From the NCBI GenBank assembly GCA_020160935.1, contig JAIUPL010000004.1:62001-126000 (forward strand): a stretch of 64,000 nucleotides of DNA. Reading direction: 5' to 3'. Below, piece by piece: positions 1 to 64,000 of this stretch. Position 1 is the first letter of the stretch. Every line of letters starts with the position of its first letter. The position numbers were made by a program, and so were the translations under genes. The DNA comes from Bacteroidota bacterium. GTDB taxonomy: Bacteria > Bacteroidota > Bacteroidia > Chitinophagales > Saprospiraceae. Under the pieces are notes generated by a model. That model ran no database searches, had not been told where the DNA came from, and worked only from the letters and a program-made list of their open reading frames with translations.

Positions 1-1875
1 ACAGCACTGCAACTGGCAGTGACGACCACCGCACAAACGGCTGTCAACCTCAACGATGGCACGGCTTCCGCCAGCGCTTCGGGCGGTACGCCGGGCTATA
101 CCTATGCCTGGAGCACCGGTGCTACGACATCTGCGCTTTCCAATTTGGCGCCAGGCTCCATTACTGTTACAGTAACGGACGCCAATGGATGTACCGCCAC
201 CCAAATTGCCAATGTGAATAGTTACAACTGCAACCTCAATGCCACCATTTCATCGACAGCGGCTTCCTGTAGCAATGGCGCCAATGGCAGCGCAACAGTG
301 GCTGTGAGCGGCGCTACCGAACCGATCACCTATGCATGGTCGAACTCGGCCAGCACAGCCACCACTAACGGCCTGGCAGCAGGCATATATACGGTGTCTG
401 TTACCGACTTTGCAGGATGCCCGCTGGTGCTCAGTACGATGGTTTCTGCACCGCCTCCCATCACAATAAATATCGTTACGGTAAATGAAAGTGCTGTCGG
501 CGCTGCCGACGGATCTGCCATGGCCCAGGTCAGCGGCGGTACGGGTTCATACTCTTACCTTTGGAGCACAGGCGCTGTAACGGCTTCTATCGGACCACTT
601 GTACCCGGCACTTACACAGTTGTGGTTACGGACGAAAATGGATGCACAAGTCAACAAACGGCTTTGGTACAAAGCATCGCCTGCGACCTGGCTACGGAAT
701 TGGTCGTCACTCCTGTAAAATGCTTCAACACGCCCAGCGGCACAGCCTCTTCTTTTGTTACCGGCGCTGTGGGCGATGTGACGTATATCTGGAGTAACGG
801 TGCTACAACAGAAATCGTTGAGAACCTGAACATCGGAACCATAACAGTCACTGTAACCGATGGGGTAGGCTGCAGCACGGTGAGTGAAGCCGATATCGTT
901 GGCCCGGCAAGTGCGCTGGAAGTACAGGTAGTCAATATCACGGGTGTACCCTGCCCACAGGATCAAAGCGGTTCGGCTACGCCAGCCATTGCGGGTGGCT
1001 GGGGCCAGCCATACACCTTCCAGTTTTCCTGGGGCGTTGGAGGTTTCAGTGACTTCCCTGCAGGCACTTATTCATTTACGGTGACAGATGCGGGAGGCTG
1101 TTCTGTGGTAGCAGGTTTCAACATTGAAGTACTCGACGACACACCGCCACTGGTGGTTTGCCCGGATAACATGGTGCTTTGCGGCGCCAACCTGTTCGAT
1201 TACCCAACGCCACAGGTTATAGACAACTGTGGCGGCAACCTGGCGCCTACATTGATGAGCGGATTGGCCAGCGGTTCTATATTCCTCGATGGCGTTTCCA
1301 CACAGGTATTCATGGCAACGGACGCATCCGGTAACACGGGTACCTGCTCCTTCGACGTAGTGGTATATCCTATTTCAGATATTCTTATCGACAGCGTTCA
1401 GAATGATGTTGGTGGAGCAAGCACAGGGGCTATTTTTGTGCAAATAGTAGGTGAATCTGGCCCCTACACTTACCAATGGATCAGAAATGGAGAAGTAGTG
1501 GCCAACACGGAAGACCTCACTGGCGTGTTTACCGGCACCTATACGCTCATTGCTACGGATATAAACGGCTGTACGGTTCAATTGGCGCCTGTGTTTGTCG
1601 ACAATGTAGTGGGTACCGACAATCCTGCCAGCCTCGCTGCCAAGATCAAACTCTGGCCCAATCCGGCAGGTAATTCGTTCCGGGTTGACATGAACGGTTT
1701 CGAAACATCGGATATGTCTATTTTGAACGCGCAGGGGCGCCTGGTTCGCACCTTGCAGCCGACGGAATGGAACGATGCGATTGAAATATCCGAATTGCCG
1801 ACCGGTTTTTATTACCTGAAAGTGATTGGCCGAAACGGTCATTGTCAGGTGGTGAAATGGGTGAAAGGCGAGTAG
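1..1875 (+). CDS. SprB-repeat surface protein with type A T9SS sorting domain (5' end outside window)
   Basis: The reading frame is open from the first base, so the N-terminus and signal peptide lie outside the window. The visible 624 codons hold about five SprB-type modules of 70-90 residues, each with a Y-x-W-S-x-G-A core, a G-x-Y/I-T-V-T-V-T-D-x-x-G-C strand and paired cysteines. A HYR-like module follows at nt 1135-1370 (D-x-T-P-P start, I-D-N-C-G centre). Another SprB-like unit comes next, and the protein ends in a type A sorting domain at nt 1640-1875 (WPNPAG, then LPTGFYYLKVIGRNG). In Bacteroidota such proteins are exported by the type IX system and anchored or released at the cell surface; SprB repeats occur in gliding adhesins. 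No enzymatic domain is visible in this part. A hairpin terminator follows directly. Confidence 0.9.
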   Translation, partial: TALQLAVTTTAQTAVNLNDGTASASASGGTPGYTYAWSTGATTSALSNLAPGSITVTVTDANGCTATQIANVNSYNCNLNATISSTAASCSNGANGSATVAVSGATEPITYAWSNSASTATTNGLAAGIYTVSVTDFAGCPLVLSTMVSAPPPITINIVTVNESAVGAADGSAMAQVSGGTGSYSYLWSTGAVTASIGPLVPGTYTVVVTDENGCTSQQTALVQSIACDLATELVVTPVKCFNTPSGTASSFVTGAVGDVTYIWSNGATTEIVENLNIGTITVTVTDGVGCSTVSEADIVGPASALEVQVVNITGVPCPQDQSGSATPAIAGGWGQPYTFQFSWGVGGFSDFPAGTYSFTVTDAGGCSVVAGFNIEVLDDTPPLVVCPDNMVLCGANLFDYPTPQVIDNCGGNLAPTLMSGLASGSIFLDGVSTQVFMATDASGNTGTCSFDVVVYPISDILIDSVQNDVGGASTGAIFVQIVGESGPYTYQWIRNGEVVANTEDLTGVFTGTYTLIATDINGCTVQLAPVFVDNVVGTDNPASLAAKIKLWPNPAGNSFRVDMNGFETSDMSILNAQGRLVRTLQPTEWNDAIEISELPTGFYYLKVIGRNGHCQVVKWVKGE

Positions 1876-1915
1876 GAAATCTTGCTTTGCCCTGGCAAGC
1901 ATAAAGTACCTGTAC

Positions 1916-1965
1916 GAGTCGTACGAATCAGTAATTTAGCCGCTGATTCGTACGACTCTTTTTTT
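1916..1965 (+). terminator. Rho-independent terminator after the SprB-repeat gene
   Basis: A perfect 15-bp inverted repeat (arms 1916-1930 and 1944-1958, starting gagtcgtacgaatca) has a 13-nt loop and is followed by a run of seven T (1959-1965). It ends only 9 nt before the start codon chosen for the aminotransferase, so that gene would need a promoter inside or very near the hairpin, or leaderless read-through. Confidence 0.85.
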
Positions 1966-1974
1966 GCCCATACC

Positions 1975-3120
1975 ATGATACATATTGAATCCAAATTTCC
2001 CAACCTCGGCACTACCATTTTCACTGTTATGTCGGGCCTGGCCAACCAGGTCGGCGCCATCAACCTGTCGCAAGGCTTTCCCAACTACAACCCTTCACCG
2101 CGTTTGCAGCGGCTGGTGACGGAACACATGGAACGCGGCGACAACCAGTATGCGCCCATGCCGGGTGTGCCGCTCCTGCGCGAACGCATCGCAGGAAAAA
2201 TAGAGCAGATGTACGGCAAGCAGGTCAGCCCTGACACAGAAATTACCGTAACAGCCGGAGGCACACAGGCCATTTTTTGCGCCATCGCTGCATTTGTGCG
2301 CCCCGGCGACGAGGTGATTCTGCTCGAACCCTGCTACGATTCCTATCGGCCTTCCGTGGAAACAGTGGGCGGGATAGTGGTAACACATACCTTGTCAGCG
2401 CCGGATTATCGGGTCGACTGGGCGGCTGTGAAACAACTCATCACCCCCCGCACCCGCATGCTGTGTATCAACACGCCGCAAAACCCGACCGGCACCATTC
2501 TCACCGAAGCCGATATGCTGGCCATCCAGGAAATGCTGCGGGGGACAGATGTGCTGCTGATGAGCGATGAAGTGTACGAGCACCTCATTTTTGATGGAGA
2601 AGCACACGCATCCGTGCTGCGCTACCCCGAACTGTATGCACGCAGCCTCGCCATTTATTCTTTCGGCAAAACCTACCACAACACCGGCTGGAAAACGGGC
2701 TACTGCGTGGCGCCACCCGAACTAACCCGCGAGTTCCGCAAAGTGCACCAGTTCAACGTTTTCAGCGGGAATCACCCCATGCAGGCCGCCTTCGCCGATT
2801 TTATGGCCGACCCTTCGGAATACATCGGATTGCCGGATTTTTACCAGCAAAAACGCGATTTTTTCCTGCAAGCCATGGCAAATACGCGTTTCAAACCGCT
2901 TACCTGTAAGGGAACGTATTTCCAGTTGTTCGATTACAGCGGCATCAGCGACGAACACGATCTGGATTTTTGTAAACGCATCACCGTGGAATACGGCGTG
3001 GCGGCTATTCCCGTATCGGCGTTTTATTCGGACGGACGCGATGACAAGGTGATTCGCCTGTGTTTTGCCAAAACGGAGGATTTGCTGGAACGGGCGGGGA
3101 AGGCACTGGAGAAACTTTGA
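1975..3120 (+). CDS. Methionine/kynurenine-type aminotransferase (class I/II, PLP-dependent)
   Basis: 381-residue fold-type I aminotransferase. The N-terminal INLSQGFPNYNP, the NTPQNPTGT motif and the SFGKTYHNTGWKTGY segment with the PLP-binding lysine (K232) match the YbdL/methionine aminotransferase and kynurenine-oxoglutarate transaminase group, which transaminates methionine, often in methionine salvage. The substrate is inferred from family resemblance. The frame is open from 1882, but the upstream part reads through a terminator hairpin; ATG 1975 gives the usual family length and the expected N-terminus. The stop codon is the first triplet of the palindrome shared with the convergent gene. 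Confidence 0.9.
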   Translation: MIHIESKFPNLGTTIFTVMSGLANQVGAINLSQGFPNYNPSPRLQRLVTEHMERGDNQYAPMPGVPLLRERIAGKIEQMYGKQVSPDTEITVTAGGTQAIFCAIAAFVRPGDEVILLEPCYDSYRPSVETVGGIVVTHTLSAPDYRVDWAAVKQLITPRTRMLCINTPQNPTGTILTEADMLAIQEMLRGTDVLLMSDEVYEHLIFDGEAHASVLRYPELYARSLAIYSFGKTYHNTGWKTGYCVAPPELTREFRKVHQFNVFSGNHPMQAAFADFMADPSEYIGLPDFYQQKRDFFLQAMANTRFKPLTCKGTYFQLFDYSGISDEHDLDFCKRITVEYGVAAIPVSAFYSDGRDDKVIRLCFAKTEDLLERAGKALEKL

Positions 3121-3244
3121 GACACGGATTACGCGGATTTTATACGGATTTGCACGGATTTGATTTGTGGTATGGAAGCATCTCTTCTTTCCCCTCAATC
3201 CAATCCGCGCAAATCCGTATAAAATCCGCGCAATCCGTGTCTCA
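3118..3244. repeat. Stop-to-stop palindrome between convergent genes
   Basis: Two 48-nt arms (3118-3165 and 3197-3244) pair at about 45 of 48 positions. The left arm begins with the TGA stop of the aminotransferase and the right arm ends with the reverse complement of the TGA stop of the dehydrogenase. The arms are built from a degenerate acacggatt / gcggatt unit. It may act as a bidirectional terminator; its internal repetition and exact gene-to-gene span are unusual. Confidence 0.85.
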
Positions 3245-4399
3245 GTAGAAAGTTTGTCCCTGCCGGTGCATTTTTCGCAACAACGGGCTGCACCGATACC
3301 GGTCTTCCAGGTATTCGACGTACAGGGCGTCGAGTCTTTCAATTACAGTAGCAATACCGATTTCGTCGGCCCAGGCGAGGAGGCCTTTCGGGTAGTTCAC
3401 GCCGCGTGTCATGGCGAGATCGATGTCGTCGCGGCTGGCAATGCGCCAGTGCAGGGCGTCTGCTGCTTCATTGATCAGCATGACGAGAATTCGATTGGCA
3501 ATTTCAGCGCCCAGCACTTTGTCCTGCATGGGCTGGGGCTGTACGGCATCGGGGCGGTAATCGTAAAATCCGCGACCTGATTTCCGACCGAAAAAATGCG
3601 AGTCGACCAGTCTTTTTTGCGTGAAAGACGGTTTGTAACGAGGGTCGTAGTAGAAATTCTGAAACACGACCTCCGTCACGGCGTAGTTGATGTCATTTCC
3701 GATAAAATCCATCAGTTCGAACGGCCCCATCCGGAACCCGGCCAGGTCGCGCATGGCCCAGTCGATGGTAGCAATATCTGCGATGCCTTCATCGAGCATA
3801 CGCAGCGCTTCCCCGTAGTAAGGGCGAGCCACGCGGTTGACGATAAATCCGGGTGTATCCTTGGCGATGACGGTCACTTTTCCCCAACTGTCGATCAGTT
3901 TTTTGCCGCGCTCCACGATGTCACTTTGTGTTTGCAGGGCAGGAATAATTTCCACTAATTTCATCAGCGGGGCCGGGTTGAAAAAATGCACGCCCAGGAT
4001 GCGCTCCGGGTGGCGGAGCGGGGCGCCCATAGCGGAAATGGAAAGGGAGGAGGTATTGCTGGCCAGGATGGTGCTTTCCGGAACCACGGCCTCCATACTT
4101 TTGAAGGCGATCTGCTTGGCATCAATGTCTTCCACGATGGCTTCAATGATCATGCTGCAATCGCGGAAAGCGCTCATATGATCTGCAAACTGGATGCGGC
4201 TGAACAGGGAATAGGCCTCGGAATCGGTAATTTTTCCGCGTTCCGTCAGTGCCTTCATGGAGGCTTGAATGCCTTTGCTGGCTTTGGAAAGAGCGGTAGG
4301 GAGATGATCGCAAAGAATCACTTTATGGCCGGCTGCTGCTGCCACCTGGGCAATTCCGCTGCCCATGGCGCCGGCGCCGAGCACACCTATGGTATCCAT
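3242..4399 (-). CDS. 3-hydroxyacyl-CoA dehydrogenase (3-hydroxybutyryl-CoA dehydrogenase type)
   Basis: 385-residue NAD-dependent dehydrogenase that would oxidise (S)-3-hydroxyacyl-CoA in beta-oxidation or related acyl-CoA pathways. The N-terminus carries a Rossmann motif (GVLGAGAMGSGIAQ). The catalytic-histidine region reads GVHFFNPAPLMKLVEII and is followed by TPGFIVNRV. Two C-terminal 3HCDH domains are present, the first ending FGRKSGRGFYDY and the second around RGVNYPKGLLAWADEIG. The start at 4399 places the Rossmann fold at the N-terminus; upstream in-frame sequence has no family match. It converges on the aminotransferase through a palindrome that includes both stop codons. Substrate chain length cannot be read from the sequence. 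Confidence 0.93.
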   Translation of the reverse strand: MDTIGVLGAGAMGSGIAQVAAAAGHKVILCDHLPTALSKASKGIQASMKALTERGKITDSEAYSLFSRIQFADHMSAFRDCSMIIEAIVEDIDAKQIAFKSMEAVVPESTILASNTSSLSISAMGAPLRHPERILGVHFFNPAPLMKLVEIIPALQTQSDIVERGKKLIDSWGKVTVIAKDTPGFIVNRVARPYYGEALRMLDEGIADIATIDWAMRDLAGFRMGPFELMDFIGNDINYAVTEVVFQNFYYDPRYKPSFTQKRLVDSHFFGRKSGRGFYDYRPDAVQPQPMQDKVLGAEIANRILVMLINEAADALHWRIASRDDIDLAMTRGVNYPKGLLAWADEIGIATVIERLDALYVEYLEDRYRCSPLLRKMHRQGQTFY

Positions 4400-4481
4400 A
4401 TAATTTGGGTTACTGGTTAGTTCAAACAGTCTCTTGGGCGCGCAAAGGTAGCGCTTGATCGACAATTTTCAGCAACCCATG

Positions 4482-5768
4482 CTATTGCTTGTATTTGCCC
4501 TCGAAGCGCCGATACAGTTGTTTTTGTTTGTTGTCGAGGTTGATTTCACGCCCCTGAATAAAAGCGGCCGTCACCTGACTGCTGCGCATGTCGAGTGCAT
4601 CGCCTTCGCTGATGAAAAGCGTGGCATCTTTCCCTGTGCTGAGCGAGCCGCAGCGCTCATCGATGCCCAAAATCCGGGCGGTGTGCAAGGTGAGCGCCTG
4701 CACGGCAGCCTCCGCGGGCAACCCGAAGCCGACGGCCTGGCCCGCCTGGAATGCGACATTGCGCTGCTGCCAGGCAGAAATGTCGGAGAAAGCGAAAACA
4801 ACACCTTTTTCATGTAGTTGCGCGGCTGTTTTGTACGGCTGATCGATGTCTTCATCCTCGCGGGCAGGCAGGCGGTGTGTGCGCGACAAAATCACCGGCA
4901 CCGCATGCGTTTTCAGGAAATCGGCCATCAGCCAGGCATCTTCTGCGCCGACGAGCACAGGTTTTGCACCGTATTTTTCGGAAAAAAGTACGGCATCGCG
5001 CATGGCCCGGGCATTACCCGCGTGCAGGTACAGTTTTCTTTGTCCGCCGAACAGCCCGCGCATAGACTCGAATTTCAGATTAGTTACTTCCGGTTTTTCC
5101 ACCTGCGCATATGCTTGTGCGGCTTCAAAAAAAGTGTTCAGTTGTTGCACATCGCGTTCGTAGGTGTCGGTACGCGGTGCATCGGGCCCTTCCTGCCGAT
5201 TGGTTGGACTCGGCGGATTGGGCCAGTTGAGGTGAATGCCCTCATCGGTTTTGAAGGCAGCATCCTCCCAGTTCCAAGCATCGAGTTGTACCACCGACGA
5301 CATGCCGGAAATAACGCCTCCGGTCGGCACCGTTTGGGCCAACAGCACGCCGTTGGAGCGAATGGTGGGCAAAATATCGGAGTCGGTATTGTAGGCTACA
5401 AGGGCGCGCAGTTGCGGGTTATAGCCCCCCACATCAGACGCGTCGAGGGTAGGGCGGGCGGCGTCGATGCCGATCAATCCAAGTTGTGTGTTGGGCGCTA
5501 TGAAGCCCGGATACACGTGTTTGCCCGAGGCGTCGAATATTTTGGCAAACTGATTCCGGTCGAGGCGTATCACCGTTGCATCGGCCACCATGGTCAGTTT
5601 TCCGTTTTCAAATGCAATGGCGCTGTTCTGGATCACGGTGCCGTCGCCCACATGCGCCGTAGCGCCATAGATCAGGATAGCGCCTTTTTGCGGCGGGGCA
5701 GGGACGGGTGTTTGGGCGTTCATGGCCGTGGTGATGAGGGCAAGCAGGATGGTGGAAAATCTGTTCAT
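4482..5768 (-). CDS. Secreted amidohydrolase-like protein lacking the HxH metal motif
   Basis: 428 residues with an N-terminal signal peptide (MNRFSTILLALITTAMNAQ), so probably exported. The fold follows the imidazolonepropionase-like amidohydrolase family: an N-terminal beta-sandwich (GATAHVGDGTVIQNSAIAFENG), a KHVYPGFIAPNTQLG strand and a C-terminal LTLHTARILGIDERCGSLSTGKDATL segment. Active members have D/H-x-H-x-H just after PGFI; here that place reads APNTQLGL, so the first two metal histidines are absent. One His (YLHAG) and a late Asp (FAFSD) remain. It is therefore either a degenerate member or a member of a subfamily that binds metal differently. A very large inverted repeat lies directly upstream. 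Confidence 0.8.
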   Translation of the reverse strand: MNRFSTILLALITTAMNAQTPVPAPPQKGAILIYGATAHVGDGTVIQNSAIAFENGKLTMVADATVIRLDRNQFAKIFDASGKHVYPGFIAPNTQLGLIGIDAARPTLDASDVGGYNPQLRALVAYNTDSDILPTIRSNGVLLAQTVPTGGVISGMSSVVQLDAWNWEDAAFKTDEGIHLNWPNPPSPTNRQEGPDAPRTDTYERDVQQLNTFFEAAQAYAQVEKPEVTNLKFESMRGLFGGQRKLYLHAGNARAMRDAVLFSEKYGAKPVLVGAEDAWLMADFLKTHAVPVILSRTHRLPAREDEDIDQPYKTAAQLHEKGVVFAFSDISAWQQRNVAFQAGQAVGFGLPAEAAVQALTLHTARILGIDERCGSLSTGKDATLFISEGDALDMRSSQVTAAFIQGREINLDNKQKQLYRRFEGKYKQ

Positions 5769-5780
5769 GGTACTGATTTT

Positions 5781-6220
5781 TTGTTATCAGTTATTGGTTA
5801 TCTTTTATCAGGGGTGGTAAGGGGAGATTGGTTTTTCAGGCTGGAGGCTCGGGAAGGGTTGAGTTGGTTGAGGAGTTGAGTTGGTTGAGAGGTTGAGTTG
5901 GTTGAGAGGTTGAGTTGGGTGAGAGGTTGAGTTGGTTGAGGAGTTGAGAGGTTGAGTTGGGTGAGGAGTTGATATTCAGCCACGCAGCAGCCGGAGTAAG
6001 GTTTTGGATCACATGAGTGGCCAACCTTCAACCTCTCAACTCCTCAACCAACTCAACCTCTCACCCAACTCAACTCCTCAACCAACTCAACCTCTCAACC
6101 AACTCAACCTCTCACCCAACTCAACCTCTCACCCAACTCAACTCCTCAACCTCTCAACCCTTCCCGAGCCTCCAGCCTGAAAAACCAATCTCCCCTTTCC
6201 ACCCCTGATAACCAATAACT
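5781..6220. repeat. Very long composite inverted repeat of gttgag/gttgggtgag units
   Basis: This fills the gap between the FAH-family gene stop (6219) and the amidohydrolase start (5768). The left arm is roughly 5789-5971 and the right arm roughly 6023-6220. The outer 60 nt are non-repetitive and nearly perfect (gttattggttatc, ggggagattggtttttcagg, ctggaggctcgggaaggg). The inner parts are tandem gttgag, gttggttgag and gttgggtgag units, with their complements opposite. The single-copy centre at about 5972-6022 includes the stretch cacgcagcagccggagtaag. Folded as RNA or single-stranded DNA it would form a hairpin of about 180 bp. Confidence 0.9.
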
Positions 6221-6830
6221 ACCTGACCTGACACGCCAACAACCGCTCCCCTTCCAAAAATCCCTCCAGTAAATCGCCGATCTGCATGGGGCCGACGCCC
6301 GCGGGCGTACCTGTGAAAACATAGTCGCCCTTTTGCACGGTGAAATACCGGGAGATGTGGCAGATCAAGGAGTCGAATGAAAAAAGCAGGTCGCGCGTGT
6401 GGCCGTCCTGCACCACTTCTCCGTTCTTTTTCAATTGAAAATGAATGTCTTGCGGGTTTTTCAGTTCCTCGATGGGCACAAAGCGGCTCAGGGGCGCCGA
6501 GCGGTCGAAACCTTTGGCGATTTCCCAGGGCTGACCTTTATCCTTGAGTTTGTCTTGCAAGTCGCGGGCGGTGAAGTCGATGCCGAATGCCACAGCGTCG
6601 TAGTAACGCGCTGCAAATTCGGGCTGTACGGAGCGGCCGTTTTTGGCGATGCGCAGCACGATTTCCCCTTCGTAGTGGATATTTTTACTAAAATCAGGGT
6701 GGTAAAAATGCCGGTTGTTGAGCAGCAGCGCCGTCGGCGGTTTCATAAAAATGAGCGGCTCTGCCGGAATGGGGTTGTTGAGTTCGCGGGCGTGGTCGGC
6801 GTAATTGCGGCCGATGCAGAATATTTTCAT
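6219..6830 (-). CDS. Fumarylacetoacetate hydrolase (FAH) family protein
   Basis: 203 residues, the short form of the FAH fold typical of acylpyruvases and related C-C bond hydrolases or decarboxylases. Family motifs are CIGRNYADHARELNN at the N-terminus, the metal-binding glutamates in IHYEGEIVLRI, FGIDFTARDLQ, KGFDRSAPLS and FTGTPAGVGPM near the end. It starts 6 nt after the ddl stop codon on the same strand, so mltA, ddl and this gene probably form one transcript. The substrate is unknown. Its TAG stop codon lies in the outer end of the large inverted repeat. Confidence 0.9.
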   Translation of the reverse strand: MKIFCIGRNYADHARELNNPIPAEPLIFMKPPTALLLNNRHFYHPDFSKNIHYEGEIVLRIAKNGRSVQPEFAARYYDAVAFGIDFTARDLQDKLKDKGQPWEIAKGFDRSAPLSRFVPIEELKNPQDIHFQLKKNGEVVQDGHTRDLLFSFDSLICHISRYFTVQKGDYVFTGTPAGVGPMQIGDLLEGFLEGERLLACQVR

Positions 6831-6836
6831 GCCAGA

Positions 6837-7811
6837 CTATCGAGGGTTGGATGAACACGCTTCTTCAATCAGCAGGGCAAAAAATTCGCCGAGCTCCCAG
6901 CCGTGGGCCTGTGCCTGCTGCGGAATAATGCTGGCCGGCGAAATGCCCGGAATGGTATTCGGTTCGAGCAGGTGAAACGTATCGCCCACCAGAATGTAGT
7001 CGATGCGAATAGCGCCCTTGCATTTCAGCAGGTCGTAAATTTTGCCGGTACGTTCCTGACACTGGCGCGTGAGTTCGGCTGACAGATCAGCCGGCGTCAC
7101 TTCCTTCGATTTGCCTTCGTATTTGGCGGCAAAATCAAAGAATTCTGTTTCGGGAATGATTTCCGTAACGGGCAGTACCACCACTTTGCCATTTACGCGC
7201 AGCACGCCGTTAGAAAATTCGCGGCCGGGCATAAACGCCTCCACCATCACTTCGTTGCTGTAGCGGAAAGCGTCTTCGATAGCCGGGCGCAGGGTCTCGG
7301 CCGTTTTTACTTTCGTGACGCCAAAACTGGAGCCGTTGTCGTTGGGTTTTACAAACAGGGGAAGGCCCAGTTGCAGCAATTTGACCTCATCGATCGGCTC
7401 GCCTTTGCGCAGCAGTTCCGAAGGCGCCATCGGGATGCCGTAGGGCGCCAGTTGGAGTTTGGTGTTGTGTTTGCTCATGGTGAGCGCGCTCACATACCCG
7501 TCGCAGCAGGTGTAGGGCACACCCATCAGTTCGAGGTATCCCTGCAATTTGCCGTCTTCCAGCGGGCTGCCGTGCAGGGCGGCAAAAGCCGCGTCGAAGC
7601 GGATTTTCTCCCCGTCGGCCAGCGTGAGGGAAAAATTGTTTTTATCCACTGCAATACCCGTATCCAGGTCTTTCCAGTCGGCTTTTTGAATATCGATCAA
7701 AAACGTGCGGTACCGATCTTTGGGCAGGTGGTCGCGCACGACTGCGCCACTTTTCAGCGAAATGACCCGTTCGGCGGAGTCGCCGCCGGTCAGAATAGCA
7801 ATATTTTTCAT
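6837..7811 (-). CDS. ddl: D-alanine--D-alanine ligase
   Basis: 324-residue ATP-grasp ligase that makes D-Ala-D-Ala for the peptidoglycan stem peptide in the cytoplasm. Visible motifs are ILTGGDSAERVISLKSG (N-terminal domain), FAALHGSPLEDGKLQGYLE, VKPNDNGSSFGV (ATP-grasp), EAFMPGREFSNGVL and the metal/substrate segment LLEPNTIPGISPASIIPQQ. ATG 7811 lies 2 nt after the mltA stop, which points to translational coupling. The partner D-alanine racemase activity and MurF are encoded as one fusion at 31816-34305. Confidence 0.95.
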   Translation of the reverse strand: MKNIAILTGGDSAERVISLKSGAVVRDHLPKDRYRTFLIDIQKADWKDLDTGIAVDKNNFSLTLADGEKIRFDAAFAALHGSPLEDGKLQGYLELMGVPYTCCDGYVSALTMSKHNTKLQLAPYGIPMAPSELLRKGEPIDEVKLLQLGLPLFVKPNDNGSSFGVTKVKTAETLRPAIEDAFRYSNEVMVEAFMPGREFSNGVLRVNGKVVVLPVTEIIPETEFFDFAAKYEGKSKEVTPADLSAELTRQCQERTGKIYDLLKCKGAIRIDYILVGDTFHLLEPNTIPGISPASIIPQQAQAHGWELGEFFALLIEEACSSNPR

Positions 7812-7813
7812 GA

Positions 7814-8911
7814 TTATTTTTCTTTGGGCAAAAGTAGCCAAAGTCGTCCGAAACGATTGATTTTTCGCGCCTCCTGCAAACCTTGCTGGCCCATGCCGCA
7901 GTAGAGGTCGATGCGTTTGGTGGTTTTGATGGCTCCACCGCGGTCTTGAGCGAAAATAATGCGGTATTTGTAGCCTTTCAGGCGGCCAGCGGCATCAATA
8001 TCGGGCAATTCGGCGAGCAGGGTACTACCGATCGGAATGTAGCGCGTGTCTACGGCTGCCGAGTAGCCCGCCGTGAGCGGGAAGAAGCCCGCGCCCAAGA
8101 TTTTTTCGTCTATTTCCTGAAAAAACACATACGTGCCGCCTGTGCCTTTCACCGAACCGCCGAAACCGAAGTGTTCGCGTTTTCCGTCGGGGAATTCGAC
8201 GAGGCAGGAGCCTTGCAACTGTGCATTTTGCAGTTCTTTTTTGCTGGAAAGCCAGGCGAGTTCGAGGCCTTTGCCGGCCAGTGCGCCTGCTTCAATGGCC
8301 GCCGGGTTGGGCACGCCGGAAGCGGGGCGTTTCAGCATGGGGTAGGAAAATTCCGGCGTTTGTGTCCGACTTGCCTTGATCAGCGGGGTGTAATAGCCCG
8401 TCACACGCACCTTGTCTTTGTTCAGATCAGTATTGATGCTGTAAAAATCGAAGGTTGTGAGCAGTACATTCGGGTCGAGCAACTGTATATTTTCCAGCAG
8501 TTCGACGGTGCGCAACATTTCACTTTGGGTAATGCCGGAAGCGCCGCGTACGGAGGAATCCTTGCGGCGCAGGTAGTTGGCCTGTTCGTACATGGCCTGC
8601 AGCATCAGTGGATCGAAGGCCAGGTAAGGTATGGTATCGGGTACGCCGGGGCGCAGCACGGCATTGGAGAGTTTGCGTTTTTTTCGCGCACCTTTTTTGC
8701 TTTCTTCGGGTTCAGGCTCTGGTTCGAGCGCCGCAGCCACGGTGTTTTCCTTTGCCGCTTCCTTTTTGGTAGTCAGTACGGCATTTTCAGAAGTTGCCTT
8801 GAAAGGAATGAGCACTTTCTCCGGTGCAGTGTGGTGCATTACCCAGAGAGAAGTGAGACACGCCAGCAATGGAAGTGCGTCCAGCAACAGAATTCTTTTT
8901 GTCAGCGACAT
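7814..8911 (-). CDS. mltA: MltA-type lytic murein transglycosylase
   Basis: About 365 residues. An N-terminal hydrophobic anchor (ILLLDALPLLACLTSLWVM) is followed by a low-complexity Glu/Lys linker (EPEPEPEESKKGARKKRK) and then the MltA and 3D domains: VRVTGYYTPLIKASRTQTPEFSYP, SCLVEFPDGKREHFGFGGS, GFFPLTAGYSAAVDTRYIPIG and the 3D signature IFAQDRGGAIKTTKRIDLYCG. The family cleaves the glycan strand to 1,6-anhydro products. ATG 9001 is an alternative start, but a -7-like element (acctttgc on the minus strand, about 9006-9013) lies almost on top of it, so ATG 8911 is preferred. It is followed directly by ddl. Confidence 0.85.
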   Translation of the reverse strand: MSLTKRILLLDALPLLACLTSLWVMHHTAPEKVLIPFKATSENAVLTTKKEAAKENTVAAALEPEPEPEESKKGARKKRKLSNAVLRPGVPDTIPYLAFDPLMLQAMYEQANYLRRKDSSVRGASGITQSEMLRTVELLENIQLLDPNVLLTTFDFYSINTDLNKDKVRVTGYYTPLIKASRTQTPEFSYPMLKRPASGVPNPAAIEAGALAGKGLELAWLSSKKELQNAQLQGSCLVEFPDGKREHFGFGGSVKGTGGTYVFFQEIDEKILGAGFFPLTAGYSAAVDTRYIPIGSTLLAELPDIDAAGRLKGYKYRIIFAQDRGGAIKTTKRIDLYCGMGQQGLQEARKINRFGRLWLLLPKEK

Positions 8912-9081
8912 ACGTGGGAGGACTTTCGCTATGTCAAAAGTAGCAGGTTTGTTGAGAAAGTCGCCTGTGTTGGAATAATTTTCTGTAGTGATTTTTCGCA
9001 TGATTCTGCAAAGGTGCGCATTTCTCGCAAAATTTTATTCTAAAAGTGCCATTTTGCTGTCCCTAACTCCGTGGATCGTAG

Positions 9082-9089
9082 TACATTTG
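9082..9089 (+). promoter_or_regulatory. Candidate Bacteroidota -7 element for the E2 gene
   Basis: TACATTTG matches the TAnnTTTG consensus 80 nt upstream of the acyltransferase start, in the divergent gap with mltA. A TTTG occurs at 9053-9056, but its spacing is longer than the usual 19-20 nt, so the -33 element is uncertain. Confidence 0.45.
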
Positions 9090-9169
9090 CACCGCTTTAA
9101 CCAAATAATTATCAAACAACCGAAAGGAAAGCCTTCTGGCGGCCTTTCATCCTGACTTATCTCTGCAAT

Positions 9170-10486
9170 ATGGCGCGCGTTGAACTCGTAATGCCCAAAA
9201 TGGGCGAAAGCATCATGGAAGCCACCATTCTGAAATGGCGCAAAAAAGCCGGAGATCGCATCGAACTCGACGAGCCGGTTCTCGACATTGCCACTGACAA
9301 GGTCGACAGCGAAGTGCCGTCGCCTGTTGCAGGTGTGCTGGTAGAAATCCTTTTTCAGGAAAACGACGTGGTTCCGATCAATAAAGTGATTGCAGTGATC
9401 GAAACGGAAGCCTCCAACGCACAACCGGCCGCTTCTCCTGCCGTCAGCCAGCCCGCAGCGTCGGTCGGCCAAAGCGAGGCCGCACAGGTGCCCTATGTGC
9501 CTGCTGCCACGGTGGCTGCTCCACAACAGGCCGCTTCGGCTGCTTCCGGGCGTTTTTACTCGCCGCTGGTAAAAACCATCGCCCGCGAAGAAAGCATCAG
9601 CCAGGCCGAACTCGATACCATTCCAGGCTCGGGTCAGGACGGCCGCGTCACCAAAAAAGACATGCTGGCCTACGTTTCCACCCGCCAGAAAGGCGCTCCG
9701 GTAGCCCCGGCGGCTCCTGCGGCGGTAGCACCCGCTGCGCCTGCCATTCCGCAATCCCCGGCCGTCAGCATCAGCGGCAATGTGGAAATTGTGGAAATGG
9801 ACCGCATGCGCAAACTCATTGCCGACCACATGGTGATGAGCAAACACACCAGCCCGCACGTGACCTCCTTTGTGGAAGTGGACGTGACCAACATGGTAAA
9901 CTGGCGCAACAACGTAAAAGACAAATTCAAAAAACAATACGGCGAGAACATCACCTTCACACCGATTTTCGTGGAAGCCATCGTTCGTGCTATCCGCGAC
10001 TTCCCGATGATCAATGTTTCGGTGGACGGCACGCGTATCATCGTTCGCAAAGACATCAATATCGGCATGGCGGCAGCGCTGCCTTCCGGCAACCTGATCG
10101 TACCGGTGATTAAAAATGCCGACAACCTCAACCTGCTCGGCCTCACCAAACAGGTGAACGACCTGGCAGGCCGCGCCCGTCAGAACCAGTTGAAACCCGA
10201 GGAGATTCAGGGCGGCACTTTCACCCTCACCAATGTAGGTACCTTCGGCAACGTGATGGGTACACCGATCATCAACCAGCCGCAGGTGGCCATCATGGCT
10301 GCCGGCGCCATCCGGAAAAAACCGGCGGTTATCGAAACGGAATACGGCGACGTGATTGCCATTCGCCAGATGATGTTCCTGTCGCTTTCCTACGACCACC
10401 GCGTGGTAGATGGCATGCTGGGTGGCTCGTTCCTGCGCCGCGTGGCCGATTACCTGGAGCAATTTGATGCGAACCGGGCGGTGTGA
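9170..10486 (+). CDS. Dihydrolipoamide acyltransferase (E2) of a 2-oxo acid dehydrogenase complex
   Basis: 438 residues. The N-terminal lipoyl domain carries its lipoyl lysine in DIATDKVDSEVPSP (K44). An Ala/Pro-rich linker follows (about residues 85-122), then an E1/E3-binding domain (YSPLVKTIAREESISQAELD, GRVTKKDML), a second Ala/Pro linker and a C-terminal catalytic domain with the H-x-x-x-D-G motif in YDHRVVDGMLGGSF (H410, D414). It transfers acyl groups to CoA. Sequence alone does not separate pyruvate, 2-oxoglutarate and branched-chain types; the MPKMGESIMEATILKW start is most like branched-chain or general E2 proteins of Bacteroidota. No E1 or E3 gene lies nearby. Confidence 0.92.
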   Translation: MARVELVMPKMGESIMEATILKWRKKAGDRIELDEPVLDIATDKVDSEVPSPVAGVLVEILFQENDVVPINKVIAVIETEASNAQPAASPAVSQPAASVGQSEAAQVPYVPAATVAAPQQAASAASGRFYSPLVKTIAREESISQAELDTIPGSGQDGRVTKKDMLAYVSTRQKGAPVAPAAPAAVAPAAPAIPQSPAVSISGNVEIVEMDRMRKLIADHMVMSKHTSPHVTSFVEVDVTNMVNWRNNVKDKFKKQYGENITFTPIFVEAIVRAIRDFPMINVSVDGTRIIVRKDINIGMAAALPSGNLIVPVIKNADNLNLLGLTKQVNDLAGRARQNQLKPEEIQGGTFTLTNVGTFGNVMGTPIINQPQVAIMAAGAIRKKPAVIETEYGDVIAIRQMMFLSLSYDHRVVDGMLGGSFLRRVADYLEQFDANRAV

Positions 10487-10489
10487 TAC

Positions 10490-10615
10490 TTCGGTGCTTG
10501 GTATTTAAAAAAATAATGACTATCCGCATATTTTACCTTGCCTATTTTACTGTTGGCAAGGTACCACATGCTGATCGTCATTTTAAAAAATATCGAATTT
10601 CGAACACCGAAGTGT
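10490..10615. repeat. Imperfect palindrome between convergent E2 and deacetylase genes
   Basis: The outer arms acttcggtg (10490-10498) and caccgaagt (10607-10615) pair perfectly, with weaker AT-rich pairing inside. A central 9-bp stem taccttgcc/ggcaaggta lies at 10534-10542 and 10555-10563. The block fills the gap from the E2 stop to the convergent stop. Nt 10514-10556 recur downstream of dnaE at 48992-49035. Confidence 0.75.
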
Positions 10616-10623
10616 TAGACTGC

Positions 10624-11238
10624 TCACATCATTATCGGCTCAAAACTCCATCCCTTCTCTCCGAAGTGCTGTAGCAGTCCCGTCAGCGCGTGCCGCATAT
10701 TGGGCGCCGCTTTGATGCTGTCGTGCAGCACCACGATCGAGCCCGGGCGGCAATGGCGAAGAATATTGTCGAGGCATTTTTCCGGTGAAATATTGCGGTC
10801 GAAATCGCCGCTGAGTACATCCCACATGACGATCTGGTGTTGATTCCGAATGGCTTTAGCCTGACTCGACCGTAGCCGTCCATATGGCGGACGAAACAGG
10901 CGGCCGGGCACAAGCCGGGCACAAGCGGCCACGTTATTCAGGTAATGTGCATCCTCGTTTTTCCATCCGTTCAGGTGCTGGTGGGTGTGGTTGCCTACGC
11001 TGTGGCCTTCTGCCAGAATGCGCTGAAAAATAGCCGGGTAGCGCTGCACATTTTCCCCTACACAAAAGAATGTGGCCTTTGCTCCGGCGGCCCGCAGGGT
11101 ATCGAGCACCCAGGGCGTCACTTCCGGAATGGGGCCGTCGTCGAAGGTCAGGTACAGGATTTTTTCCTTCACTGGCATGCGCCAGGTGAAGCCAGGAAAC
11201 AGGCGTTGCACAAGGGCGGGCATTTTTACGATATACAT
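10624..11238 (-). CDS. Polysaccharide deacetylase (NodB/CE4 family)
   Basis: 204 residues, the compact single-domain CE4 size. NodB motifs are present: motif 1 LYLTFDDGPIPEVTPWVLD (catalytic base and metal Asp), motif 2 HSVGNHTHQHLNGW (metal histidines), motif 3 RLFRPPYGR, motif 4 VMWDVLSGDFDRN, and motif 5 IVVLHDSIKAAPNM. It would remove N- or O-acetyl groups from a polysaccharide or peptidoglycan. The start at 11238 gives a short basic N-terminus without a clear signal peptide. The frame continues to 11436, but that part translates the cttgcc-type intergenic repeat (runs of LLPLA) and is surely not coding. Confidence 0.9.
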   Translation of the reverse strand: MYIVKMPALVQRLFPGFTWRMPVKEKILYLTFDDGPIPEVTPWVLDTLRAAGAKATFFCVGENVQRYPAIFQRILAEGHSVGNHTHQHLNGWKNEDAHYLNNVAACARLVPGRLFRPPYGRLRSSQAKAIRNQHQIVMWDVLSGDFDRNISPEKCLDNILRHCRPGSIVVLHDSIKAAPNMRHALTGLLQHFGEKGWSFEPIMM

Positions 11239-11263
11239 AGCAATTGAAGAAAAGGGCGAATTA

Positions 11264-11530
11264 CAAGAAGCAAGAGGCAAGAAGCAAGGGGCAAGGGGCA
11301 AAAGGCAATAAACAAGGGGCAAAAGGCAAGAGGCAAAAGGTAAAAGAGGAAAACCAGGAATGGGGTAGACTGTATAGAATCGACGTTCATACCTCCACAG
11401 GTAATCCAAACTGCAGGGTAATTTTTTTAATTTCACAAAACACTGACAACCATTGTTTTTTTGCCTTTTGCCCCTTGTTTATTGCCCCTTGCCCCTTGCT
11501 TCTTGCCTTTTGCCCCTTGCTTCTTGCCCC
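11264..11530. repeat. Inverted repeat of ggcaaggg/cttgcccc units
   Basis: The left arm (about 11264-11336, caagaggcaagaagcaagg and so on) and the right arm (about 11459-11530) are reverse complements apart from one extra unit on the left. They surround about 120 nt of single-copy sequence. The block sits between the start of the deacetylase gene and gltX, so it lies in 5' regions and not only at gene ends. A shorter, unpaired cttgcc block occurs at 62351-62385. The single-copy stretch and the rest of the gap to 11770 show no further gene. Confidence 0.85.
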
Positions 11531-11770
11531 TGAAACTTGTGAAGGTTTTGCCAATTAACGACACGGGGGTTCCTCAAAAGCAGAAAACTGTTACTTTTGC
11601 TCCGGTTTATGCAAAGCGCGACGGCTGGTACTTTCGGTCGCCGCGCATTTTTTTCTCCGAATGAGAGCACTTCAGTTATTGAACGATGTGCTTTTGAAAA
11701 CCAACGGGACGGCAAGGTAGTCATATGGCAACATCTTTGCGGCCCGGAATTTTGACAGTTAAAACATACG

Positions 11771-13270
11771 ATGTCCGTTCGCGTAAGATTCGCTCCATCT
11801 CCCACCGGCGCACTCCATATTGGCGGAGTACGCACGGCTTTGTACAATTACCTGTTTGCTCGGCAACAGGGTGGCACTTTTATTCTCCGAATTGAAGATA
11901 CTGACCAGACGCGCTATGTGCCCGGCGCCGAACAATACATCATCGATACCTTGAAATGGGTGGGCCTGCTACCCGATGAAGGCGTCGGATTTGGTGGCGA
12001 CAAAGGCCCTTACCGCCAGAGCGATCGCAAGGAAATATACCAGCGCTACGCCCACGAACTTGTGCAGCGTGGCCATGCCTACTACGCATTCGACAGCGCC
12101 GAAACCCTCGAAAAGCGGCGCGAAGCGGAAGAAAATTTTACCTACAACCACCTGACGAGGCAAGCCCTCGACAATAGCCTTTCTCTTTCTTCGGAAGAAA
12201 CGGATAAACGCTTGAAAGCCGGCGAGCCCTTTGTCATTCGCCTGAAAGTAATGCCTGGCCGCCCCATCCACATCAACGACCTGATCCGTGGCGAGGTGGT
12301 GTTTCAGAGCAGCGAACTCGACGACAAAGTTTTGCTCAAAGCCGATGGCATGCCCACTTATCACCTGGCCAACATCGTCGACGACCACCTCATGGAAATC
12401 ACGCATGTGATCAGGGGAGAGGAGTGGCTGCCCAGCACAGCACACCACGTGCTGCTGTATGAAGGATTTGGCTGGACAGATACCATGCCGCGTTTTTCAC
12501 ACCTGCCGCTCATCCTCAAACCGGTGGGCAACGGCAAATTGAGCAAGCGCGACGGCGCCAAATTCGGTATGCCGGTTTTCCCGCTGGAATGGAATGGCGC
12601 TACGCCGGAAGAAAGTTTCAGCGGCTTCCGCGACACAGGTTTTTTGCCGGAAGCGGTCATCAATTTTCTGGCGCTACTGGGCTGGCACCCGGGCGGCGAA
12701 CAGGAAATTTTTTCCATCGACGAACTGGTACAGGCATTTTCTGTGGATCATATCAGCAAGGGTGGCGCCCGATTCGACTACGAAAAGGCCAAGTGGTTCA
12801 ACCAAAAATACATCCAGGCAGCCGATAACGCGGTGCTGGCCTCTTATATCGGACCGCTGGCTGCTGCGAAAGGGTACAATCCTTCAGAAGACTATTTGCA
12901 GCAGGTAGCCGCGCTGATGAAAGAGCGGGTTACATTTTTGCCCGATTTTGTGGAAACAGGCTATTATTTGTTCGAACCGGTACGGGAATACGACCGCGAA
13001 ACGTTTCAGAAAAAATGGACACCTGCAGTAGCCGATTTTTTTGCTGAACTGATCAAAATGGTGGCTACTTTTGACCACTTTAACGCCGCCGCCCTGGAAG
13101 AAGCCGTCAAGCATTTTATGCAGGAAAAAGGCTTCAAACCCGGCGATGTATTGCCCTTGCTGCGCATTGCGCTGGCAGGCACCATGAAAGGCCCTGCAGT
13201 GTTTGATATGGCGGTGGCACTGGGCCGCGAAGAAACCGTCAGACGTCTGGAAGCATTGACGCGTTTGTGA
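11771..13270 (+). CDS. gltX: Glutamate--tRNA ligase
   Basis: 499 residues, class I aminoacyl-tRNA synthetase. The HIGH-type motif is in RFAPSPTGALHIGGVRTAL, the FILRIEDTDQTR segment binds the substrate, and the KMSKS-type motif reads GNGKLSKRDGAKFG. The C-terminal anticodon-binding region is present and the length is normal. It charges tRNA-Glu in the cytoplasm. The start is ATG 11771, 9 nt after an AT-rich stretch; acatctttgc about 30 nt upstream resembles a -7 element. A small ORF follows 68 nt downstream on the same strand. Confidence 0.96.
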   Translation: MSVRVRFAPSPTGALHIGGVRTALYNYLFARQQGGTFILRIEDTDQTRYVPGAEQYIIDTLKWVGLLPDEGVGFGGDKGPYRQSDRKEIYQRYAHELVQRGHAYYAFDSAETLEKRREAEENFTYNHLTRQALDNSLSLSSEETDKRLKAGEPFVIRLKVMPGRPIHINDLIRGEVVFQSSELDDKVLLKADGMPTYHLANIVDDHLMEITHVIRGEEWLPSTAHHVLLYEGFGWTDTMPRFSHLPLILKPVGNGKLSKRDGAKFGMPVFPLEWNGATPEESFSGFRDTGFLPEAVINFLALLGWHPGGEQEIFSIDELVQAFSVDHISKGGARFDYEKAKWFNQKYIQAADNAVLASYIGPLAAAKGYNPSEDYLQQVAALMKERVTFLPDFVETGYYLFEPVREYDRETFQKKWTPAVADFFAELIKMVATFDHFNAAALEEAVKHFMQEKGFKPGDVLPLLRIALAGTMKGPAVFDMAVALGREETVRRLEALTRL

Positions 13271-13338
13271 GGGCCGACGAACTCCGAAACCATACTTGTG
13301 AAATGACCCTGTTTTTTCACCCGAAAACAAACTGAACC

Positions 13339-13521
13339 ATGCAAAAGCAGAAAAAAACGCCCCCTTTGCCGGACAGGAAAAGTGCCAAAAAGGAAAAACC
13401 CTTGAAAAACCTCGACATCCGGGTCAATACGCTCGGACAAATCGAAAAGGATTTTAACATCGACGACATCAATGCTTTTCTGAACGAAAACGTCCCGGAT
13501 AAAAAGTTTGAAGAAAAATAA
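13339..13521 (+). CDS. Small basic protein of unknown function downstream of gltX
   Basis: 60 residues. The N-terminal half is Lys/Pro-rich (MQKQKKTPPLPDRKSAKKEK) and the second half looks folded and acidic (IRVNTLGQIEKDFNIDDINAF, then LNENVPDKKFEEK). There is no signal peptide, membrane segment or cysteine. Codon choice resembles its neighbours, and ATG 13339 lies 68 nt after the gltX stop on the same strand, so co-transcription is plausible. I do not recognise the family. Short charged proteins of this shape in Bacteroidota are often nucleic-acid- or ribosome-associated, but that is only a guess. Confidence 0.6.
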   Translation: MQKQKKTPPLPDRKSAKKEKPLKNLDIRVNTLGQIEKDFNIDDINAFLNENVPDKKFEEK

Positions 13522-13624
13522 CAGGGAGAGGGATCGAGTATGCGAATCCGTTTTTTGTTTTTTAAACTTACCTGGCATATGCCGTTTTTTTAATCCAGTC
13601 AACCGAAAATATCCCTTGACAGTT

Positions 13625-13649
13625 GGATCGGTTTCCCCAGAGCCGATCC
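13625..13649 (+). other. Small hairpin just upstream of the giant adhesin gene
   Basis: A perfect 7-bp inverted repeat, ggatcgg (13625-13631) and ccgatcc (13643-13649), has an 11-nt loop and ends 19 nt before the start codon. There is no T run after it, so it is not a terminator. It could be an operator or a leader structure. Confidence 0.35.
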
Positions 13650-13668
13650 GGTAAATGAACTCGTCCGT

Positions 13669-16600
13669 ATGGCAAACCGGTTACGCAACAATTTGCGGGC
13701 AATACCTTATCTGTGTGGTATTTGTTTGTGCCTTCTTTCCGCCCGGGATCTGGTAGCCCAGAGCAATTATTTCAATGTCCCGCCGCTTACTGTAACCACC
13801 CTGGCAGTAGGCTCTAATTGTACCGTTTCTCTTCAGGGAAATATTACGCCTCCAGTTGTTACCTCTACTATTGGCGCTACGATCGTTGTTTCCATGTTCG
13901 ATCAGGCAGGGTCAGGCTATGCACTGAGTGATTTTCACCCACTCGGCGCAGGTGTGCCCGTTGTGTGGTATGTAGAGGATAATATGGGACACAGTTACAG
14001 TTTCAACTACCTGTTGGTTCAAATCGTAGACAATACGCCCCCTGCCTTCAACCTCATCAGCGTTCCTACCCCGATTACCTATAATTCGATCGTGGAGGTG
14101 CCAACCCTGGGGCCGCTGCCTGCTACCGACAACTGTACGGCGAGCAACAACCTGGTTCAAACATTTTCGGAAACCGCCCGCCCCGACACCTGCGACCCCG
14201 GCACGTTTACCCGTACCTGGCGTGTGACCGACCAGTCAGGAAATACCGCTACCTACACGCAGACGATCAATATAACGGTGGATAACCTGCCGCCTGTTAT
14301 TCTGGCCCCTTTCCCGGCCAATGGCTCATCGCCCTGCGAAGCACTTCCCGGCGGTTTTCAGACCTGGCTGGCTACACAAATGGCCAATTTTAATGCCACG
14401 GATGCTTCCGGTATCAAGTCGCTCACCAACAATGCACCCGCCAATTACCCGGGCGCCTGCCCGGTACCCGTTAATGTGACCTTTGTGGCTACGGACAACT
14501 GTTTGCTGGTGGCTTTCCGAACGGTTACTTTTTCTACTTCTGATGTGCAGCCACCGCAAGTAACAACTGCCCCAAAGGATACCGTAGCCTATTGTACGCC
14601 TTCCGGAAGCCCGCTCACCCGATTGGGACAATGGATTCAGTCTCGTGGGTATTCACAAATTTCAGACGCTTGTACAGCCATTACCTATCGCACCGAAATC
14701 AACAATGTTCAGGTAGATTCGGCGCAAATCGTGGCTGCCCTGCTGGCTTCGTATGCCAATGGATGCAACTCGCAAACCATTGGTAGTCAAATGTTTGATA
14801 AAGTGCGAGGCAAGGTAACTGTGAAATGGGTTGCCAGAGACGCCTGTGGCAATGAAACCACTGCAGGCACAGCAACTTTTGGCGTGATAGACACCCTGCC
14901 ACCGATCATTACCGGGGTAAATGTGACGGAAGAATGTGGTACCAACCCACAGGACAACACGGCACTGCAAAACTGGATCAACGCCCACGGGAATACGACC
15001 ATTACCGACGAATGTTCGCAAACCACCTGGTCCAATTTCACTTTTGTTACCTCTACCGGACAGTCGGGAACGGGCCTGTTCAACAGCGGTCCTTACCCGC
15101 AAGTGCAGGCACACAACTGCAACTGGTGGACGGACGTGACCTTCCGCGCATTCGACGACTGTGGCAACCTGGGCCAGAAAACCCTTCGTTTCCAGATTCA
15201 GGACAACACGGATCCCGTGATCGCCGGATTCCCGGATAGCATTGTGCTGGCCTGCCCCAATCCGGTGCCCGTACTTCCCCTGCAATATGTTTCCGACAAT
15301 TGCGACACCAGTCTGGTCATTACCAAAACCATCGTGCAGTCCGATTCCCTCTGCGACGGCTCGTACACCATGACCGTCACTTGGTCGGCTACCGACGACT
15401 GCAACAACACCGGAACGGCTGTGCAAACAGTGCTGGTGCGCGATACGATCGCACCGGTGTTTACGCTGGTTCCTGCCAATAAAACTTTCCGTTGCGACAC
15501 GTTCGCCCTGCCGCCTGTGCCTGTGATGGGTGTCAATATCAATGCTACTGACAATTGCAGCCCCGTCACCAGTATCACCACCCAAACGATCTCCGCGCAA
15601 AACCCCGACCCGCAACAGTGCGGGTATTATCAGTATCAGATCACCCGCATTTTTACTGCTACGGATGAATGCGGCAATACCCGAACTGCCACGCAGGTCA
15701 TTTCTGTGGTCGACAATCAGGGGCCTGTTTTTGCAGGGTATACCGATACAACCGGCGTGTGTGATGTGGCGCCGGTGCTGCCGATACCCGTGGCCACCGA
15801 TGCCTGCAGTGGCATCACGGCTACACCCGATACGGTGAGTGTGGTAAATACCTCGAATGGCTGTTTGGACGCCTACACCCTTACAATCACCTGGGTTGCA
15901 GCGGATGTGTGTGGAAATACAAGCACGTTTTCACAGAATATTGCTATTTCCGACACCGTGCGCCCGACACTTGTCAATATCCCGCCGGATGTGACAGTGT
16001 CCTGCGATGCCATACCTGTGGCGCCCAATACGAGCACTTTTAACGCCGACGATAACTGCGATGCCAATGTGGATGTGGCACTGGTGGAAACCGAATTGCG
16101 CAACCCGGATCTCAATAGTTGCGACCACTGGACCAATTACATCATTCGACGGGAATGGACTGCTACAGATAACTGCGGGAATACCCGGAGGTATACACAA
16201 AATATTCTGATACAGGACAATACACCGCCTCAACTCATCCCGCCGGCAGCGCTTTCGCTGCCCAATGACCCGGGCGACTGCGGCCGAATGGTGACGATTC
16301 CGCCGCCACTGTCCGTAACGGATGTGTGTACCTCCCTACCCATGTCCGTGACCCTGCTCGATACCTCCATGCTGGTAAAAACGGCACCGGGGCTGTTGGG
16401 CAGTACACCTGTCGATACGGTTGTTTTTCAATGGAATACACCCAACATCAGCCCTGCTGCGCCGGTGACAGCGCCTGCTGCGCTGCGCATTTATCTGGAC
16501 AATGCAGATGCCGATGCTGCTACGGAAACCTTTACGATTCTTGGGGAAAACAATACCCCACTGGGCGTGACGACACTGGTGACGCCCGGTCAGTGCGGCT

Positions 16601-19600
16601 CCGGATTTACAGATGTAACTATTCCGGCTAATCTGCTGAATAACTGGCTGTCTGATGGTGTGTTGAGGTTGCGTTTGGCTCCGAATAGTTCGGGTGGCGG
16701 CGCTGTAAATGCCGTTTGCCCGGGCGGAAGTTTTGCCCGCGCCCAACTTCAATACAATTACACAGAACCACAGGTGCCCGTCGATCTGGAATTCAGCCTC
16801 GATGCCATGCCAGCACAGCCGTACCCACCTGCTACGCCGTTCTTTTTGGCGCCGGGAATTCACACGATTGTGTACACAGCGACAGACTGCGCAGGTAATG
16901 CCACCAGCGCTTCGGTAACCGTTACAATCAGCGATCAGGAGCCGCCGGTGATTACGCCGCCACCCACGCAAAATTTTTATGTGCAGCCAAATGAATGTGA
17001 AACCATTGTCACGCTGCCATTCCCGGATATTTCCGACAACTGCGATGTGTCGGGCAGCCTGACGCAGGCATCGCCCATTTTGCCCTTGCAGTTTGCCAAT
17101 GACCCCAACGCCGGACTTATCCCCAACATGATTACGCTGAATATTTCGGGCCTCGTACCGAATGCGGTGAGCGGCGGCGTTTTGAAAATCAGACACAAAG
17201 GCGACAACGACCAGTCGGGCGAGTTTTTTGAGGTTTTTGATGAAAGCAACACCAGCCTTGGATTTACTACCAACGGGCCTGCCACAGGCGTTTGTACCGA
17301 TTTTTATGAAACCCTGATACCGATATCTGCTGCGCAAATCAATGCCTGGGCCGCCAATGGCAGCACCTCCATCAAACTGGTAGCCAACAACGAAGCAGGC
17401 ACTTTCTTCGAGTTCGTCGGCCCCTGTGCAGCCTTGCTGCCCGACCAGACCGACGGTATCAGCCGGGTGCAGGCCGTGCTGGAATACAGTTTTGCTGTCA
17501 TTACCTATGAAGTGCGCAACAGCGCCAACCAATTGGTACAGACCGGCGGCATCAATGGCACGGAAACGAACCTGATTCTGTCGCCCGATCACTATTCCGT
17601 TCAGTACCTCACCAGTGATGTGCATGGGCTGGAAGGCAATGCCACGTTCCAACTAAACGTACTCGACACGATTCGCCCGACGGCGGTTTGCCAGGCTACC
17701 ACTATTTATGTAAATCCTTCCGGTGCGCCAGGTACCAACTATACGCTGCTGCCATCGGAAATTGACAACGGCAGTACAGACAATTGCCCGGGCAATCTAC
17801 AGTTGCAGGTATTGCCCAATGTATTTTCCTGTGCCCAGGCAGGCAGCAATTTCAATGTCTCGCTGACGGTAACCGACAGTTCGGGCAATACCAATTCCTG
17901 CAATACCATTGTACGGGTAGAAAATGTGCTGCCCATGCCTTCCTATCTGCCTGTTTGTGAAGGTGGTACGCTGGAATTGTTTGCCAACCCGCCGAGTGGG
18001 CCGCCCAATGCGTTTACCTATATGTGGTCAGGGCCCTTGTTTAGTTCGGCGCTTCAAAACCCGGTTCGAACCAACGCACAAGCCTCCTTTAACGGGGTTT
18101 ACTCGGTAAAAATTACCGGCCTTACCGGCTGTATGTCTACCGGAACCGTCAATGTGCAACTCACTACATTGCCCAACCAGCCCACACTGAGTGTTGCCAA
18201 CCAACCCCTGTGCAGTGGCGACGATATTGTGCTGTCGACTCCCACATTTGGTGGCGGAAATCCTACGTATCAATGGTATCAGGGCATACCGGGTAACTCT
18301 TTTTTGCTCGCTACTACAACGGCTCCTACCATCACTTTGCCAGAATCAGATGCAGGTACGTACCAGTTTTATGTAAAAGTGTCGGCATCGGGTTGTACCT
18401 CGCTTAATTCGGAGGTGCTTACAGTTGTTGTATCGCCCCGCCCTACAGCCATACCCGACCAGGAGGTCATCAACGTATGCGAGGGCCAACCGATCATCTT
18501 TGGCACTTCGTCCATGGGTATGGGAATGACCTACAACTGGACCGGCCCGGGTGGCTTCATGAGCAACCAGCAGTATCCGCCGCCTATCCTGAGTGCCATG
18601 CCTTTCCATGCAGGTATCTATACGCTGACAGTTTCAAAAGATGGCTGTACCTCCAAACCGGCCAATGTGCAGGTGATTGTGCGTCCCAAACCTGCCAAAC
18701 CTTTCCTGAGTGGCTCTAATCAGGCATGTGAAGGGGCCAACATCACACTCCTGGCCAGCACGCCTACGGCTGCCCAGTATATCTGGCAATCGCCGAATCA
18801 GAGTACGGTGAATACCACCGTGAATTCCTTGCTGTTGCCTGCCGTTATGGTGGCTGATTCCGGCATGTGGCGGGTGCGTGTGGTGCAGCAAGGCTGCTTG
18901 TCCGATTGGTCCGATTCGCTTTTCATCCGCATTCAGGCATATCCGGATGTCACAGCCGGGTCAAACAGTCCCATATGCGCCGGCGGCAGCCTCAATCTGG
19001 GCGCAACGGCCAATGTCGGCAACCTGAACTGGTGCTGGACGGGCCCCGACAATTTTATCAATTACCAGCAGTTTACTACCCGCATGCCGGCTGTGGCAGG
19101 GGTGTATAAAATAGTGGGAAAAACAAGTTTTGGGTGCGCCGATTCGGCTTTTGTAAATGTATCGGTGATCTCACTGCCGGTGATTGATTCGATTATACAA
19201 GTAGCGCCCATGTGTTCGGACGGCACTACAGATGCCGTGCTGACGCCGCTTGTAACGGCTCAAAACGGGCCGCTTACTTTTGTGTGGGCAGGGCCTCCGA
19301 ATGGCTCCGTCATTTCCAATGACTCCATACTGGTTATTCCGGATGTATCTACAGTGAATAACGGGCCATACATCCTCACCGTCAGAAATGCGTTTGGTTG
19401 TTCATCAGCCCCCAAAACCACTACCGTAAATGTGGGGCCGCCCTTGGTCGTACCCACACTCAGCCAGCCGGCGCCCATTTGTGAAGGCGGAAATATCGTG
19501 CTTTCAATTACCAATGCCGGCCAGTATAACCCAAGTGCAAAGTTTACCTGGACGCGCCCCAGCGGGGATACCATGACGACCCACTCGTTCCTGAATTTCC

Positions 19601-21579
19601 CTAATGCACAAGTGGCGCAATCGGGTATGTATTCCGTGTACGTCAATGATGGCATTTGTCAGTCGGGCGCCTCGGCGCCAGTGGCTATCATTGTAAATGC
19701 CATTCCCGCAGCACCTGTTTTGACAGCCAATACACCCGTTTGTGAAGGTGGCGTACTCCAATTGAATGCCAATGTGGTGGCTGGAGCAACATACACCTGG
19801 GCTGGGCCGGAAGACTTTAGTTCTTCCAATTCCAACCCTGCACGCCAGCCGGTCACCCTGAGTTTTGCAGGCACTTATTCCACCACCATTACGGTGAACA
19901 ATTGCGTGTCTCCGCCTTCCAGCATCGAGGTGGAAGTAACACCAAGGCCCAAAAAGCCGACGATTATTCCGCTGGCCTCCAACAATATCTGCATAGAACA
20001 ACCGGGAACTACCCTGACGCTTACCCTGACGAACGTTACCCCCGGTTCGCAGTATTTCTGGCTGAACGAAACAGGTGATACCATTGCTGGCCCGCTGAAC
20101 AGCGTGAGTGTGACTTTTAACAACCTCAATACGGTGTTTTCGCCGGGTGTACACACTTTCCGCGCTTTTGCCTGGAGAAATGGATGCGACTCGGAGATTT
20201 CTAATGCGCTGACCATTCATTTCGACACCATTCCTGACAATACAGCCTATGCTGGTCCTGACGGACCTGTGTGTACTGCGCAAACGATTATGCTGGCTGC
20301 CACACCGCCTGCCAGCGGTACAGGCTTGTGGAGTCAGTTGGGTACGCCGGCTGTTACCATCAACAGCCCCGGTAGCCCGACCTCTTCCGTTACCGGCATG
20401 AACCCGGGCAATGTGTACCAGTTTATCTGGTCGCTGTCGAGCGGTGGTTGTATGAATTACAGCCGCGATACGGTCACACTGGCTGCGCAGGCACTGGAAT
20501 TGCCCAATGCCGGGGAGGATCAGTTTTACTGTACTAAAACAGGCATTCAACTAAATGCCACACAAGGGCAAATGGTAAGCGGCGTGTGGAGCCAGCCCGC
20601 CTCGCAGGCTGGGCTGGGCATTCAGATCGACAGCACATCCAAGCCCAACACCACCATTTCTGGCGCTGGCCTCACGCCTGGCAATACCTACTTCTTCTAC
20701 TGGTCGATGGGCAATGCAGGCTGTGGTACGCAGGTGGATGAAGTAGCGATTCATATTTTCAGCCAGAAGCCGAACGCCGGCCCCGACCAGTTTCTGTGCA
20801 ACAACCAGGACTGCACTCTGCTGGATGCCTCCAACCTGGCAGCCTTCGAATACGGGGTGTGGACCAATGTGACGCCAGGCATCACATTTACAACGCCCAG
20901 CAGCGACCAGACGACGATTTGTGGACTACAACCCGGGCCGAATATCCTGGTGTGGACCATCAACAATGGAATATGCAGCGCCAACTCGCGCGATACCGTA
21001 GTAGTCAATTTCGAACTGTTCCCCACTGCCAATACAGATGCAGTGGAGGTATTGTTCGGCACCGCCGCCACGTTCAATGTGCTCAGTAACGACGTAGTGC
21101 CCAGCCAGTTTAGTGTGGAAATTACCGTAGACCCAGTGCATGGCCGAATAGTTGAAAATCCAGGCATCGGCACGTATGTCTACCAGCCCAATTCCAATTT
21201 TTCGGGCATCGACCAGTTGGAATACGAAATTTGTAACCTGCGTTGCCCCGAAGCATGTAGTTATACCACCGTGGTGTTCAATACGACCGGTCCGGGCGAT
21301 TGTTTCCTGCCCAATATCATTACACCGAACCAGGATAATTTGAACGACGCCTTTATCATTCCCGAAACCTGCCTGGCAGGCGGCGAAGGAAAGGTGGACG
21401 TAGAAGTGACGATCTTTAACCAGTGGGGCGACCAGGTATTCCATGCCTTGCCCTATACGAACGACTGGGAAGGCACCTACAATGGCAACCCGCTGCCGGC
21501 AGGAACCTATTTTTATGTGGTACAGTTCAGCGATCCATTGTTCGAACCGAAAAAGGGATTTTTGATTTTACAACGATAA
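13669..21579 (+). CDS. Giant HYR/Ig-like repeat adhesin with type B (CHU_C) T9SS sorting domain
   Basis: 2,636 residues. The signal peptide region is residues 1-31 (ending LVAQ). Residues about 120-1400 hold a series of HYR-like modules, each with D-N-x-x-P-P, A-T-D-N/D/E-C-G and a paired cysteine. Two similar 130-residue inserts break the series at about 911-1037 and 1135-1278 (each with TPGQCGSGFTDVTIP- or TGVCTDFYETLIPIS-like cores); they may be beta-sandwich or lectin-like folds. Residues about 1424-2185 are some nine Ig-like modules with P-x-C-E-G-G and Y-x-W-x-G-P cores. Three AGPDQ-x-x-C modules and one cadherin-like module (about 2455-2540) follow. The C-terminus (about 2545-2636: ITPNQDNLNDAF, FNQWGDQVF, LPAGTYFYVVQF) is the gliding-motility type B sorting domain. 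PorP/SprF and OmpA-PD40 genes follow on the same strand, as expected for a surface adhesin and its export or anchoring partners. Confidence 0.93.
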   Translation: MANRLRNNLRAIPYLCGICLCLLSARDLVAQSNYFNVPPLTVTTLAVGSNCTVSLQGNITPPVVTSTIGATIVVSMFDQAGSGYALSDFHPLGAGVPVVWYVEDNMGHSYSFNYLLVQIVDNTPPAFNLISVPTPITYNSIVEVPTLGPLPATDNCTASNNLVQTFSETARPDTCDPGTFTRTWRVTDQSGNTATYTQTINITVDNLPPVILAPFPANGSSPCEALPGGFQTWLATQMANFNATDASGIKSLTNNAPANYPGACPVPVNVTFVATDNCLLVAFRTVTFSTSDVQPPQVTTAPKDTVAYCTPSGSPLTRLGQWIQSRGYSQISDACTAITYRTEINNVQVDSAQIVAALLASYANGCNSQTIGSQMFDKVRGKVTVKWVARDACGNETTAGTATFGVIDTLPPIITGVNVTEECGTNPQDNTALQNWINAHGNTTITDECSQTTWSNFTFVTSTGQSGTGLFNSGPYPQVQAHNCNWWTDVTFRAFDDCGNLGQKTLRFQIQDNTDPVIAGFPDSIVLACPNPVPVLPLQYVSDNCDTSLVITKTIVQSDSLCDGSYTMTVTWSATDDCNNTGTAVQTVLVRDTIAPVFTLVPANKTFRCDTFALPPVPVMGVNINATDNCSPVTSITTQTISAQNPDPQQCGYYQYQITRIFTATDECGNTRTATQVISVVDNQGPVFAGYTDTTGVCDVAPVLPIPVATDACSGITATPDTVSVVNTSNGCLDAYTLTITWVAADVCGNTSTFSQNIAISDTVRPTLVNIPPDVTVSCDAIPVAPNTSTFNADDNCDANVDVALVETELRNPDLNSCDHWTNYIIRREWTATDNCGNTRRYTQNILIQDNTPPQLIPPAALSLPNDPGDCGRMVTIPPPLSVTDVCTSLPMSVTLLDTSMLVKTAPGLLGSTPVDTVVFQWNTPNISPAAPVTAPAALRIYLDNADADAATETFTILGENNTPLGVTTLVTPGQCGSGFTDVTIPANLLNNWLSDGVLRLRLAPNSSGGGAVNAVCPGGSFARAQLQYNYTEPQVPVDLEFSLDAMPAQPYPPATPFFLAPGIHTIVYTATDCAGNATSASVTVTISDQEPPVITPPPTQNFYVQPNECETIVTLPFPDISDNCDVSGSLTQASPILPLQFANDPNAGLIPNMITLNISGLVPNAVSGGVLKIRHKGDNDQSGEFFEVFDESNTSLGFTTNGPATGVCTDFYETLIPISAAQINAWAANGSTSIKLVANNEAGTFFEFVGPCAALLPDQTDGISRVQAVLEYSFAVITYEVRNSANQLVQTGGINGTETNLILSPDHYSVQYLTSDVHGLEGNATFQLNVLDTIRPTAVCQATTIYVNPSGAPGTNYTLLPSEIDNGSTDNCPGNLQLQVLPNVFSCAQAGSNFNVSLTVTDSSGNTNSCNTIVRVENVLPMPSYLPVCEGGTLELFANPPSGPPNAFTYMWSGPLFSSALQNPVRTNAQASFNGVYSVKITGLTGCMSTGTVNVQLTTLPNQPTLSVANQPLCSGDDIVLSTPTFGGGNPTYQWYQGIPGNSFLLATTTAPTITLPESDAGTYQFYVKVSASGCTSLNSEVLTVVVSPRPTAIPDQEVINVCEGQPIIFGTSSMGMGMTYNWTGPGGFMSNQQYPPPILSAMPFHAGIYTLTVSKDGCTSKPANVQVIVRPKPAKPFLSGSNQACEGANITLLASTPTAAQYIWQSPNQSTVNTTVNSLLLPAVMVADSGMWRVRVVQQGCLSDWSDSLFIRIQAYPDVTAGSNSPICAGGSLNLGATANVGNLNWCWTGPDNFINYQQFTTRMPAVAGVYKIVGKTSFGCADSAFVNVSVISLPVIDSIIQVAPMCSDGTTDAVLTPLVTAQNGPLTFVWAGPPNGSVISNDSILVIPDVSTVNNGPYILTVRNAFGCSSAPKTTTVNVGPPLVVPTLSQPAPICEGGNIVLSITNAGQYNPSAKFTWTRPSGDTMTTHSFLNFPNAQVAQSGMYSVYVNDGICQSGASAPVAIIVNAIPAAPVLTANTPVCEGGVLQLNANVVAGATYTWAGPEDFSSSNSNPARQPVTLSFAGTYSTTITVNNCVSPPSSIEVEVTPRPKKPTIIPLASNNICIEQPGTTLTLTLTNVTPGSQYFWLNETGDTIAGPLNSVSVTFNNLNTVFSPGVHTFRAFAWRNGCDSEISNALTIHFDTIPDNTAYAGPDGPVCTAQTIMLAATPPASGTGLWSQLGTPAVTINSPGSPTSSVTGMNPGNVYQFIWSLSSGGCMNYSRDTVTLAAQALELPNAGEDQFYCTKTGIQLNATQGQMVSGVWSQPASQAGLGIQIDSTSKPNTTISGAGLTPGNTYFFYWSMGNAGCGTQVDEVAIHIFSQKPNAGPDQFLCNNQDCTLLDASNLAAFEYGVWTNVTPGITFTTPSSDQTTICGLQPGPNILVWTINNGICSANSRDTVVVNFELFPTANTDAVEVLFGTAATFNVLSNDVVPSQFSVEITVDPVHGRIVENPGIGTYVYQPNSNFSGIDQLEYEICNLRCPEACSYTTVVFNTTGPGDCFLPNIITPNQDNLNDAFIIPETCLAGGEGKVDVEVTIFNQWGDQVFHALPYTNDWEGTYNGNPLPAGTYFYVVQFSDPLFEPKKGFLILQR

Positions 21580-21586
21580 GTTACAA

Positions 21587-21658
21587 GTAGTGAGTAGTGA
21601 GTAGTGAGTGGTGAGTAGTCCACTCACTACTCACCACTCACTACTCACTACTCACCAC
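21587..21658. repeat. Hairpin of gtagtga units between adhesin and PorP/SprF genes
   Basis: The left arm (about 21589-21618) is tandem gtagtgagtagtga and the right arm (about 21627-21656) is its reverse complement, about 29-30 bp nearly perfect, with an 8-nt loop (tccactca). It starts just after the adhesin stop codon. Lying inside a presumed operon, it could attenuate or stabilise the transcript at the adhesin/PorP boundary. Confidence 0.9.
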
Positions 21659-21693
21659 TCACCACTGACGACTAATCTCCAACCGCTATTTTG

Positions 21694-22641
21694 ATGAAAC
21701 AACTATACATCCTTGTTTCTTTTTGCATGTTCTCTGGCAGCCTTTGGGCGCAGCAGGACGTGCTTTATACGCAGTTTATGTTCAATAAACTGTCTTACAA
21801 TCCTGGATATGCGGGTACAGAAGATTCTCCCACACTGCTGGCCGTATACCGCAATCAGTGGATGGGACTGGAAGGAGCGCCCAATACACAGGTGCTTTCC
21901 TACAACCAGCGCATCCTCAATAACCGCGTGGGGCTGGGTGGAAATCTCAACCGAAGCAGCATCGGAATTACCACCAGTATGACCTTCGATGTGACTTATG
22001 CCTACCGTATTCCGTTTAAAAGGGGAACACTCAGCATAGGACTTCAGCCCGGCGTGCGGTATTTCCACCAAAACTGGGCCGATCCGCGGCTGAGAGCCAT
22101 CGATCAGAACGACTTGTCTATTCCTACCGAACCGAGCACCAAGTACCTGCCCAATGTGGGTTTCGGCGCATATTACAAAGGCTACAAATGGTACGCCGGG
22201 CTGGCTATACCGCGCCTGGTAGCCAATAATATCGACTTTTCGGAGTTTGGTACGGAGATTTCCCGCGAAGTGCAGCACATCAATGCCATGGGAGGTATAC
22301 AGTTCGACCTGAATGACGATGTACGCCTCACGCCGCAAGCACTCCTGCGCTACGCTTTCAATGCACCATTCGATGCAGATGTAAATGTGAGCGTGATGCT
22401 GCACCGAAAGTTTTACCTCGGCGCAACATACCGTGTAGGCGGGGATACCAACGGCGCCGGAGAAAGCGTTGATGCTTTGATCGGGGTACAGGCAACCGAA
22501 AACCTGTTTTTGTGCCTCTCCTATGATATCGGATTTACACGCCTGCGCAAATTCAGCAACGGCTCTGTGGAAGCATCGGTACGCTGGGAGTTTAACCCGC
22601 CGGCAGAAGGTTCGATACCAGATAATCCGCTTGGCAATTAA
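21694..22641 (+). CDS. PorP/SprF family type IX secretion outer-membrane protein
   Basis: 315 residues. The signal peptide is MKQLYILVSFCMFSGSLWAQ. The mature start QDVLYTQFMFNKLSYNPGYAGT is the hallmark of the PorP/SprF family, followed by beta-barrel strands (GLGGNLNRSSIGITTSMTF, YRIPFKRGTLSIGLQPGVRY) and the end VEASVRWEF. Family members are outer-membrane proteins; SprF is needed for export or attachment of the type B cargo SprB, and here the gene directly follows a type B cargo gene. ATG 21694 is used; a TTG one codon earlier is possible. Confidence 0.93.
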   Translation: MKQLYILVSFCMFSGSLWAQQDVLYTQFMFNKLSYNPGYAGTEDSPTLLAVYRNQWMGLEGAPNTQVLSYNQRILNNRVGLGGNLNRSSIGITTSMTFDVTYAYRIPFKRGTLSIGLQPGVRYFHQNWADPRLRAIDQNDLSIPTEPSTKYLPNVGFGAYYKGYKWYAGLAIPRLVANNIDFSEFGTEISREVQHINAMGGIQFDLNDDVRLTPQALLRYAFNAPFDADVNVSVMLHRKFYLGATYRVGGDTNGAGESVDALIGVQATENLFLCLSYDIGFTRLRKFSNGSVEASVRWEFNPPAEGSIPDNPLGN

Positions 22642-22671
22642 TGTCACTTACGAATCAATTTTTTACCATAA

Positions 22672-24705
22672 ATGTTTCACAGAATAATCGTCAGTTTTAC
22701 CCTCCTCCTCCTTTGCTCGCTGACGGCGGTTGCCCAAAACTCGTCGAAAAGCAAGTCCAAAGACCGCTTTCGCGAAAAAGACGACCGCAAGTACCCGGTA
22801 CGTGTTGAAAATGCCAAAGAACTGAACTCCAAAGGCACCGACTACGCCCCGATGTTCTACGACGGCGGTATCATGTTCGTTACCGACCGGCCCGGCAAAG
22901 GCTCTACCGGAAAATTTCACAGTGTGTACTACTCGCCGTTCGACGTGATCGGGCTGCCTTCCACGCCCGACCTGTTCGAATTCAATGTGAACAAAAAATC
23001 GGAGTTTCACGAAGGCCCGATGACCTTTTCCCGCGATTTTAAAAAAGCATATATCACCCGCAACAACAACAAGGACGGGGTGATCAAAGCCGATAAATCG
23101 GGCAAAAGATCGGTACTGAAAATTTACGAAACCAAATTTGGCTTCCCCGACTGGACGCCGCCGGTGGAACTCGAATTCGACAGCGACGAATACTCCTGCA
23201 AACATCCCAGCCTGAGCCCCGACGGCACCAAACTCTTCTTTTCCTCCGACATGCCGGGCGGCTACGGCGGCTACGACCTGTATGTAGTGGGCAAAACCAC
23301 CTACGGATGGGGCGAACCCATCAACCTCGGGCCGACCATCAATACCGAAAAAAACGAGGTGTTCCCGTTCATGAGCCTTTCCGGAGCGCTGTTTTTCTCT
23401 TCAGACGGTCATGCGAACAACCTGGGCGGGCTGGACATCTATTTCGTCAACAAACCACTGACCGATCCTTCCGAAATCGTAAACATGGACACGCCTTTCA
23501 ACTCGGCAGGCAACGACCACAGTTTTATCATCGACAAGGACGGCAAACGTGGCTTTTTTGCCAGCGACCGCATCGGCGGCTACGGTAAGGAAGATATTTT
23601 TCGCTTTGAAGCCGATAAAGGACTGGAAGGTACCGGCAAACCGGAGGTCAATCCGGTGGCGATTTCGGTGGTCGACGCCAAATCCGGCAACCCCATTCAA
23701 GGCGCCGCTATTCGCATCCTCCAACCCTCCGACGACGGGTTCGTGAGCGGCAAACAGGATTTTTACACCTTCGACCTCTTGCCAGTGCAGGATCAGCCCA
23801 ATGCCCTGAGTCTGCAACTGGTGCGGAAAGGCGCTGAAACCCTCGGCGAACCGGAATTGCGCTCGAATACAAAAGGGCAGGCGCAAACCGAATTTACACG
23901 CTACCGCAGTTACCTCGTGCTGGTGAGCGTGGATGGCTACCGTACCAGCGAGCGGCTCATTTCCGTTGATACGGAAACCAATATGCAATTGAGTTTCAAA
24001 ATGGAAGAAGCGCCGATTTGCCTGCGCTCCAGCGGTATTATTTCCACCGTCGAATTCGGAACGCGTATTGCCAATGCAATGATCAAATTCGTTCACAAAG
24101 AGTCAGGATACACCGAAACGGTACGTACCAACCTGAACGGTGAATTTGACGCTTGCCTTTCTATGGATGGCGATTACGTAGCATACGTACAACGGGAAGG
24201 CTTCCTGAACGAAAACTTTAAAGTAAAAGTCGGGCAAGGCCTGCTTCCTTATGAAGAGATCAAAATGCGTGCTATCCCGGGCACCAACGCGGAAGAAACC
24301 ATGCCGCTGGCCAATGGCCTGTTTGTGGGTTCGGTGCTGGTGATGGACAAGATTTTTTATGAGTACAACAAGGCCACCCTCAACCAGGGCGCTGTGCGCC
24401 ACCTCGACGGACTGGTCGAACTCATGAAAAAATACCCGGAAATGGAAATTGATCTCGTGGCGCATACCGATACACGTGGCGACAAACGCCTGAACCAGGA
24501 ATTGACCGACGAGCGGGCTAAAAACGCCAAAACCTACCTCGTGTACAAAGGCGTGGAAGCCAACCGCATCAATGCCTTTGGTAAAGGCGAAACGCAGCCA
24601 CGCAACCACTGTACGGAAGGAGTGGAATGCACCGACGAGGAACACCAGCAGAACAACCGCCTGGAAATCCTGATCCGGAAACTGGGCAAACCCCTGCGCC
24701 CGTAA
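22672..24705 (+). CDS. OmpA-family protein with PD40 repeats (T9SS-associated, PorE-like architecture)
   Basis: 677 residues. A signal peptide (ends LTAVAQ) and a basic stretch are followed by WD40-like PD40 strands (HPSLSPDGTKLFFSSDMPGG, FMSLSGALFFSSDGH, SFIIDKDGKRGFFASDR). Carboxypeptidase-regulatory-like segments come next (about 330-540, including VDAKSGNPIQGAAIRIL and ESGYTETVRTNLNGEF). The C-terminal OmpA peptidoglycan-binding domain (KIFYEYNKATLNQGA, VAHTDTRGDKRLNQELTDERA) follows. In P. gingivalis, PorE combines similar domains and tethers the T9SS to peptidoglycan. This protein has a type I signal and no lipobox, so a direct PorE assignment is not certain. It lies 30 nt after the PorP/SprF stop, so the three genes form a unit that ends in a strong terminator. 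Confidence 0.92.
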   Translation: MFHRIIVSFTLLLLCSLTAVAQNSSKSKSKDRFREKDDRKYPVRVENAKELNSKGTDYAPMFYDGGIMFVTDRPGKGSTGKFHSVYYSPFDVIGLPSTPDLFEFNVNKKSEFHEGPMTFSRDFKKAYITRNNNKDGVIKADKSGKRSVLKIYETKFGFPDWTPPVELEFDSDEYSCKHPSLSPDGTKLFFSSDMPGGYGGYDLYVVGKTTYGWGEPINLGPTINTEKNEVFPFMSLSGALFFSSDGHANNLGGLDIYFVNKPLTDPSEIVNMDTPFNSAGNDHSFIIDKDGKRGFFASDRIGGYGKEDIFRFEADKGLEGTGKPEVNPVAISVVDAKSGNPIQGAAIRILQPSDDGFVSGKQDFYTFDLLPVQDQPNALSLQLVRKGAETLGEPELRSNTKGQAQTEFTRYRSYLVLVSVDGYRTSERLISVDTETNMQLSFKMEEAPICLRSSGIISTVEFGTRIANAMIKFVHKESGYTETVRTNLNGEFDACLSMDGDYVAYVQREGFLNENFKVKVGQGLLPYEEIKMRAIPGTNAEETMPLANGLFVGSVLVMDKIFYEYNKATLNQGAVRHLDGLVELMKKYPEMEIDLVAHTDTRGDKRLNQELTDERAKNAKTYLVYKGVEANRINAFGKGETQPRNHCTEGVECTDEEHQQNNRLEILIRKLGKPLRP

Positions 24706-24770
24706 TTGGCGGTTTCGTCAGTACTGCGTCATAAATTTGCTTTGTCCGCATTTTTTGCGGTATTGTTTTT

Positions 24771-24812
24771 GCGGCCTGTTCCGAATATCATTCGGAACAG
24801 GCCGCTTTTTTT
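24771..24812 (+). terminator. Strong rho-independent terminator of the adhesin-PorP-OmpA unit
   Basis: A perfect 16-bp stem, gcggcctgttccgaat (24771-24786) and its complement (24790-24805), has a 3-nt loop and seven T at 24806-24812. It is a conventional terminator, unlike the repeat-type palindromes elsewhere in the window. Confidence 0.93.
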
Positions 24813-24907
24813 GATTTGTTGCAGAAATAAATCAGGTTTTTGCTGCTAATAAAGAATGAAGTTTGAATTTGTATGAAAAAGCCAGAAATGGCTCCTTTTT
24901 TGTATTG

Positions 24908-24915
24908 TACCTTTG
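24908..24915 (+). promoter_or_regulatory. Candidate -7 element for the metallophosphoesterase gene
   Basis: TACCTTTG fits TAnnTTTG and is followed by gcatgtg. A start here would put the transcript 5' end near 24922, which excludes the frame's first ATG (24913) and supports ATG 24961 or 24988. Confidence 0.5.
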
Positions 24916-24987
24916 CATGTGACAAATTGCTATTTATCCTGTTTTTATACAAACCCTCCGATGCATCTTTTCAATCGACTTACCTGT

Positions 24988-26154
24988 ATGCAATATAGAA
25001 AACTGGTGTTTACGCTGCTGTTGGCTGCACCCCTGGCGCTGATGGCCAGTGGTCCTTTCGACGATCATTCAAAAGCAGGCCCCGACGGTCCGTATGTGTT
25101 GTATCGCGGGCAAAAAATTGTGGTGAAATCGGTCGAATTGCGCGATACGCAAGCCGTTGCCAAAGTACAGGTGTACGATCAGAAAACGATTATTACCCTT
25201 CAATGCCAGGGCCCCGACCCGGAAGATGAGTTTTCATTTCAACTGAAAACGGCCTTTCAAAGCGAACCTACCCGCTACAACCAGCCTGCACGCATGCTCG
25301 TTTTATCGGACATTGAAGGAAATTTCAAAGCCTTCAAGACCATGCTGCTCGGCGCCGGCGTGATCGACAAACGTTTCAAATGGACATTCGGAGATGGGCA
25401 TCTCGTCCTCGTAGGCGATTTTTTTGACCGCGGCACCAACGTAACCGAATGCCTCTGGCTGATATACAAATTGGAAAGTGAAGCCGAAGCAGCAGGCGGT
25501 AAAGTGCATTTCATCCTGGGCAACCACGAAATCATGAACCTGCAAGGCACCGCCCAGTACGCTCGCAAAAAATACCTGGAGAATGCCCACATCATGGGGG
25601 AAACTTACATCCGATTGTACGACAACAACTCTGAATTAGGCCGCTGGCTGCGCACCAAGAATGCAGTCGAACTCATTGGTGATTACGTTTTTTGTCATGG
25701 CGGCATAAGCCCCGAACTTGCCCAAAGCACCCTTACGCTGGAAACCATCAACAACCTGAGCCGCCAGAACCTGGGCAAACGCCTGGAAGACATTACCAAT
25801 CCTGATGCCCAACTTTTGTTCGATATGAAAAAGGGCATCTTCTGGTTTAGAAACGCTGCCAAGAACACCATGGATGTTGCAGATATCAATACAATACTTG
25901 ACTTTGCACAAGCCAAAAGAATGGTGGTCGGACACACCCTTCAGCCCGACATCACGGCCCATTATGGCGGGAAGGTTATTTGCATCGACCTCTACCATGA
26001 AGAAAATATGCGCCAGGGATTTATGAAAACCTTGTGGATTGAAGACGGCGCCGCCTACACGCTGGACAGCAACCGGGAAAAATCTTCCGTGTTTAATGTC
26101 ACTTTCTATCAAAAATCGCCCACACCTGCTTCTGCTGGCGCAGGTAAAAATTAA
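24988..26154 (+). CDS. Exported calcineurin-like metallophosphoesterase
   Basis: 388 residues. A signal peptide (MQYRKLVFTLLLAAPLALMA) is followed by a short all-beta N-terminal region and the phosphoesterase domain: LVLSDIEGNFKAF, LVLVGDFFDRG, FILGNHEIMN, YVFCHGGIS and VVGHTLQ. These are the five metal-binding blocks of the PPP/calcineurin superfamily. The first block has D-x-E where most members have D-x-H, so one metal ligand is changed. The end has FDMKKGIFWFRN and a C-terminal tail without a sorting domain. It is probably a periplasmic or surface Ser/Thr-phosphatase-like or nucleotide phosphatase; the substrate is unknown. ATG 24961 is an alternative start with a longer N-region. Confidence 0.85.
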   Translation: MQYRKLVFTLLLAAPLALMASGPFDDHSKAGPDGPYVLYRGQKIVVKSVELRDTQAVAKVQVYDQKTIITLQCQGPDPEDEFSFQLKTAFQSEPTRYNQPARMLVLSDIEGNFKAFKTMLLGAGVIDKRFKWTFGDGHLVLVGDFFDRGTNVTECLWLIYKLESEAEAAGGKVHFILGNHEIMNLQGTAQYARKKYLENAHIMGETYIRLYDNNSELGRWLRTKNAVELIGDYVFCHGGISPELAQSTLTLETINNLSRQNLGKRLEDITNPDAQLLFDMKKGIFWFRNAAKNTMDVADINTILDFAQAKRMVVGHTLQPDITAHYGGKVICIDLYHEENMRQGFMKTLWIEDGAAYTLDSNREKSSVFNVTFYQKSPTPASAGAGKN

Positions 26155-26159
26155 CTTTG
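26152..26159 (+). promoter_or_regulatory. Candidate -7 element for the thioredoxin-family gene
   Basis: TAACTTTG overlaps the TAA stop codon of the upstream gene and lies 46 nt before the next start, so the thioredoxin-like gene may have its own promoter. Confidence 0.45.
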
Positions 26160-26204
26160 CTCCCCTTATCAACAAAAAGGGTTTGTCAGACCAACTGATT
26201 CACT

Positions 26205-27374
26205 ATGAAAAATTTGCTGTTTACTGTTCTTTTATTCCTTGCCATCGTGCCGGTCGTACAAGGCCAGGGTATCGAATTTTTCCATGGCACCTGGGCAGAA
26301 GCGCTTGAAAAAGCGAAGCAGGAGGAAAAAATCATTTTTATCGATGCTTTCGCTTCCTGGTGTGGTCCATGCAAAAGAATGGCCAGCCAAACTTTCCCCG
26401 ATCCCGAGGCAGGTAGTTTTTTCAATGCCAATTTTATCAACATGAAAATTGACATGGAAAAACCGGAAAACGAAGAATTTGCCGGGAAATACCCCGTTAC
26501 TTCCTACCCGACCCTTATGTTCATCGACGCCACTGGCAAAGTTGTACTCAAGGATGTGGGCGCTAAAAACGTGGAACAACTCATTCAAACAGGCCAGAAA
26601 GCCCTGGGGAAAAGCGACAAATCGGTCGATTACGAGAAAAAATACAACGAAGGAAACCGCGACCCGCAGTTGATGTATGAATACGTCCGTGCACTCAATG
26701 CCGCCGGAAAATCCTCGCTCAAAATCACCAATGAATACCTGAATTCGCAAAAAGACCTGAGCTCTGAATTCAACCTGAAGTTTATTCTGGAAGGCGCCGT
26801 AGATGCTGACAGCCGGGTATTCGACCTGCTGATGAAATACAGAAAAGAAATTACCAAAGTGACGAGCGAGCAGGCTGTGGCTACCCGCATTGAAAAAGCC
26901 TGCCGCAACACGCTGCGCAAGGCCATCGAATTTAAAAACGAAACGCTGCTGTCCGAAACAAAGGCCAAGATGAAATCTGCCCTGCCAGACAAAGCCGACA
27001 ATTTTGAGTACAACGCCGATATGGATTATTATCTGGCAACCAAAGACATCAAGCGCTACCTCAAAGCAGCCCAGTCGCTCCAGAAAAACGAAATCAAAAA
27101 CAATTCCGCCCAACTGCACGACCTCGTGATCCGCATCACCCGCGCATTTCCCGAAGATGAAAATGTGCTCGACCAGGCGGAAAAATGGGCCAAATCGGCT
27201 GCTGAAAACGGCGGACTTCCCGAGTATTACATGACCCTGGCCAATGTATACAAGGCCCAGGACAAACCCGACAAGGCGCGTACGGCTGCTATCAAAGCAA
27301 AAGAACTGGTAGGCGACAAAGACCCGAATTTCAAAATGAAAATCGATTTCTTTATTGAGTCCTTGCAGGGCTGA
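26205..27374 (+). CDS. Exported thioredoxin-family protein with helical repeat C-terminal half
   Basis: 389 residues. The signal peptide is MKNLLFTVLLFLAIVPVVQG. The thioredoxin domain covers about residues 25-145, with the redox motif WCGPC in FIDAFASWCGPCKRMAS and the cis-proline region YPVTSYPTLMFID. The C-terminal 240 residues are Lys/Glu-rich, alpha-helical and TPR-like (KAKELVGDKDPNFKMKIDFF near the end). It probably acts in periplasmic disulfide exchange or reduction, with the helical part binding a partner. The architecture resembles DUF255/thioredoxin_7-type proteins common in Bacteroidota. A convergent palindrome follows. Confidence 0.88.
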   Translation: MKNLLFTVLLFLAIVPVVQGQGIEFFHGTWAEALEKAKQEEKIIFIDAFASWCGPCKRMASQTFPDPEAGSFFNANFINMKIDMEKPENEEFAGKYPVTSYPTLMFIDATGKVVLKDVGAKNVEQLIQTGQKALGKSDKSVDYEKKYNEGNRDPQLMYEYVRALNAAGKSSLKITNEYLNSQKDLSSEFNLKFILEGAVDADSRVFDLLMKYRKEITKVTSEQAVATRIEKACRNTLRKAIEFKNETLLSETKAKMKSALPDKADNFEYNADMDYYLATKDIKRYLKAAQSLQKNEIKNNSAQLHDLVIRITRAFPEDENVLDQAEKWAKSAAENGGLPEYYMTLANVYKAQDKPDKARTAAIKAKELVGDKDPNFKMKIDFFIESLQG

Positions 27375-27434
27375 TTTACGCCCTTGTGTAGTTGTTGGGA
27401 AAGCGGAGGAAACGGATTTGTCCGAATTTTTTGA

Positions 27435-27509
27435 ACACCCTACGCTTTGTGTCCATTGTGCCCTCCGTGGTTAAATATTGAACCACGGAGGGCACAATGC
27501 GTAGAGTGT
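27435..27509. repeat. Bulged palindrome between convergent genes
   Basis: An 18-bp perfect stem (27455-27472 with 27481-27498, core attgtgccctccgtggtt) has an 8-nt loop. An outer 11-bp arm, acaccctacgc and gcgtagagtgt, pairs with one mismatch across a 9-nt bulge (tttgtgtcc). It sits between the thioredoxin-family stop and the convergent small membrane-protein gene. Confidence 0.85.
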
Positions 27510-27579
27510 GCCTGATTTTTCGAAACGTGTTTTTTTAAAATCCGGTTTCATCCGTTAACCAATCCCTCTAAGCCTGCAC

Positions 27580-27816
27580 CTACAACCCATCCTTCTTCTT
27601 CCAGAAACGCAATTTTTGCTTCAACTGATCCAGTACCGGTTTTCCCAGTAGCATGGCTGAGGTGGCAAACAGCCCTTTACCGGTAATCATGGCAGCCGCC
27701 ATGCCCACGGTCATTTTTTTAACAGGGATATCGAAAAACGGGAAGGAATAAACAAGAACGGTGCAGCAAAGCGACAGGCCCAGCGTAAACCAGCCGAGCG
27801 AAGTTTTCCAGTTCAT
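27580..27816 (-). CDS. Small two-helix membrane protein (transporter-suffix-like)
   Basis: 78 residues with two hydrophobic segments (LGWFTLGLSLCCTVLVYSFPFF and the VGMAAAMITGKGLFATSAMLLG part) and a basic C-terminus (KLRFWKKKDGL). The ending ATSAMLLGKPVLDQLKQKLR resembles the short transporter-suffix-domain proteins seen in Bacteroidota, which have no known function. It lies 44 nt upstream of the HEAT-cyclophilin gene's 3' end on the same strand. The family call is tentative; that it is a real membrane protein is more secure. Confidence 0.65.
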   Translation of the reverse strand: MNWKTSLGWFTLGLSLCCTVLVYSFPFFDIPVKKMTVGMAAAMITGKGLFATSAMLLGKPVLDQLKQKLRFWKKKDGL

Positions 27817-27859
27817 AAGAGGGTTATTTTTTCAATGCAAAAGTGTGGTGTTGAGCAGT

Positions 27860-29926
27860 TTAGTACTGAATGTTTACCTGGTCAATAACATCGCCCGGCA
27901 GTATTTGTTGTACTACTTCCATGCCAGATTTTACCCGACCGAAAATGGTATAGTTCCCATCGAGTTGTGGCGTGGGCGAATGCGTGATAAAAAACTGGGT
28001 TCCTTCGGTATCAGGCCCGGCAGAGGCCATGCCCAGATACCCTTCCTTGTCATACCAGGCAAGCCCGATTTCCGAGCGAATCGTGTAATCGAGCGCGCCA
28101 TATCCATCGCCGCGCGGACAGCCGCCTTGCACCACGAAATTGGGTACTACGCGGTGGAATGCCTTTTCATTAAAAAAGCCGGTACCGGCGAGTTCCAGAA
28201 AATTAGCCACAGAGCCCGGCGCCCATTCCGGATAAAGTTCCAGCACGATTTTGCCTTTGGCTGTTTCCAGGGTTACGGTGGTTTCATGCGTCACCACTTT
28301 CATACGTTCCCAGTTGATCGGGTGGTTCCATTGGGGTTTGAAGGGCGGTGGCGCCGGGCGACCTTCAAACCAGGCCACCGTTTCGTCCAATGCGGCATAG
28401 GCTTCCACGTCGCGCGGCATTTTCAGTTTGCCCAAGGCTGCTTTGAAATCGTCGATACGCGCCGTATCGCGCAGTGTTTTGTAGTTCAACGCTTCGGTGC
28501 GCAAGCCGCCTATACCTGCTGCAATCATACCGGCATCGCCCGAAGCAATAATTTCCCGCATGTAATAATACAACTCGCGCCGAACACCTTTGGACGCCTC
28601 ACCGTAAAAGGCATAAAAGTTGGGCTTTTTCATGATGGTCTGTAAAGCCTCCGCAGCGCCGGATTTGACGGCCGGGTGCGCATCATTAAAACCTTTATCG
28701 TGAATCCAGCGATAGTTCCAGCCAAATTCGGCCAGCGCCGTGAGACATGCCGCCCGTTCGTACGGGTTTTTGCTTTGCTGAAAAATATCCTTGAGCCGGT
28801 AATTCACAAAGTCCTTCGACTGTGGTTCGGTTTTTCCCGAAAGAAATTTATTGGAAGCCTGCAGGAGTAAAATTTGCGACAGCACCGGAATATTCACATT
28901 GCCCATATTGCCCGGAATACGCCAGTAAAAATCGCCGTCTTTTACCTGTCCGTTGTTGACAAAAAAAGTGGCGGCCGTGCGGCTCACATGCGCGTTGGGA
29001 TCGGCTACATAGGGTGTGACAAGCGTCCGCACCGTATCGTATTGAAATTTTGACAACGCATTGATAATGTTGCACTTGACGCGCCAGTCCTGCTCCGAAC
29101 GGATCACCTTGGAAAGGATGGCAAATGCCGGTTGTGTGGCCGATTTTCCCAGCGCTGTTGCCAGTGCCATACGAATATCGGGAAAACTGTTGGCCCTGAC
29201 GAAAGCGGCAGCCATCTGAACGGCCTGCGCACTATCGAGGGCCGCATCTTTTGCCGACGCCAGGTATTGTGCTGCCATCAGGCGCGCAGGGGCCGGGATG
29301 CGTTCGTTGGCTACATAAGCCACCATTTGCACCGTAGCGGCCGGGTCGGTGATGTTGCGATGGCCGAAACGATAAATGGCGCGGCACTGGCCTTCCAGCA
29401 ACAGGGTGTCGGAAGGTTGATAGGTGCGCACACTGGCCATATTTTTCAAACTGGGCAAGGTACCGCATTTGCCGATGGCTTCCAGGATGACCGCATTCAG
29501 GCGCTGGTGCTGAGAGAGCGAATCGGTGGCCACGAATGCCTGCGTGAGCGGTTTTTCAGCACGCACATGGCCAATTTGCCCCAAAGAAAAGGCTGCGGCA
29601 ATGCGCACATCTTCCACAGCATCCTTCAGCAGTGGGGTCAGGGCATCTATCGCATTGCTATCGCGGATGGAGGCGAATGACAAGGCAGCCAGGTAGCGCA
29701 ACGTAGCGTTTTTATCGCTCAGGTACTGGCGCAGGCTGTCAACCTTGCGCTGGTCGCGCAGGTTGTACAGTTTTTGCACCTGTGCATTGCGCAAATCGAT
29801 GTTGACAACGCCTTTTTTCTCTTCCGTTTCCGCCGATTCAGGCGGCGTACAGGCAAATTGAAACAACAGCAGGCACCAAAGAGCCGGTGCAACAATTTTT
29901 ATAAAACGGGCAGGATGAAAAGGCAT
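27860..29926 (-). CDS. Lipoprotein with HEAT repeats and cyclophilin-type peptidyl-prolyl isomerase domain
   Basis: 688 residues. The N-terminus has a lipoprotein signal ending LLFQFAC (lipid-carrying Cys about residue 25). Residues about 50-500 are HEAT-type helical repeats (for example LRYLAALSFASIRDSNAID, VEDVRIAAAFSLGQIG). The C-terminal 150 residues are a cyclophilin domain: FHRVVPNFVVQGGCPRGDG, GYLGMASAGPDTEGTQFFI and LDGNYTIFGRV. It is probably an envelope PPIase or folding factor with a protein-binding scaffold. ATG 29926 is preferred because the upstream 28 codons translate the gtgttttg repeat. Alanine dehydrogenase lies upstream on the same strand, separated by a palindrome. Confidence 0.9.
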   Translation of the reverse strand: MPFHPARFIKIVAPALWCLLLFQFACTPPESAETEEKKGVVNIDLRNAQVQKLYNLRDQRKVDSLRQYLSDKNATLRYLAALSFASIRDSNAIDALTPLLKDAVEDVRIAAAFSLGQIGHVRAEKPLTQAFVATDSLSQHQRLNAVILEAIGKCGTLPSLKNMASVRTYQPSDTLLLEGQCRAIYRFGHRNITDPAATVQMVAYVANERIPAPARLMAAQYLASAKDAALDSAQAVQMAAAFVRANSFPDIRMALATALGKSATQPAFAILSKVIRSEQDWRVKCNIINALSKFQYDTVRTLVTPYVADPNAHVSRTAATFFVNNGQVKDGDFYWRIPGNMGNVNIPVLSQILLLQASNKFLSGKTEPQSKDFVNYRLKDIFQQSKNPYERAACLTALAEFGWNYRWIHDKGFNDAHPAVKSGAAEALQTIMKKPNFYAFYGEASKGVRRELYYYMREIIASGDAGMIAAGIGGLRTEALNYKTLRDTARIDDFKAALGKLKMPRDVEAYAALDETVAWFEGRPAPPPFKPQWNHPINWERMKVVTHETTVTLETAKGKIVLELYPEWAPGSVANFLELAGTGFFNEKAFHRVVPNFVVQGGCPRGDGYGALDYTIRSEIGLAWYDKEGYLGMASAGPDTEGTQFFITHSPTPQLDGNYTIFGRVKSGMEVVQQILPGDVIDQVNIQY

Positions 29927-29944
29927 GGGTTTTTGTGTGTTTTT

Positions 29945-30063
29945 TTTGTGTTTTGGTGTTTTTGTGTTTTGGTGGGCTTCGCTCCTGGTATTTGAATAAG
30001 GTAAGCCCATTTTCAGATGCCAAGAGCGAAGCCCTTCAAAACACTAAAACACCAAAACACAAA
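29945..30063. repeat. gtgttttg-type inverted repeat, copy 1
   Basis: The left arm (about 29945-29994) reads tttgtgttttggtgttt, then gggcttcgctcctggtattt; the right arm (about 30018-30063) is the complement (ccaagagcgaagccc, then aaaacactaaaacacc). It fills the gap between the alanine dehydrogenase stop and the PPIase start. A second copy with the same gggcttcgctcttggtattt core lies at 51189-51372, in the same position relative to a minus-strand gene start. Confidence 0.88.
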
Positions 30064-30069
30064 TTTAAT

Positions 30070-31263
30070 TTAAAAATCAGACGTAATCAGCAAATCAAGG
30101 CTGGTGCTGCGCAACTGGAAGCGTTCGCCGAGGTAGGCATTCGTGAGCGAACCTTTGTAGGTGTACACCCCGTTTCGCAGGCCTGAATGCGCAATAATCA
30201 GCGGTATCACACCGCCTGCCTCTGCTTTCAGTAGCAGTGAAGTAAGGATATTGCTGATGGCATTGGAGGCCGTCCGGGCTACCCGCGAAGGCATATTGGG
30301 TACGCAGTAATGGATGACGCCATGTTTTTCAAAAGTGGGTTTGTCGTGCGTACAAGCCTGCGAAGTTTCAAAACAACCTCCTTGGTCGATACTTACATCC
30401 ACAATGACCGAACCCGGTTTCATACGCTGCACGATGTCGTCCGAAACAATCATGGGCGTGTTGGCATGCGCAGAGTGTACGGCTCCAATGGCTACGTCGG
30501 CGGTCAGCAATTGTTCTTTCAGGTGTACCGGATTGATCACCGAAGTGTGCAATTGTCGGCCTACCTGGCGTTGCAGGTTCATGAGTTCGTACACGTTGTC
30601 GTCGAAAATACGCACCTCCGCGCCGAGTCCCAGGGCCGTACGGGTGGCAAATTCAGCCACTACGCCTGCGCCGAGGATAATCACTTTGGCAGGCGGCACC
30701 CCCGCGATGCCTCCCAGCAATACGCCTTGTCCGCCGCGTGCCGTGGCCAGCAGTTCGGAAGCGATCAGGATGGCGCTGATGCCTGAAATTTCGCTCATGG
30801 CATTCACGATCGGGAAAACGCCCGTCTCGTCGTCGCGGATATATTCCATGGCCAGGGCAATGACCCGGCGTTTTTGCAAACGGGTGATGTATTCGGCATC
30901 CAGCAAGGGCAGGTGAATCGGCGAAATCACCACCTGATTGGGGCGCATCATTTCTATTTCGGCCAGGGTAGGCGGCGCCACTTTCAACAAGATATCGGCT
31001 TTGAACACTTCTTCGGTGCTCTGTGTTATTTGCGCGCCGGCTTCCGAGTAGTCGTGGTCGCTGAATTTGGCCTTTTCTCCCGCACCTGCTTCTACGACGA
31101 CTTTATGACCATGCGCCACCAGCGATACGACCGAATGCGGCACCAGTGCCACCCGGTTTTCCTGCAGGGTGGTTTCTTTGGGGATGCCGATAAAAAGTCG
31201 CTGGTGCTTGGGCTGTACGTCCAGCATTTCTGTTTGGGTACGGGGTACGGATAAGGTTTCCAT
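30070..31263 (-). CDS. ald: Alanine dehydrogenase
   Basis: 397 residues, NAD-dependent and catalysing the reversible deamination of L-alanine to pyruvate. The AlaDH/PNT N-terminal domain starts IGIPKETTLQENRVALVP. The Rossmann motif reads VIILGAGVVAEFATRTALGLGAEV, and the signature VDVSIDQGGCFETSQACTHDKP with PNMPSRVARTASNAIS is typical of alanine dehydrogenase and unlike transhydrogenase. It lies 25 nt after the tsaE stop on the same strand, so the two may be co-transcribed from the promoter at 31738-31745. Confidence 0.93.
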   Translation of the reverse strand: METLSVPRTQTEMLDVQPKHQRLFIGIPKETTLQENRVALVPHSVVSLVAHGHKVVVEAGAGEKAKFSDHDYSEAGAQITQSTEEVFKADILLKVAPPTLAEIEMMRPNQVVISPIHLPLLDAEYITRLQKRRVIALAMEYIRDDETGVFPIVNAMSEISGISAILIASELLATARGGQGVLLGGIAGVPPAKVIILGAGVVAEFATRTALGLGAEVRIFDDNVYELMNLQRQVGRQLHTSVINPVHLKEQLLTADVAIGAVHSAHANTPMIVSDDIVQRMKPGSVIVDVSIDQGGCFETSQACTHDKPTFEKHGVIHYCVPNMPSRVARTASNAISNILTSLLLKAEAGGVIPLIIAHSGLRNGVYTYKGSLTNAYLGERFQLRSTSLDLLITSDF

Positions 31264-31288
31264 ATGTCAAGTTGGAAAAAGGCAGGGA

Positions 31289-31714
31289 TTACAAAATTAG
31301 AATGCGGCGGGATGTTTCTCCCAATATCTCGATGTTAATTTTTGCCGCGTCGGGTGGCAACATGGATTCTACTATTTGCGGCCACTCGATCACGCAGTAC
31401 CAGGGGTCGTACAGCATATCTTCCAGTCCGATGTCGAACGCTTCGGAAGCATTGCGCAGCCGATACAGGTCGAGGTGGTGAAAAAACGCCTCCTGGTCGT
31501 CCGGCAATGCATATCGATACTGATTCACCAACGAAAATGTGGGGCTGGCAGTATTGCCCTGCACACCCAGGTATTCACAAAATGCCTTCACAAATGTGGT
31601 TTTCCCTGCCCCCATTTCTCCATACAAGGCAATTTTCCGACGCCCTTGCAGCCCTTCGAGTACGGCTGGAATGACGGACGATAATTCGGATGGATGGTTT
31701 ACTTCTATTTGCAT
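31289..31714 (-). CDS. tsaE: tRNA threonylcarbamoyladenosine biosynthesis ATPase TsaE
   Basis: 141 residues. Walker A reads LYGEMGAGKTTFVKAFCEYLG, followed by the switch region NTASPTFSLVNQYRY and the family motifs FHHLDLYRLRNASEAFDIGLED and WCVIEWPQ-like VIEWPQIVESMLP. TsaE works with TsaB and TsaD in t6A modification of tRNAs that read ANN codons. The frame extends to 31954, but the upstream part overlaps the divergent murF-alr gene and is not coding; ATG 31720 is a close alternative. Confidence 0.92.
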   Translation of the reverse strand: MQIEVNHPSELSSVIPAVLEGLQGRRKIALYGEMGAGKTTFVKAFCEYLGVQGNTASPTFSLVNQYRYALPDDQEAFFHHLDLYRLRNASEAFDIGLEDMLYDPWYCVIEWPQIVESMLPPDAAKINIEILGETSRRILIL

Positions 31715-31737
31715 GAACATCCTTTTTAAAAGCGCGG

Positions 31738-31745
31738 CAAAAGTA
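31738..31745 (-). promoter_or_regulatory. Candidate -7 element for tsaE-ald
   Basis: The minus strand reads TACTTTTG here, 17-24 nt upstream of the tsaE start, in the divergent gap with murF-alr. It implies a very short leader, as is common for Bacteroidota genes. Confidence 0.5.
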
Positions 31746-31815
31746 CGGCCGTAAAGACCGAATTTCGCACTTCTTTTTTGTGTTGTACCACCACACTTTT
31801 TGCACTTAAAACCGC

Positions 31816-34305
31816 ATGTTGTATTCAATTCAAGATATTGCGCAAATAATTCAGGCCCAATGGCTGCAGTCATCCAATCCGGAAGCAGGCATTGAACACT
31901 TGTTGTTCGACAGCCGGCAGGTGGCGGCGCCCGACCGATCGCTGTTTTTTGCACTTGCAGGCGAACGGCAGGACGGACATCGATACCTCGCTGACCTATA
32001 CAAGGCAGGGGTGCGCCATTTTGTGGTGAGCAAACCGGTGCAGGTTTCCGATTTTCCGAATGCCAATATCTTGCTGGTTTCCGATACGCTTCGTGCGCTT
32101 CAGGCGCTGGCGCAGCAGCACCGCAAGCAGTTTCATATTCCTGTAGTGGCCATCACCGGCAGCAACGGCAAAACGGTGGTGAAGGAATGGCTCTGGCAAC
32201 TTCTTAGCCCCGATTTTCACATCGTACGAAGCCCCAAAAGTTACAATTCCCAGATCGGCGTTCCCTTGTCTGTCTGGCAAATGCGCCCCGAACACACCCT
32301 GGCGCTGTTCGAAGCGGGCATTTCCAAACCCGGTGAAATGCAACATTTGGCAGGTATTATCCAGCCTGAAATCGGCGTTTTTACCAATATCGGCCCGGCG
32401 CACCGCGAAGGATTCCGCAACGACGAAGAAAAAATACGGGAAAAAATGCGCCTGTTCGACAGCGCGCGGGTGCTGGTGGTTTGTGCCGATCAGCCCGCCG
32501 TACTGGCCGAAGCGCAGGTGTGGCAACGGGCGCAGGAGGGCCGCCAGTTGTTCACCTGGTCGACAAGCGGGCAAGCCGCCGATGTGCAGGTTATTGGTAT
32601 TCAGCCTGTTGCAGATGGTTTTTTGCAAATACGGGCGGCATTTCGGCAAATGATCGAACTGGGCGTGGTGGAAATTCCATTTTCCGATCCGGCCTCGCTC
32701 GAAAACGCTATCCATTGCTGGGCAGTAATGCACCTGCTGGGTGTACCGCAAAAAAGCATCGCCGAACGCATGCGCCGCCTCGAACCGGTGGAAATGCGCC
32801 TCGAACTGAAATCGGGTATTCGCCACTGCACGCTGGTCAACGACTTTTACAACAACGACCTGGCGTCGCTGCGCATCGCCCTGCAATTTGCCCGCCACCA
32901 GGCCCGAACCGGAAAATTTACACTGATCCTGTCCGACATCCTGCAAAGCGGCCTGTCTTCCAACGATTTATGGGCTGAGGTGGCCGATTCCATCCGTTTG
33001 CAGGGTGTGAGCCGGCTGATCGGCATTGGCGCCGATATTTCGGCCATTCGGGAACATTTGGGCGCAGGTTTCGATGCGGCTTTTTACCCGGATACGACAA
33101 CTTTTTTGCAAAATATTGCCGTACACGATTTTCACGACGAACTGATTCTGCTGAAAGGCGCCCGCCCTTTCGAGTTCGAACGCATTGCCCGCCGACTGGA
33201 ACAAAAAGCCCACAAAACCCTGCTGGAAGTCAACCTTACCGCCATGGTACACAACCTGAATGCCTACCAGCGCCTGCTGAAACCCGGCACACGCACTATG
33301 GCTATGGTAAAAGCGGCGGGTTATGGCTCCGGCTCGTCGGAAGTGGCGAAAATGCTGGAATTTCATCGCATCGACTACCTCGGCGTGGCCTATGCCGACG
33401 AGGGCATCGAACTGCGGCATTCAGGCGTCAACCTGCCGATTCTGGTGCTCAACCCCGAACCCGCCAGTTTCGACGCCATGTACCGCTTCCGGCTCGAACC
33501 CGAAGTGTACAGCCTGCCCATGCTCGACGAATTGATACACTATGCAGGGAAGGACAAAAACCTGTCGATCCACCTGAAAATGGACACCGGCATGCATCGC
33601 CTCGGTTTTGAGGCCGAAGACATCTCCGAACTGACCACTCGATTGCTGGAATACCCCAATCTGCGCGTCCAAACCATTTTTTCGCACCTGTCGGCCAGCG
33701 ACGCCACGCAACACGATGCTTTCACGCACCGGCAGGCGGCCACTTTCCGCGCCCTGTCGGATCAGGTGGGCGCCGTGCTGGGCTACATGCCCGTTCGGCA
33801 TATCTGCAACACGGGCGGTATCGTGCGTTTCCCGGAATACCATTTCGATATGGTGCGGCTGGGCATCGGGCTGTATGGCATCGACAGCGCCGGCCTGCAG
33901 GATCAACTGCGCGTGGTGAATACGCTGAAAGCCACCATCAGCCAGATCAAGGAAATTCCGCCCGGCGATACCGTGGGTTACAACCGCAACAGCGGCCCCC
34001 TCGCCCACCCTACGCGCATCGCTACCATCAGCATCGGTTATGCCGACGGCTTTTTGCGGCTGGCAGGTGGCGGGCGCTACTCGGTGCTGGTGCGCGGCGA
34101 ACGGGCGCCTACCATCGGCAATGTGTGCATGGATATGACCATGGTCGACATCACCCATATCGAGGCCGCGCGGGAAGGTGATGAGGTCGTGATTTTTGGT
34201 GAAAACCCGCCGGTGCAGGAACTGTCTGCCTGCCTGCAAACGATTCCTTATGAGGTGTTTACAAATATTTCGGAACGGGTGAAACGGGTGTATTGGCAAG
34301 AATAA
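31816..34305 (+). CDS. MurF-alanine racemase fusion (UDP-MurNAc-tripeptide--D-Ala-D-Ala ligase / Alr)
   Basis: 829 residues. The N-terminal MurF part (about 1-455) has the ATP-binding motif VVAITGSNGKTVVKEWL, SPKSYNSQIGVPLSVWQM, the metal/substrate region ALFEAGISKPGEM and the NDFYNNDLASLRIALQ segment. The Alr part starts about residue 466 (HKTLLEVNLTAMVHNL), with the PLP lysine in MAMVKAAGYGSG (K499), LKMDTGMHRLGFE, the Tyr region TVGYNRNSG and GNVCMDMTMVDIT. The fusion makes D-alanine and attaches D-Ala-D-Ala to the murein precursor. MurF-Alr fusions are known in Bacteroidota. Some MurF motifs are loose (for example PVEMRLELKSG). Ddl, the enzyme between the two steps, is encoded at 6837-7811. 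Confidence 0.94.
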   Translation: MLYSIQDIAQIIQAQWLQSSNPEAGIEHLLFDSRQVAAPDRSLFFALAGERQDGHRYLADLYKAGVRHFVVSKPVQVSDFPNANILLVSDTLRALQALAQQHRKQFHIPVVAITGSNGKTVVKEWLWQLLSPDFHIVRSPKSYNSQIGVPLSVWQMRPEHTLALFEAGISKPGEMQHLAGIIQPEIGVFTNIGPAHREGFRNDEEKIREKMRLFDSARVLVVCADQPAVLAEAQVWQRAQEGRQLFTWSTSGQAADVQVIGIQPVADGFLQIRAAFRQMIELGVVEIPFSDPASLENAIHCWAVMHLLGVPQKSIAERMRRLEPVEMRLELKSGIRHCTLVNDFYNNDLASLRIALQFARHQARTGKFTLILSDILQSGLSSNDLWAEVADSIRLQGVSRLIGIGADISAIREHLGAGFDAAFYPDTTTFLQNIAVHDFHDELILLKGARPFEFERIARRLEQKAHKTLLEVNLTAMVHNLNAYQRLLKPGTRTMAMVKAAGYGSGSSEVAKMLEFHRIDYLGVAYADEGIELRHSGVNLPILVLNPEPASFDAMYRFRLEPEVYSLPMLDELIHYAGKDKNLSIHLKMDTGMHRLGFEAEDISELTTRLLEYPNLRVQTIFSHLSASDATQHDAFTHRQAATFRALSDQVGAVLGYMPVRHICNTGGIVRFPEYHFDMVRLGIGLYGIDSAGLQDQLRVVNTLKATISQIKEIPPGDTVGYNRNSGPLAHPTRIATISIGYADGFLRLAGGGRYSVLVRGERAPTIGNVCMDMTMVDITHIEAAREGDEVVIFGENPPVQELSACLQTIPYEVFTNISERVKRVYWQE

Positions 34306-34307
34306 AA

Positions 34308-34343
34308 GTCGTCAGTCCTGAGTCGACAGTCGACAGTCCTGCG
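34308..34343. repeat. Short cagtcctgagtc/cagtcgacagtc repeat after murF-alr
   Basis: Short direct repeats (cgtcagtcctgagtc, gacagtcgacagtcctg) begin just after the stop codon. The 12-mer cagtcctgagtc is shared with the large palindrome at 59516-59653. No paired arm is visible here, so it may be a decayed copy. Confidence 0.5.
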
Positions 34344-34423
34344 CTTTTAGGTGCGAGGATGGTCGGGATGAGGCTACTGGATGTACTCTTTGAAAAAATG
34401 ATATGGGTTTGTGGAATTATCTC

Positions 34424-34431
34424 TACTTTTG
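34424..34431 (+). promoter_or_regulatory. Candidate -7 element for the tRNA gene
   Basis: TACTTTTG, followed by cggcg, ends 28 nt before the tRNA 5' end and fits the Bacteroidota -7 consensus. A TTTG at 34408-34411 is closer than the usual -33 spacing. Confidence 0.45.
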
Positions 34432-34459
34432 CGGCGTTCTCAAAACAACTTTGGAACAA

Positions 34460-34533
34460 GGGCTTGTAGCTCAGGTGGTTAGAGCGGCTGACTCATAATC
34501 AGATGGTCGCGGGTTCAATTCCTGCCAGGCCCA
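34460..34533 (+). tRNA. tRNA with CAT anticodon (elongator Met, possibly Ile2)
   Basis: A 74-nt cloverleaf. Acceptor GGGCTTG pairs with CAGGCCC (one G-T), the D stem is GCTC/GAGC, the anticodon loop is CTCATAA (anticodon CAT), and the T stem GCGGG/CCTGC has loop TTCAATT. The top anticodon-stem pair (27-43) is a G-A mismatch. Two Cs follow the discriminator A, so CCA is not encoded. Elongator Met and lysidine-modified Ile2 share this anticodon and I cannot separate them by eye. The last 18 nt recur at 37658-37675. Confidence 0.92.
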
Positions 34534-34544
34534 CCTTGAAAATC

Positions 34545-34582
34545 AAAGCGTTGCGCGGATGATTCCACGCAACGCTTTTTAT
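34545..34582 (+). terminator. Rho-independent terminator of the tRNA
   Basis: An 11-bp perfect stem, aaagcgttgcg (34545-34555) and cgcaacgcttt (34568-34578), has a 12-nt loop and a T-rich tail. Confidence 0.88.
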
Positions 34583-34636
34583 TTGTGGATACATTTTGCA
34601 AACACATCCATTCCGCCTCATCAGACTCCCCACCCT

Positions 34637-36946
34637 TTACCCTTGTGAGTTCGGCGGTTCAGCGGTAAATGGCTGCATGTATTTCCGGTTGCCGGTCGCC
34701 TTATACAACGCATTGGCCACCGCCGCGAAAACGGGTGGGAAAGGAGGTTCGCCCAAACCTGTCGGATCTATATCATTTTGAACGAAATGTACGTCTATGC
34801 TCTTCGGTGCCTCGTGGTGGCGAATGATGCGGTAATTATGAAAATTACTTTGTTCGGCGGCCCCGTCCTGATGGGTTAAGGCGCCATACAATGCGTTTCC
34901 GATCCCGTCGACCACGGCGCCTTGCACCATATTCGTGGCGGCATCCGGATTTACCACAATGCCACAGTCCATGGCACTCGTTACGTGTTCCACATACGGT
35001 TCTCCGTCTCGTATCACCATATCCACCACGTGGCCTGCATAGGAGTTGTGGCAGAAATAGGCGGCAACACCTCGTTTTTTGTCGCGATGTTCCGGTTTAC
35101 CCCAGCCGGATTTTTCTTTCAAGAGTTCCAGCACACCTGCATACCTGTCTGCGTCGTATTCATTGTTCTTGCCAACAGGATTTGTTTTGGCGCGTTGAAG
35201 CAATTCCAGGCGAAAATCTATCGGGTCTTTGCCCATGGCTTCCGCTACTTCATCGAGGAACGATTGTTCGGCGGCGGCATTAAAATTGGAGCGGGGCGCA
35301 CGGAAAGCGCCAATGGTGATATTGGATGGAACTTCCCATCCTTCTGCCAGGTAATTGTCCACCGCCCCCGCAGGAAAACGATTGGCATGTATGGGGTGTT
35401 CCGGAATACCGCCGCCTCTTACATGAAAAGCGATCAGGTTTTTATCCGCATCCAGTGCGGCACGATACGTGGCCGTGTACATGGGACGATAGATGCCGTA
35501 GGTCATATCGTCTTCGCGGGTGTAAATGAGTTTGACCGGCGATTTTATTTTTTTGGAAATCAGCGCCGCTTCCGTGATAAAATGCCCGTACGCCCTGCGA
35601 CCGAAGCCACCACCCATGCGTGTCATTTGAATCTCGATTTTTTCGGGAGGCAGGTTCAATATTTTGGAAAGGGAGGGCTCTATCCAGCCGGGGCCTTGCA
35701 GCGGGCCTACCAGCAGCGCCTTCTCGTCGGTAACATGGGCGAAAAAATTCATTGGTTCCATGCAGTTGTGGGCCAGGAATGGCGCATGGTAGGTGCGTTC
35801 GATCACCTGCGCGGCATTTTTAAAAGCCGTTTCCGGGTCGCCGTCTTTTCTCAACTCCTTTACTTCTCCTTTTGCACGCTCAGCCATTTTTTTGAGGTGC
35901 TCACTCGTACTTTCCAGTCCGGCAGGTACGACCACCTCTCTTTTGTCACCTCTCCATCCGACGACGGTTTCTTTGGTTTCGCTGATCGGCTCCCATTCTG
36001 TTTTTAGTTTTTTACGCGCGCTCATCACCTCCCAGGTGGAGTTGCCCACTACCACCAGCAAATCGTTGAAGGTCCGAGTGTCGAAACCTGCCTGCAAATA
36101 ATCTTCCGGGTATAACTTCAGGCTAAAAACATCGACAATGCCCGGCATTTTGAGCGTTTGTGTGGCATCGAAAGATTTGAGTTTCAATCCGAAGGCCGGC
36201 GGATGCTCAATCATGGCGAATTTCATGCCTTCCTGGTAATAATCCAGCCCAAAAAGCGGTTTGCCGGTCACTATTTTAGAGCCTTCCGCGTTCTTTTTCG
36301 ACTTTCTGACAATGGTAAAATCTTTGGCAGATTTCAACTTGACGTCTTTCGGAACGGCAATAGCAGCTGCTGCGCTTGCCATTTCGCCGTAGGTAGCCGT
36401 CTTCCCGCCTGGGTGAGACAATACCCCTTCTTTGGTGGTGATTTCACCGGCCGGAATACCCCAGGTCTGCGCAGCGGCTTCAACCAACATTTGTCTTGCC
36501 GAGGCCCCGGCATTCCGCAACGGCGCCCAGTACATTCTGACCGAATTGCTACCGCCTGTAAATTGCGGGCCCAGTTTCACATTGTCGTGCGGCCCCATTT
36601 CAACCACCACATTTTTCCAGTCCACGTCCAGTTCTTCCGCTACAATCATCGGTAGCGAAGTCATTACGTTTTGCCCAAATTCGGGGTTCGGGCAAAAGAT
36701 TTTGATCATATTATCGGGCGTAATCTGAATGTATCCATTCAATTGACTGCCTTGTTCGGCCACATTCAGTTCGGCCATTTTGTCCATTGGCTTCAACGCG
36801 GACAGCCAGGAAAAACGAAGCATCAAACCGCCGCCCATCAGTGCGGAGGCTTTTAAAAAAGTACGGCGGTTCATGCCGCCACCTTCGTTTCCCAGATCGA
36901 CGGCAAGGGGGTGGTCGGCGTCAGAATGTATGTTTTTATTTTTCAT
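34637..36946 (-). CDS. Molybdopterin-binding large subunit of a xanthine-oxidase-family hydroxylase (IorB-like)
   Basis: 769 residues. A twin-arginine signal (NRRTFLKASALMGGGLMLRF) suggests export of a folded, cofactor-loaded protein. The Mo-pterin domains read MTRMGGGFGRRAYGHF, GAFRAPRSNFNAAAEQSFLDE and EPPFPPVFAAVANALYKATG (catalytic Glu in GLGEPP). The domain order (small N-terminal part, aldehyde-oxidase hammerhead, two Mo domains) is that of the isoquinoline-1-oxidoreductase/aldehyde-dehydrogenase B subunits. These hydroxylate N-heterocycles or oxidise aldehydes; the substrate here is unknown. The 2Fe-2S partner gene lies 33 nt upstream on the same strand. No FAD subunit is present, as usual for the Ior type. 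An alternative start is ATG 36874, immediately before the RR motif. Confidence 0.92.
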   Translation of the reverse strand: MKNKNIHSDADHPLAVDLGNEGGGMNRRTFLKASALMGGGLMLRFSWLSALKPMDKMAELNVAEQGSQLNGYIQITPDNMIKIFCPNPEFGQNVMTSLPMIVAEELDVDWKNVVVEMGPHDNVKLGPQFTGGSNSVRMYWAPLRNAGASARQMLVEAAAQTWGIPAGEITTKEGVLSHPGGKTATYGEMASAAAAIAVPKDVKLKSAKDFTIVRKSKKNAEGSKIVTGKPLFGLDYYQEGMKFAMIEHPPAFGLKLKSFDATQTLKMPGIVDVFSLKLYPEDYLQAGFDTRTFNDLLVVVGNSTWEVMSARKKLKTEWEPISETKETVVGWRGDKREVVVPAGLESTSEHLKKMAERAKGEVKELRKDGDPETAFKNAAQVIERTYHAPFLAHNCMEPMNFFAHVTDEKALLVGPLQGPGWIEPSLSKILNLPPEKIEIQMTRMGGGFGRRAYGHFITEAALISKKIKSPVKLIYTREDDMTYGIYRPMYTATYRAALDADKNLIAFHVRGGGIPEHPIHANRFPAGAVDNYLAEGWEVPSNITIGAFRAPRSNFNAAAEQSFLDEVAEAMGKDPIDFRLELLQRAKTNPVGKNNEYDADRYAGVLELLKEKSGWGKPEHRDKKRGVAAYFCHNSYAGHVVDMVIRDGEPYVEHVTSAMDCGIVVNPDAATNMVQGAVVDGIGNALYGALTHQDGAAEQSNFHNYRIIRHHEAPKSIDVHFVQNDIDPTGLGEPPFPPVFAAVANALYKATGNRKYMQPFTAEPPNSQG

Positions 36947-36979
36947 GATTTTTCAAACGTTCATTTTTGGAACATGCTC

Positions 36980-37435
36980 TTATTGGCCGCTTGCCGTTTT
37001 GATGGCTTCTTTTATTCTCAAATACGTGCCGCAACGGCAGATATTTCCGCTCATGAAGGTTTCAATTTCTTCATCTGTAGGGTTCGGGGTGGTTTTGAGC
37101 AGTGCCGCCGCACTCATAATCTGGCCCGACTGACAGTAGCCGCATTGTGCCACGTCGTGCTCCAGCCAGGCTTTTTGAACCGGGTGATCGCCTTGTTCGG
37201 ACAAACCTTCGATGGTGGTGATTTCGGATTTTCCGACAGACGAAACGGGCGTCACGCAGGAACGGGTAGCGGCTCCGTTGAGATGCACGGTACAGGCGCC
37301 GCATAAAGCCATGCCACAGCCGTATTTGGTGCCTGGCAAATGGAGATGGTCGCGCAAGACCCACAACAGTGGTGTTGCCGAGTCGACATCCACTTTGAAG
37401 GTTTTGCCGTTGACTTTTAACGTGTATTTTGCCAT
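36980..37435 (-). CDS. 2Fe-2S small subunit of the molybdenum hydroxylase (IorA-like)
   Basis: 151 residues with two iron-sulfur clusters. The plant-type ferredoxin Cys set is in [18 protein letters not shown] with a further Cys in TRSCVTPV, and the second, all-helical cluster uses [10 protein letters not shown] and [16 protein letters not shown]. It passes electrons from the Mo centre of the next gene to an acceptor, probably a cytochrome. It has no signal peptide of its own and would be carried out by the Tat signal of its partner. A -7 element lies about 50 nt upstream. Confidence 0.95.
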
Positions 37436-37483
37436 ATTGTCGACGTTTTTAAATGTAAAATAAACGAATATATCTTACCTGGA

Positions 37484-37491
37484 CAAATGTA
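37484..37491 (-). promoter_or_regulatory. Candidate -7 element for the molybdenum hydroxylase operon
   Basis: The minus strand reads TACATTTG, 49-56 nt upstream of the iron-sulfur subunit start; no clear -33 TTTG is seen. Confidence 0.45.
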
Positions 37492-37657
37492 GAAACCGTC
37501 TGCCCTTGCCATGTCGCTGTTACTTTTCGCGTCTGTCCAGTTTTTTGACCATACAAAGGTGCGGGAGAAATGATTTCTCCGGGTTATACGGATTACCGTT
37601 TTATCTACCAATATTCCTGATTTAGAACGACAAACTCCTCATCCGATGGGCACTGGG

Positions 37658-37675
37658 CAATTCCTGTCAGGCCCA
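37658..37675 (+). other. Partial copy of the tRNA(CAT) 3' end (possible attachment-site remnant)
   Basis: Eighteen bases match the 3' end of the tRNA at 34516-34533 with one mismatch, in the same orientation. Weaker similarity can be traced back to a ctcat at 37638 that would match the anticodon loop, with small deletions. The two copies bracket the molybdenum hydroxylase pair (about 3.1 kb). No integrase gene lies between them. Confidence 0.6.
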
Positions 37676-37679
37676 ATAT

Positions 37680-37958
37680 GAGACATCCCGAATTTTGGTT
37701 CGGAATTTTTCTTGCCCAAACTGATCGCGTAGAGTATTTTCCCGCAGATTTCCCGTAGAGTAATTTCCCGCAGAACTCGCAGATTTACCCGCAGAACTCG
37801 CAGAACGTAGAGTACACCGTGTACTCAATATGAAGAAGTTAGGTGTACTCTACGTTCTGCGAGTTCTGCGGGAAATTACTCTACGGGAAATCTACAGGAA
37901 ACAAGTTCCAAAAAATAAGATCCCGAACCCTGGCTTTGGCCAAAATTCGGGATGTCTC
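37680..37958. repeat. Nested palindrome of gcagaactc/gtagagta units
   Basis: Outer 19-bp perfect arms lie at 37680-37698 and 37940-37958 (gagacatcccgaattttgg). Inner arms of about 53 bp lie at about 37744-37818 and 37842-37895, where the left arm has one extra unit of about 20 nt (atttacccgcagaactcgcag). The loop is about 23 nt. The 12-mer gtagagtacacc (37807-37818) also occurs in the palindrome at 59516-59653. The whole gap 37436-37980 holds only the -7 element, the tRNA fragment and this palindrome. Confidence 0.9.
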
Positions 37959-37980
37959 CTGTTTCAACAGCGCATTCGGT

Positions 37981-38823
37981 TCAATTCTTCGCCTTAAAGT
38001 CGTATTTCAGTCCCCAGTACTCCTTCAGCACCATTTTCACCGAACCTACCGACACGGGCGATTCGATGAGCACCGGAATACGGTTCTGGTCGTCGGACAC
38101 CCACACGGTCATTTTCGCGTCGTCCTTGAACACGTTACCAGCAATGAGCGTAGGCTGGAACTTGAGGGTATTGTATTTGCCCATATTGTGCACTTTCTTG
38201 CGCTCCTTGCCCATGTATTTCATTTTCAGGGGAAACTCCTCCTTGTCCATGAACACGCGGAACGGGATGGTATAACCGGCCTGCTGGCTGGCAAAGTCGT
38301 AATTGCGCAGGTTGTACAGGCTCGACAGCACATCGTGCACGCAGTCCTGCACATTGTGCTCCGTTTTGGTTTCGGCGGCGCCACGGTGGTCGGCGCGTAT
38401 AACCGTCATCTTGCGGGCGGCCTGGTTGAAGGCGATTTTTTCAAAAATATGGTAATCGCCCTCATTCACGCTGCGCTCCGAATAATTGGGCAGCAGAGTA
38501 TTTTTGTCTACCCAGGAATCGTAGTCGTCTTTCACGGTGTAAAACCACTCGTATGAATCGTAGGTTTCTCCGCGCGCCGAGTAGTGATACTGGTTGCCTT
38601 CGTCATACACACGGAAGGTGACCTCGCCAGCGGCCAGCCATACGAAGTTCCAGTTGTAGTATATCTTGTAGGTGAGTTTCTCGTTGTGCTGGAACGTATT
38701 GTTCGAGTTGCTGCACGGCTCTACGTTTTCGGCTATTTGTTCTTCCACGAACTGGTGTCCGGGAACTGTAAATGCCATGGAAAGCAGGGTGGCGCAAAAC
38801 AAGACTATCTTAGTCGTCTTCAT
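37981..38823 (-). CDS. DUF3108 domain-containing exported protein
   Basis: 280 residues with a signal peptide (MKTTKIVLFCATLLSMAFTVPG). The mature protein matches the DUF3108 pattern: EKLTYKIYYNWNFVWLAAGEV, then YSARGETYDSYEWFYTVKDDY, ERSVNEGDYHIFE and the C-terminal VWVSDDQNRIPVLIESPVSVGS. Such proteins are beta-rich and periplasmic or outer-membrane associated with unknown role. ATG 38823 overlaps the end of the upstream flippase-like gene by 14 nt, so the two are translationally coupled. Confidence 0.88.
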   Translation of the reverse strand: MKTTKIVLFCATLLSMAFTVPGHQFVEEQIAENVEPCSNSNNTFQHNEKLTYKIYYNWNFVWLAAGEVTFRVYDEGNQYHYSARGETYDSYEWFYTVKDDYDSWVDKNTLLPNYSERSVNEGDYHIFEKIAFNQAARKMTVIRADHRGAAETKTEHNVQDCVHDVLSSLYNLRNYDFASQQAGYTIPFRVFMDKEEFPLKMKYMGKERKKVHNMGKYNTLKFQPTLIAGNVFKDDAKMTVWVSDDQNRIPVLIESPVSVGSVKMVLKEYWGLKYDFKAKN

Positions 38824-39838
38824 ATCCAAGAGTTTTGGTGATGTTGACGTGAAACAGTGAAAAAGTACCAACTAACGCAGGCAAAATCAGGTTTATTATC
38901 CAGAGAATAAAGGTGGCTGCCAGGCTGCCAAGTTCATTGCCGCCAAAAAACGACCAGACAAAAACAGCCAGGTTGCCGCGTACCATCAAACCCGCTACTG
39001 CTGGTAGCGGCACGATGGTTTGCAGCAGGTAAATAGTAGCCACACCTGCATAGGCGCCCCAAAAGCCCGCCTGAATGGAGAAAAAGTGCAACAAAAGCAC
39101 GTATTGTGTGGAATAAATAGCATATCGGACAGTCGACCATAACAGCAGCAACAGCAGATCGCGGCGGCGAAACTGCTCCAGCAAAGCCACATCGCGCAGG
39201 TAAGGTTTCAGCCTCCGGAGCCAGGGAATGCGCCGCGCAATGGGCACAATCTGACGGATGTTAAAGAATATGTAATACAGTATTCCAAGTCCGAGCAATG
39301 CAAAGGTCGTCACTGTTTGCACATCCGATTCGGTCCAGTTCAAAAATGCGCTGGCAAACCACAAGCCGCCCAACACGCCGCCGGTGAGCAAAATCAGGTA
39401 TTGTGCAACACCTCCCACCGCATTCACCAGCAAGGATTTCCAGTGATTTTCAGGGCGCACAAACAGCAAGCGCCCGGCGTATTCGCCCATTCTGTTGGGG
39501 GTAAAAAGGGCAAAACTGATACCGGAAAGCACCGCATAGTAAGCGCGGGACAGAGAAAGTGGTTCGTAAGACCGTAAAAAAGGTTGCCATTTCAGGGTTT
39601 CAAAAAGCCAGTTGAATGGCATCAGCAGCAGCACTGCCGCCAGGAGGACCCAATTGGCTGTGCTGAATTGTTGTACAAAAACTTCGTACAGGGTAGCCAG
39701 GTTTTTTCTCGATTCCAGTTCGAAGTACAAGGCTACGGCGAGGGCCAGAAACAGCCCGATTCTAAAAACAAGGTTGAGGTGTTTTTTGGGAAAAAGCCGC
39801 CTTCGGGCGGCGGCGATAACCGAAGACTGGGTAGGCAT
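38810..39838 (-). CDS. Flippase-like integral membrane protein (UPF0104 / LPG synthase TM region)
   Basis: 342 residues with about eight hydrophobic segments, starting LNLVFRIGLFLALAVALYF. Family landmarks are FNWLFETLKWQPFLR, SGISFALFTPNRMGEYAGRLL (the conserved N-R-x-G-E motif) and LLQTIVPLPAVAGLMVRG. The family includes the lysylphosphatidylglycerol synthase membrane domain and glycolipid flippase-like proteins; the catalytic synthase domain is absent. ATG 39838 is used because upstream codons have no family match. Its 3' end overlaps the DUF3108 gene. Confidence 0.85.
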   Translation of the reverse strand: MPTQSSVIAAARRRLFPKKHLNLVFRIGLFLALAVALYFELESRKNLATLYEVFVQQFSTANWVLLAAVLLLMPFNWLFETLKWQPFLRSYEPLSLSRAYYAVLSGISFALFTPNRMGEYAGRLLFVRPENHWKSLLVNAVGGVAQYLILLTGGVLGGLWFASAFLNWTESDVQTVTTFALLGLGILYYIFFNIRQIVPIARRIPWLRRLKPYLRDVALLEQFRRRDLLLLLLWSTVRYAIYSTQYVLLLHFFSIQAGFWGAYAGVATIYLLQTIVPLPAVAGLMVRGNLAVFVWSFFGGNELGSLAATFILWIINLILPALVGTFSLFHVNITKTLGYEDD

Positions 39839-39894
39839 GTATGTAGGAGGGGGATTGCCGGTTTGCAGACTTTTTTTTGCCGGACAAACCGGGC

Positions 39895-39937
39895 ATAAAG
39901 AAAAGATGGGCAACCCTCCACCGGAGAATTGCCCATC
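39895..39937 (-). terminator. Rho-independent terminator of the OmpA-family gene
   Basis: Arms gatgggcaa (39905-39913) and ttgcccatc (39929-39937) form a 9-bp stem. On the minus strand it is followed by ttttctttat, fitting termination after the OmpA-family gene whose stop is at 39966. Confidence 0.75.
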
Positions 39938-39965
39938 GGTTGATGTTCTTTATAGAAACCGATTC

Positions 39966-41456
39966 TTAGAAACCGGCATCTTTGTTGCCTTTGAAAGTGC
40001 CTTTGCCGGCTTCTTTACCTTCCGGGCGAGCCATTTCAGTCTGGTCTTTAGCCACCATGAATTCAACGCGGCGGTTGCTGCTGCTGGAACCGGCTACCGG
40101 AATCAGCGGCGAGCCTTCACCTACCCAGTTGAGGATCAGGCGCTCGCGAGCGATACCATGTTGCGAAACCAGGAATTCGATAGCGGATTTGGCGCGGTTG
40201 TAAGACAATACGTTGTTGTATTTTTCAGAACCGCGGCTGTCGGTGTGACCAACTACCACTACTTTGATCTCCGGATTTTGCTTCATAACAGAGGCTACCT
40301 GATAGATTTTTTCGTACTCGCTGTAACGAACTGTGTAGTTGTTATCGCTGAAGTAGATCATCGGCAGGAACCAGTTGCTCAGGCCAGGCTGCGTCGGCAG
40401 TTTGAAGTTTTTCAGTTTTGCGTCGACGATGTCGTTCACCTGCTGTTCGGTGGTGTATTTCGGCAGACCTTGTGCTACACCATCCATGTTAACAGAGTAA
40501 CCTGGAGGAGAGTAAGGTTCTTTGTCTTTGTAGTCGGCTACTTTGTCGCCATCGCTGTCGAGGGTTACACCTTTCGAGTCAACGCGGGCACCAGCCGGGC
40601 TGTTGTCTTCGTCGTCGATGGCATCGATGATACCGTCGCCGTCTGTGTCGGTCGGATCGTAGATCGGGCGTGCTTCCAGTGCAGCGATAGCGTCAGATAC
40701 TTGCGCCAGCGGGTTGCTCCAGTACAGTGGTTCAACTTTAGCCATACCGTCTTTCGTTTTGCCGCCGAGGTTGAAGTTCAGGCGAACGTTGGGGTAGTGC
40801 CAGTTGTCGCGGTAAGTCGTCTGGTTGTTGTTGATGTTGGCTTCAGCATCGAGGCGGTCTGCTTCGCGGCCGAAAACCGTTGCAACGGTGTACTCAATAG
40901 CGAAGTTGAATTTCGGAGATACACGGAAACCGATGCCGCCACCGAAGTCAACATAAGGCACTGTAGCGCTGATGTCGCCGTTACCAGGAGCAGTAGCACC
41001 CTGAACCAGGATGTTTTCGTAGTCTACTTTGAAGTTGGAAGCACCGATACCTGCAAAGCCATTGAGCAGAATTTTGCGCATGGGTTTGTCGAAGCGGATG
41101 TTGTTCAAAGCGGCTACCAATTGAGCGCCGCCACCGATCCAGGTGGTTTTGGAAGTACGGGTGTCGTTGGTACCACCGCCTTCGTTTTTAGCCTGACCGA
41201 ACATACCGTTGGCACGGATAGAGAAGATATGGTCAATCGATTTGCGCACGTGCAGACCGCCACCGAAACCGAGTTTGGAATCGAGGTCGCCAGCAACAAA
41301 AGGCAAACCGACGTGAACGCCAAGTTCCCATTGGTCCTTAGGGGTAAAAGAGCGGTATGTGCCGCCACCGGTTGTAACCTCTCCTGGTGTCTGCGCATTA
41401 ATCCCTATATACGCAGCGACGAAGAGTAATACTAATGTTAATTTTCTAACCGTCAT
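39966..41456 (-). CDS. OmpA-family outer-membrane protein with calcium-binding type 3 repeats
   Basis: 496 residues. A signal peptide (ends YIGINAQ) is followed by an N-terminal eight-stranded-barrel-like region (ELGVHVGLPFVAGDLDSKLGF, FNFAIEYTVATVFG). A thrombospondin type 3-like Asp-rich stretch follows (DPTDTDGDGIIDAIDDEDN, DSDGDKVADYKDKEP). The C-terminal OmpA domain has VVVVGHTDSRGSEKYNNVLS-type peptidoglycan-binding residues. This is a typical Bacteroidota structural outer-membrane protein; the smooth codon usage suggests high expression. The gap to the glutamate dehydrogenase stop (41457-41582) shows nothing clear. Confidence 0.93.
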   Translation of the reverse strand: MTVRKLTLVLLFVAAYIGINAQTPGEVTTGGGTYRSFTPKDQWELGVHVGLPFVAGDLDSKLGFGGGLHVRKSIDHIFSIRANGMFGQAKNEGGGTNDTRTSKTTWIGGGAQLVAALNNIRFDKPMRKILLNGFAGIGASNFKVDYENILVQGATAPGNGDISATVPYVDFGGGIGFRVSPKFNFAIEYTVATVFGREADRLDAEANINNNQTTYRDNWHYPNVRLNFNLGGKTKDGMAKVEPLYWSNPLAQVSDAIAALEARPIYDPTDTDGDGIIDAIDDEDNSPAGARVDSKGVTLDSDGDKVADYKDKEPYSPPGYSVNMDGVAQGLPKYTTEQQVNDIVDAKLKNFKLPTQPGLSNWFLPMIYFSDNNYTVRYSEYEKIYQVASVMKQNPEIKVVVVGHTDSRGSEKYNNVLSYNRAKSAIEFLVSQHGIARERLILNWVGEGSPLIPVAGSSSSNRRVEFMVAKDQTEMARPEGKEAGKGTFKGNKDAGF

Positions 41457-41582
41457 AGGGTTGTAGAATTTGAATGAGTGAATGTGTTAACAGCTTGAGG
41501 TCAAGCGATGTGTTGTTTTGACAAGTTACCTGAAAACGGCGGGATTTGTTGGAAAAGAAAAGCGGATTAAAATGAAAAATGT

Positions 41583-42818
41583 TTAAATTCCAAGTTTTTT
41601 TAGGGCCAAATATAAGGCGCTCGATGAAATTTTATTTGGCGCAGTATTATTTTTTCTAACATCTTCGAGAGATTGGCGTATTGTAGCGGACGTATCTCCG
41701 AAAATTGCGGCGTCTGTCATGCGCGCGTCCGGCTGCATCAGGTATGCAAAAACCCGTGCCATACCGCAGTTTGCAATAAAATCGGGGATAACACCGGTAT
41801 GCTCGTCTGCATACTTGGCTGTCGGCCCGAAAAACACCTCATCGTCGATAAACGGCACATTCGCGCCACAGGCAATTACTTCCACACCACCTGCTAAAAG
41901 ACTGTCAACTTGTGCACGCGTCACTAATTTGGACGCCGCACCCGGAATAAAAATATCGGCGCCCAGTTCCCAAATGCGTTGATTTGCCTCTTCAAATGGC
42001 ATCAAATTACTTCCTGCAAGTTTGTTGCCATTTTTGTTAATAAACAAATTTTTTACCTCAGAAAGGGTAAATCCTTCCTCAGAAATCAACGCTCCATCGC
42101 GGTCAATTATCCCCAATATGCGCACACCTTGCTTGGCTAAGTAACAGGCAGCAGCCGATGCCACGTTGCCCCAGCCCTGGATAATGGCCGTTTTGCCCGC
42201 GGGTGTGCACTGGTGGTACAGGTCGTAAAAATGGCGTACCGATTCGGCCACGCCGTATCCGGTGATCAAGTCGGCCACGGCATATTTGTCCGGACCGCCT
42301 TCGGGCACGTATTCGGTATCTTCTACAATTTTGGTGCAGCCGTAGCGCAGTTGGCCGATCAGGTTGATCTGCTGCCCTTCCGAAGGGTGCAGGTGGCCAC
42401 GCACGATGCCTTCCTGCGGGTGCCAGAGCCCAATCGCTTCGGTAATGGGCACTACATCCTTGATCTCGTCTACATTGAGGTCGCCGCCGGTGCCATAGTA
42501 ATTTTTCAGCAGCGGCAACACGGCCCGGTACCAGCGCTCCAGTACCCCCCAGCGATCGGGATGGTGGGGATCGAAATCGATGCCGCTTTTTGCGCCGCCG
42601 ATGGCCGGCCCGCAAACGCTGAATTTGATTTCCATGACCTTGGCCAGCGAAACAACTTCTTCTTTCGTCAGGCCCTTGCGCATACGCGTGCCGCCGCCTG
42701 CAGCACCGTTTCGAAGCGAATTAATAACAACCCAGCCCCGCGCATCGGTCTCGCTGTCGTTCCATTCAAAAACGATTTCGGGCTTTTTATCCCTGTATTT
42801 GGTTAGTAAATCATCCAT
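41583..42818 (-). CDS. Glu/Leu/Phe/Val dehydrogenase (glutamate dehydrogenase family)
   Basis: 411 residues. The N-terminal substrate domain carries GGGTRMRKGLTKEEVVSLA and the catalytic-lysine motif CGPAIGGAKSGIDFDP. The NAD domain has AIIQGWGNVASAAACYLA, GADIFIPGAASKLV, and a normal C-terminus. It catalyses oxidative deamination of glutamate or a related amino acid. The frame runs on to 44084 but that upstream part is antisense to the arginase-like gene. ATG 42818 (MDDLLTKYRDKKPEIVFEW) is preceded by a -7 element. It is divergent from the arginase-like gene, and both could belong to amino-acid nitrogen metabolism. Confidence 0.9.
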   Translation of the reverse strand: MDDLLTKYRDKKPEIVFEWNDSETDARGWVVINSLRNGAAGGGTRMRKGLTKEEVVSLAKVMEIKFSVCGPAIGGAKSGIDFDPHHPDRWGVLERWYRAVLPLLKNYYGTGGDLNVDEIKDVVPITEAIGLWHPQEGIVRGHLHPSEGQQINLIGQLRYGCTKIVEDTEYVPEGGPDKYAVADLITGYGVAESVRHFYDLYHQCTPAGKTAIIQGWGNVASAAACYLAKQGVRILGIIDRDGALISEEGFTLSEVKNLFINKNGNKLAGSNLMPFEEANQRIWELGADIFIPGAASKLVTRAQVDSLLAGGVEVIACGANVPFIDDEVFFGPTAKYADEHTGVIPDFIANCGMARVFAYLMQPDARMTDAAIFGDTSATIRQSLEDVRKNNTAPNKISSSALYLALKKLGI

Positions 42819-42855
42819 TACTGCAAAATTTGGTGTGGTGTAGGCAAAAACGGCG

Positions 42856-42863
42856 CAAAAGTA
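42856..42863 (-). promoter_or_regulatory. Candidate -7 element for glutamate dehydrogenase
   Basis: The minus strand reads TACTTTTG, 38-45 nt upstream of the start codon, back to back with a similar plus-strand element at 42903-42910. Confidence 0.5.
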
Positions 42864-42902
42864 GAAAAAAACAAGGCCAAAAAACAGTTTTGAAAACTTC
42901 CC

Positions 42903-42910
42903 TACTTTTG
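42903..42910 (+). promoter_or_regulatory. Candidate -7 element for the arginase-like gene
   Basis: TACTTTTG lies 68-75 nt upstream of ATG 42978. Together with the minus-strand element it defines a compact divergent promoter region. Confidence 0.5.
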
Positions 42911-42977
42911 GCCGTTCAGCGGAACACGCGTGTTTCGCCATTCCAAACGATCCAACCAACGCACAAACCTCTTTCCC

Positions 42978-44069
42978 ATGCTGCAAAACTGGCTCAAAGC
43001 GCTGCCCGCCTCTTTTTTCAAATGGGCCGATAACTTGCCCGAAGATCGGCTGGGCCGACACCTTGTGCCGTACAAGAGCGAACTTCCCGACCTCAAAAAA
43101 GTGAAAGTGGTACTCATCGGCGTAGGCGAAAAAGAGTCGAACGCCGTACGCGAGTCCTTGTACCGCACTGCCTGGAATTTTCCTGCAAACGAAATTGCCG
43201 ACCTCGGCAACCTGCGCAAGGCTGATTCGGCGCAATTGATTCCCGTAGTACACGAACTGCTGAGTGGCAAGGTCACGCCTGTTATTCTGGCCGCACCGGA
43301 TGCTATGGCACGTGCTCAGTTTCTGGGTTATCAGGATGCCAAAGCGCTGGTCAACCTCGCAGTTGTCGACGAGCGTGGCCGGTTCGGCCATCCCGACGAG
43401 GTGTACACCAATTTGCTGACGCCCCGCCATCCACTCCTGTTTCATTTTGCTGCTATTGGTATTCAGGTACACCAGACAGCGCCTGCACAATTTGATTTTC
43501 TGAGTAAAAACTACTTCGATGTCGTCCGGCTGGGCAAATCGAGGGCGGCGATCGAAGAAACGGAACCGGTGCTGCGCGACGCCGATTTGCTGTCTTTCCA
43601 CCTCGGGGCGCTCAAACAGGCCGATGCGCCGGGCGTATCTGCGCCTTCGCCTTCCGGGTATTTTGCCGAAGAAGCCTGCCAACTGTGCCGCTACGCGGGC
43701 ATGAGCGACAAACTCACTTCTTTTGGGATGTATGGTTACGACCTTGCCCGCGACCGCGACGGGCAAACGGCCCAGGTGAGCGCTCAAATGACCTGGTACT
43801 TCCTCGATGGTTTTTTTAACCGGAAAAAAGACTACCCGGTTTCTACGGCCGGACTCACAGAATACGTGGTCGATTTCAGGCAGTTGCACTACCAGTTGAC
43901 TTTCTGGAAAAGTGTAAAAACCGGCCGCTGGTGGATGCAGGTGCCTGTGCCTACCCGTAAAAAGCACGAACGGCACCGACTCATTCCCTGCTCTTTTCTG
44001 GATTATCAGGCTGCCTGCCGCGAAGAATTGCCCGAACGGCTGATGCAGGCGCTGCACCGTTTCGGGTGA
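42978..44069 (+). CDS. Arginase/formimidoylglutamase-fold protein lacking metal ligands
   Basis: 363 residues. The overall pattern is that of Bacteroidota formimidoylglutamase-like ureohydrolases: RHLVPYKSELPDLKKVKVVLIG, AAPDAMARAQFLGYQ, EEACQLCRYAGMSDKL. The metal-binding blocks are gone: the G-G-x-H site reads AAPDA, the D-x-H-x-D site reads VVDERGRFG, and the S-x-D-x-D site reads LLSFHLGALKQADAPG. It is therefore probably not a Mn-dependent ureohydrolase. The fold and neighbourhood (divergent glutamate dehydrogenase) suggest a role in nitrogen metabolism, perhaps regulatory. ATG 42930 is an alternative start. The 3' gap to dnaE is short. Confidence 0.8.
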   Translation: MLQNWLKALPASFFKWADNLPEDRLGRHLVPYKSELPDLKKVKVVLIGVGEKESNAVRESLYRTAWNFPANEIADLGNLRKADSAQLIPVVHELLSGKVTPVILAAPDAMARAQFLGYQDAKALVNLAVVDERGRFGHPDEVYTNLLTPRHPLLFHFAAIGIQVHQTAPAQFDFLSKNYFDVVRLGKSRAAIEETEPVLRDADLLSFHLGALKQADAPGVSAPSPSGYFAEEACQLCRYAGMSDKLTSFGMYGYDLARDRDGQTAQVSAQMTWYFLDGFFNRKKDYPVSTAGLTEYVVDFRQLHYQLTFWKSVKTGRWWMQVPVPTRKKHERHRLIPCSFLDYQAACREELPERLMQALHRFG

Positions 44070-44124
44070 GCAATTATCGACCAAAAGTTTTCCACAAAGC
44101 CACCTGATTTCCTACGATTTGTTT

Positions 44125-44132
44125 TAAATTTG
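44125..44132 (+). promoter_or_regulatory. Candidate -7 element for dnaE
   Basis: TAAATTTG, 48-55 nt upstream of the dnaE start, matches the -7 consensus; no -33 TTTG at proper spacing is seen. Confidence 0.4.
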
Positions 44133-44179
44133 CCGGCATGATACCTGCGGCTGCACTATGCAGCATTTAACTCCTTCCC

Positions 44180-47100
44180 ATGCCACAATTCGCACACCTC
44201 CACTGCCATACCCAGTACTCGTTGCTCGACGGAGCGGCCAGTATTCCTTCGCTTTTTAAAAAAGCGGCTGCCGATGGTATGAAAGCCATTGCCATTACCG
44301 ACCACGGCAATATGTTCGGCGCGTTTCAGTTTGTGGCAGAAGCCGCCAAACACGAAGGGGTGAAACCTATTGTGGGCTGCGAATTTTATGTGGTGCAGGA
44401 TCGGCACCGGCGCAACTTCACCAAGGAAGACCGAGACAAACGCTACCACCAGTTGTTTCTGGCTAAAAACCCGGAAGGGTATAAAAACCTGGTAAAACTG
44501 TGTTCGCTCGGATACATAGAAGGATTGTACGGCAAATACCCGCGTATCGACAAGGAACTGATCCTGCAATACCACGAAGGCCTCATCGCTACCACCTGCT
44601 GTATCGGCGCCATGGTGCCCCAGGCCATTTTGAGGAAAGGCGAGGAGGAAGCAAAAAAAGAATTTGAATGGTGGCTCGATCTCTTTGGCGAAGACTACTA
44701 CATCGAAGTGCAGCGCCACCAGATGGCCGAACAGGACAAGGTGAACGAAGTGCTGCTGCGCTGGGCACAGGAGTACAATGTGAAAGTCATTTGTACCAAT
44801 GACTCCCACTACGTCGACCAGAAAGACTCCAATGCCCACGATATCCTGCTCTGCGTCAACACCGGCGAAAAACAGGCTACACCTGCCATACGCGAATTCG
44901 TGGAAGAAGGCACCGTGATGAAAGGCGGCCGTTTCGCTTTCTGGAACGACCAGTTTTATTTCAAAACGCAGGCTGAAATGGGCACCCTGTTCAAGGACGT
45001 TCCCTTCGCGCTCGACAACACAATGGAAATTGTGGACAAATGCGAGCACCTGAAACTAAAAAAGGACATCCTGCTGCCCAATTTCATCGTGCCGCAGGAA
45101 TTTCACAGCCAGGATGATTACCTGCGCCACCTCACTTTCGAAGGCGCCAAAAAACGTTACAAAGACCTCACGCCCGAGGTGGAAGACCGCCTCAACTTCG
45201 AACTCAATACCATCAAAACCATGGGTTTTGCCGGCTACTTCCTGATTGTAGCCGACTTCATCAACCATGGCAAAGACATCGGCGTGTTCATCGGTCCTGG
45301 CCGCGGATCGGCCGCAGGGTCGGCCGTTGCCTATTGCATCGGTATCACCAACATCGACCCGATCAAGTACCAGTTGCTGTTCGAACGTTTTCTCAACCCC
45401 GACCGCAAATCCATGCCCGATATCGATACCGACTTCGACGACGAGGGTCGGCAGCGCGTAATCGATTACGTGGTCGAAAAATACGGCAAACAGCAGGTAG
45501 CCCAAATTGTGACTTACGGCACCATGGCGGCCAAAATGTCAATCAAAGACGTGGCCCGCGTACTCGACCTGCCGCTTGACCAGGCCAATGCGCTCGCCAA
45601 ACTGGTACCTGAAAAACCCGGCATTTCGCTCAAACGGGTGCTTACCGCACCTCTGTCCGGTGAAAACTCCCTGGTCGAAAAGGAAAACCTCGTAAGCGAA
45701 GACATCGAAAACGCCAAACGGCTGCGCGAACACCTCGCCGCAGAAGACACACCCGAAGGCGCAGTCCTCAAGGAAGCCATGGTACTCGAAGGCTCGGTAC
45801 GTGGCACCGGCATCCATGCGGCCGGTATCATCATCGCACCGAAAGACCTGACGGAAATCATTCCCGTAGCCACTTCCAAGGAAACGGAACTGCTAATTAC
45901 ACAGTACGAGGGCTCTATCATTGAGGACGCCGGCGTTATCAAAATGGACTTTCTGGGCCTCAAAACGCTCACGATCATCCGCGACGCCCTGGCCCTCATC
46001 GAGCAAAACCACGGCGTAAAAATCGATATCGACTCCATCCCGCTCGACGATAAAAAAACCTACGAACTCTATCAACGCGGCGAAACCAACGGCACCTTCC
46101 AGTTTGAAAGTGCGGGTATGCAAAAATACCTGCGCGACCTCAAACCCGACAAGTTCGACGACCTGATCGCTATGAACGCACTGTACAGGCCAGGGCCGCT
46201 GGAGTATATTCCTGATTTTATTGCCCGCAAACACGGCAGACAGGCGGTGACGTACGACTTGCCGGATATGGAGGAGTATTTGAAGGATACGTTCGGAATT
46301 TGTGTAACGGGCGACACGCTGGTTTTTGATGCGATTTCAGGCGCCCGGGTGAGGATTGATCAATTGAAAGATCGGGTAGGTGATTTCTATGTCCAAGGAG
46401 TCGATGAAGCCCTGAATCCACGAAAAGGGAAACTAAGTTACTGGGTTTGTAATGGGGAAAAAGAGGTGTTTAAGGTAAAACTGAAAAATGGGTCTTCCGC
46501 CAAAATGACTTCCAACCATCGCGTTTTGACAGAAAATGGATGGCGCGAACTTGGGCAACTGAAGCCTGGTGATAGAATTGCCATACCCAGAAAATTGGAA
46601 GCAGAATCGCCCAAAGCATTCGATCGAAACAAACTACGCGTGCTGGCCTATTTGTTGGCTGACGGTTCGCTCACTTCTTGTGGCCCTACAGCAGACTTTA
46701 TATCAAAAGATCAGGTATTGATTGATGAGTATCAAAAGTGTCTCACTTCTTTTGAGCGAGTTCAATCCAGTATTTTGATGCAGGCAAGAGGTGTATCAAG
46801 AGTAATGGTAAAAGGAATTCATAAAACTCATTACCATGAACCGAACGCTCTTGTATCTGCTTTAAGGGAATGGGGGTTGAAGACAACTGCAGGAGGATGC
46901 TGGTCTGGCGATAAATTTGTTCCGGAGTTTGTGTTTGAATTGACGGACGAACTCATCGGCTTCTTCCTGGCTTCCTTGTGGGATTGCGACGGTCATGTGG
47001 GTGTGAAAATTTGCACATTCAAAACAATCTCTTCCAAACTGGCCAACGACGTTCAGACCTTACTCCTGCGCCTGGGTATCCACTCTACTACTTACGAAAC

Positions 47101-48988
47101 AACCTACTACAACCACAGAAGGAACGAGGAAATTACGGCCTTTCAGGTATCTGTTTACAACCTGAAATCATTTGCAGAAAAAGTAAGTCCTCATCTCGTT
47201 TTAAAGAAAATGTCGGGGCGAAGCGCTTTTCAGGAAGAGGCAACCGATAGTGTTTCACGTTCAATCTTCTTTGAGGAACTGGAAGCAGCGTGGACTGGTT
47301 CGCAACGATCTCTGATGCAAGCACATGGTCTGAGCCGTCAGCATTTTAACACTTTAAACAAGTCTCGATCTCGAATCGCCAGCCATGTAGTGGCTCCTTT
47401 GACCAACAGTCTCGTACTACCTCAAACCCAACAGAACCTGAATGTTCGTTGGGAGGAAATAAGCGAGATTACCCCTGCTGGTATAGAACATGTTTACGAT
47501 ATCACTGTAGATGATATACACAACTTTGTAGGCAATAATATCATCCTGCACAATTGTGTCTATCAGGAACAGATCATGTTGCTTTCCCAAAAACTCGCAG
47601 GCTTTTCCAAAGGAGATGCCGACGTGCTGCGCAAAGCCATGGGTAAGAAACAGAAGGCTGTGCTCGACAAAATGAAGAGCCAGTTTATTGAAGGTGGCAA
47701 GACCCGAAACCACCCCGAAAAAACCCTGGAAAAAGTGTGGACCGACTGGGAAGCCTTCGCTTCCTATGCCTTCAACAAATCGCACTCTACCTGCTACGCC
47801 TTCGTGGCCTATCAAACGGCATACCTGAAAGCGCACTACCCTTCGGAATACATGGCTGCTACGCTCACGCACTCGCAGTCCAATATCGATAAAATTACCT
47901 TCTTCCTCGAAGAGTGCAAGCGCATGGGCCTGCCGGTAAAAGGCCCCGATGTGAATGAATCGCAGATCAATTTTTCGGTCAATAAAAAAGGGGAAATCCG
48001 ATATGGTATGGGCGCCGTAAAAGGTGTGGGCGAGGCCGCCATGCAAACGATGATCGAAGAAAGAACCGCCAACGGCCCCTTCAGGGACATTTTCGATTTT
48101 ATGCGGCGCATCAACCTGCGCACCGTCAACAAACGGGTGATGGAAAGCCTGGTGTACGCCGGTGCATTCGATGGCATGGGGCTCTCGAGGGCTGCGTTTT
48201 TTGCAGAAACGGACAAGGACGTGCCTTTTGTAGAAAAACTGCTCAAATACGGTTCGGCGTTTCAGGGCGACAAAATCATGTCGGTCAATTCGCTGTTCGG
48301 TGACCTGTCCGATTCGGTGAGCATACCGGAGCCGGTCGTTCCAAAAGCAACCGATTGGGGGCTCATTTTCAAATTGCAGAAAGAAAAAGAGGTGGTCGGT
48401 ATTTACCTCAGCGGCCACCCGCTCGACGATTTTCGGTACGAATGGGAGCATTTCGCTTCGCCATTGGCCAATATCGACAACTTTAAAGGCCGCAAAGTGA
48501 ATGTGGCAGGTTTCGTGCTGAAAGCCGAACACCGGATCAGCCAGAAAGGCACCGGATGGGGCAAGTTCACCATCCAGGATTATACCGGCTCGCTGGAAAT
48601 CGTCATGTTTTCGGAATCGTACGCCAAGTTCAAAACCTTTTTTGAAGAGGGTACCAGCGTGTATGTAGAAGGCGAATACAAGCAACGCTACAATTCGGAT
48701 GAAATGGAATTCCGCGTGCAAAACGTGCGTCTGCTCGAAACCATCGGCGAAGAAAAAACCTCATCCATTACCCTGAAAATTCCCGTTGAAAAACTCTCCG
48801 CGGACCTGATCGACCGCATCGAAAAACTATGCCAGGCACACAAAGGCAAGCACCTGTTGCGCATGGAACTCATTGATTATCAAAACAAAGACAAAATGTC
48901 ATTCACCTCGCAAACCCGCAAGGTGACAGTAGGCAATGAGTTTATTGCAGCGCTGGAGGGGCTGGGTGTAGAGTGCGGGGTGAATTAA
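44180..48988 (+). CDS. dnaE: DNA polymerase III alpha subunit, intein-containing precursor
   Basis: A 1,602-residue precursor; removing the 418-residue intein (residues 708-1125) leaves 1,184 residues, the normal length. The PHP domain starts FAHLHCHTQYSLLDGA. The polymerase active-site aspartates lie in PDIDTDFDDEGRQRVIDYV (D414, D416, D418). Further blocks are ARVLDLPLDQANALAKLVPE, GLKTLTIIRDALALIE, ETNGTFQFESAGMQKYLRDL and DLIAMNALYRPGPLEYIPDF. The intein interrupts the conserved DTFGI/VYQEQIMLLSQKLAGFSKGDAD segment; the first residue after it is Cys. An OB-fold (KFTIQDYTGSLEIVMFSE) precedes the C-terminus. It is the replicative polymerase, so splicing is likely essential. Confidence 0.95.
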   Translation: MPQFAHLHCHTQYSLLDGAASIPSLFKKAAADGMKAIAITDHGNMFGAFQFVAEAAKHEGVKPIVGCEFYVVQDRHRRNFTKEDRDKRYHQLFLAKNPEGYKNLVKLCSLGYIEGLYGKYPRIDKELILQYHEGLIATTCCIGAMVPQAILRKGEEEAKKEFEWWLDLFGEDYYIEVQRHQMAEQDKVNEVLLRWAQEYNVKVICTNDSHYVDQKDSNAHDILLCVNTGEKQATPAIREFVEEGTVMKGGRFAFWNDQFYFKTQAEMGTLFKDVPFALDNTMEIVDKCEHLKLKKDILLPNFIVPQEFHSQDDYLRHLTFEGAKKRYKDLTPEVEDRLNFELNTIKTMGFAGYFLIVADFINHGKDIGVFIGPGRGSAAGSAVAYCIGITNIDPIKYQLLFERFLNPDRKSMPDIDTDFDDEGRQRVIDYVVEKYGKQQVAQIVTYGTMAAKMSIKDVARVLDLPLDQANALAKLVPEKPGISLKRVLTAPLSGENSLVEKENLVSEDIENAKRLREHLAAEDTPEGAVLKEAMVLEGSVRGTGIHAAGIIIAPKDLTEIIPVATSKETELLITQYEGSIIEDAGVIKMDFLGLKTLTIIRDALALIEQNHGVKIDIDSIPLDDKKTYELYQRGETNGTFQFESAGMQKYLRDLKPDKFDDLIAMNALYRPGPLEYIPDFIARKHGRQAVTYDLPDMEEYLKDTFGICVTGDTLVFDAISGARVRIDQLKDRVGDFYVQGVDEALNPRKGKLSYWVCNGEKEVFKVKLKNGSSAKMTSNHRVLTENGWRELGQLKPGDRIAIPRKLEAESPKAFDRNKLRVLAYLLADGSLTSCGPTADFISKDQVLIDEYQKCLTSFERVQSSILMQARGVSRVMVKGIHKTHYHEPNALVSALREWGLKTTAGGCWSGDKFVPEFVFELTDELIGFFLASLWDCDGHVGVKICTFKTISSKLANDVQTLLLRLGIHSTTYETTYYNHRRNEEITAFQVSVYNLKSFAEKVSPHLVLKKMSGRSAFQEEATDSVSRSIFFEELEAAWTGSQRSLMQAHGLSRQHFNTLNKSRSRIASHVVAPLTNSLVLPQTQQNLNVRWEEISEITPAGIEHVYDITVDDIHNFVGNNIILHNCVYQEQIMLLSQKLAGFSKGDADVLRKAMGKKQKAVLDKMKSQFIEGGKTRNHPEKTLEKVWTDWEAFASYAFNKSHSTCYAFVAYQTAYLKAHYPSEYMAATLTHSQSNIDKITFFLEECKRMGLPVKGPDVNESQINFSVNKKGEIRYGMGAVKGVGEAAMQTMIEERTANGPFRDIFDFMRRINLRTVNKRVMESLVYAGAFDGMGLSRAAFFAETDKDVPFVEKLLKYGSAFQGDKIMSVNSLFGDLSDSVSIPEPVVPKATDWGLIFKLQKEKEVVGIYLSGHPLDDFRYEWEHFASPLANIDNFKGRKVNVAGFVLKAEHRISQKGTGWGKFTIQDYTGSLEIVMFSESYAKFKTFFEEGTSVYVEGEYKQRYNSDEMEFRVQNVRLLETIGEEKTSSITLKIPVEKLSADLIDRIEKLCQAHKGKHLLRMELIDYQNKDKMSFTSQTRKVTVGNEFIAALEGLGVECGVN
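46301..47554 (+). mobile_element. DnaE intein with LAGLIDADG homing endonuclease domain
   Basis: 418 residues in frame within dnaE. Block A begins CVTGDTLVFDAISG; block B is SAKMTSNHRVLTENGWREL with the T-x-x-H motif. The endonuclease insert has two LAGLIDADG-type helices, LRVLAYLLADGSLTS and FFLASLWDCDGHVGVK. The C-terminal blocks are EHVYDITVDDIHNFV and NNIILHN, ending in the expected His-Asn, followed by Cys+1 (47555-47557). All splicing residues seem intact. Codon use is visibly more AT-rich than the flanking extein, which suggests recent horizontal arrival. The insertion site differs from that of the split cyanobacterial DnaE intein, which lies at the later Y/CFNKS position (here YAFNKSHS, uninterrupted). 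Confidence 0.95.
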
Positions 48989-48991
48989 GTT

Positions 48992-49035
48992 TAATGACTA
49001 TCCGCATATTGTACCCTGTCCATTTTTACTGTTGG
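48992..49035. repeat. Second copy of the taatgactatccgcatatt element
   Basis: 44 nt very similar to 10514-10556 (taatgactatccgcatatt, then tactgttgg at the end). Both copies sit just after the stop codon of a plus-strand gene. Here the central inverted repeat of the first copy has been lost. Confidence 0.75.
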
Positions 49036-49069
49036 AAAAACCTATACAGCGGCTAAAATTGCGAGATGT

Positions 49070-49216
49070 GCCAAGGGTTGTTCAGGTGGTGGTATGGGCT
49101 TTAGCCCGTCGGGAAAGCGCCTTTTAAGGCACTCTGGAAAAAACAATAAATTAAGCGCCATGAATGCGCTGTCCCGACGGGCTAAAGCCCATACCACCAC
49201 CTGAACAGCCCTTGGC
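49070..49216. repeat. 51-bp inverted repeat between dnaE and mnmG
   Basis: Arms 49070-49120 and 49166-49216 pair at 49 of 51 positions (gccaagggttgttcagg, then gggctttagcccgtcggga). The 45-nt centre contains a small gcgcc stem. It fills the convergent gap. Confidence 0.93.
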
Positions 49217-49269
49217 TGTTGTTGTGTTGGCCCACAGTTCAACAATGGGGTATATCATTTTAAGTTTTA

Positions 49270-51135
49270 TCAACGCCCCAAATGCACCAGCAACACACTC
49301 ACATCCGCCGGGTTTACCCCTGAAATGCGGCTGGCCTGCCCGATGGTACGCGGTTTTATTTTGGACAGTTTGTCGCGTGCTTCGATGCTCAGGCCGGTGA
49401 TCGATTTGTAGTCGAAATCGGCGTGCAGGTGCAGGTCTTCCAGCCGGGTCATTTTGGCCACCAGTTCTTCTTCTTTCTGGATATAACCGGCGTATTTCAT
49501 GTTGATTTCGGCCAGTTCCACAAATTCCTGGTCATAAGGCGACAGGAATTGGGCCAGTTCGGGCAGGTATTGCGCCATGCCCGGAATATCCACCTGCGGG
49601 CGCAGGAGGATGCTGTGCAGTTTTACTTTTTGCTGGATGGGGGCAGAATCGACGCTTTGCAGGTAGCCATTGAGTTCGTCGGGCGTCACGGAGGCATTTT
49701 TGAAAAACGCCTCGATTTCGGCGCTGGCCTGTGTTTTGGCGCGTACGCGATCCATGCGCACATCGGCGCCCATCACGCCTAGGCGATGTGCAAGAGGCGT
49801 CAGGCGCAGGTCGGCATTGTCCTGACGCAGGAGAATGCGGTATTCCGCACGGCTCGTAAACATGCGATACGGCTCCTGGGTACCTTTATTCACCAGGTCG
49901 TCAATGAGTACGCCAATATAGGCTTCCGAGCGTTTGAGCACCAGCGGCGCCTCTTCTTTCACGGCAAGTGCGGCGTTCATACCGGCCATCAGGCCCTGGC
50001 AGGCGGCTTCTTCGTAGCCGGTGGTGCCATTGATTTGTCCGGCAAAAAAGAGATTTTTCACCAGATTGGTTTCCAGCGTCGTCTGCAATTGGGTAGGCGG
50101 GAAATAATCGTACTCGATGGCGTATCCCGGCCGGAACATTTTTACATTTTCCAGCCCTGGAATGGCACGCAGGGCCTTGAACTGCACATCTTCGGGCAGC
50201 GACGAGGAGAAGCCATTGATGTAAATCTCTACGGTGTCCCAGCCTTCCGGTTCGATGAACAACTGGTGCCGGTCGCGGTCGGAAAAACGATCGATTTTAT
50301 CTTCGATACTCGGGCAATAACGCGGCCCGAGACCCTGGATGCGCCCGTTGAACATAGGCGACTTATCAAAACCCGTGCGCAGAATATCGTGCACTTTCTG
50401 GTTGGTGTAGGTGCTCCAGCAGCAAAGTTGTTTTTCGAGTTTCGGCGTATCGGTATAGGAAAATTTGCCGGGCGGATTGTCGCCATCCTGCCGCTCCATT
50501 TTCGAGTAGTCGAGCGAGCGGCCGTCGATGCGCGGAGGCGTGCCCGTTTTCATGCGGCCTGCCTCGAAGCCCAGTTCGATCAATTGTTCGGTGATGCCTT
50601 TGGCTGCACTTTCGCCTGCACGGCCGCCTCCAAACTGTTTTTCACCGATGTGTATGATGCCGTTGAGGAAAGTGCCATTGGTGAGGACCACGGCGTTGCT
50701 TTCAATTTCGAGACCCATGCCGGTAATGACACCGCCTACGCGCCCGTCTTTGACGATCAAGCCGCGCACCATTTCCTGCCAGAAGTCGATATTGGGATGT
50801 GCTTCCAGCATACTGCGCCATTTGGCTGCAAACCGCATGCGATCGCTTTGTGCACGCGGGCTCCACATGGCGGGGCCTTTGGAGAGGTTGAGCATGCGAA
50901 ATTGCACGGCGGTATGGTCGGTCACGATGCCGGAGTAGCCACCCAGGGCATCCACCTCGCGCACGATCTGGCCTTTTGCCACGCCGCCCATAGCAGGATT
51001 GCAACTCATCTGCGCGATGGTTTGCATATTCATCGTGGCCAGCAGGACTTTCGCCCCCAGGTTGGCCGCCGCCACCGCCGCTTCACAACCCGCGTGGCCG
51101 GCGCCTACTACTATGACATCGTATTTCGGAAACAT
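49270..51135 (-). CDS. mnmG: tRNA uridine-5-carboxymethylaminomethyl modification enzyme MnmG (GidA)
   Basis: 621 residues, the normal length. The FAD-binding motif is YDVIVVGAGHAGCEAAVAAANLG, followed by SCNPAMGGVAKGQIVREVDALGG, the signature GTFLNGIIHIGEKQFGGGR, the conserved Cys pair region and the C-terminal helical MnmE/tRNA-binding domain (EARDKLSKIKPRTIGQASRISG). With MnmE it modifies U34 of tRNAs in the cytoplasm. ATG 51135 gives the standard N-terminus (MFPKYDVIVV). A gtgttttg-type palindrome lies directly upstream. Confidence 0.96.
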   Translation of the reverse strand: MFPKYDVIVVGAGHAGCEAAVAAANLGAKVLLATMNMQTIAQMSCNPAMGGVAKGQIVREVDALGGYSGIVTDHTAVQFRMLNLSKGPAMWSPRAQSDRMRFAAKWRSMLEAHPNIDFWQEMVRGLIVKDGRVGGVITGMGLEIESNAVVLTNGTFLNGIIHIGEKQFGGGRAGESAAKGITEQLIELGFEAGRMKTGTPPRIDGRSLDYSKMERQDGDNPPGKFSYTDTPKLEKQLCCWSTYTNQKVHDILRTGFDKSPMFNGRIQGLGPRYCPSIEDKIDRFSDRDRHQLFIEPEGWDTVEIYINGFSSSLPEDVQFKALRAIPGLENVKMFRPGYAIEYDYFPPTQLQTTLETNLVKNLFFAGQINGTTGYEEAACQGLMAGMNAALAVKEEAPLVLKRSEAYIGVLIDDLVNKGTQEPYRMFTSRAEYRILLRQDNADLRLTPLAHRLGVMGADVRMDRVRAKTQASAEIEAFFKNASVTPDELNGYLQSVDSAPIQQKVKLHSILLRPQVDIPGMAQYLPELAQFLSPYDQEFVELAEINMKYAGYIQKEEELVAKMTRLEDLHLHADFDYKSITGLSIEARDKLSKIKPRTIGQASRISGVNPADVSVLLVHLGR

Positions 51136-51188
51136 GCTCGCTAAAACCTCTTTTTTGCTGAAAAAGTTGGCAAAGGTAAGGGATTTTT

Positions 51189-51372
51189 AAGTGTTTGGGT
51201 GTTTAAGTGTTTTGGTGTTTGGGTGTTTTGGTGTTTTAGTGTTTAAGTGTTTTTGTGGGCTTCGCTCTTGGTATTTGTGGTTTAAGGGTAAACTTTCCCT
51301 CATCCCCAAGAGCGAAGCCCACAAAAACACTTAAACACTAAAACACCAAAACACTTAAACACCAAAACACTT
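51189..51372. repeat. gtgttttg-type inverted repeat, copy 2
   Basis: The left arm (51189-51276) is tandem gtgtttgggtgtttaagtg units ending gggcttcgctcttggtattt. The right arm (about 51302-51372) is the complement, ccaagagcgaagcccacaaa then aacacttaaacac units. It spans the gap between the GH65 stop and the mnmG start, the same arrangement as the copy at 29945-30063. Confidence 0.92.
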
Positions 51373-51381
51373 ACCCCTCCC

Positions 51382-53412
51382 TCACTTCACCACAAACGTC
51401 TTTTTCTCCACCCCTATCCCTGTCATCGTGATCGATTTCCACTGTTTTGGTAGTTTGGTTTTCATCTGGGAAATTCCTTGCGGAGTAATATCGATGCCGC
51501 CGAAGCCCATCAAAGTAGCCTGCAAAAAGCCGCCGGCGCCGGTAGCAAAATACGGGTTGGTGCCGCCTGCCGTTTCAGCCAGCACACCGAATGGCGGCAC
51601 TTCATTGGGTTTGAAACTCTTCGTCCACAGGTCGTAGCCGCGCTCGGCATTACCGCCCCGCGCAGCCGATACAGCCAGCGCCGCATTACCCATGGCCGGG
51701 CCGTCTTTCGACATACGCGGCTCGTAATAATCAAGGTCTTTTTTGATCTGGGCAGGGTCGGTAATAACTTTCAAGGGATAGGCCAGCAGGTTCACGTCGG
51801 CCTGTTTGATGGTAACGCCGTCATAGGTGGCATTTTCGCGGGTGACACCGTCTGGGAATTTCAGGATGGGAATGTTTTCTGCCACCAGCATCCAGTCGGG
51901 GTTGGGCACGAGGCCGAGTTCTTTAGCCGCATCAGTAGCGTAAGCCAGCACCGTTTTGGCCATGCCGTTGGTGAAGGCATTGTTGTCGATATTTTCCTGC
52001 CACTCGTTGGCTCCGATGACGTTGTTGATGTCGTATCGGCCCGGGCCGTTGCGCTCCACGCGCGAAGCCCAAAAATCGGCGCCTTCTTTGAGCAGGGGCC
52101 AGCCGCGGGTGCGCAGCCATTCCTTGTCTTTGGTCACCAGATAGTATTGCCAGGCTGCCCAGCCCACACAGCCGGTGATGTGCTGCTGAAAAGGCCCGGT
52201 AAGTGCCCACACCGGCGTTTCTTCTTGTCCGGTGGTGGTACTTTCCCAGGGAAACATGGCGCCCTGGTAGCCATGCGAAAAGGCATTTTGTTTGGCCTCG
52301 TCGAGCATTTGATAGCGGAATTCGAGCAGTGAGCGGGCAATTTCAGGGTGCAGTACCAGCATGGGCGGGTACATCCAGAGTTCTGTGTCCCAAAATACGT
52401 GACCGTTGTAGCCAAGCCCCGAGAGTCCCATGGGCGACATACTCAGTGCCGTACCTTCCCGTGCAAAGGAATACAGGTGGTACATGGCTGAATGCACGGC
52501 GCGGGCGTCTTCAACCGGGCCATCGATGGTGATATCCGACGACCAGAGTTTGTCCCAATCCGCCGTGTGGCGGCGTAGCAGGCGTTCGCTGCGCTCCAGG
52601 GCGGCATAGATGGTAAGGCGTTCGGCCTCATTGTGGGCATCAGGCACATGGGCGCTGCTGATGACCGAACCAACTACGGCAAAACGATAGGTTTCGCCCG
52701 CTTTCAGTCGTTTGTTGAATTTCAACAGGTGCATATTGTAGTCCCAGTCTTCGTGGATCAGGTCAGGTTCGGCGCCGTGTTTTTCATCAAAAACAAAACT
52801 CGACGAAGCCGCCACGGTATATTTGCCGCTCGGGCTTTTGCCGACGGAGGTGAGCAGCGGTATGAGCACGTGCGGTCGGTCGATTTCGGAGTAATAATTG
52901 CGCACATCCTGCAGAATATCCGGCGCTTCGATGACGGATGCAGGCGTGATGGTGACGTCTTTTTTGGCTGTAATTTCCACCAGGCTGAGGGCGCAAAACG
53001 GCAGGTGCCGCAGTGCCATCACGCGGTGCGACACACTGACCTGATCACCCACATTAAAGGTGGTGGTCAGTTGGGCCTGGCGCATGTCGAGCGTTTGTTT
53101 GTAGTCGGAAATATCCTTGCGGCCGATGCGGCGCCCGTCGACATCGAGGTTCATATTCACGAAATTGAAGCCTTTGAGGATATTGCTAACCCGGCCGCGA
53201 CCGTAATTGTCGTAGGCACCGTTGAGCACTACGTCTTTCACGCGCATGGGCTCTGGCGAAGAAACGAGGCCGATCATGCCATTGGCAACGGTGATCCCGT
53301 AGTAATTGGCCGGGTCGATATGGTCGGCCACAATATGCCAGGCATCGTTCTGGGCATGTAATGTGGCCATACGGAGCATTATTCCGAGGAAAACAAGGTG
53401 TAATTTTTTCAT
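51382..53412 (-). CDS. Exported glycoside hydrolase family 65 protein
   Basis: 676 residues with a signal peptide (ends RMATLHA). The N-terminal super-beta-sandwich (ANGMIGLVSSPEPMRVKDVV) is followed by an (alpha/alpha)6 barrel with the MYPPMLVLHPEIARSLLEFR, GAMFPWESTTTGQEETP and IGANEWQENIDNNAFTNGMAK segments. The last corresponds to the GH65 general-acid region (E470 in NEWQEN). GH65 includes disaccharide phosphorylases and hydrolases such as trehalases and the kojibiose hydrolases reported from Bacteroidota. Export makes a hydrolase more likely than a phosphorylase; linkage specificity is not visible. It is divergent from a sugar-kinase-like gene 88 nt away. Confidence 0.88.
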   Translation of the reverse strand: MKKLHLVFLGIMLRMATLHAQNDAWHIVADHIDPANYYGITVANGMIGLVSSPEPMRVKDVVLNGAYDNYGRGRVSNILKGFNFVNMNLDVDGRRIGRKDISDYKQTLDMRQAQLTTTFNVGDQVSVSHRVMALRHLPFCALSLVEITAKKDVTITPASVIEAPDILQDVRNYYSEIDRPHVLIPLLTSVGKSPSGKYTVAASSSFVFDEKHGAEPDLIHEDWDYNMHLLKFNKRLKAGETYRFAVVGSVISSAHVPDAHNEAERLTIYAALERSERLLRRHTADWDKLWSSDITIDGPVEDARAVHSAMYHLYSFAREGTALSMSPMGLSGLGYNGHVFWDTELWMYPPMLVLHPEIARSLLEFRYQMLDEAKQNAFSHGYQGAMFPWESTTTGQEETPVWALTGPFQQHITGCVGWAAWQYYLVTKDKEWLRTRGWPLLKEGADFWASRVERNGPGRYDINNVIGANEWQENIDNNAFTNGMAKTVLAYATDAAKELGLVPNPDWMLVAENIPILKFPDGVTRENATYDGVTIKQADVNLLAYPLKVITDPAQIKKDLDYYEPRMSKDGPAMGNAALAVSAARGGNAERGYDLWTKSFKPNEVPPFGVLAETAGGTNPYFATGAGGFLQATLMGFGGIDITPQGISQMKTKLPKQWKSITMTGIGVEKKTFVVK

Positions 53413-53500
53413 GGTTTAATCATATTTAGCGGAGGAAATGTAAGGAGTTCTGCCATCCTGTTTCATTCGGAATTTAATTTCATGTATTTCTAAGCACAGC

Positions 53501-54538
53501 ATGCCATACGAAACCATTGCCCGGCATTTTTTCAATTTCGACCGTTGGCTGGGCATCGAACCCATCGGCAACGGCCATATCAACGATACCTACCGCATTG
53601 GATTTGAAGTGGAGGGTCGGGTGCAATGGTGGCTGCTTCAGCGCCTCAATCACCACATTTTCAAACAACCTGATGTGGTAATGGAAAATATTCGAAAAGT
53701 GTCTATTTTCCTTGAAAAACAAGCATATCCCATGCAAACAACCGCCCCGGTAGCAAAGTTGAGTGGCGGCTTGTTGCATACCGATGCGCAGGGCAACTAC
53801 TGGCGCATATTTCCATATATTCCAGACAGTTACACCCCGGAAGGCCTGGTAGGGCCAGAAATCGCCTTCACGGCGGCGCGTGCGTACGGTGCTTTTGCAC
53901 GCGCATTGCAACATTTCCCTGCCAACAACCTTTCCGAAACCATACCGGGCTTTCACGACACCGATCGGCGCTGGGCCGCGCTGGAAGAAGTGCTGAAAAC
54001 AGATCCCGTCGGCCGCGTCCGGTTCACTGCTCAAGAAATTGCGGCGATTCACGAGGCGTTGCCCTTGTTTCGCCAAATTAGTCACCTGAAACAATCGGGA
54101 GCGCTGCCGGTTCGCGTTACCCACAACGATACCAAAGCCGGCAACGTTTTGCTGAATATGCATACCCATCAGGCGCTGGCAGTCATCGATCTGGATACCG
54201 TGATGCCCGGCGCTATTTTGTCGGACTTCGGAGATATGGTGCGCACATTTGCCCCGACGGCCCCGGAAGACAACCCGGAGGCCGTTTCTCTGCGTCCTGA
54301 CATCATCGCGGCCCTGGAAGAAGGTTTTTTGTCGGAAACGGCCGATTGGCTGCTGGAATCGGAGCAAAAACACCTGATGTTGGGCGCTGCCTGGATCACC
54401 GGCGAGCAGGCTTTGCGATTTTTGACCGACTGGCTTGCCGGTGATGTGTACTACAAGATTCAGTATGCGGAACACAACCTGGTACGGACGCGCAATCAAT
54501 TGGCGCTATTTCGTGCGATAGTTGCAAAATACGCATAG
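53501..54538 (+). CDS. Aminoglycoside-phosphotransferase-fold kinase (possible sugar 1-kinase)
   Basis: 345 residues. The eukaryotic-kinase-like APH fold shows EPIGNGHINDTYRIGFEV at the N-terminus, WLLQRLNHHIFKQPDVVMENI, the catalytic loop VTHNDTKAGNVLL (D210) and the metal-binding AVIDLDTVMPGAILSDFGDM. It resembles the phosphotransferase family that includes N-acetylhexosamine 1-kinases. The divergent GH65 gene fits a role in phosphorylating a released sugar, but this is an inference. Nothing notable lies in the 88-nt divergent gap. Confidence 0.82.
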   Translation: MPYETIARHFFNFDRWLGIEPIGNGHINDTYRIGFEVEGRVQWWLLQRLNHHIFKQPDVVMENIRKVSIFLEKQAYPMQTTAPVAKLSGGLLHTDAQGNYWRIFPYIPDSYTPEGLVGPEIAFTAARAYGAFARALQHFPANNLSETIPGFHDTDRRWAALEEVLKTDPVGRVRFTAQEIAAIHEALPLFRQISHLKQSGALPVRVTHNDTKAGNVLLNMHTHQALAVIDLDTVMPGAILSDFGDMVRTFAPTAPEDNPEAVSLRPDIIAALEEGFLSETADWLLESEQKHLMLGAAWITGEQALRFLTDWLAGDVYYKIQYAEHNLVRTRNQLALFRAIVAKYA

Positions 54539-54555
54539 TTTCACAGGCTTTCTAC

Positions 54556-54563
54556 TACCTTTG
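54556..54563 (+). promoter_or_regulatory. Candidate -7 element for the OMP-biogenesis run
   Basis: TACCTTTG lies 26-33 nt upstream of ATG 54589 and could drive the lipoprotein, SurA and BamA genes, which all lie on the same strand. Confidence 0.5.
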
Positions 54564-54588
54564 CGCGGCTTTCTGCAGCAGTATAACC

Positions 54589-55434
54589 ATGCAAAAAAGA
54601 CTTCTCCTTCTACTTCTCACATTATCCGCGCTGTTGTGGCAGTGCGGTGGCGACGAAAACAAGACCAACGACCGCCCTCTGGCACAGGTGTATAACAAAA
54701 CCCTGTACCTCTCCGAACTGGATGGCGTGGTGCCCGAAGGTGTTTCCAAAGAAGACAGCGCGCTCATTATCAGCGCTTATGCGCAGCGATGGGTGCGTGA
54801 ACAATTGCTGATGTACGAGGCAGAGCGCAACATTCCCAAAGACCTGAACATCGACGAACTGGTGCGCGATTACCGCGCCAGTCTGGTACGGTTCAATTTT
54901 GAAGAACAAATTATCGGACAACAACTCGACAGCACCGTTTCGGAAGCCGAAACCAAAGCGTTTTACGAAAACAACAAAGACCAGTTTCAACTCGAAAGTA
55001 CCATTTTGAAGTGCAAACTGCTCAAATTGCCCGCCCGCGCTCCACAATCCGAAATCAACAAACTCTGGTACAGCCGCAAGGCATCGGATGAAGCCAATTT
55101 GAACGCTTTTGCACGCCAATGGGCTGCCCTGGCCCTGCTCGACGACGAAAAATGGTATAAATTGGAAGAGATAGCCGCGATTTTGCCCAAAGGCACGTTA
55201 ACTGCTGACAACGTCGGCTCGCGGCGGGAAGGGACACTCAGCGATGGCGATTTTCGTTACTACTACCGCGTGGAAGAAGTGGCGCAAGGAAAATCTACCG
55301 CCCCGTTCGAATATGTGCGAGAACAGGCATCCAAAGTGATCTTGCACAAACGCAAACAGGAACTGCTGGAAAAATGGAAAGAAGACTTGTACCAGAAAGA
55401 ATTGCGCCGGGAAAACATCAAAATCATGCAATAA
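54589..55434 (+). CDS. PpiC/SurA-like lipoprotein
   Basis: 281 residues. A lipoprotein signal ends LLWQCGG (lipidated Cys about residue 19). The N-terminal part (QVYNKTLYLSELDGVVPEG, then helical WVREQLLMYEAERNI) looks like the SurA N-domain with its chaperone helices. The middle and end hold a degenerate parvulin-like segment (LPKGTLTADNVGSRREGTLS, FRYYYRVEEVAQGK). It lies 88 nt upstream of a full SurA-like gene. I infer a chaperone role in outer-membrane protein biogenesis; isomerase activity is uncertain. Confidence 0.75.
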   Translation: MQKRLLLLLLTLSALLWQCGGDENKTNDRPLAQVYNKTLYLSELDGVVPEGVSKEDSALIISAYAQRWVREQLLMYEAERNIPKDLNIDELVRDYRASLVRFNFEEQIIGQQLDSTVSEAETKAFYENNKDQFQLESTILKCKLLKLPARAPQSEINKLWYSRKASDEANLNAFARQWAALALLDDEKWYKLEEIAAILPKGTLTADNVGSRREGTLSDGDFRYYYRVEEVAQGKSTAPFEYVREQASKVILHKRKQELLEKWKEDLYQKELRRENIKIMQ

Positions 55435-55522
55435 CAAGCCCGGCAATGCCGGACAGGAAAACAACAAAGCATACTCCAAACCGTCGCTATCGACACAAAA
55501 ACATCACCAGAATTTGCGTTCA

Positions 55523-56884
55523 ATGAAAAATATAACCCGGATCGTCCCGCTGCTGTTTTTACCCTTCCTGCTGGCCGCCCAGAATGAAAAAGCCGTTATC
55601 GACCGCGTGGTTGCCACTGTCGGCGGAGAAATTATCCTGCTGAGCGAGGTGCAGGAGCAGTTTTCCTACATGAAAAAAGACCAGCCTACCCTGCCCGACG
55701 ACTACCAGTGCATCGTACTGCAAAATCTGATCGTGCAAAAATTGCTCGTCAACCAGGCCAAACTCGACTCCGTGGAAGTAAAAGATGAGGAGGTCGAAAC
55801 CCAACTCAATGCGCGGATCGACCGCCTGATGCTGTATTTCAACCAGGACCCGAAAGCCATCGAGGAGTTTTACGGCCAAACCATCGACCAGATCAAAGAT
55901 CAAACCCGCACCGACATGCGCAACCAGTTGCTGGCCGAGCGCATGCAGAGCGAAATCACGGCACACGCTACCATCACGCCCGCAGAAGTGCAGCGCTTTT
56001 TCCGAAATATTCCGGCCGACTCGCTCCCTTACTTCAATGCAGAAGTGGAAATCCGCGAAATCGTTTACAAACCAAAAGTAAACGACGCCGAAAAAGAAAA
56101 AGCCCGCAAAGCCATTGAAGAACTGCGCACGCGCATTGTCGACGGCGGTGAAGACCTCGCCACCCTGGCCCGCAAATACAGCGACGACCCTGGTAGCGCC
56201 AGCAACGGCGGCGACCTCGGATGGCAGAAACGCGGCACCTTCGTACCCGAGTTTGAAGCAATGGCCTACAAACTGGAAAAAAACCAGGTGAGCCCCGTGG
56301 TGGAAACGGAATTCGGTTTCCACATCATCCAGTTGCTCGAACGCCGCGGCAATCTCATTCATACACGCCATATCCTGCTCAAACCAGCCATTACCGACGC
56401 CGATATGGCCACAGCGCAGGCCAAACTCGACACCATCCGCAACCTGATCGTGAGCAACAACCTCACTTTTAGCGAAGCCCTCAAAAAATACGGCGATAAG
56501 AACCAGGCCAGTTTTAACAACGACGGCCGGGTGGCCAACCCGCGCAGCGGAAATACGTTTTTTGAAGTAGCCGATCTCGATACGGACATTTTCTTCGCCA
56601 TCGACGGACTCAACGCGGGCGGCATTTCCAAACCTGTCGAATTCCGTACCCAGGATGGCGCTACGAACTTTCGCCTCGTCCAACTTGTCAGCCGGAGCAA
56701 GCCGCACAAAGCCGACTTAAAACTGGACTACGGCAAAATTCAGCAGGCCGCCCTGGATCAGAAAAAAGCAGAATTTACAGAAAAGTGGGTGCTTGAAAAA
56801 CTGCGCAGCACTTATATGTCGATTGGCGACATGTATGCTCCATGCCCCAACCTCAAAGAAATGCTTTCGCATTCCAACCCATAA
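55523..56884 (+). CDS. surA: SurA-type periplasmic peptidyl-prolyl isomerase
   Basis: 453 residues. The signal peptide ends PFLLAAQ. The SurA N-domain is AVIDRVVATVGGEIILLSEV. Parvulin domain 1 reads IREIVYKPKVNDAEKEKARK, FVPEFEAMAYKLEKNQVSPV and TEFGFHIIQLLERRG. Parvulin domain 2 starts THRHILLKP-like (IHTRHILLKPAITDADM) and is weaker. It is a periplasmic chaperone and isomerase for outer-membrane proteins, fitting its place before BamA. ATG 55523 is chosen; TTG 55514 is possible but weaker. The symbol is given by architecture. Confidence 0.9.
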   Translation: MKNITRIVPLLFLPFLLAAQNEKAVIDRVVATVGGEIILLSEVQEQFSYMKKDQPTLPDDYQCIVLQNLIVQKLLVNQAKLDSVEVKDEEVETQLNARIDRLMLYFNQDPKAIEEFYGQTIDQIKDQTRTDMRNQLLAERMQSEITAHATITPAEVQRFFRNIPADSLPYFNAEVEIREIVYKPKVNDAEKEKARKAIEELRTRIVDGGEDLATLARKYSDDPGSASNGGDLGWQKRGTFVPEFEAMAYKLEKNQVSPVVETEFGFHIIQLLERRGNLIHTRHILLKPAITDADMATAQAKLDTIRNLIVSNNLTFSEALKKYGDKNQASFNNDGRVANPRSGNTFFEVADLDTDIFFAIDGLNAGGISKPVEFRTQDGATNFRLVQLVSRSKPHKADLKLDYGKIQQAALDQKKAEFTEKWVLEKLRSTYMSIGDMYAPCPNLKEMLSHSNP

Positions 56885-56973
56885 TTTTCGGCAAAACCAG
56901 CCACCTGCGCGCACGACCCTATCATTGTTTCCCGGTGTGGAACCGATTTCACACCCTGTTAAAAAAATGTATA

Positions 56974-59508
56974 ATGAGACCACTCCTTTTAGGCCTCTCG
57001 CTTCTTTTCGCCGGCATCTCGGCAGCAAATGCCCAAACCCGCGACACCATTCTGCCCGCCGTGGTATACGGGCAACCCAAGGAATATGAAATCGGCGGTA
57101 TCCGCGTCAGTGGTACGCAATATGCCGATGCGAATGCATTGATTGCCATTTCCGGCTTTCGCGTAGGCGATAAAATCCGCATACCCGGCAGCGCTTTTGC
57201 CAAAGCTGTACAATCGCTCTGGAGTCTCAAACTCTTTACTGATGTACAAATTATTCAGGAGCGCACGCAAGGCACCCTGGTGTTCCTCGAAATTGCCGTG
57301 AAGGAATTGCCGCGCTACACCCGCCACTCTTTCGTAGGTGTCAAAAAAAGCAAACACGACGACCTCAACGGCATCATCAGCAAGTTTTTGCAGAAAGGCG
57401 CTATCATGACCGACAACGTACGTGCTTCGCTGATATACGGCATGAAAGAGTATTTCACCGAAAAAGGGTACCTCGACGCAAAGGTGACCGTCAACACATA
57501 CCCCGACGAGCGCGCTACCAATGCCGTACGCCTGGAATTTGTGATAGATCGGGGTAAAAAAATCCAGATCAAGGAAATACAGTTTACCGGCAACGAGCAC
57601 GTGAAAAGCAAGGTGTTGCGGAAAAAAATGAAAAACACCCGCCTCAAACGCCACCTGTTTAAAAAATCGAAACTCATACGGAAGGAGTATGAAGAAGACA
57701 AGGTAAAAATTGAAGCCTACTACAACACCATTGGTTTCCGCGATGCCCGGGTGGTGAAAGACAGCGTCTGGCGCAACAAAAAAGGCGAGGTAATGATTCA
57801 CCTCGACATCAAGGAAGGCGACCGCTACTACTTCCGCAACATCGTCTGGAAAGGCAACACCCTATACGAAACCAAGTTCCTCGATCAGGTGCTCGGCATT
57901 AACAAAGGCGATGTGTTCAACCAGGAACTGCTCGATACACGCCTGTCGTTCAGCCAGGACGGCCGCGATATTTCCTCGCTGTACCTCGACAACGGCTACC
58001 TCTTTTTCCGTGTCGATCCGGTAGAAACGGCCATCGACAACGACTCGATCGACCTCGAACTGCGCATCTTCGAAGGCCCGCAAGCCACTATCGACCGCGT
58101 GGTGATCAAGGGCAATGACCGCACACACGAACACGTGATTCGCCGCGAATTGTTCACGCGCCCTGGCGACAAATTCAGCCGCTCCGACATCATTCGTTCG
58201 CAGCGCGAAATTGTCAACCTCGGCTATTTCAACCAGGAAAAACTGGGTATCAATACGCCTGTGAACCCCGACCGCGGTACGGTAGACATAGAATACACCG
58301 TGGAAGAAAAACCTTCCGACCAGTTGGAACTTTCGGCCGGTTACCAACCCGCCACGGCGTTCAGCAACGGCGGTGTGATCGGTACGCTCGGTGTTACGTT
58401 CAACAACTTCTCGGTGCGCAACATCAAACACAAGGAAACATGGAACCCGCTGCCACAAGGCGACGGACAGCGCCTGAGTATCCGTGGGCAGACGGCCGGC
58501 GACCGCTACCAATCGTACAATGCTTCGTTCACGGAGCCCTGGCTGGGTGGCAAAAAACCCAACTCGCTCACCGTTGCGGGTTTCTACAACCGCTTTACTT
58601 CCGGTTTCTCCGGCTCGGAAACCTTCCAGAGCCTCGAAATCGTACAAGGAACGGTGGGCTTCGGTACGCGCCTGAAATTCCCGGACGACAACTTCATATT
58701 CCGCGCCGACCTCGACCTGCAAACGTTGAAACTGAACAATGCCTCTGGCTTCAACTTCAGTGATGGCCGCGGCGGCCGCCTCGCCAATGGTATTTTCCAC
58801 AACTACAACCTCGGCCTCACACTGGCGCGCAACAGCATCAACGACCCGATTTTCCCGAAAACAGGCTCGCTGATTTCCATAAAAATGAACGCCACGCCGC
58901 CCTACTCGCTCTTCAAAAAAGCCAGTTTTTATGAAAACGGCACCAGCGCCGACATTTTCCGCTATGTGGAATACGTGAAATGGCGCGTCGATGCAGAGTG
59001 GTACACTTCACTGGTGGGCAAACTGGTGTTGAAAGCACAGGCCAAAATCGGTATTCTTGGCCGCTGGTCCGACAAAACGCCGCTCACGCCATTCGAACGT
59101 TTCGACCTGGGTGGCGACGGTCTGAACAACCAGAGTACCGGCCTGCAAGGCCGCGATATCATCAGCCTGCGCGGTTATGAGCAAAGCGACATCATGGCCG
59201 CCTACCCTTATGGCGCCGGCGTGTTCAACAAATACACGGTGGAATTGCGCTACCCGATCTCGCTCAATCCTTCCAGTACCATTTTCATGACGGCTTTTGC
59301 CCAGGGTGGTAATGCCTGGCAGCGCGCGCAGGATTTCAATCCGTTCGATGTACGCCGCTCGGCCGGTCTGGGTTTGCGCGTATTCCTGCCCATGTTCGGT
59401 ACGCTCGGTTTCGACTACGGCTTCGGTTTCGACAAACCCAATGTGACGAGCAAAAAATGGTCGGATTATGCACGGTTTAATATTGTGCTGGGCTTTGAGC
59501 CGGATTAG
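56974..59508 (+). CDS. bamA: Outer-membrane protein assembly factor BamA
   Basis: 844 residues. The signal peptide is MRPLLLGLSLLFAGISAANA. About five POTRA domains span roughly residues 35-430 (first EYEIGGIRVSGTQYADANAL, others with IQIKEIQFTGNEHVKSKVL and GDRYYFRNIVWKGNTLYETK). A 16-stranded barrel follows from about residue 440 (LELSAGYQPATAFSNGGVIG), with the barrel-signature VRGYEQ-like region LRGYEQSDIMAAYPYGAG and the C-terminal strand ARFNIVLGFEPD. It inserts beta-barrel proteins into the outer membrane. ATG 56974 is the start next to a signal peptide; upstream in-frame codons overlap surA. It ends at a 42-bp palindrome. Confidence 0.95.
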   Translation: MRPLLLGLSLLFAGISAANAQTRDTILPAVVYGQPKEYEIGGIRVSGTQYADANALIAISGFRVGDKIRIPGSAFAKAVQSLWSLKLFTDVQIIQERTQGTLVFLEIAVKELPRYTRHSFVGVKKSKHDDLNGIISKFLQKGAIMTDNVRASLIYGMKEYFTEKGYLDAKVTVNTYPDERATNAVRLEFVIDRGKKIQIKEIQFTGNEHVKSKVLRKKMKNTRLKRHLFKKSKLIRKEYEEDKVKIEAYYNTIGFRDARVVKDSVWRNKKGEVMIHLDIKEGDRYYFRNIVWKGNTLYETKFLDQVLGINKGDVFNQELLDTRLSFSQDGRDISSLYLDNGYLFFRVDPVETAIDNDSIDLELRIFEGPQATIDRVVIKGNDRTHEHVIRRELFTRPGDKFSRSDIIRSQREIVNLGYFNQEKLGINTPVNPDRGTVDIEYTVEEKPSDQLELSAGYQPATAFSNGGVIGTLGVTFNNFSVRNIKHKETWNPLPQGDGQRLSIRGQTAGDRYQSYNASFTEPWLGGKKPNSLTVAGFYNRFTSGFSGSETFQSLEIVQGTVGFGTRLKFPDDNFIFRADLDLQTLKLNNASGFNFSDGRGGRLANGIFHNYNLGLTLARNSINDPIFPKTGSLISIKMNATPPYSLFKKASFYENGTSADIFRYVEYVKWRVDAEWYTSLVGKLVLKAQAKIGILGRWSDKTPLTPFERFDLGGDGLNNQSTGLQGRDIISLRGYEQSDIMAAYPYGAGVFNKYTVELRYPISLNPSSTIFMTAFAQGGNAWQRAQDFNPFDVRRSAGLGLRVFLPMFGTLGFDYGFGFDKPNVTSKKWSDYARFNIVLGFEPD

Positions 59509-59515
59509 ACCTTTG

Positions 59516-59653
59516 GAAGTCCTAAGTCCACAGTCCTGAGTCCTGAGTCTGTAGAGTACACCTTATTACCCTTGGCATTGTTACAAGGTAAAGCCGAGGA
59601 TAGTAAGGTGGACTCTACAGACTCAGGACTCAGGACTGTGGACTTAGGACTTC
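59516..59653. repeat. Perfect 42-bp inverted repeat of gtcctgag units, entering queD
   Basis: Arms 59516-59557 and 59612-59653 are perfect reverse complements (gaagtcctaagtccacagtc, then ctgagtctgtagagt). Looser pairing continues inward for about 19 nt more, leaving a loop of about 15 nt. The left arm starts 8 nt after the bamA stop; the right arm contains the last codons and the stop of queD. The 12-mer gtagagtacacc is shared with 37807-37818 and cagtcctgagtc with 34312-34323. Confidence 0.93.
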
Positions 59654-60043
59654 TACAAAGTTTCTCGGCGTTTCGTACAGCCGCACCCCCAGCCCATATT
59701 GTTCGGGCAAATGCGCACGCAAAATGCGCCATATCACGACAGCAATATTTTCTGCCGTAGGGTTCAGGTCGCGAAATTCTTCCACATCCAGGTTCAGGTT
59801 TTTGTGGTCGAAGCGGTCTTCAATTTCCCTTTTGATCAGATCGGCCAGCCAGCCCAGGTCGAGTACCATGCCGGTGTCGGGATCGATGTCGCCCGTTACT
59901 TTTACTTCCAGATCGTAGTTGTGTCCGTGGTAATTCGGGCTGTTGCACAGGCCGAATACCTCGCGGTTGCGTTCGTCGGACCAGGCCGGGTTGTGGAGGC
60001 GGTGCGCAGCGTTGAAATGAGATTTTCTGAAAACGGAAACCAT
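59630..60043 (-). CDS. queD: 6-carboxytetrahydropterin synthase / 6-pyruvoyltetrahydropterin synthase family (QueD-like)
   Basis: 137 residues with a T-fold. The Zn-binding histidines are in SHFNAAHRLHNPAW and the segment NSPNYHGHNYDLEV, and the catalytic Cys is in the GLCNSPNY part. DTGMVLDLGWLADLIK and LNPTAENIAVVIWRILR complete the pattern. The family makes pterin precursors of queuosine or biopterin; gene context does not decide. The last seven codons (VEVLSPQS end) are encoded by the right arm of the palindrome, so the family's usual NFVEY-type ending is altered after NFVE. Confidence 0.92.
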   Translation of the reverse strand: MVSVFRKSHFNAAHRLHNPAWSDERNREVFGLCNSPNYHGHNYDLEVKVTGDIDPDTGMVLDLGWLADLIKREIEDRFDHKNLNLDVEEFRDLNPTAENIAVVIWRILRAHLPEQYGLGVRLYETPRNFVEVLSPQS

Positions 60044-60050
60044 GGGAGAG

Positions 60051-60083
60051 GTGAGAGAGAGTGAGAGAGTGAGAGAGTGAGAG
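60051..60083. repeat. Simple tandem gtgagagag repeat upstream of queD
   Basis: Tandem gtgagaga(g) units directly upstream of the queD start codon; no complementary arm is visible nearby. It may affect expression by length variation. Confidence 0.7.
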
Positions 60084-60142
60084 GCTAGAACCGTTGGGAG
60101 GGAAGGAGGTTCACGGAAAGGGGAAATCCAAACTAAAACGTT

Positions 60143-60781
60143 CTACTCCTTTCGCGTTTCCGCCCTAACAGCCTCAAAAACTTGCCTAGTCGAATATTCT
60201 CCAAAGTAGGCATGGTAAAATCCGCTCGGATAAATCACCACAAAACTGCCGCAAGGATAGTGATAAGGGAAAAAGGTCTTTTTAATTTGGTCATTCAAAT
60301 CAGCATACCAAGGCACTACTCCATAATATCTGGAAAGCCCTGATGAATCGCTGTAAATATTGAATTGTTGCAAAGGTGCAATTCCATATAGTTCCTTGAT
60401 GTATTCCCTGTAACGCTTTCGCAAATACGTGGGCGTTTGGCTAGAGGAGGAATTGCACATATCTTTTCCGGGGTAATAATCGATCACAAGAATCTGGTTG
60501 CTATCGATAGAAACCTGTGCGGTGGCTTCCAGGCCGGTTCTGATTAACCGGAGATTTTCGCGGCTCAGTTTACCCCGATTATCACGACGAACGATCCTGA
60601 ATTCCAGGCTGCTGTCGGTTTCGTGTTGAATATGCAGAAATGCGCTGTTGTCTTTTTCGCCCTTGCGGTATTCCTTTTTGGAAATTGATTGGTTGTTTTC
60701 GTTCAGAAACAAGACCTGTTTTTGCTGGGAAAAGGACGAAAATGCGCCAAACAGGAAAATGAAAAGCAGGATTTTTTGCAT
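60143..60781 (-). CDS. Exported protein of unknown function
   Basis: 212 residues with a signal peptide (MQKILLFIFLFGAFSSFSQ). The mature part starts QKQVLFLNENNQSISKKEY and contains DYYPGKDMCNSSSSQTPTYL with a lone Cys, RKRYREYIKELYGIAPLQQF and a C-terminal GSFVVIYPSGFYHAYFGEYS that loosely resembles a redoxin end. I do not recognise a family with certainty. Base use is more AT-rich than most neighbours, suggesting recent gain. ATG 60781 is chosen for the signal peptide; the longer frame to 60838 would enter the palindrome at 60815-60957. Confidence 0.7.
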   Translation of the reverse strand: MQKILLFIFLFGAFSSFSQQKQVLFLNENNQSISKKEYRKGEKDNSAFLHIQHETDSSLEFRIVRRDNRGKLSRENLRLIRTGLEATAQVSIDSNQILVIDYYPGKDMCNSSSSQTPTYLRKRYREYIKELYGIAPLQQFNIYSDSSGLSRYYGVVPWYADLNDQIKKTFFPYHYPCGSFVVIYPSGFYHAYFGEYSTRQVFEAVRAETRKE

Positions 60782-60814
60782 GTGGGGTAGATGTTTGGAA
60801 TGGGTGTTTTGAAG

Positions 60815-60957
60815 GGCTGTCCCATAAGTAGCGCACATAGAATCTGGTCAGGTTTTTATTTTGTTTTTCATTGTGAAAACCTATGAGGTTTTGAAAACCT
60901 CATAGGTTTAATGCTCGATAAAAATAAAATATCGCCAGCCGGGCTTATGGGACAGCC
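60815..60957. repeat. Nested palindrome with cataggttt core
   Basis: The outer 14-bp arms ggctgtcccataag (60815-60828) and its complement (60944-60957) surround a perfect 16-bp inner hairpin (60877-60892 with 60894-60909, aaacctatgaggtttt). It spans the gap from the ABC permease stop to the start region of the orphan secreted gene. Confidence 0.88.
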
Positions 60958-60964
60958 TCCTACC

Positions 60965-62290
60965 TCACCCCTTATAAAACAGCCACTTGCTAATCTCTTT
61001 CAAATTCACCTTTTTGCCATACAGCAAAATACCCACGCGGTAAATTCTGCCGGCCAGCCATACAAAGAAGAAGGCTGAAATGACGACCAGCAACAGCGAC
61101 AGCCCCACCTGCCACCATGGCGGATTAAAGGCCATACGGAAAGGCATAACGATAGGTGAAAACAACGGAAACATCGAGGCAAAAACCATAAGTCCGCTGT
61201 TGGGATTGCGCACGCCAGCAAATACCGTGATATAAAATGCCAGGATAATCGGGATCATGATGGGCAGTACCAGCGACTGGCCTTCGCCGAGGTCGTCGCC
61301 CATGGCCGAACCGATGGCCGCAAACAGCGAAGAATAGATGAAATAGCCGCCCAGGAAGAAAATGATAAACGAAAAGGCGATCATGCCCCAGTTCTGCTTG
61401 GCCAATTCGGCCATCAGGCGCATGCCTTCGCCCTGCATCTGATCCGGATCGGGCATGGGCATACCGCCAGGGTTCATGGCGCCTTGCATGGCAGCAGGGT
61501 CGGGACCGCCTACAAACAACGGAACCAACATAGTGACCGCACCGCTCAACACCACCCAACATAACACCTGTGTAAGGCCTACAGCGCCCGCGCCAATGAT
61601 TTTGCCCAGCATTAAATCGAAAGGGCGTACGCTCGACATCATCACCTCGACAATGCGGTTGGTTTTTTCTTCCATCACCGATTTCATCACCATCTGGCCG
61701 TACAGCATCACCATAAAAAACATGATAAACGCCATGATGCCACCAATAGCCAGCCCGATACCCGCAGTGTATTTGCTGTCGTCTTCAGCGCCGCTGATGC
61801 TTTCCGGGTCGATAGAAACTTCCGTATCGAGTGTTTCGAGGCTTTTTCGGTCGATGCGCAGGGAGTCGATTTTAAAATCGCGAATTTTATCGGCGATTTT
61901 TCCTTCGATCGCGCCGCTTTTTTCAGGGGCCAGCCTGTCGTCGGAGTAGTAGAAAATGGTGTGTTCCTTTTTCTGGAAGGAGCCCAGGGGCGGAATGCGC
62001 AGCACACCGTCGATCTTTTTTTCCTTGACTTCCTCCTTGAGTTGATCGAGGGTTTTTCCTGTACCCGATACGTAGCGCACGGCTTTGTCGTCTGGAATTT
62101 GTTTGAGCATTCCGGCTTCGTCGAGCAGCGCCACGGTGAGTTGGCCGCCACTTTCGTATTTCGTGAGCCCAACTATGACCAGCATGTACACCAGCAAGCC
62201 CAGTGGCGCCAGCAGGGTACCGATGATGAAGGATTTTTTGGTGACGCGGGTCAGGTATTCGCGCCGTATGATGAGTCCAAGTTTTGACAT
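60965..62290 (-). CDS. ABC transporter permease (ABC-2/NatB type)
   Basis: 441 residues. An N-terminal membrane helix (IIGTLLAPLGLLVYMLVIVGL) is followed by a large extracytoplasmic domain of about 120 residues and five or six more helices (for example AGIGLAIGGIMAFIMFFMVM, IAFSFIIFFLGGYFIYSSLF). A conserved MKSVMEEKTNRIVEVMMSSVRP segment is diagnostic of the NatB/ABC-2 exporter family. It would form an exporter with the ATPase gene upstream on the same strand (gap 88 nt). The substrate is unknown. Confidence 0.92.
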   Translation of the reverse strand: MSKLGLIIRREYLTRVTKKSFIIGTLLAPLGLLVYMLVIVGLTKYESGGQLTVALLDEAGMLKQIPDDKAVRYVSGTGKTLDQLKEEVKEKKIDGVLRIPPLGSFQKKEHTIFYYSDDRLAPEKSGAIEGKIADKIRDFKIDSLRIDRKSLETLDTEVSIDPESISGAEDDSKYTAGIGLAIGGIMAFIMFFMVMLYGQMVMKSVMEEKTNRIVEVMMSSVRPFDLMLGKIIGAGAVGLTQVLCWVVLSGAVTMLVPLFVGGPDPAAMQGAMNPGGMPMPDPDQMQGEGMRLMAELAKQNWGMIAFSFIIFFLGGYFIYSSLFAAIGSAMGDDLGEGQSLVLPIMIPIILAFYITVFAGVRNPNSGLMVFASMFPLFSPIVMPFRMAFNPPWWQVGLSLLLVVISAFFFVWLAGRIYRVGILLYGKKVNLKEISKWLFYKG

Positions 62291-62385
62291 TTTTGTTATC
62301 AGTTATCCGTTAACGGTTATCAGTTATCAGGGTGGTTAAGGGCACACCAGTTGCCTCTTGCCCTTTGCCTCTTGCCTCTTACTTC
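62291..62385. repeat. Composite repeat: gttatcagttat block plus cttgcc block
   Basis: Directly upstream of the ABC permease start is ttttgttatcagttatccg followed by ttaacggttatcagttatc and agggtggttaaggg. This matches the start of the large repeat at 5781-5822 almost base for base. It is joined to tandem cttgcc units (62351-62385) like those at 11459-11530. The two blocks come from different repeat families and are fused here. Confidence 0.8.
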
Positions 62386-63290
62386 TCAGTCTTTTCACCC
62401 GTTTCTTCTACTCGTCGAATAAAAATTTCATTGAAGGTGGGCAAGATTTCCTCAAAACGCGTTACGCGCACCTGATGGTCGAGGAGGTAGCGAAGCAGAT
62501 CATTGCTTTCCGAGTCGGAGGCAAGTTGAATAGTAGCCGTTCGTTTGGAATGATCGACGGTCTGGAAGCGCGTGAGGATATCCGCAGGCATTTCACCATC
62601 CGTTTCTACCTGGAAAAGGTTTTGCTTGTACTGGTTTTTGATGCTTTGTACTTCGCCTTGCAACACGTTTTTGCCGCGGTTGATGAGTACAATGTTATCG
62701 CACATTTCCTCTACCTGTTCCATGCGGTGGGTACTGAAAATGATGCTGATACCTGATTCGTTCAGTTGTCTGATTTCATCCTTGATGAGGGTGGTATTGA
62801 TCGGGTCGAGGCCTGTAAACGGCTCGTCGAGGATGAGCAATCGGGGCTTGTGGATGACGGTAGCAATAAACTGGATTTTCTGTTGCATACCTTTTGACAG
62901 GTCTTCCACTTTCTTGTTGTACCAGTCCTCGATATCGAATTTTTCAAACCAGTTTTTGATAGCCTGTTGTGCCTGCAGGCGTGTGAGCCCTTTCAACTGT
63001 GCGAGGTACATGAGGTGTTCGCCCACCTTCATTTTTTTGTACAGGCCTCGCTCCTCGGGCATGTAACCTATTTTTTCCGGAGATCGCTCATTGAGTTTTT
63101 CTCCATCGAGGTATATCGCGCCGGAATCAGGCCCCGTAATGGTGGTAATCATACGGATCAGGGAGGTTTTTCCGGCGCCATTCGGCCCCAGCAGTCCGAA
63201 AACGCTCCCTTTCGGCACGTCGAAACTCACATGATTTACTGCCTGATAATTGCCATATGATTTGACAACGTCTTGTATAGAAAGGATCAT
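62379..63290 (-). CDS. ABC transporter ATP-binding protein
   Basis: 303 residues. The Walker A motif is LLGPNGAGKTSLIRM, the signature LSKGMQQKIQF, and Walker B LLILDEPFTGLDPIN. A C-terminal DUF4162-like extension (from about residue 220) is typical for the ATPases of NatAB-type exporters. The frame extends to 63494 but the upstream part translates gttgag repeats; ATG 63290 (MILSIQDVVKSYGNYQAVNH) is the real start. It pairs with the permease downstream. Confidence 0.94.
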   Translation of the reverse strand: MILSIQDVVKSYGNYQAVNHVSFDVPKGSVFGLLGPNGAGKTSLIRMITTITGPDSGAIYLDGEKLNERSPEKIGYMPEERGLYKKMKVGEHLMYLAQLKGLTRLQAQQAIKNWFEKFDIEDWYNKKVEDLSKGMQQKIQFIATVIHKPRLLILDEPFTGLDPINTTLIKDEIRQLNESGISIIFSTHRMEQVEEMCDNIVLINRGKNVLQGEVQSIKNQYKQNLFQVETDGEMPADILTRFQTVDHSKRTATIQLASDSESNDLLRYLLDHQVRVTRFEEILPTFNEIFIRRVEETGEKTEK

Positions 63291-63305
63291 GAGTGGTAGG
63301 TGTAA

Positions 63306-63389
63306 GTTGATAAGGTTGATATGGTTGATGAGGGTTAAGGGGAGTTGAGAGGTTGAGAAGGGTTGAGGGGTTGAGAAGGGTTGAGGGGT
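63306..63389. repeat. gttgag/gttgagggg tandem repeat upstream of the ABC ATPase gene
   Basis: Units such as gttgataag, gttgagag, ggttgagaagggttgaggg repeat directly upstream of the ATPase start. They belong to the same unit family as 5850-5971. No complementary arm is visible within the remaining gap (to 63544), so this copy is one-armed. Confidence 0.75.
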
Positions 63390-63544
63390 CGAAAGTGTTG
63401 GGTTTGGATTTTTCAGGTAGCCTTTTTTCGGCAAAAATCCATTTTCAAAACCCTTGACTAACAAAAAACGGCGACGAACCGATTTTGTTGACATACTTCA
63501 AATTGCTTGTTGAGCGCCGGGCAATCTTATATTTCGGGCAAATT

Positions 63545-64000
63545 TCAGGTCTTCAGATCGATTTCCTCTTTCTTGTCGAGCCCCAGTTTTACCAGTATGC
63601 TGTCAAACATCCAGTACACCACGGGTACCACGATTAATGAAAGCAGCATCGACGAGTTCAGTCCGCCAATGATGGCCCAGGCCAGCCCGTTTTTCCAGTC
63701 GGAGCCTGCACCACTTGCCAGTGCGATGGGCAACAAGCCGATCACCATGGCGATATTGGTCATCAGAACCGGCCGGAAACGCAGTTTGGTGGCTTCTAGC
63801 AATGCTTCGCGCAACGGTCGACCTTCGTTTTTGAGGTGATTGGCAAAGTCGACCACCAGGATGGCATTTTTACCAACCAAACCCACCAGCATCAGCAAGC
63901 CCAAGCCGGTAAATACCGTGATATTTTCTTTGGCCAGCGCCAGGGCCAGCAGCGCCCCGATGAGCGACAGCGGAATAGACACCAGCACCACCAGCGGATA
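63545..64000 (-). CDS. RND-type efflux transporter, C-terminal end (5' part outside window)
   Basis: The visible 151 codons encode the last membrane helices of an AcrB/HAE1-type pump: SLIGALLALALAKENITVFT, LMLVGLVGKNAILVVDFAN, RPVLMTNIAMVIGLLPIALA and NSSMLLSLIVVPVVYWMFDS. The order and spacing match the final part of the family. The frame is open to the window edge. The tail after the last helix is short and charged (KLGLDKKEEIDLKT). Confidence 0.93.
   Translation of the reverse strand, partial: YPLVVLVSIPLSLIGALLALALAKENITVFTGLGLLMLVGLVGKNAILVVDFANHLKNEGRPLREALLEATKLRFRPVLMTNIAMVIGLLPIALASGAGSDWKNGLAWAIIGGLNSSMLLSLIVVPVVYWMFDSILVKLGLDKKEEIDLKT

Follow-up and report, generated by a model that had tools for sequence, protein, structure and literature searches.

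Cyanobacterial STRRs are intergenic arrays of heptanucleotides repeated in direct orientation. They resemble the elements reported here in being arrays of short words between genes, but here the words are inverted. Another heptamer, TAACTGA, is repeated directly in intergenic arrays of Beggiatoaceae, Cyanobacteria, and five Bacteroidetes, and its mechanism of transfer was not evident (MacGregor 2015, PMC4679880). In the main genome of that study most arrays directly preceded start codons, and one set was inverted. The GTTATCA word family of the present genome corresponds in register to TAACTGA read as its reverse complement, but it forms inverted pairs and is accompanied by many further word families. 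Mitochondrial palindromic microsatellites and repetitive hairpin elements are also short repeats that are palindromic and optional between species; they are mononucleotide (A)n/(T)n repeats of organelles, while our words are of 6-10 nt and are found in a bacterium (PMC7218506). GTAG/CGTC REPs are intergenic palindromes of 20-40 bp with an unpaired tag, located downstream of genes or between convergent genes (Di Nocera 2013, PMC3733652). Finally, template switching has been described in RNA genes as a way in which quasi-palindromic hairpins are maintained, with two-sided changes that restore pairing and long perfect stems made in one event (Monttinen and Loytynoja 2022, PMC8794818).

The window analysed is a 64,000-nt stretch from the metagenome-assembled genome of an uncultured Saprospiraceae bacterium (Bacteroidota; G000, 97.9% complete). 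An initial annotation had listed 12 inverted repeats in it. All 12 were confirmed, and 11 were recovered when the parent contig (C17, 291,252 nt) was scanned at a score of at least 48 (Table 1). The seven pairs of repeated units that it had named were also legible at or close to where it had placed them. At a score of at least 54 the contig held 53 hairpins, about one per 5.5 kb, and each of four dinucleotide shuffles of it held none, which puts the hairpins far above chance. According to our own hexamer-based gene finder, a non-standard tool, 49 of the 52 hairpins scoring at least 60 on the contig were intergenic. The pattern extends across the genome, with 133 hairpins at this score in 662,147 nt of G000. 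Since the arms are low-complexity arrays and the named relatives are metagenome assemblies, the hairpins might have arisen by chance in low-complexity gaps or be artefacts of assembly. However, the same families and sites were found in assemblies of separate records, and relatives of similar G+C content were far sparser (for example, six hairpins in 200 kb of G007, G+C 0.50). Together with the empty shuffles, this makes chance or artefact extremely improbable, and in practice this reading is already refuted.

Table 1. Repeat features of the window and the corresponding places in related genomes.
Position	Strand	Feature	Start of scan match (score at least 48)	Related genomes
3118..3244	.	CACGGATTT/CGCGGATT words, arms 48/48 nt, convergent gap	3118	Same family in G040, five two-sided changes
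5797..6219	.	Largest hairpin in the window; GTTGAG array inside, GTTATC words outside; 143 pairs, arms 152/151 nt	5797	Orthologous gap in G040 1,911 nt, no hairpin of score at least 45; different family in G016
10515..10582	.	Weak TAATGACTATCCGC hairpin, score 49, convergent gap	10515	GATTTAAGATT hairpin in G040, GTGTTTAG hairpin in G016
11264..11526	.	GGCAAG/CTTGCC words, arms 66/66	11264	Left array shorter in G040, no hairpin of score at least 36
21586..21659	.	GTAGTGA words, arms 34/34	21586	Unrelated CAGTCGACAGTC hairpin in G040
27454..27499	.	Short CATTGTGCCCTCCGTGGTT hairpin, 19 bp, score 57	27454	G040 anchors on separate contigs
29945..30063	.	GTGTTTTG words and GGGCTTCGCTC core, arms 57/57	29945	G040 anchors on separate contigs
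34312..34340	.	AGTC-type word array, single arm (read from sequence)		
37681..37957	.	Composite: terminal repeats AGACATCCCGAATTTTGG/CCAAAATTCGGGATGTCT (by eye) enclosing hairpin 37738-37901 with CGCAGA words and GTAGAGTACACC core	37738	Orthologous G040 gap lacks it; related places in G040 number dozens
49070..49216	.	MITE-like hairpin GCCAAGGG...CCCTTGGC, arms 54/54	49070	Absent from G040 gap (12 nt vs 283); related element elsewhere in G040
51204..51373	.	GTGTTTTG words and GGGCTTCGCTC core, arms 68/68, 66 pairs	51204	Family kept in G040, rearranged
59516..59653	.	F1 hairpin: AGTCNNN words, GTAGAGTACACC core, variable inner stem	59516	AGAGT/ACTCT is AGCGT/ACGCT in G040, two-sided
60814..60957	.	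MITE-like element, ends GGCTGTCCCATAAG/CTTATGGGACAGCC	below 48	Missing from aligned place in G040
62295..62380	.	Single-armed GTTATC array, then CTTGCC array		GTTGAG hairpin in G006
63306..63389	.	Single-armed GTTGAT/GTTGAG array		Two-armed hairpin in G040 (as read from alignment)

Eight of the 12 listed hairpins consist of word arrays, with words of 6-10 nt from a lexicon that is reused across the genome. Among arms of at least 30 nt, 56 of 185 had a lag autocorrelation of at least 0.6, compared with six shuffled arms and two control stretches. A looser motif test assigned 155/193 hairpins to a word family, and the remaining 38/193 fitted no word motif used. The F1 pattern was matched 142 times forward and 143 times reverse in G000 (backward control, 0) and 165 and 163 times in G040. 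The architecture of F1 given in Table 1 was constant among copies, and the outer words were often unequal between the two arms (word number equal in 15/28, words identical at 58/92 positions). Families are joined differently at different loci, as had been noticed before: GTAGAGTACACC was found with AGTC-, GTGAGAG-, and CGCAGA-type outer arms. The families recur at many loci and in new combinations, so that copies must travel from one locus to another by some route. The split into purine-rich and pyrimidine-rich arms was real (mean departure from 0.5 of 0.103, control 0.059) but only a partial description. The stronger rule was an excess of G over C in the 5' arm and of C over G in the 3' arm, at about 2:1. 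Transcription as the sole source of this asymmetry was rejected because divergent gaps show it too; convergent and divergent gaps without hairpins had a weaker G/C skew of the same sign (0.02-0.17). Across the sampled species, array and hairpin abundance climb together. Intergenic arrays overlapped a hairpin in 212/263 cases in G000, G040, G006, and G016 pooled, in 19/42 cases in six intermediate genomes, and in 0/8 in G007, and no arrays were found in 192 kb of G008 and G012.

The sites were compared mainly with those of G040, a relative whose DNA is about 88% identical. For 36 of the 59 hairpins of C17 scoring at least 48 a G040 interval was obtained; five lay inside one alignment, five at apparent breakpoints, and two on different contigs, and 11 had no anchors. 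Among the gaps, 25 hairpin sites were shared, five and six were private to one or the other species, and 80 gaps had no hairpin in either (odds 67, p 5e-15). Family swaps were examined in 32 gaps, with gap 15 and a 4.6-kb interval with three hairpins omitted, and 24 of these had hairpins of score at least 54 in both species. In five of the 24 the two hairpins were unrelated. Thus, the sites persist, but a given site does not carry the same palindrome in every relative. The insertion of hairpins into the loops of older stems was rejected, as the flanks are non-complementary. An origin at inversion breakpoints was also rejected, since one of two G000 breakpoints has a hairpin and the G040 sides have none.

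Hairpins were present in 63/140 convergent, 79/434 co-directional, and 17/138 divergent gaps (p 2e-12). In co-directional cases (n = 80) they began a median of 3 nt past the stop codon, compared with 38 nt ahead of the next start; this figure is for all hairpins pooled, and the position differs from the place upstream of starts described for TAACTGA (PMC4679880). The placement fits the earlier idea of structured 3' ends. The hairpins might be RNA structures such as bidirectional terminators or barriers to RNase III or exonucleases, with their pairing under selection, and families would then swap because any strong hairpin serves. The nearness to stop codons, the convergent enrichment, and the persistence of sites while families swap are expected under this explanation, but the 17 divergent gaps with hairpins are not. 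An intrinsic terminator is a G+C-rich stem followed by a T-run, and the hairpins do not have this form: flanks had no excess of T-runs (five T within 10 nt in 11/383 flanks, 13 in the distal control), and TTTT within 12 nt was present in 8/64 for F1 alone. Mismatches oriented by transcription in co-directional gaps showed no G.U excess (113 G.U, 105 A.C, p 0.64). Short terminators were scarcer in convergent gaps with a hairpin (3/66) than in those without (13/35), and a replacement of short terminators by hairpins at first appeared significant (convergent p 5e-5, co-directional p 0.005). However, the signal was lost after matching for residual length (5/64 vs 32/242, p 0.29). We consider this RNA explanation rather unlikely.

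The initial annotation had also proposed REP/MITE-like elements, and this holds for a minority. For the features at 49070 and 60815, and for two GAGCGTG-ended elements at other points of the contig, G040 has sites without the element, and the clean GAGCGTG-ended insertions (C17:178921 and 205027) carry a TTA duplication and match the definition of MITEs. A few of the listed palindromes are thus MITE-like insertions, a minority class separate from the larger class of word hairpins. If the word hairpins were also non-autonomous palindromes moved by a transposase (MITE- or REPIN-like), their arms would match because the copies are young and were moved whole. The high copy number and constant architecture of F1, the private sites of each species, and the MITEs with TTA duplications present in this genome are in keeping with such mobility. 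However, the variation among F1 copies (mean identity 0.67) is far greater than that between the arms of a copy (92.8% of cells paired), most sites persist between species, and no target duplication was seen by eye at gap 145, the single word-hairpin site examined that is nearly empty. G000 has two Y1_Tnp genes, the transposase type searched for, and the hairpins nearest to them are of other kinds (CACAGGGCGTTGCCC and GTTGGCGAGG types). For the Y1_Tnp gene on C42, the nearest word hairpins are more than 3 kb away, and a single-armed array of GTGAGAA words is found some 0.8 kb downstream. Mobilisation by a RAYT is unsupported. The word hairpins share with GTAG REPs, REPINs, and RAYTs the intergenic, post-gene, and convergent placement, and F1 contains GTAG, but in all 24 aligned copies this GTAG pairs with a CTAC and lies within a stem of about 60 bp, unlike the unpaired tag of REPs (PMC3733652). 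Neither an unpaired GTAG tag on a 20-40 bp palindrome nor an element flanking a RAYT was found. We regard transposase-driven movement of the word hairpins as unlikely.

The two arms change in concert. Among 643 aligned pairs, 55 had changed on both sides from one Watson-Crick pair to another, where 4.7 were expected under independence; the pool was cut at an arm identity of at least 0.55, which admitted a few swapped gaps whose global alignment was wrong (27 pairs from #34, six from #39) and excluded #18 and #49. In an alignment of 24 of the 28 F1 hairpins (the G006 copy and three long composites carrying inserted sequence omitted), two-sided changes were seen at 30 of 60 pairs, in 111 cells compared with 39 in shuffled data, a level reached by 0/500 shuffles. 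The pairing held in register, and only 26-39% of cells paired in slid registers. One copy (L066:1941) is a base short in each arm, and the two missing positions correspond to within a single column. Such an excess of pairing-restoring changes is that expected of a quasi-palindrome under template-switch correction. The changes resemble those described by Monttinen and Loytynoja, but theirs were described for RNA genes and ours are in multi-copy intergenic hairpins with no G.U preference and with family replacement at fixed sites (PMC8794818). Selection on RNA pairing would also produce two-sided changes, but in 12 clearly same-family gaps about half of them were transversions (22 transitions and 25 transversions of 47), which, with G.U not above A.C, speaks against stepwise RNA compensation. 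One-sided changes comprised 39 transitions and 26 transversions; the transversion share did not differ significantly (p 0.18, small numbers), as correction predicts. In these 12 gaps the clustering of two-sided changes was weak (p 0.034). The concerted change points to DNA-level copying, over chance or RNA pairing alone.

Hairpin-templated repair is accordingly the best supported of the three ideas in the initial annotation, and replacement by another copy fits as well. Seven F1 orthologue pairs had an identity of 0.54-0.84 (mean 0.74), barely above that of non-orthologous copies (mean 0.67, maximum 0.86), which transposase-driven movement would also explain and which suits replacement as well as correction in place. 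The core comparison is between two species at about 88% identity and catches no mutation in the act, and arms would seem to change together just as well if an entire element had been exchanged for a different palindromic one. The weak clustering of two-sided changes, the unequal outer words of F1 arms, the minority of arms that pass the strict autocorrelation test, and the hairpins outside the word motifs also count against the reading given next.

We give an even chance to the reading that word arrays grown by slippage were folded to hairpins, were kept self-complementary by template switching in DNA, and were retained at gene 3' ends. The arrays would probably grow by slippage, and fold-back synthesis would convert them to inverted pairs. 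One arm would then repeatedly template the other, a quasi-palindrome correction in DNA rather than selection on each RNA base pair. Hairpins may endure where they do least harm or bring some benefit, just 3' of stops and chiefly between convergent genes, and at such a site one family can give way to another. More tentatively, and with some doubt, the hairpins might be a self-renewing genome-wide population, in which arrays grow, fold, and stay symmetrical by DNA copying, and the site is inherited while the sequence is rewritten or swapped. This would be a mutational process that makes structure, neither a transposon nor an RNA gene family, and possibly later used in 3'-end formation.

The SbcCD nuclease was also considered. 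In G000 the SbcC matches were all weak and confined to the N-terminal ATPase, and SbcD had no match, an absence that is uncertain at 97.9% completeness. Loss of SbcCD is not required as a cause, because a short SbcCD-like pair is present in G040, G006, and G016, all of them hairpin-rich. SbcD scored about 200 bits in G004, G008, and G012, and G014 was just above the cut-off. The samples of G008 (no hairpins in 60 kb, six in 40 kb, one of them word-like), G012 (one in 60 kb, one in 12 kb, two in 24 kb), and G004 (none in 19 kb) were hairpin-poor, not hairpin-free. The association of SbcD with hairpin scarcity is a lead at most, confounded by kinship.

Two-sided changes are usually read as evidence of a functional RNA stem. 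Here they are frequent with no G.U preference, and covariation alone can therefore mislead. Whether template switching creates and maintains stems is an open question in RNA evolution, and with tens of loci common to close species this clade is a natural test bed for it. Moreover, heptamer arrays like the unexplained TAACTGA repeats are seen here folded and at gene 3' ends. A degenerate four-word TAACTGA/GTTATCA pattern had 69 and 86 overlapping matches in G000 (backward control, 1 and 4) and was present in 24 of 395 genomes of the phylum, G000 included.

The initial annotation claimed that palindromes fill many intergenic gaps, and this was borne out: an einverted-like scan of the entire 291-kb parent contig (C17, of which the window is positions 62001-126000) found 53 inverted repeats scoring at least 54, compared with 0 in four dinucleotide shuffles. 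At a score of at least 60, the density was 17.9 per 100 kb on C17 and 21.8 per 100 kb in another 371 kb of the source genome (G000, 5.84 Mb) taken from the starts of 20 contigs, which extrapolates to ~1,170 hairpins genome-wide. They are mostly intergenic (49 of 52 on C17, 68 of 81 elsewhere in G000). The named relatives, found via one window protein, are MAGs labelled Saprospiraceae, Bacteroidota or Bacteroidetes. The main comparison genome G040 (MAG-362, JAEUUT) shares 88% DNA identity with G000 across a 10-kb stretch and 72-91% with C17, block by aligned block; G006 and G016 share 82% with G000 in the one gene compared. In relatives, for which samples were small and non-random, densities per 100 kb were 17.9 (G040), 32.5 and 30.0 (G006 and G016, 40-kb samples), and intermediate or higher in G005 (11.7), G020 (10.0), G021 (15.0), G023 (15.0) and G014 (43.8, on 16 kb alone). 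Poorer samples came from G007 (6 hairpins in 200 kb, 0 in 12 kb, 3 in 15 kb), G008 (0 in 60 kb, 6 in 40 kb), G012 (1 in 60 kb, 1 in 12 kb, 2 in 24 kb), G011 and G018 (0 in 40 kb each), and three order-level relatives had 0-2.5 per 100 kb. This is a real feature, unusual and present across the genome. Two surveys (PMC4060949, PMC10434271) describe inverted repeats as generally over-represented in intergenic or regulatory regions.

Eight of the 12 hairpins listed initially read as strings of 6-10 nt words, namely GTTATNN with GTTGAG, GGCAAGN, GTAGTGA, GTGTTTNN (twice), CGCAGA, CGGATTT and AGTCNNN. Other C17 hairpins use GTTGAT, GTGAGAG, GTTATGA and GGATT. Lag autocorrelation reached at least 0.6 in 56 of 185 arms (at least 30 nt), mostly at lags 7, 8, 10 and 14, versus 6 shuffled arms and 2 control stretches, and motif patterns assigned 155 of 193 hairpins to word families. 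Some families share cores: GTAGAGTACACC is common to AGTC, GTGAGAG and CGCAGA outer arms, and GCTTCGCT to GTGTTTT and GTGAGAG outer arms. The 5' arm is richer in G (0.29-0.31) than in C (0.13-0.15) and the 3' arm is the opposite, in each gap type; this skew extends ~60 nt beyond the detected stem and is weaker in gaps without a hairpin. At one window site and its neighbours, the skew changes from G>C to C>G at the hairpin centre, even in divergent gaps. The two outside flanks showed no complementarity to each other (p 0.64). Flanks resembled their own arm in 25% of cases and other arms in 4% (score 24 or more), as expected of worn-down array ends.

Hairpin occupancy differed by gap type, at 63 of 140 for convergent gaps, 79 of 434 for co-directional ones and 17 of 138 for divergent ones (p 2e-12, five genome samples). 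In co-directional gaps (n = 80), the hairpin started a median 3 nt past the stop and ended 38 nt ahead of the next start.

The word families differ in spread. Forward/reverse matches to the pattern of F1, the AGTCNNN family, numbered 142/143 in G000, 165/163 in G040, 13/13 in G006 and 0/2 in G016, whereas the remaining 22 of the 26 genomes had no match. The reversed control pattern gave 0 except one match in G005. The GTTGAT pattern occurred in eight of 26 genomes, including hairpin-poor G007 and G009 (reversed control 0). Of 263 intergenic arrays in G000, G040, G006 and G016, 212 overlapped a hairpin; the corresponding figures were 19 of 42 for G005, G009, G020, G021, G022 and G023, and 0 of 8 for G007. 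No intergenic array was found in 192 kb of G008 and G012, and G011, G018 and three order-level genomes had three in total, 0 overlapping a hairpin. We infer that arrays came first and hairpins later. GTTATYR heptamer arrays have a patchy distribution, as TAACTGA does in the literature: they were seen in 24 of 395 genomes of Bacteroidota, one of them G000, and in 14 of 171 genera. The backward pattern also matched in seven genomes, again with G000 among them.

Among 116 orthologous G000/G040 gaps, 25 had a hairpin in both species and 80 lacked one in both, while 5 had one in G000 alone and 6 in G040 alone (odds 67, p 5e-15). A second tally, begun from G000 hairpins, found scores of at least 54 in both species at 24 of 32 gaps. 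Five of these 24 held unrelated hairpins, with local scores of 13-20 (non-orthologous pairs: median 16, upper quartile 21), and three more held hairpins only partly alike. The gap at 10.5 kb carries three different families in three species (the G000 member scores only 49), and at 5.8 kb the G016 family differs from that of G000. Two sites show one-armed versus two-armed states. G000 and G040 also differ by a 47-kb inversion, and a GTGTTTT hairpin is found at just one of its breakpoints in G000.

Where the family was clearly the same in both species (12 gaps), per-site divergence was 27% in loops and 14% in arms. Changes altering both arms with pairing kept comprised 22 transitions and 25 transversions, and one-sided changes 39 and 26 (p 0.18); the former clustered weakly (near pairs 12 vs 7.4, p 0.034). 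In 24 aligned F1 copies, two-sided changes occurred at 30 of 60 pairs (111 cells, vs 39 in shuffles that do not preserve kinship among copies), and register slides abolished pairing. Selection acting base by base on RNA pairing would be expected to leave more G.U than A.C on the transcribed strand, and co-directional gaps showed no such excess (113 vs 105, p 0.64). Together, these results favour a DNA-level process, and we hold with fair confidence that the arms evolve jointly at the DNA level. F1 orthologues (n = 7; mean identity 0.74) are hardly closer than non-orthologues (0.67), so that in-place correction and replacement by another palindromic copy fit alike. No description of word-array hairpins of this kind appeared in titles or abstract starts among the matches listed from the open-access journal literature. 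The nearest systems there are the TAACTGA repeats described by MacGregor (PMC4679880), stems maintained by template switching (PMC8794818) and tagged REPs (PMC3733652).

Locations of individual features
Feature	Location	Remark
GAGCGTG-ended elements (n=2)	C17:178921-179081; C17:205027-205195	TTA target duplication; clean empty sites in G040
Other MITE-like elements	window 49070; 60815	no counterpart at G040 sites
Y1_Tnp gene L194	C42:24808-25149	preceded by CACAGGGCGTTGCCCTGTG hairpin
Y1_Tnp gene L195	C29:2332-2577	weak; among GTTGGCGAGGACGCCAAC hairpins
Unrelated hairpins in shared gaps	window scale 21586; 66699; 73098; 94650; 115930	
One-armed vs two-armed	window 63306; C17:136262	63306: alignment read by eye
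Skew flip	window 5857-6151	
Inversion	C17:190658-237565	G040 C181 ~87700-128930
Mur ligase + alanine racemase domains	window 31816-34305	829 aa

The GAGCGTG elements and those at 49070 and 60815 are a separate MITE-like class. The Y1_Tnp family includes RAYTs, and G000 has two Y1_Tnp genes; the hairpins adjoining them are perhaps their own REPs. No convincing SbcC or SbcD was found in the whole G000 genome. A short SbcCD-like pair is present in G040, G006 and G016, and SbcD scores ~200 bits in G004, G008 and G012, relatives with hairpin-poor samples. Finally, a single reading frame in the window combines a Mur ligase domain with an alanine racemase domain.
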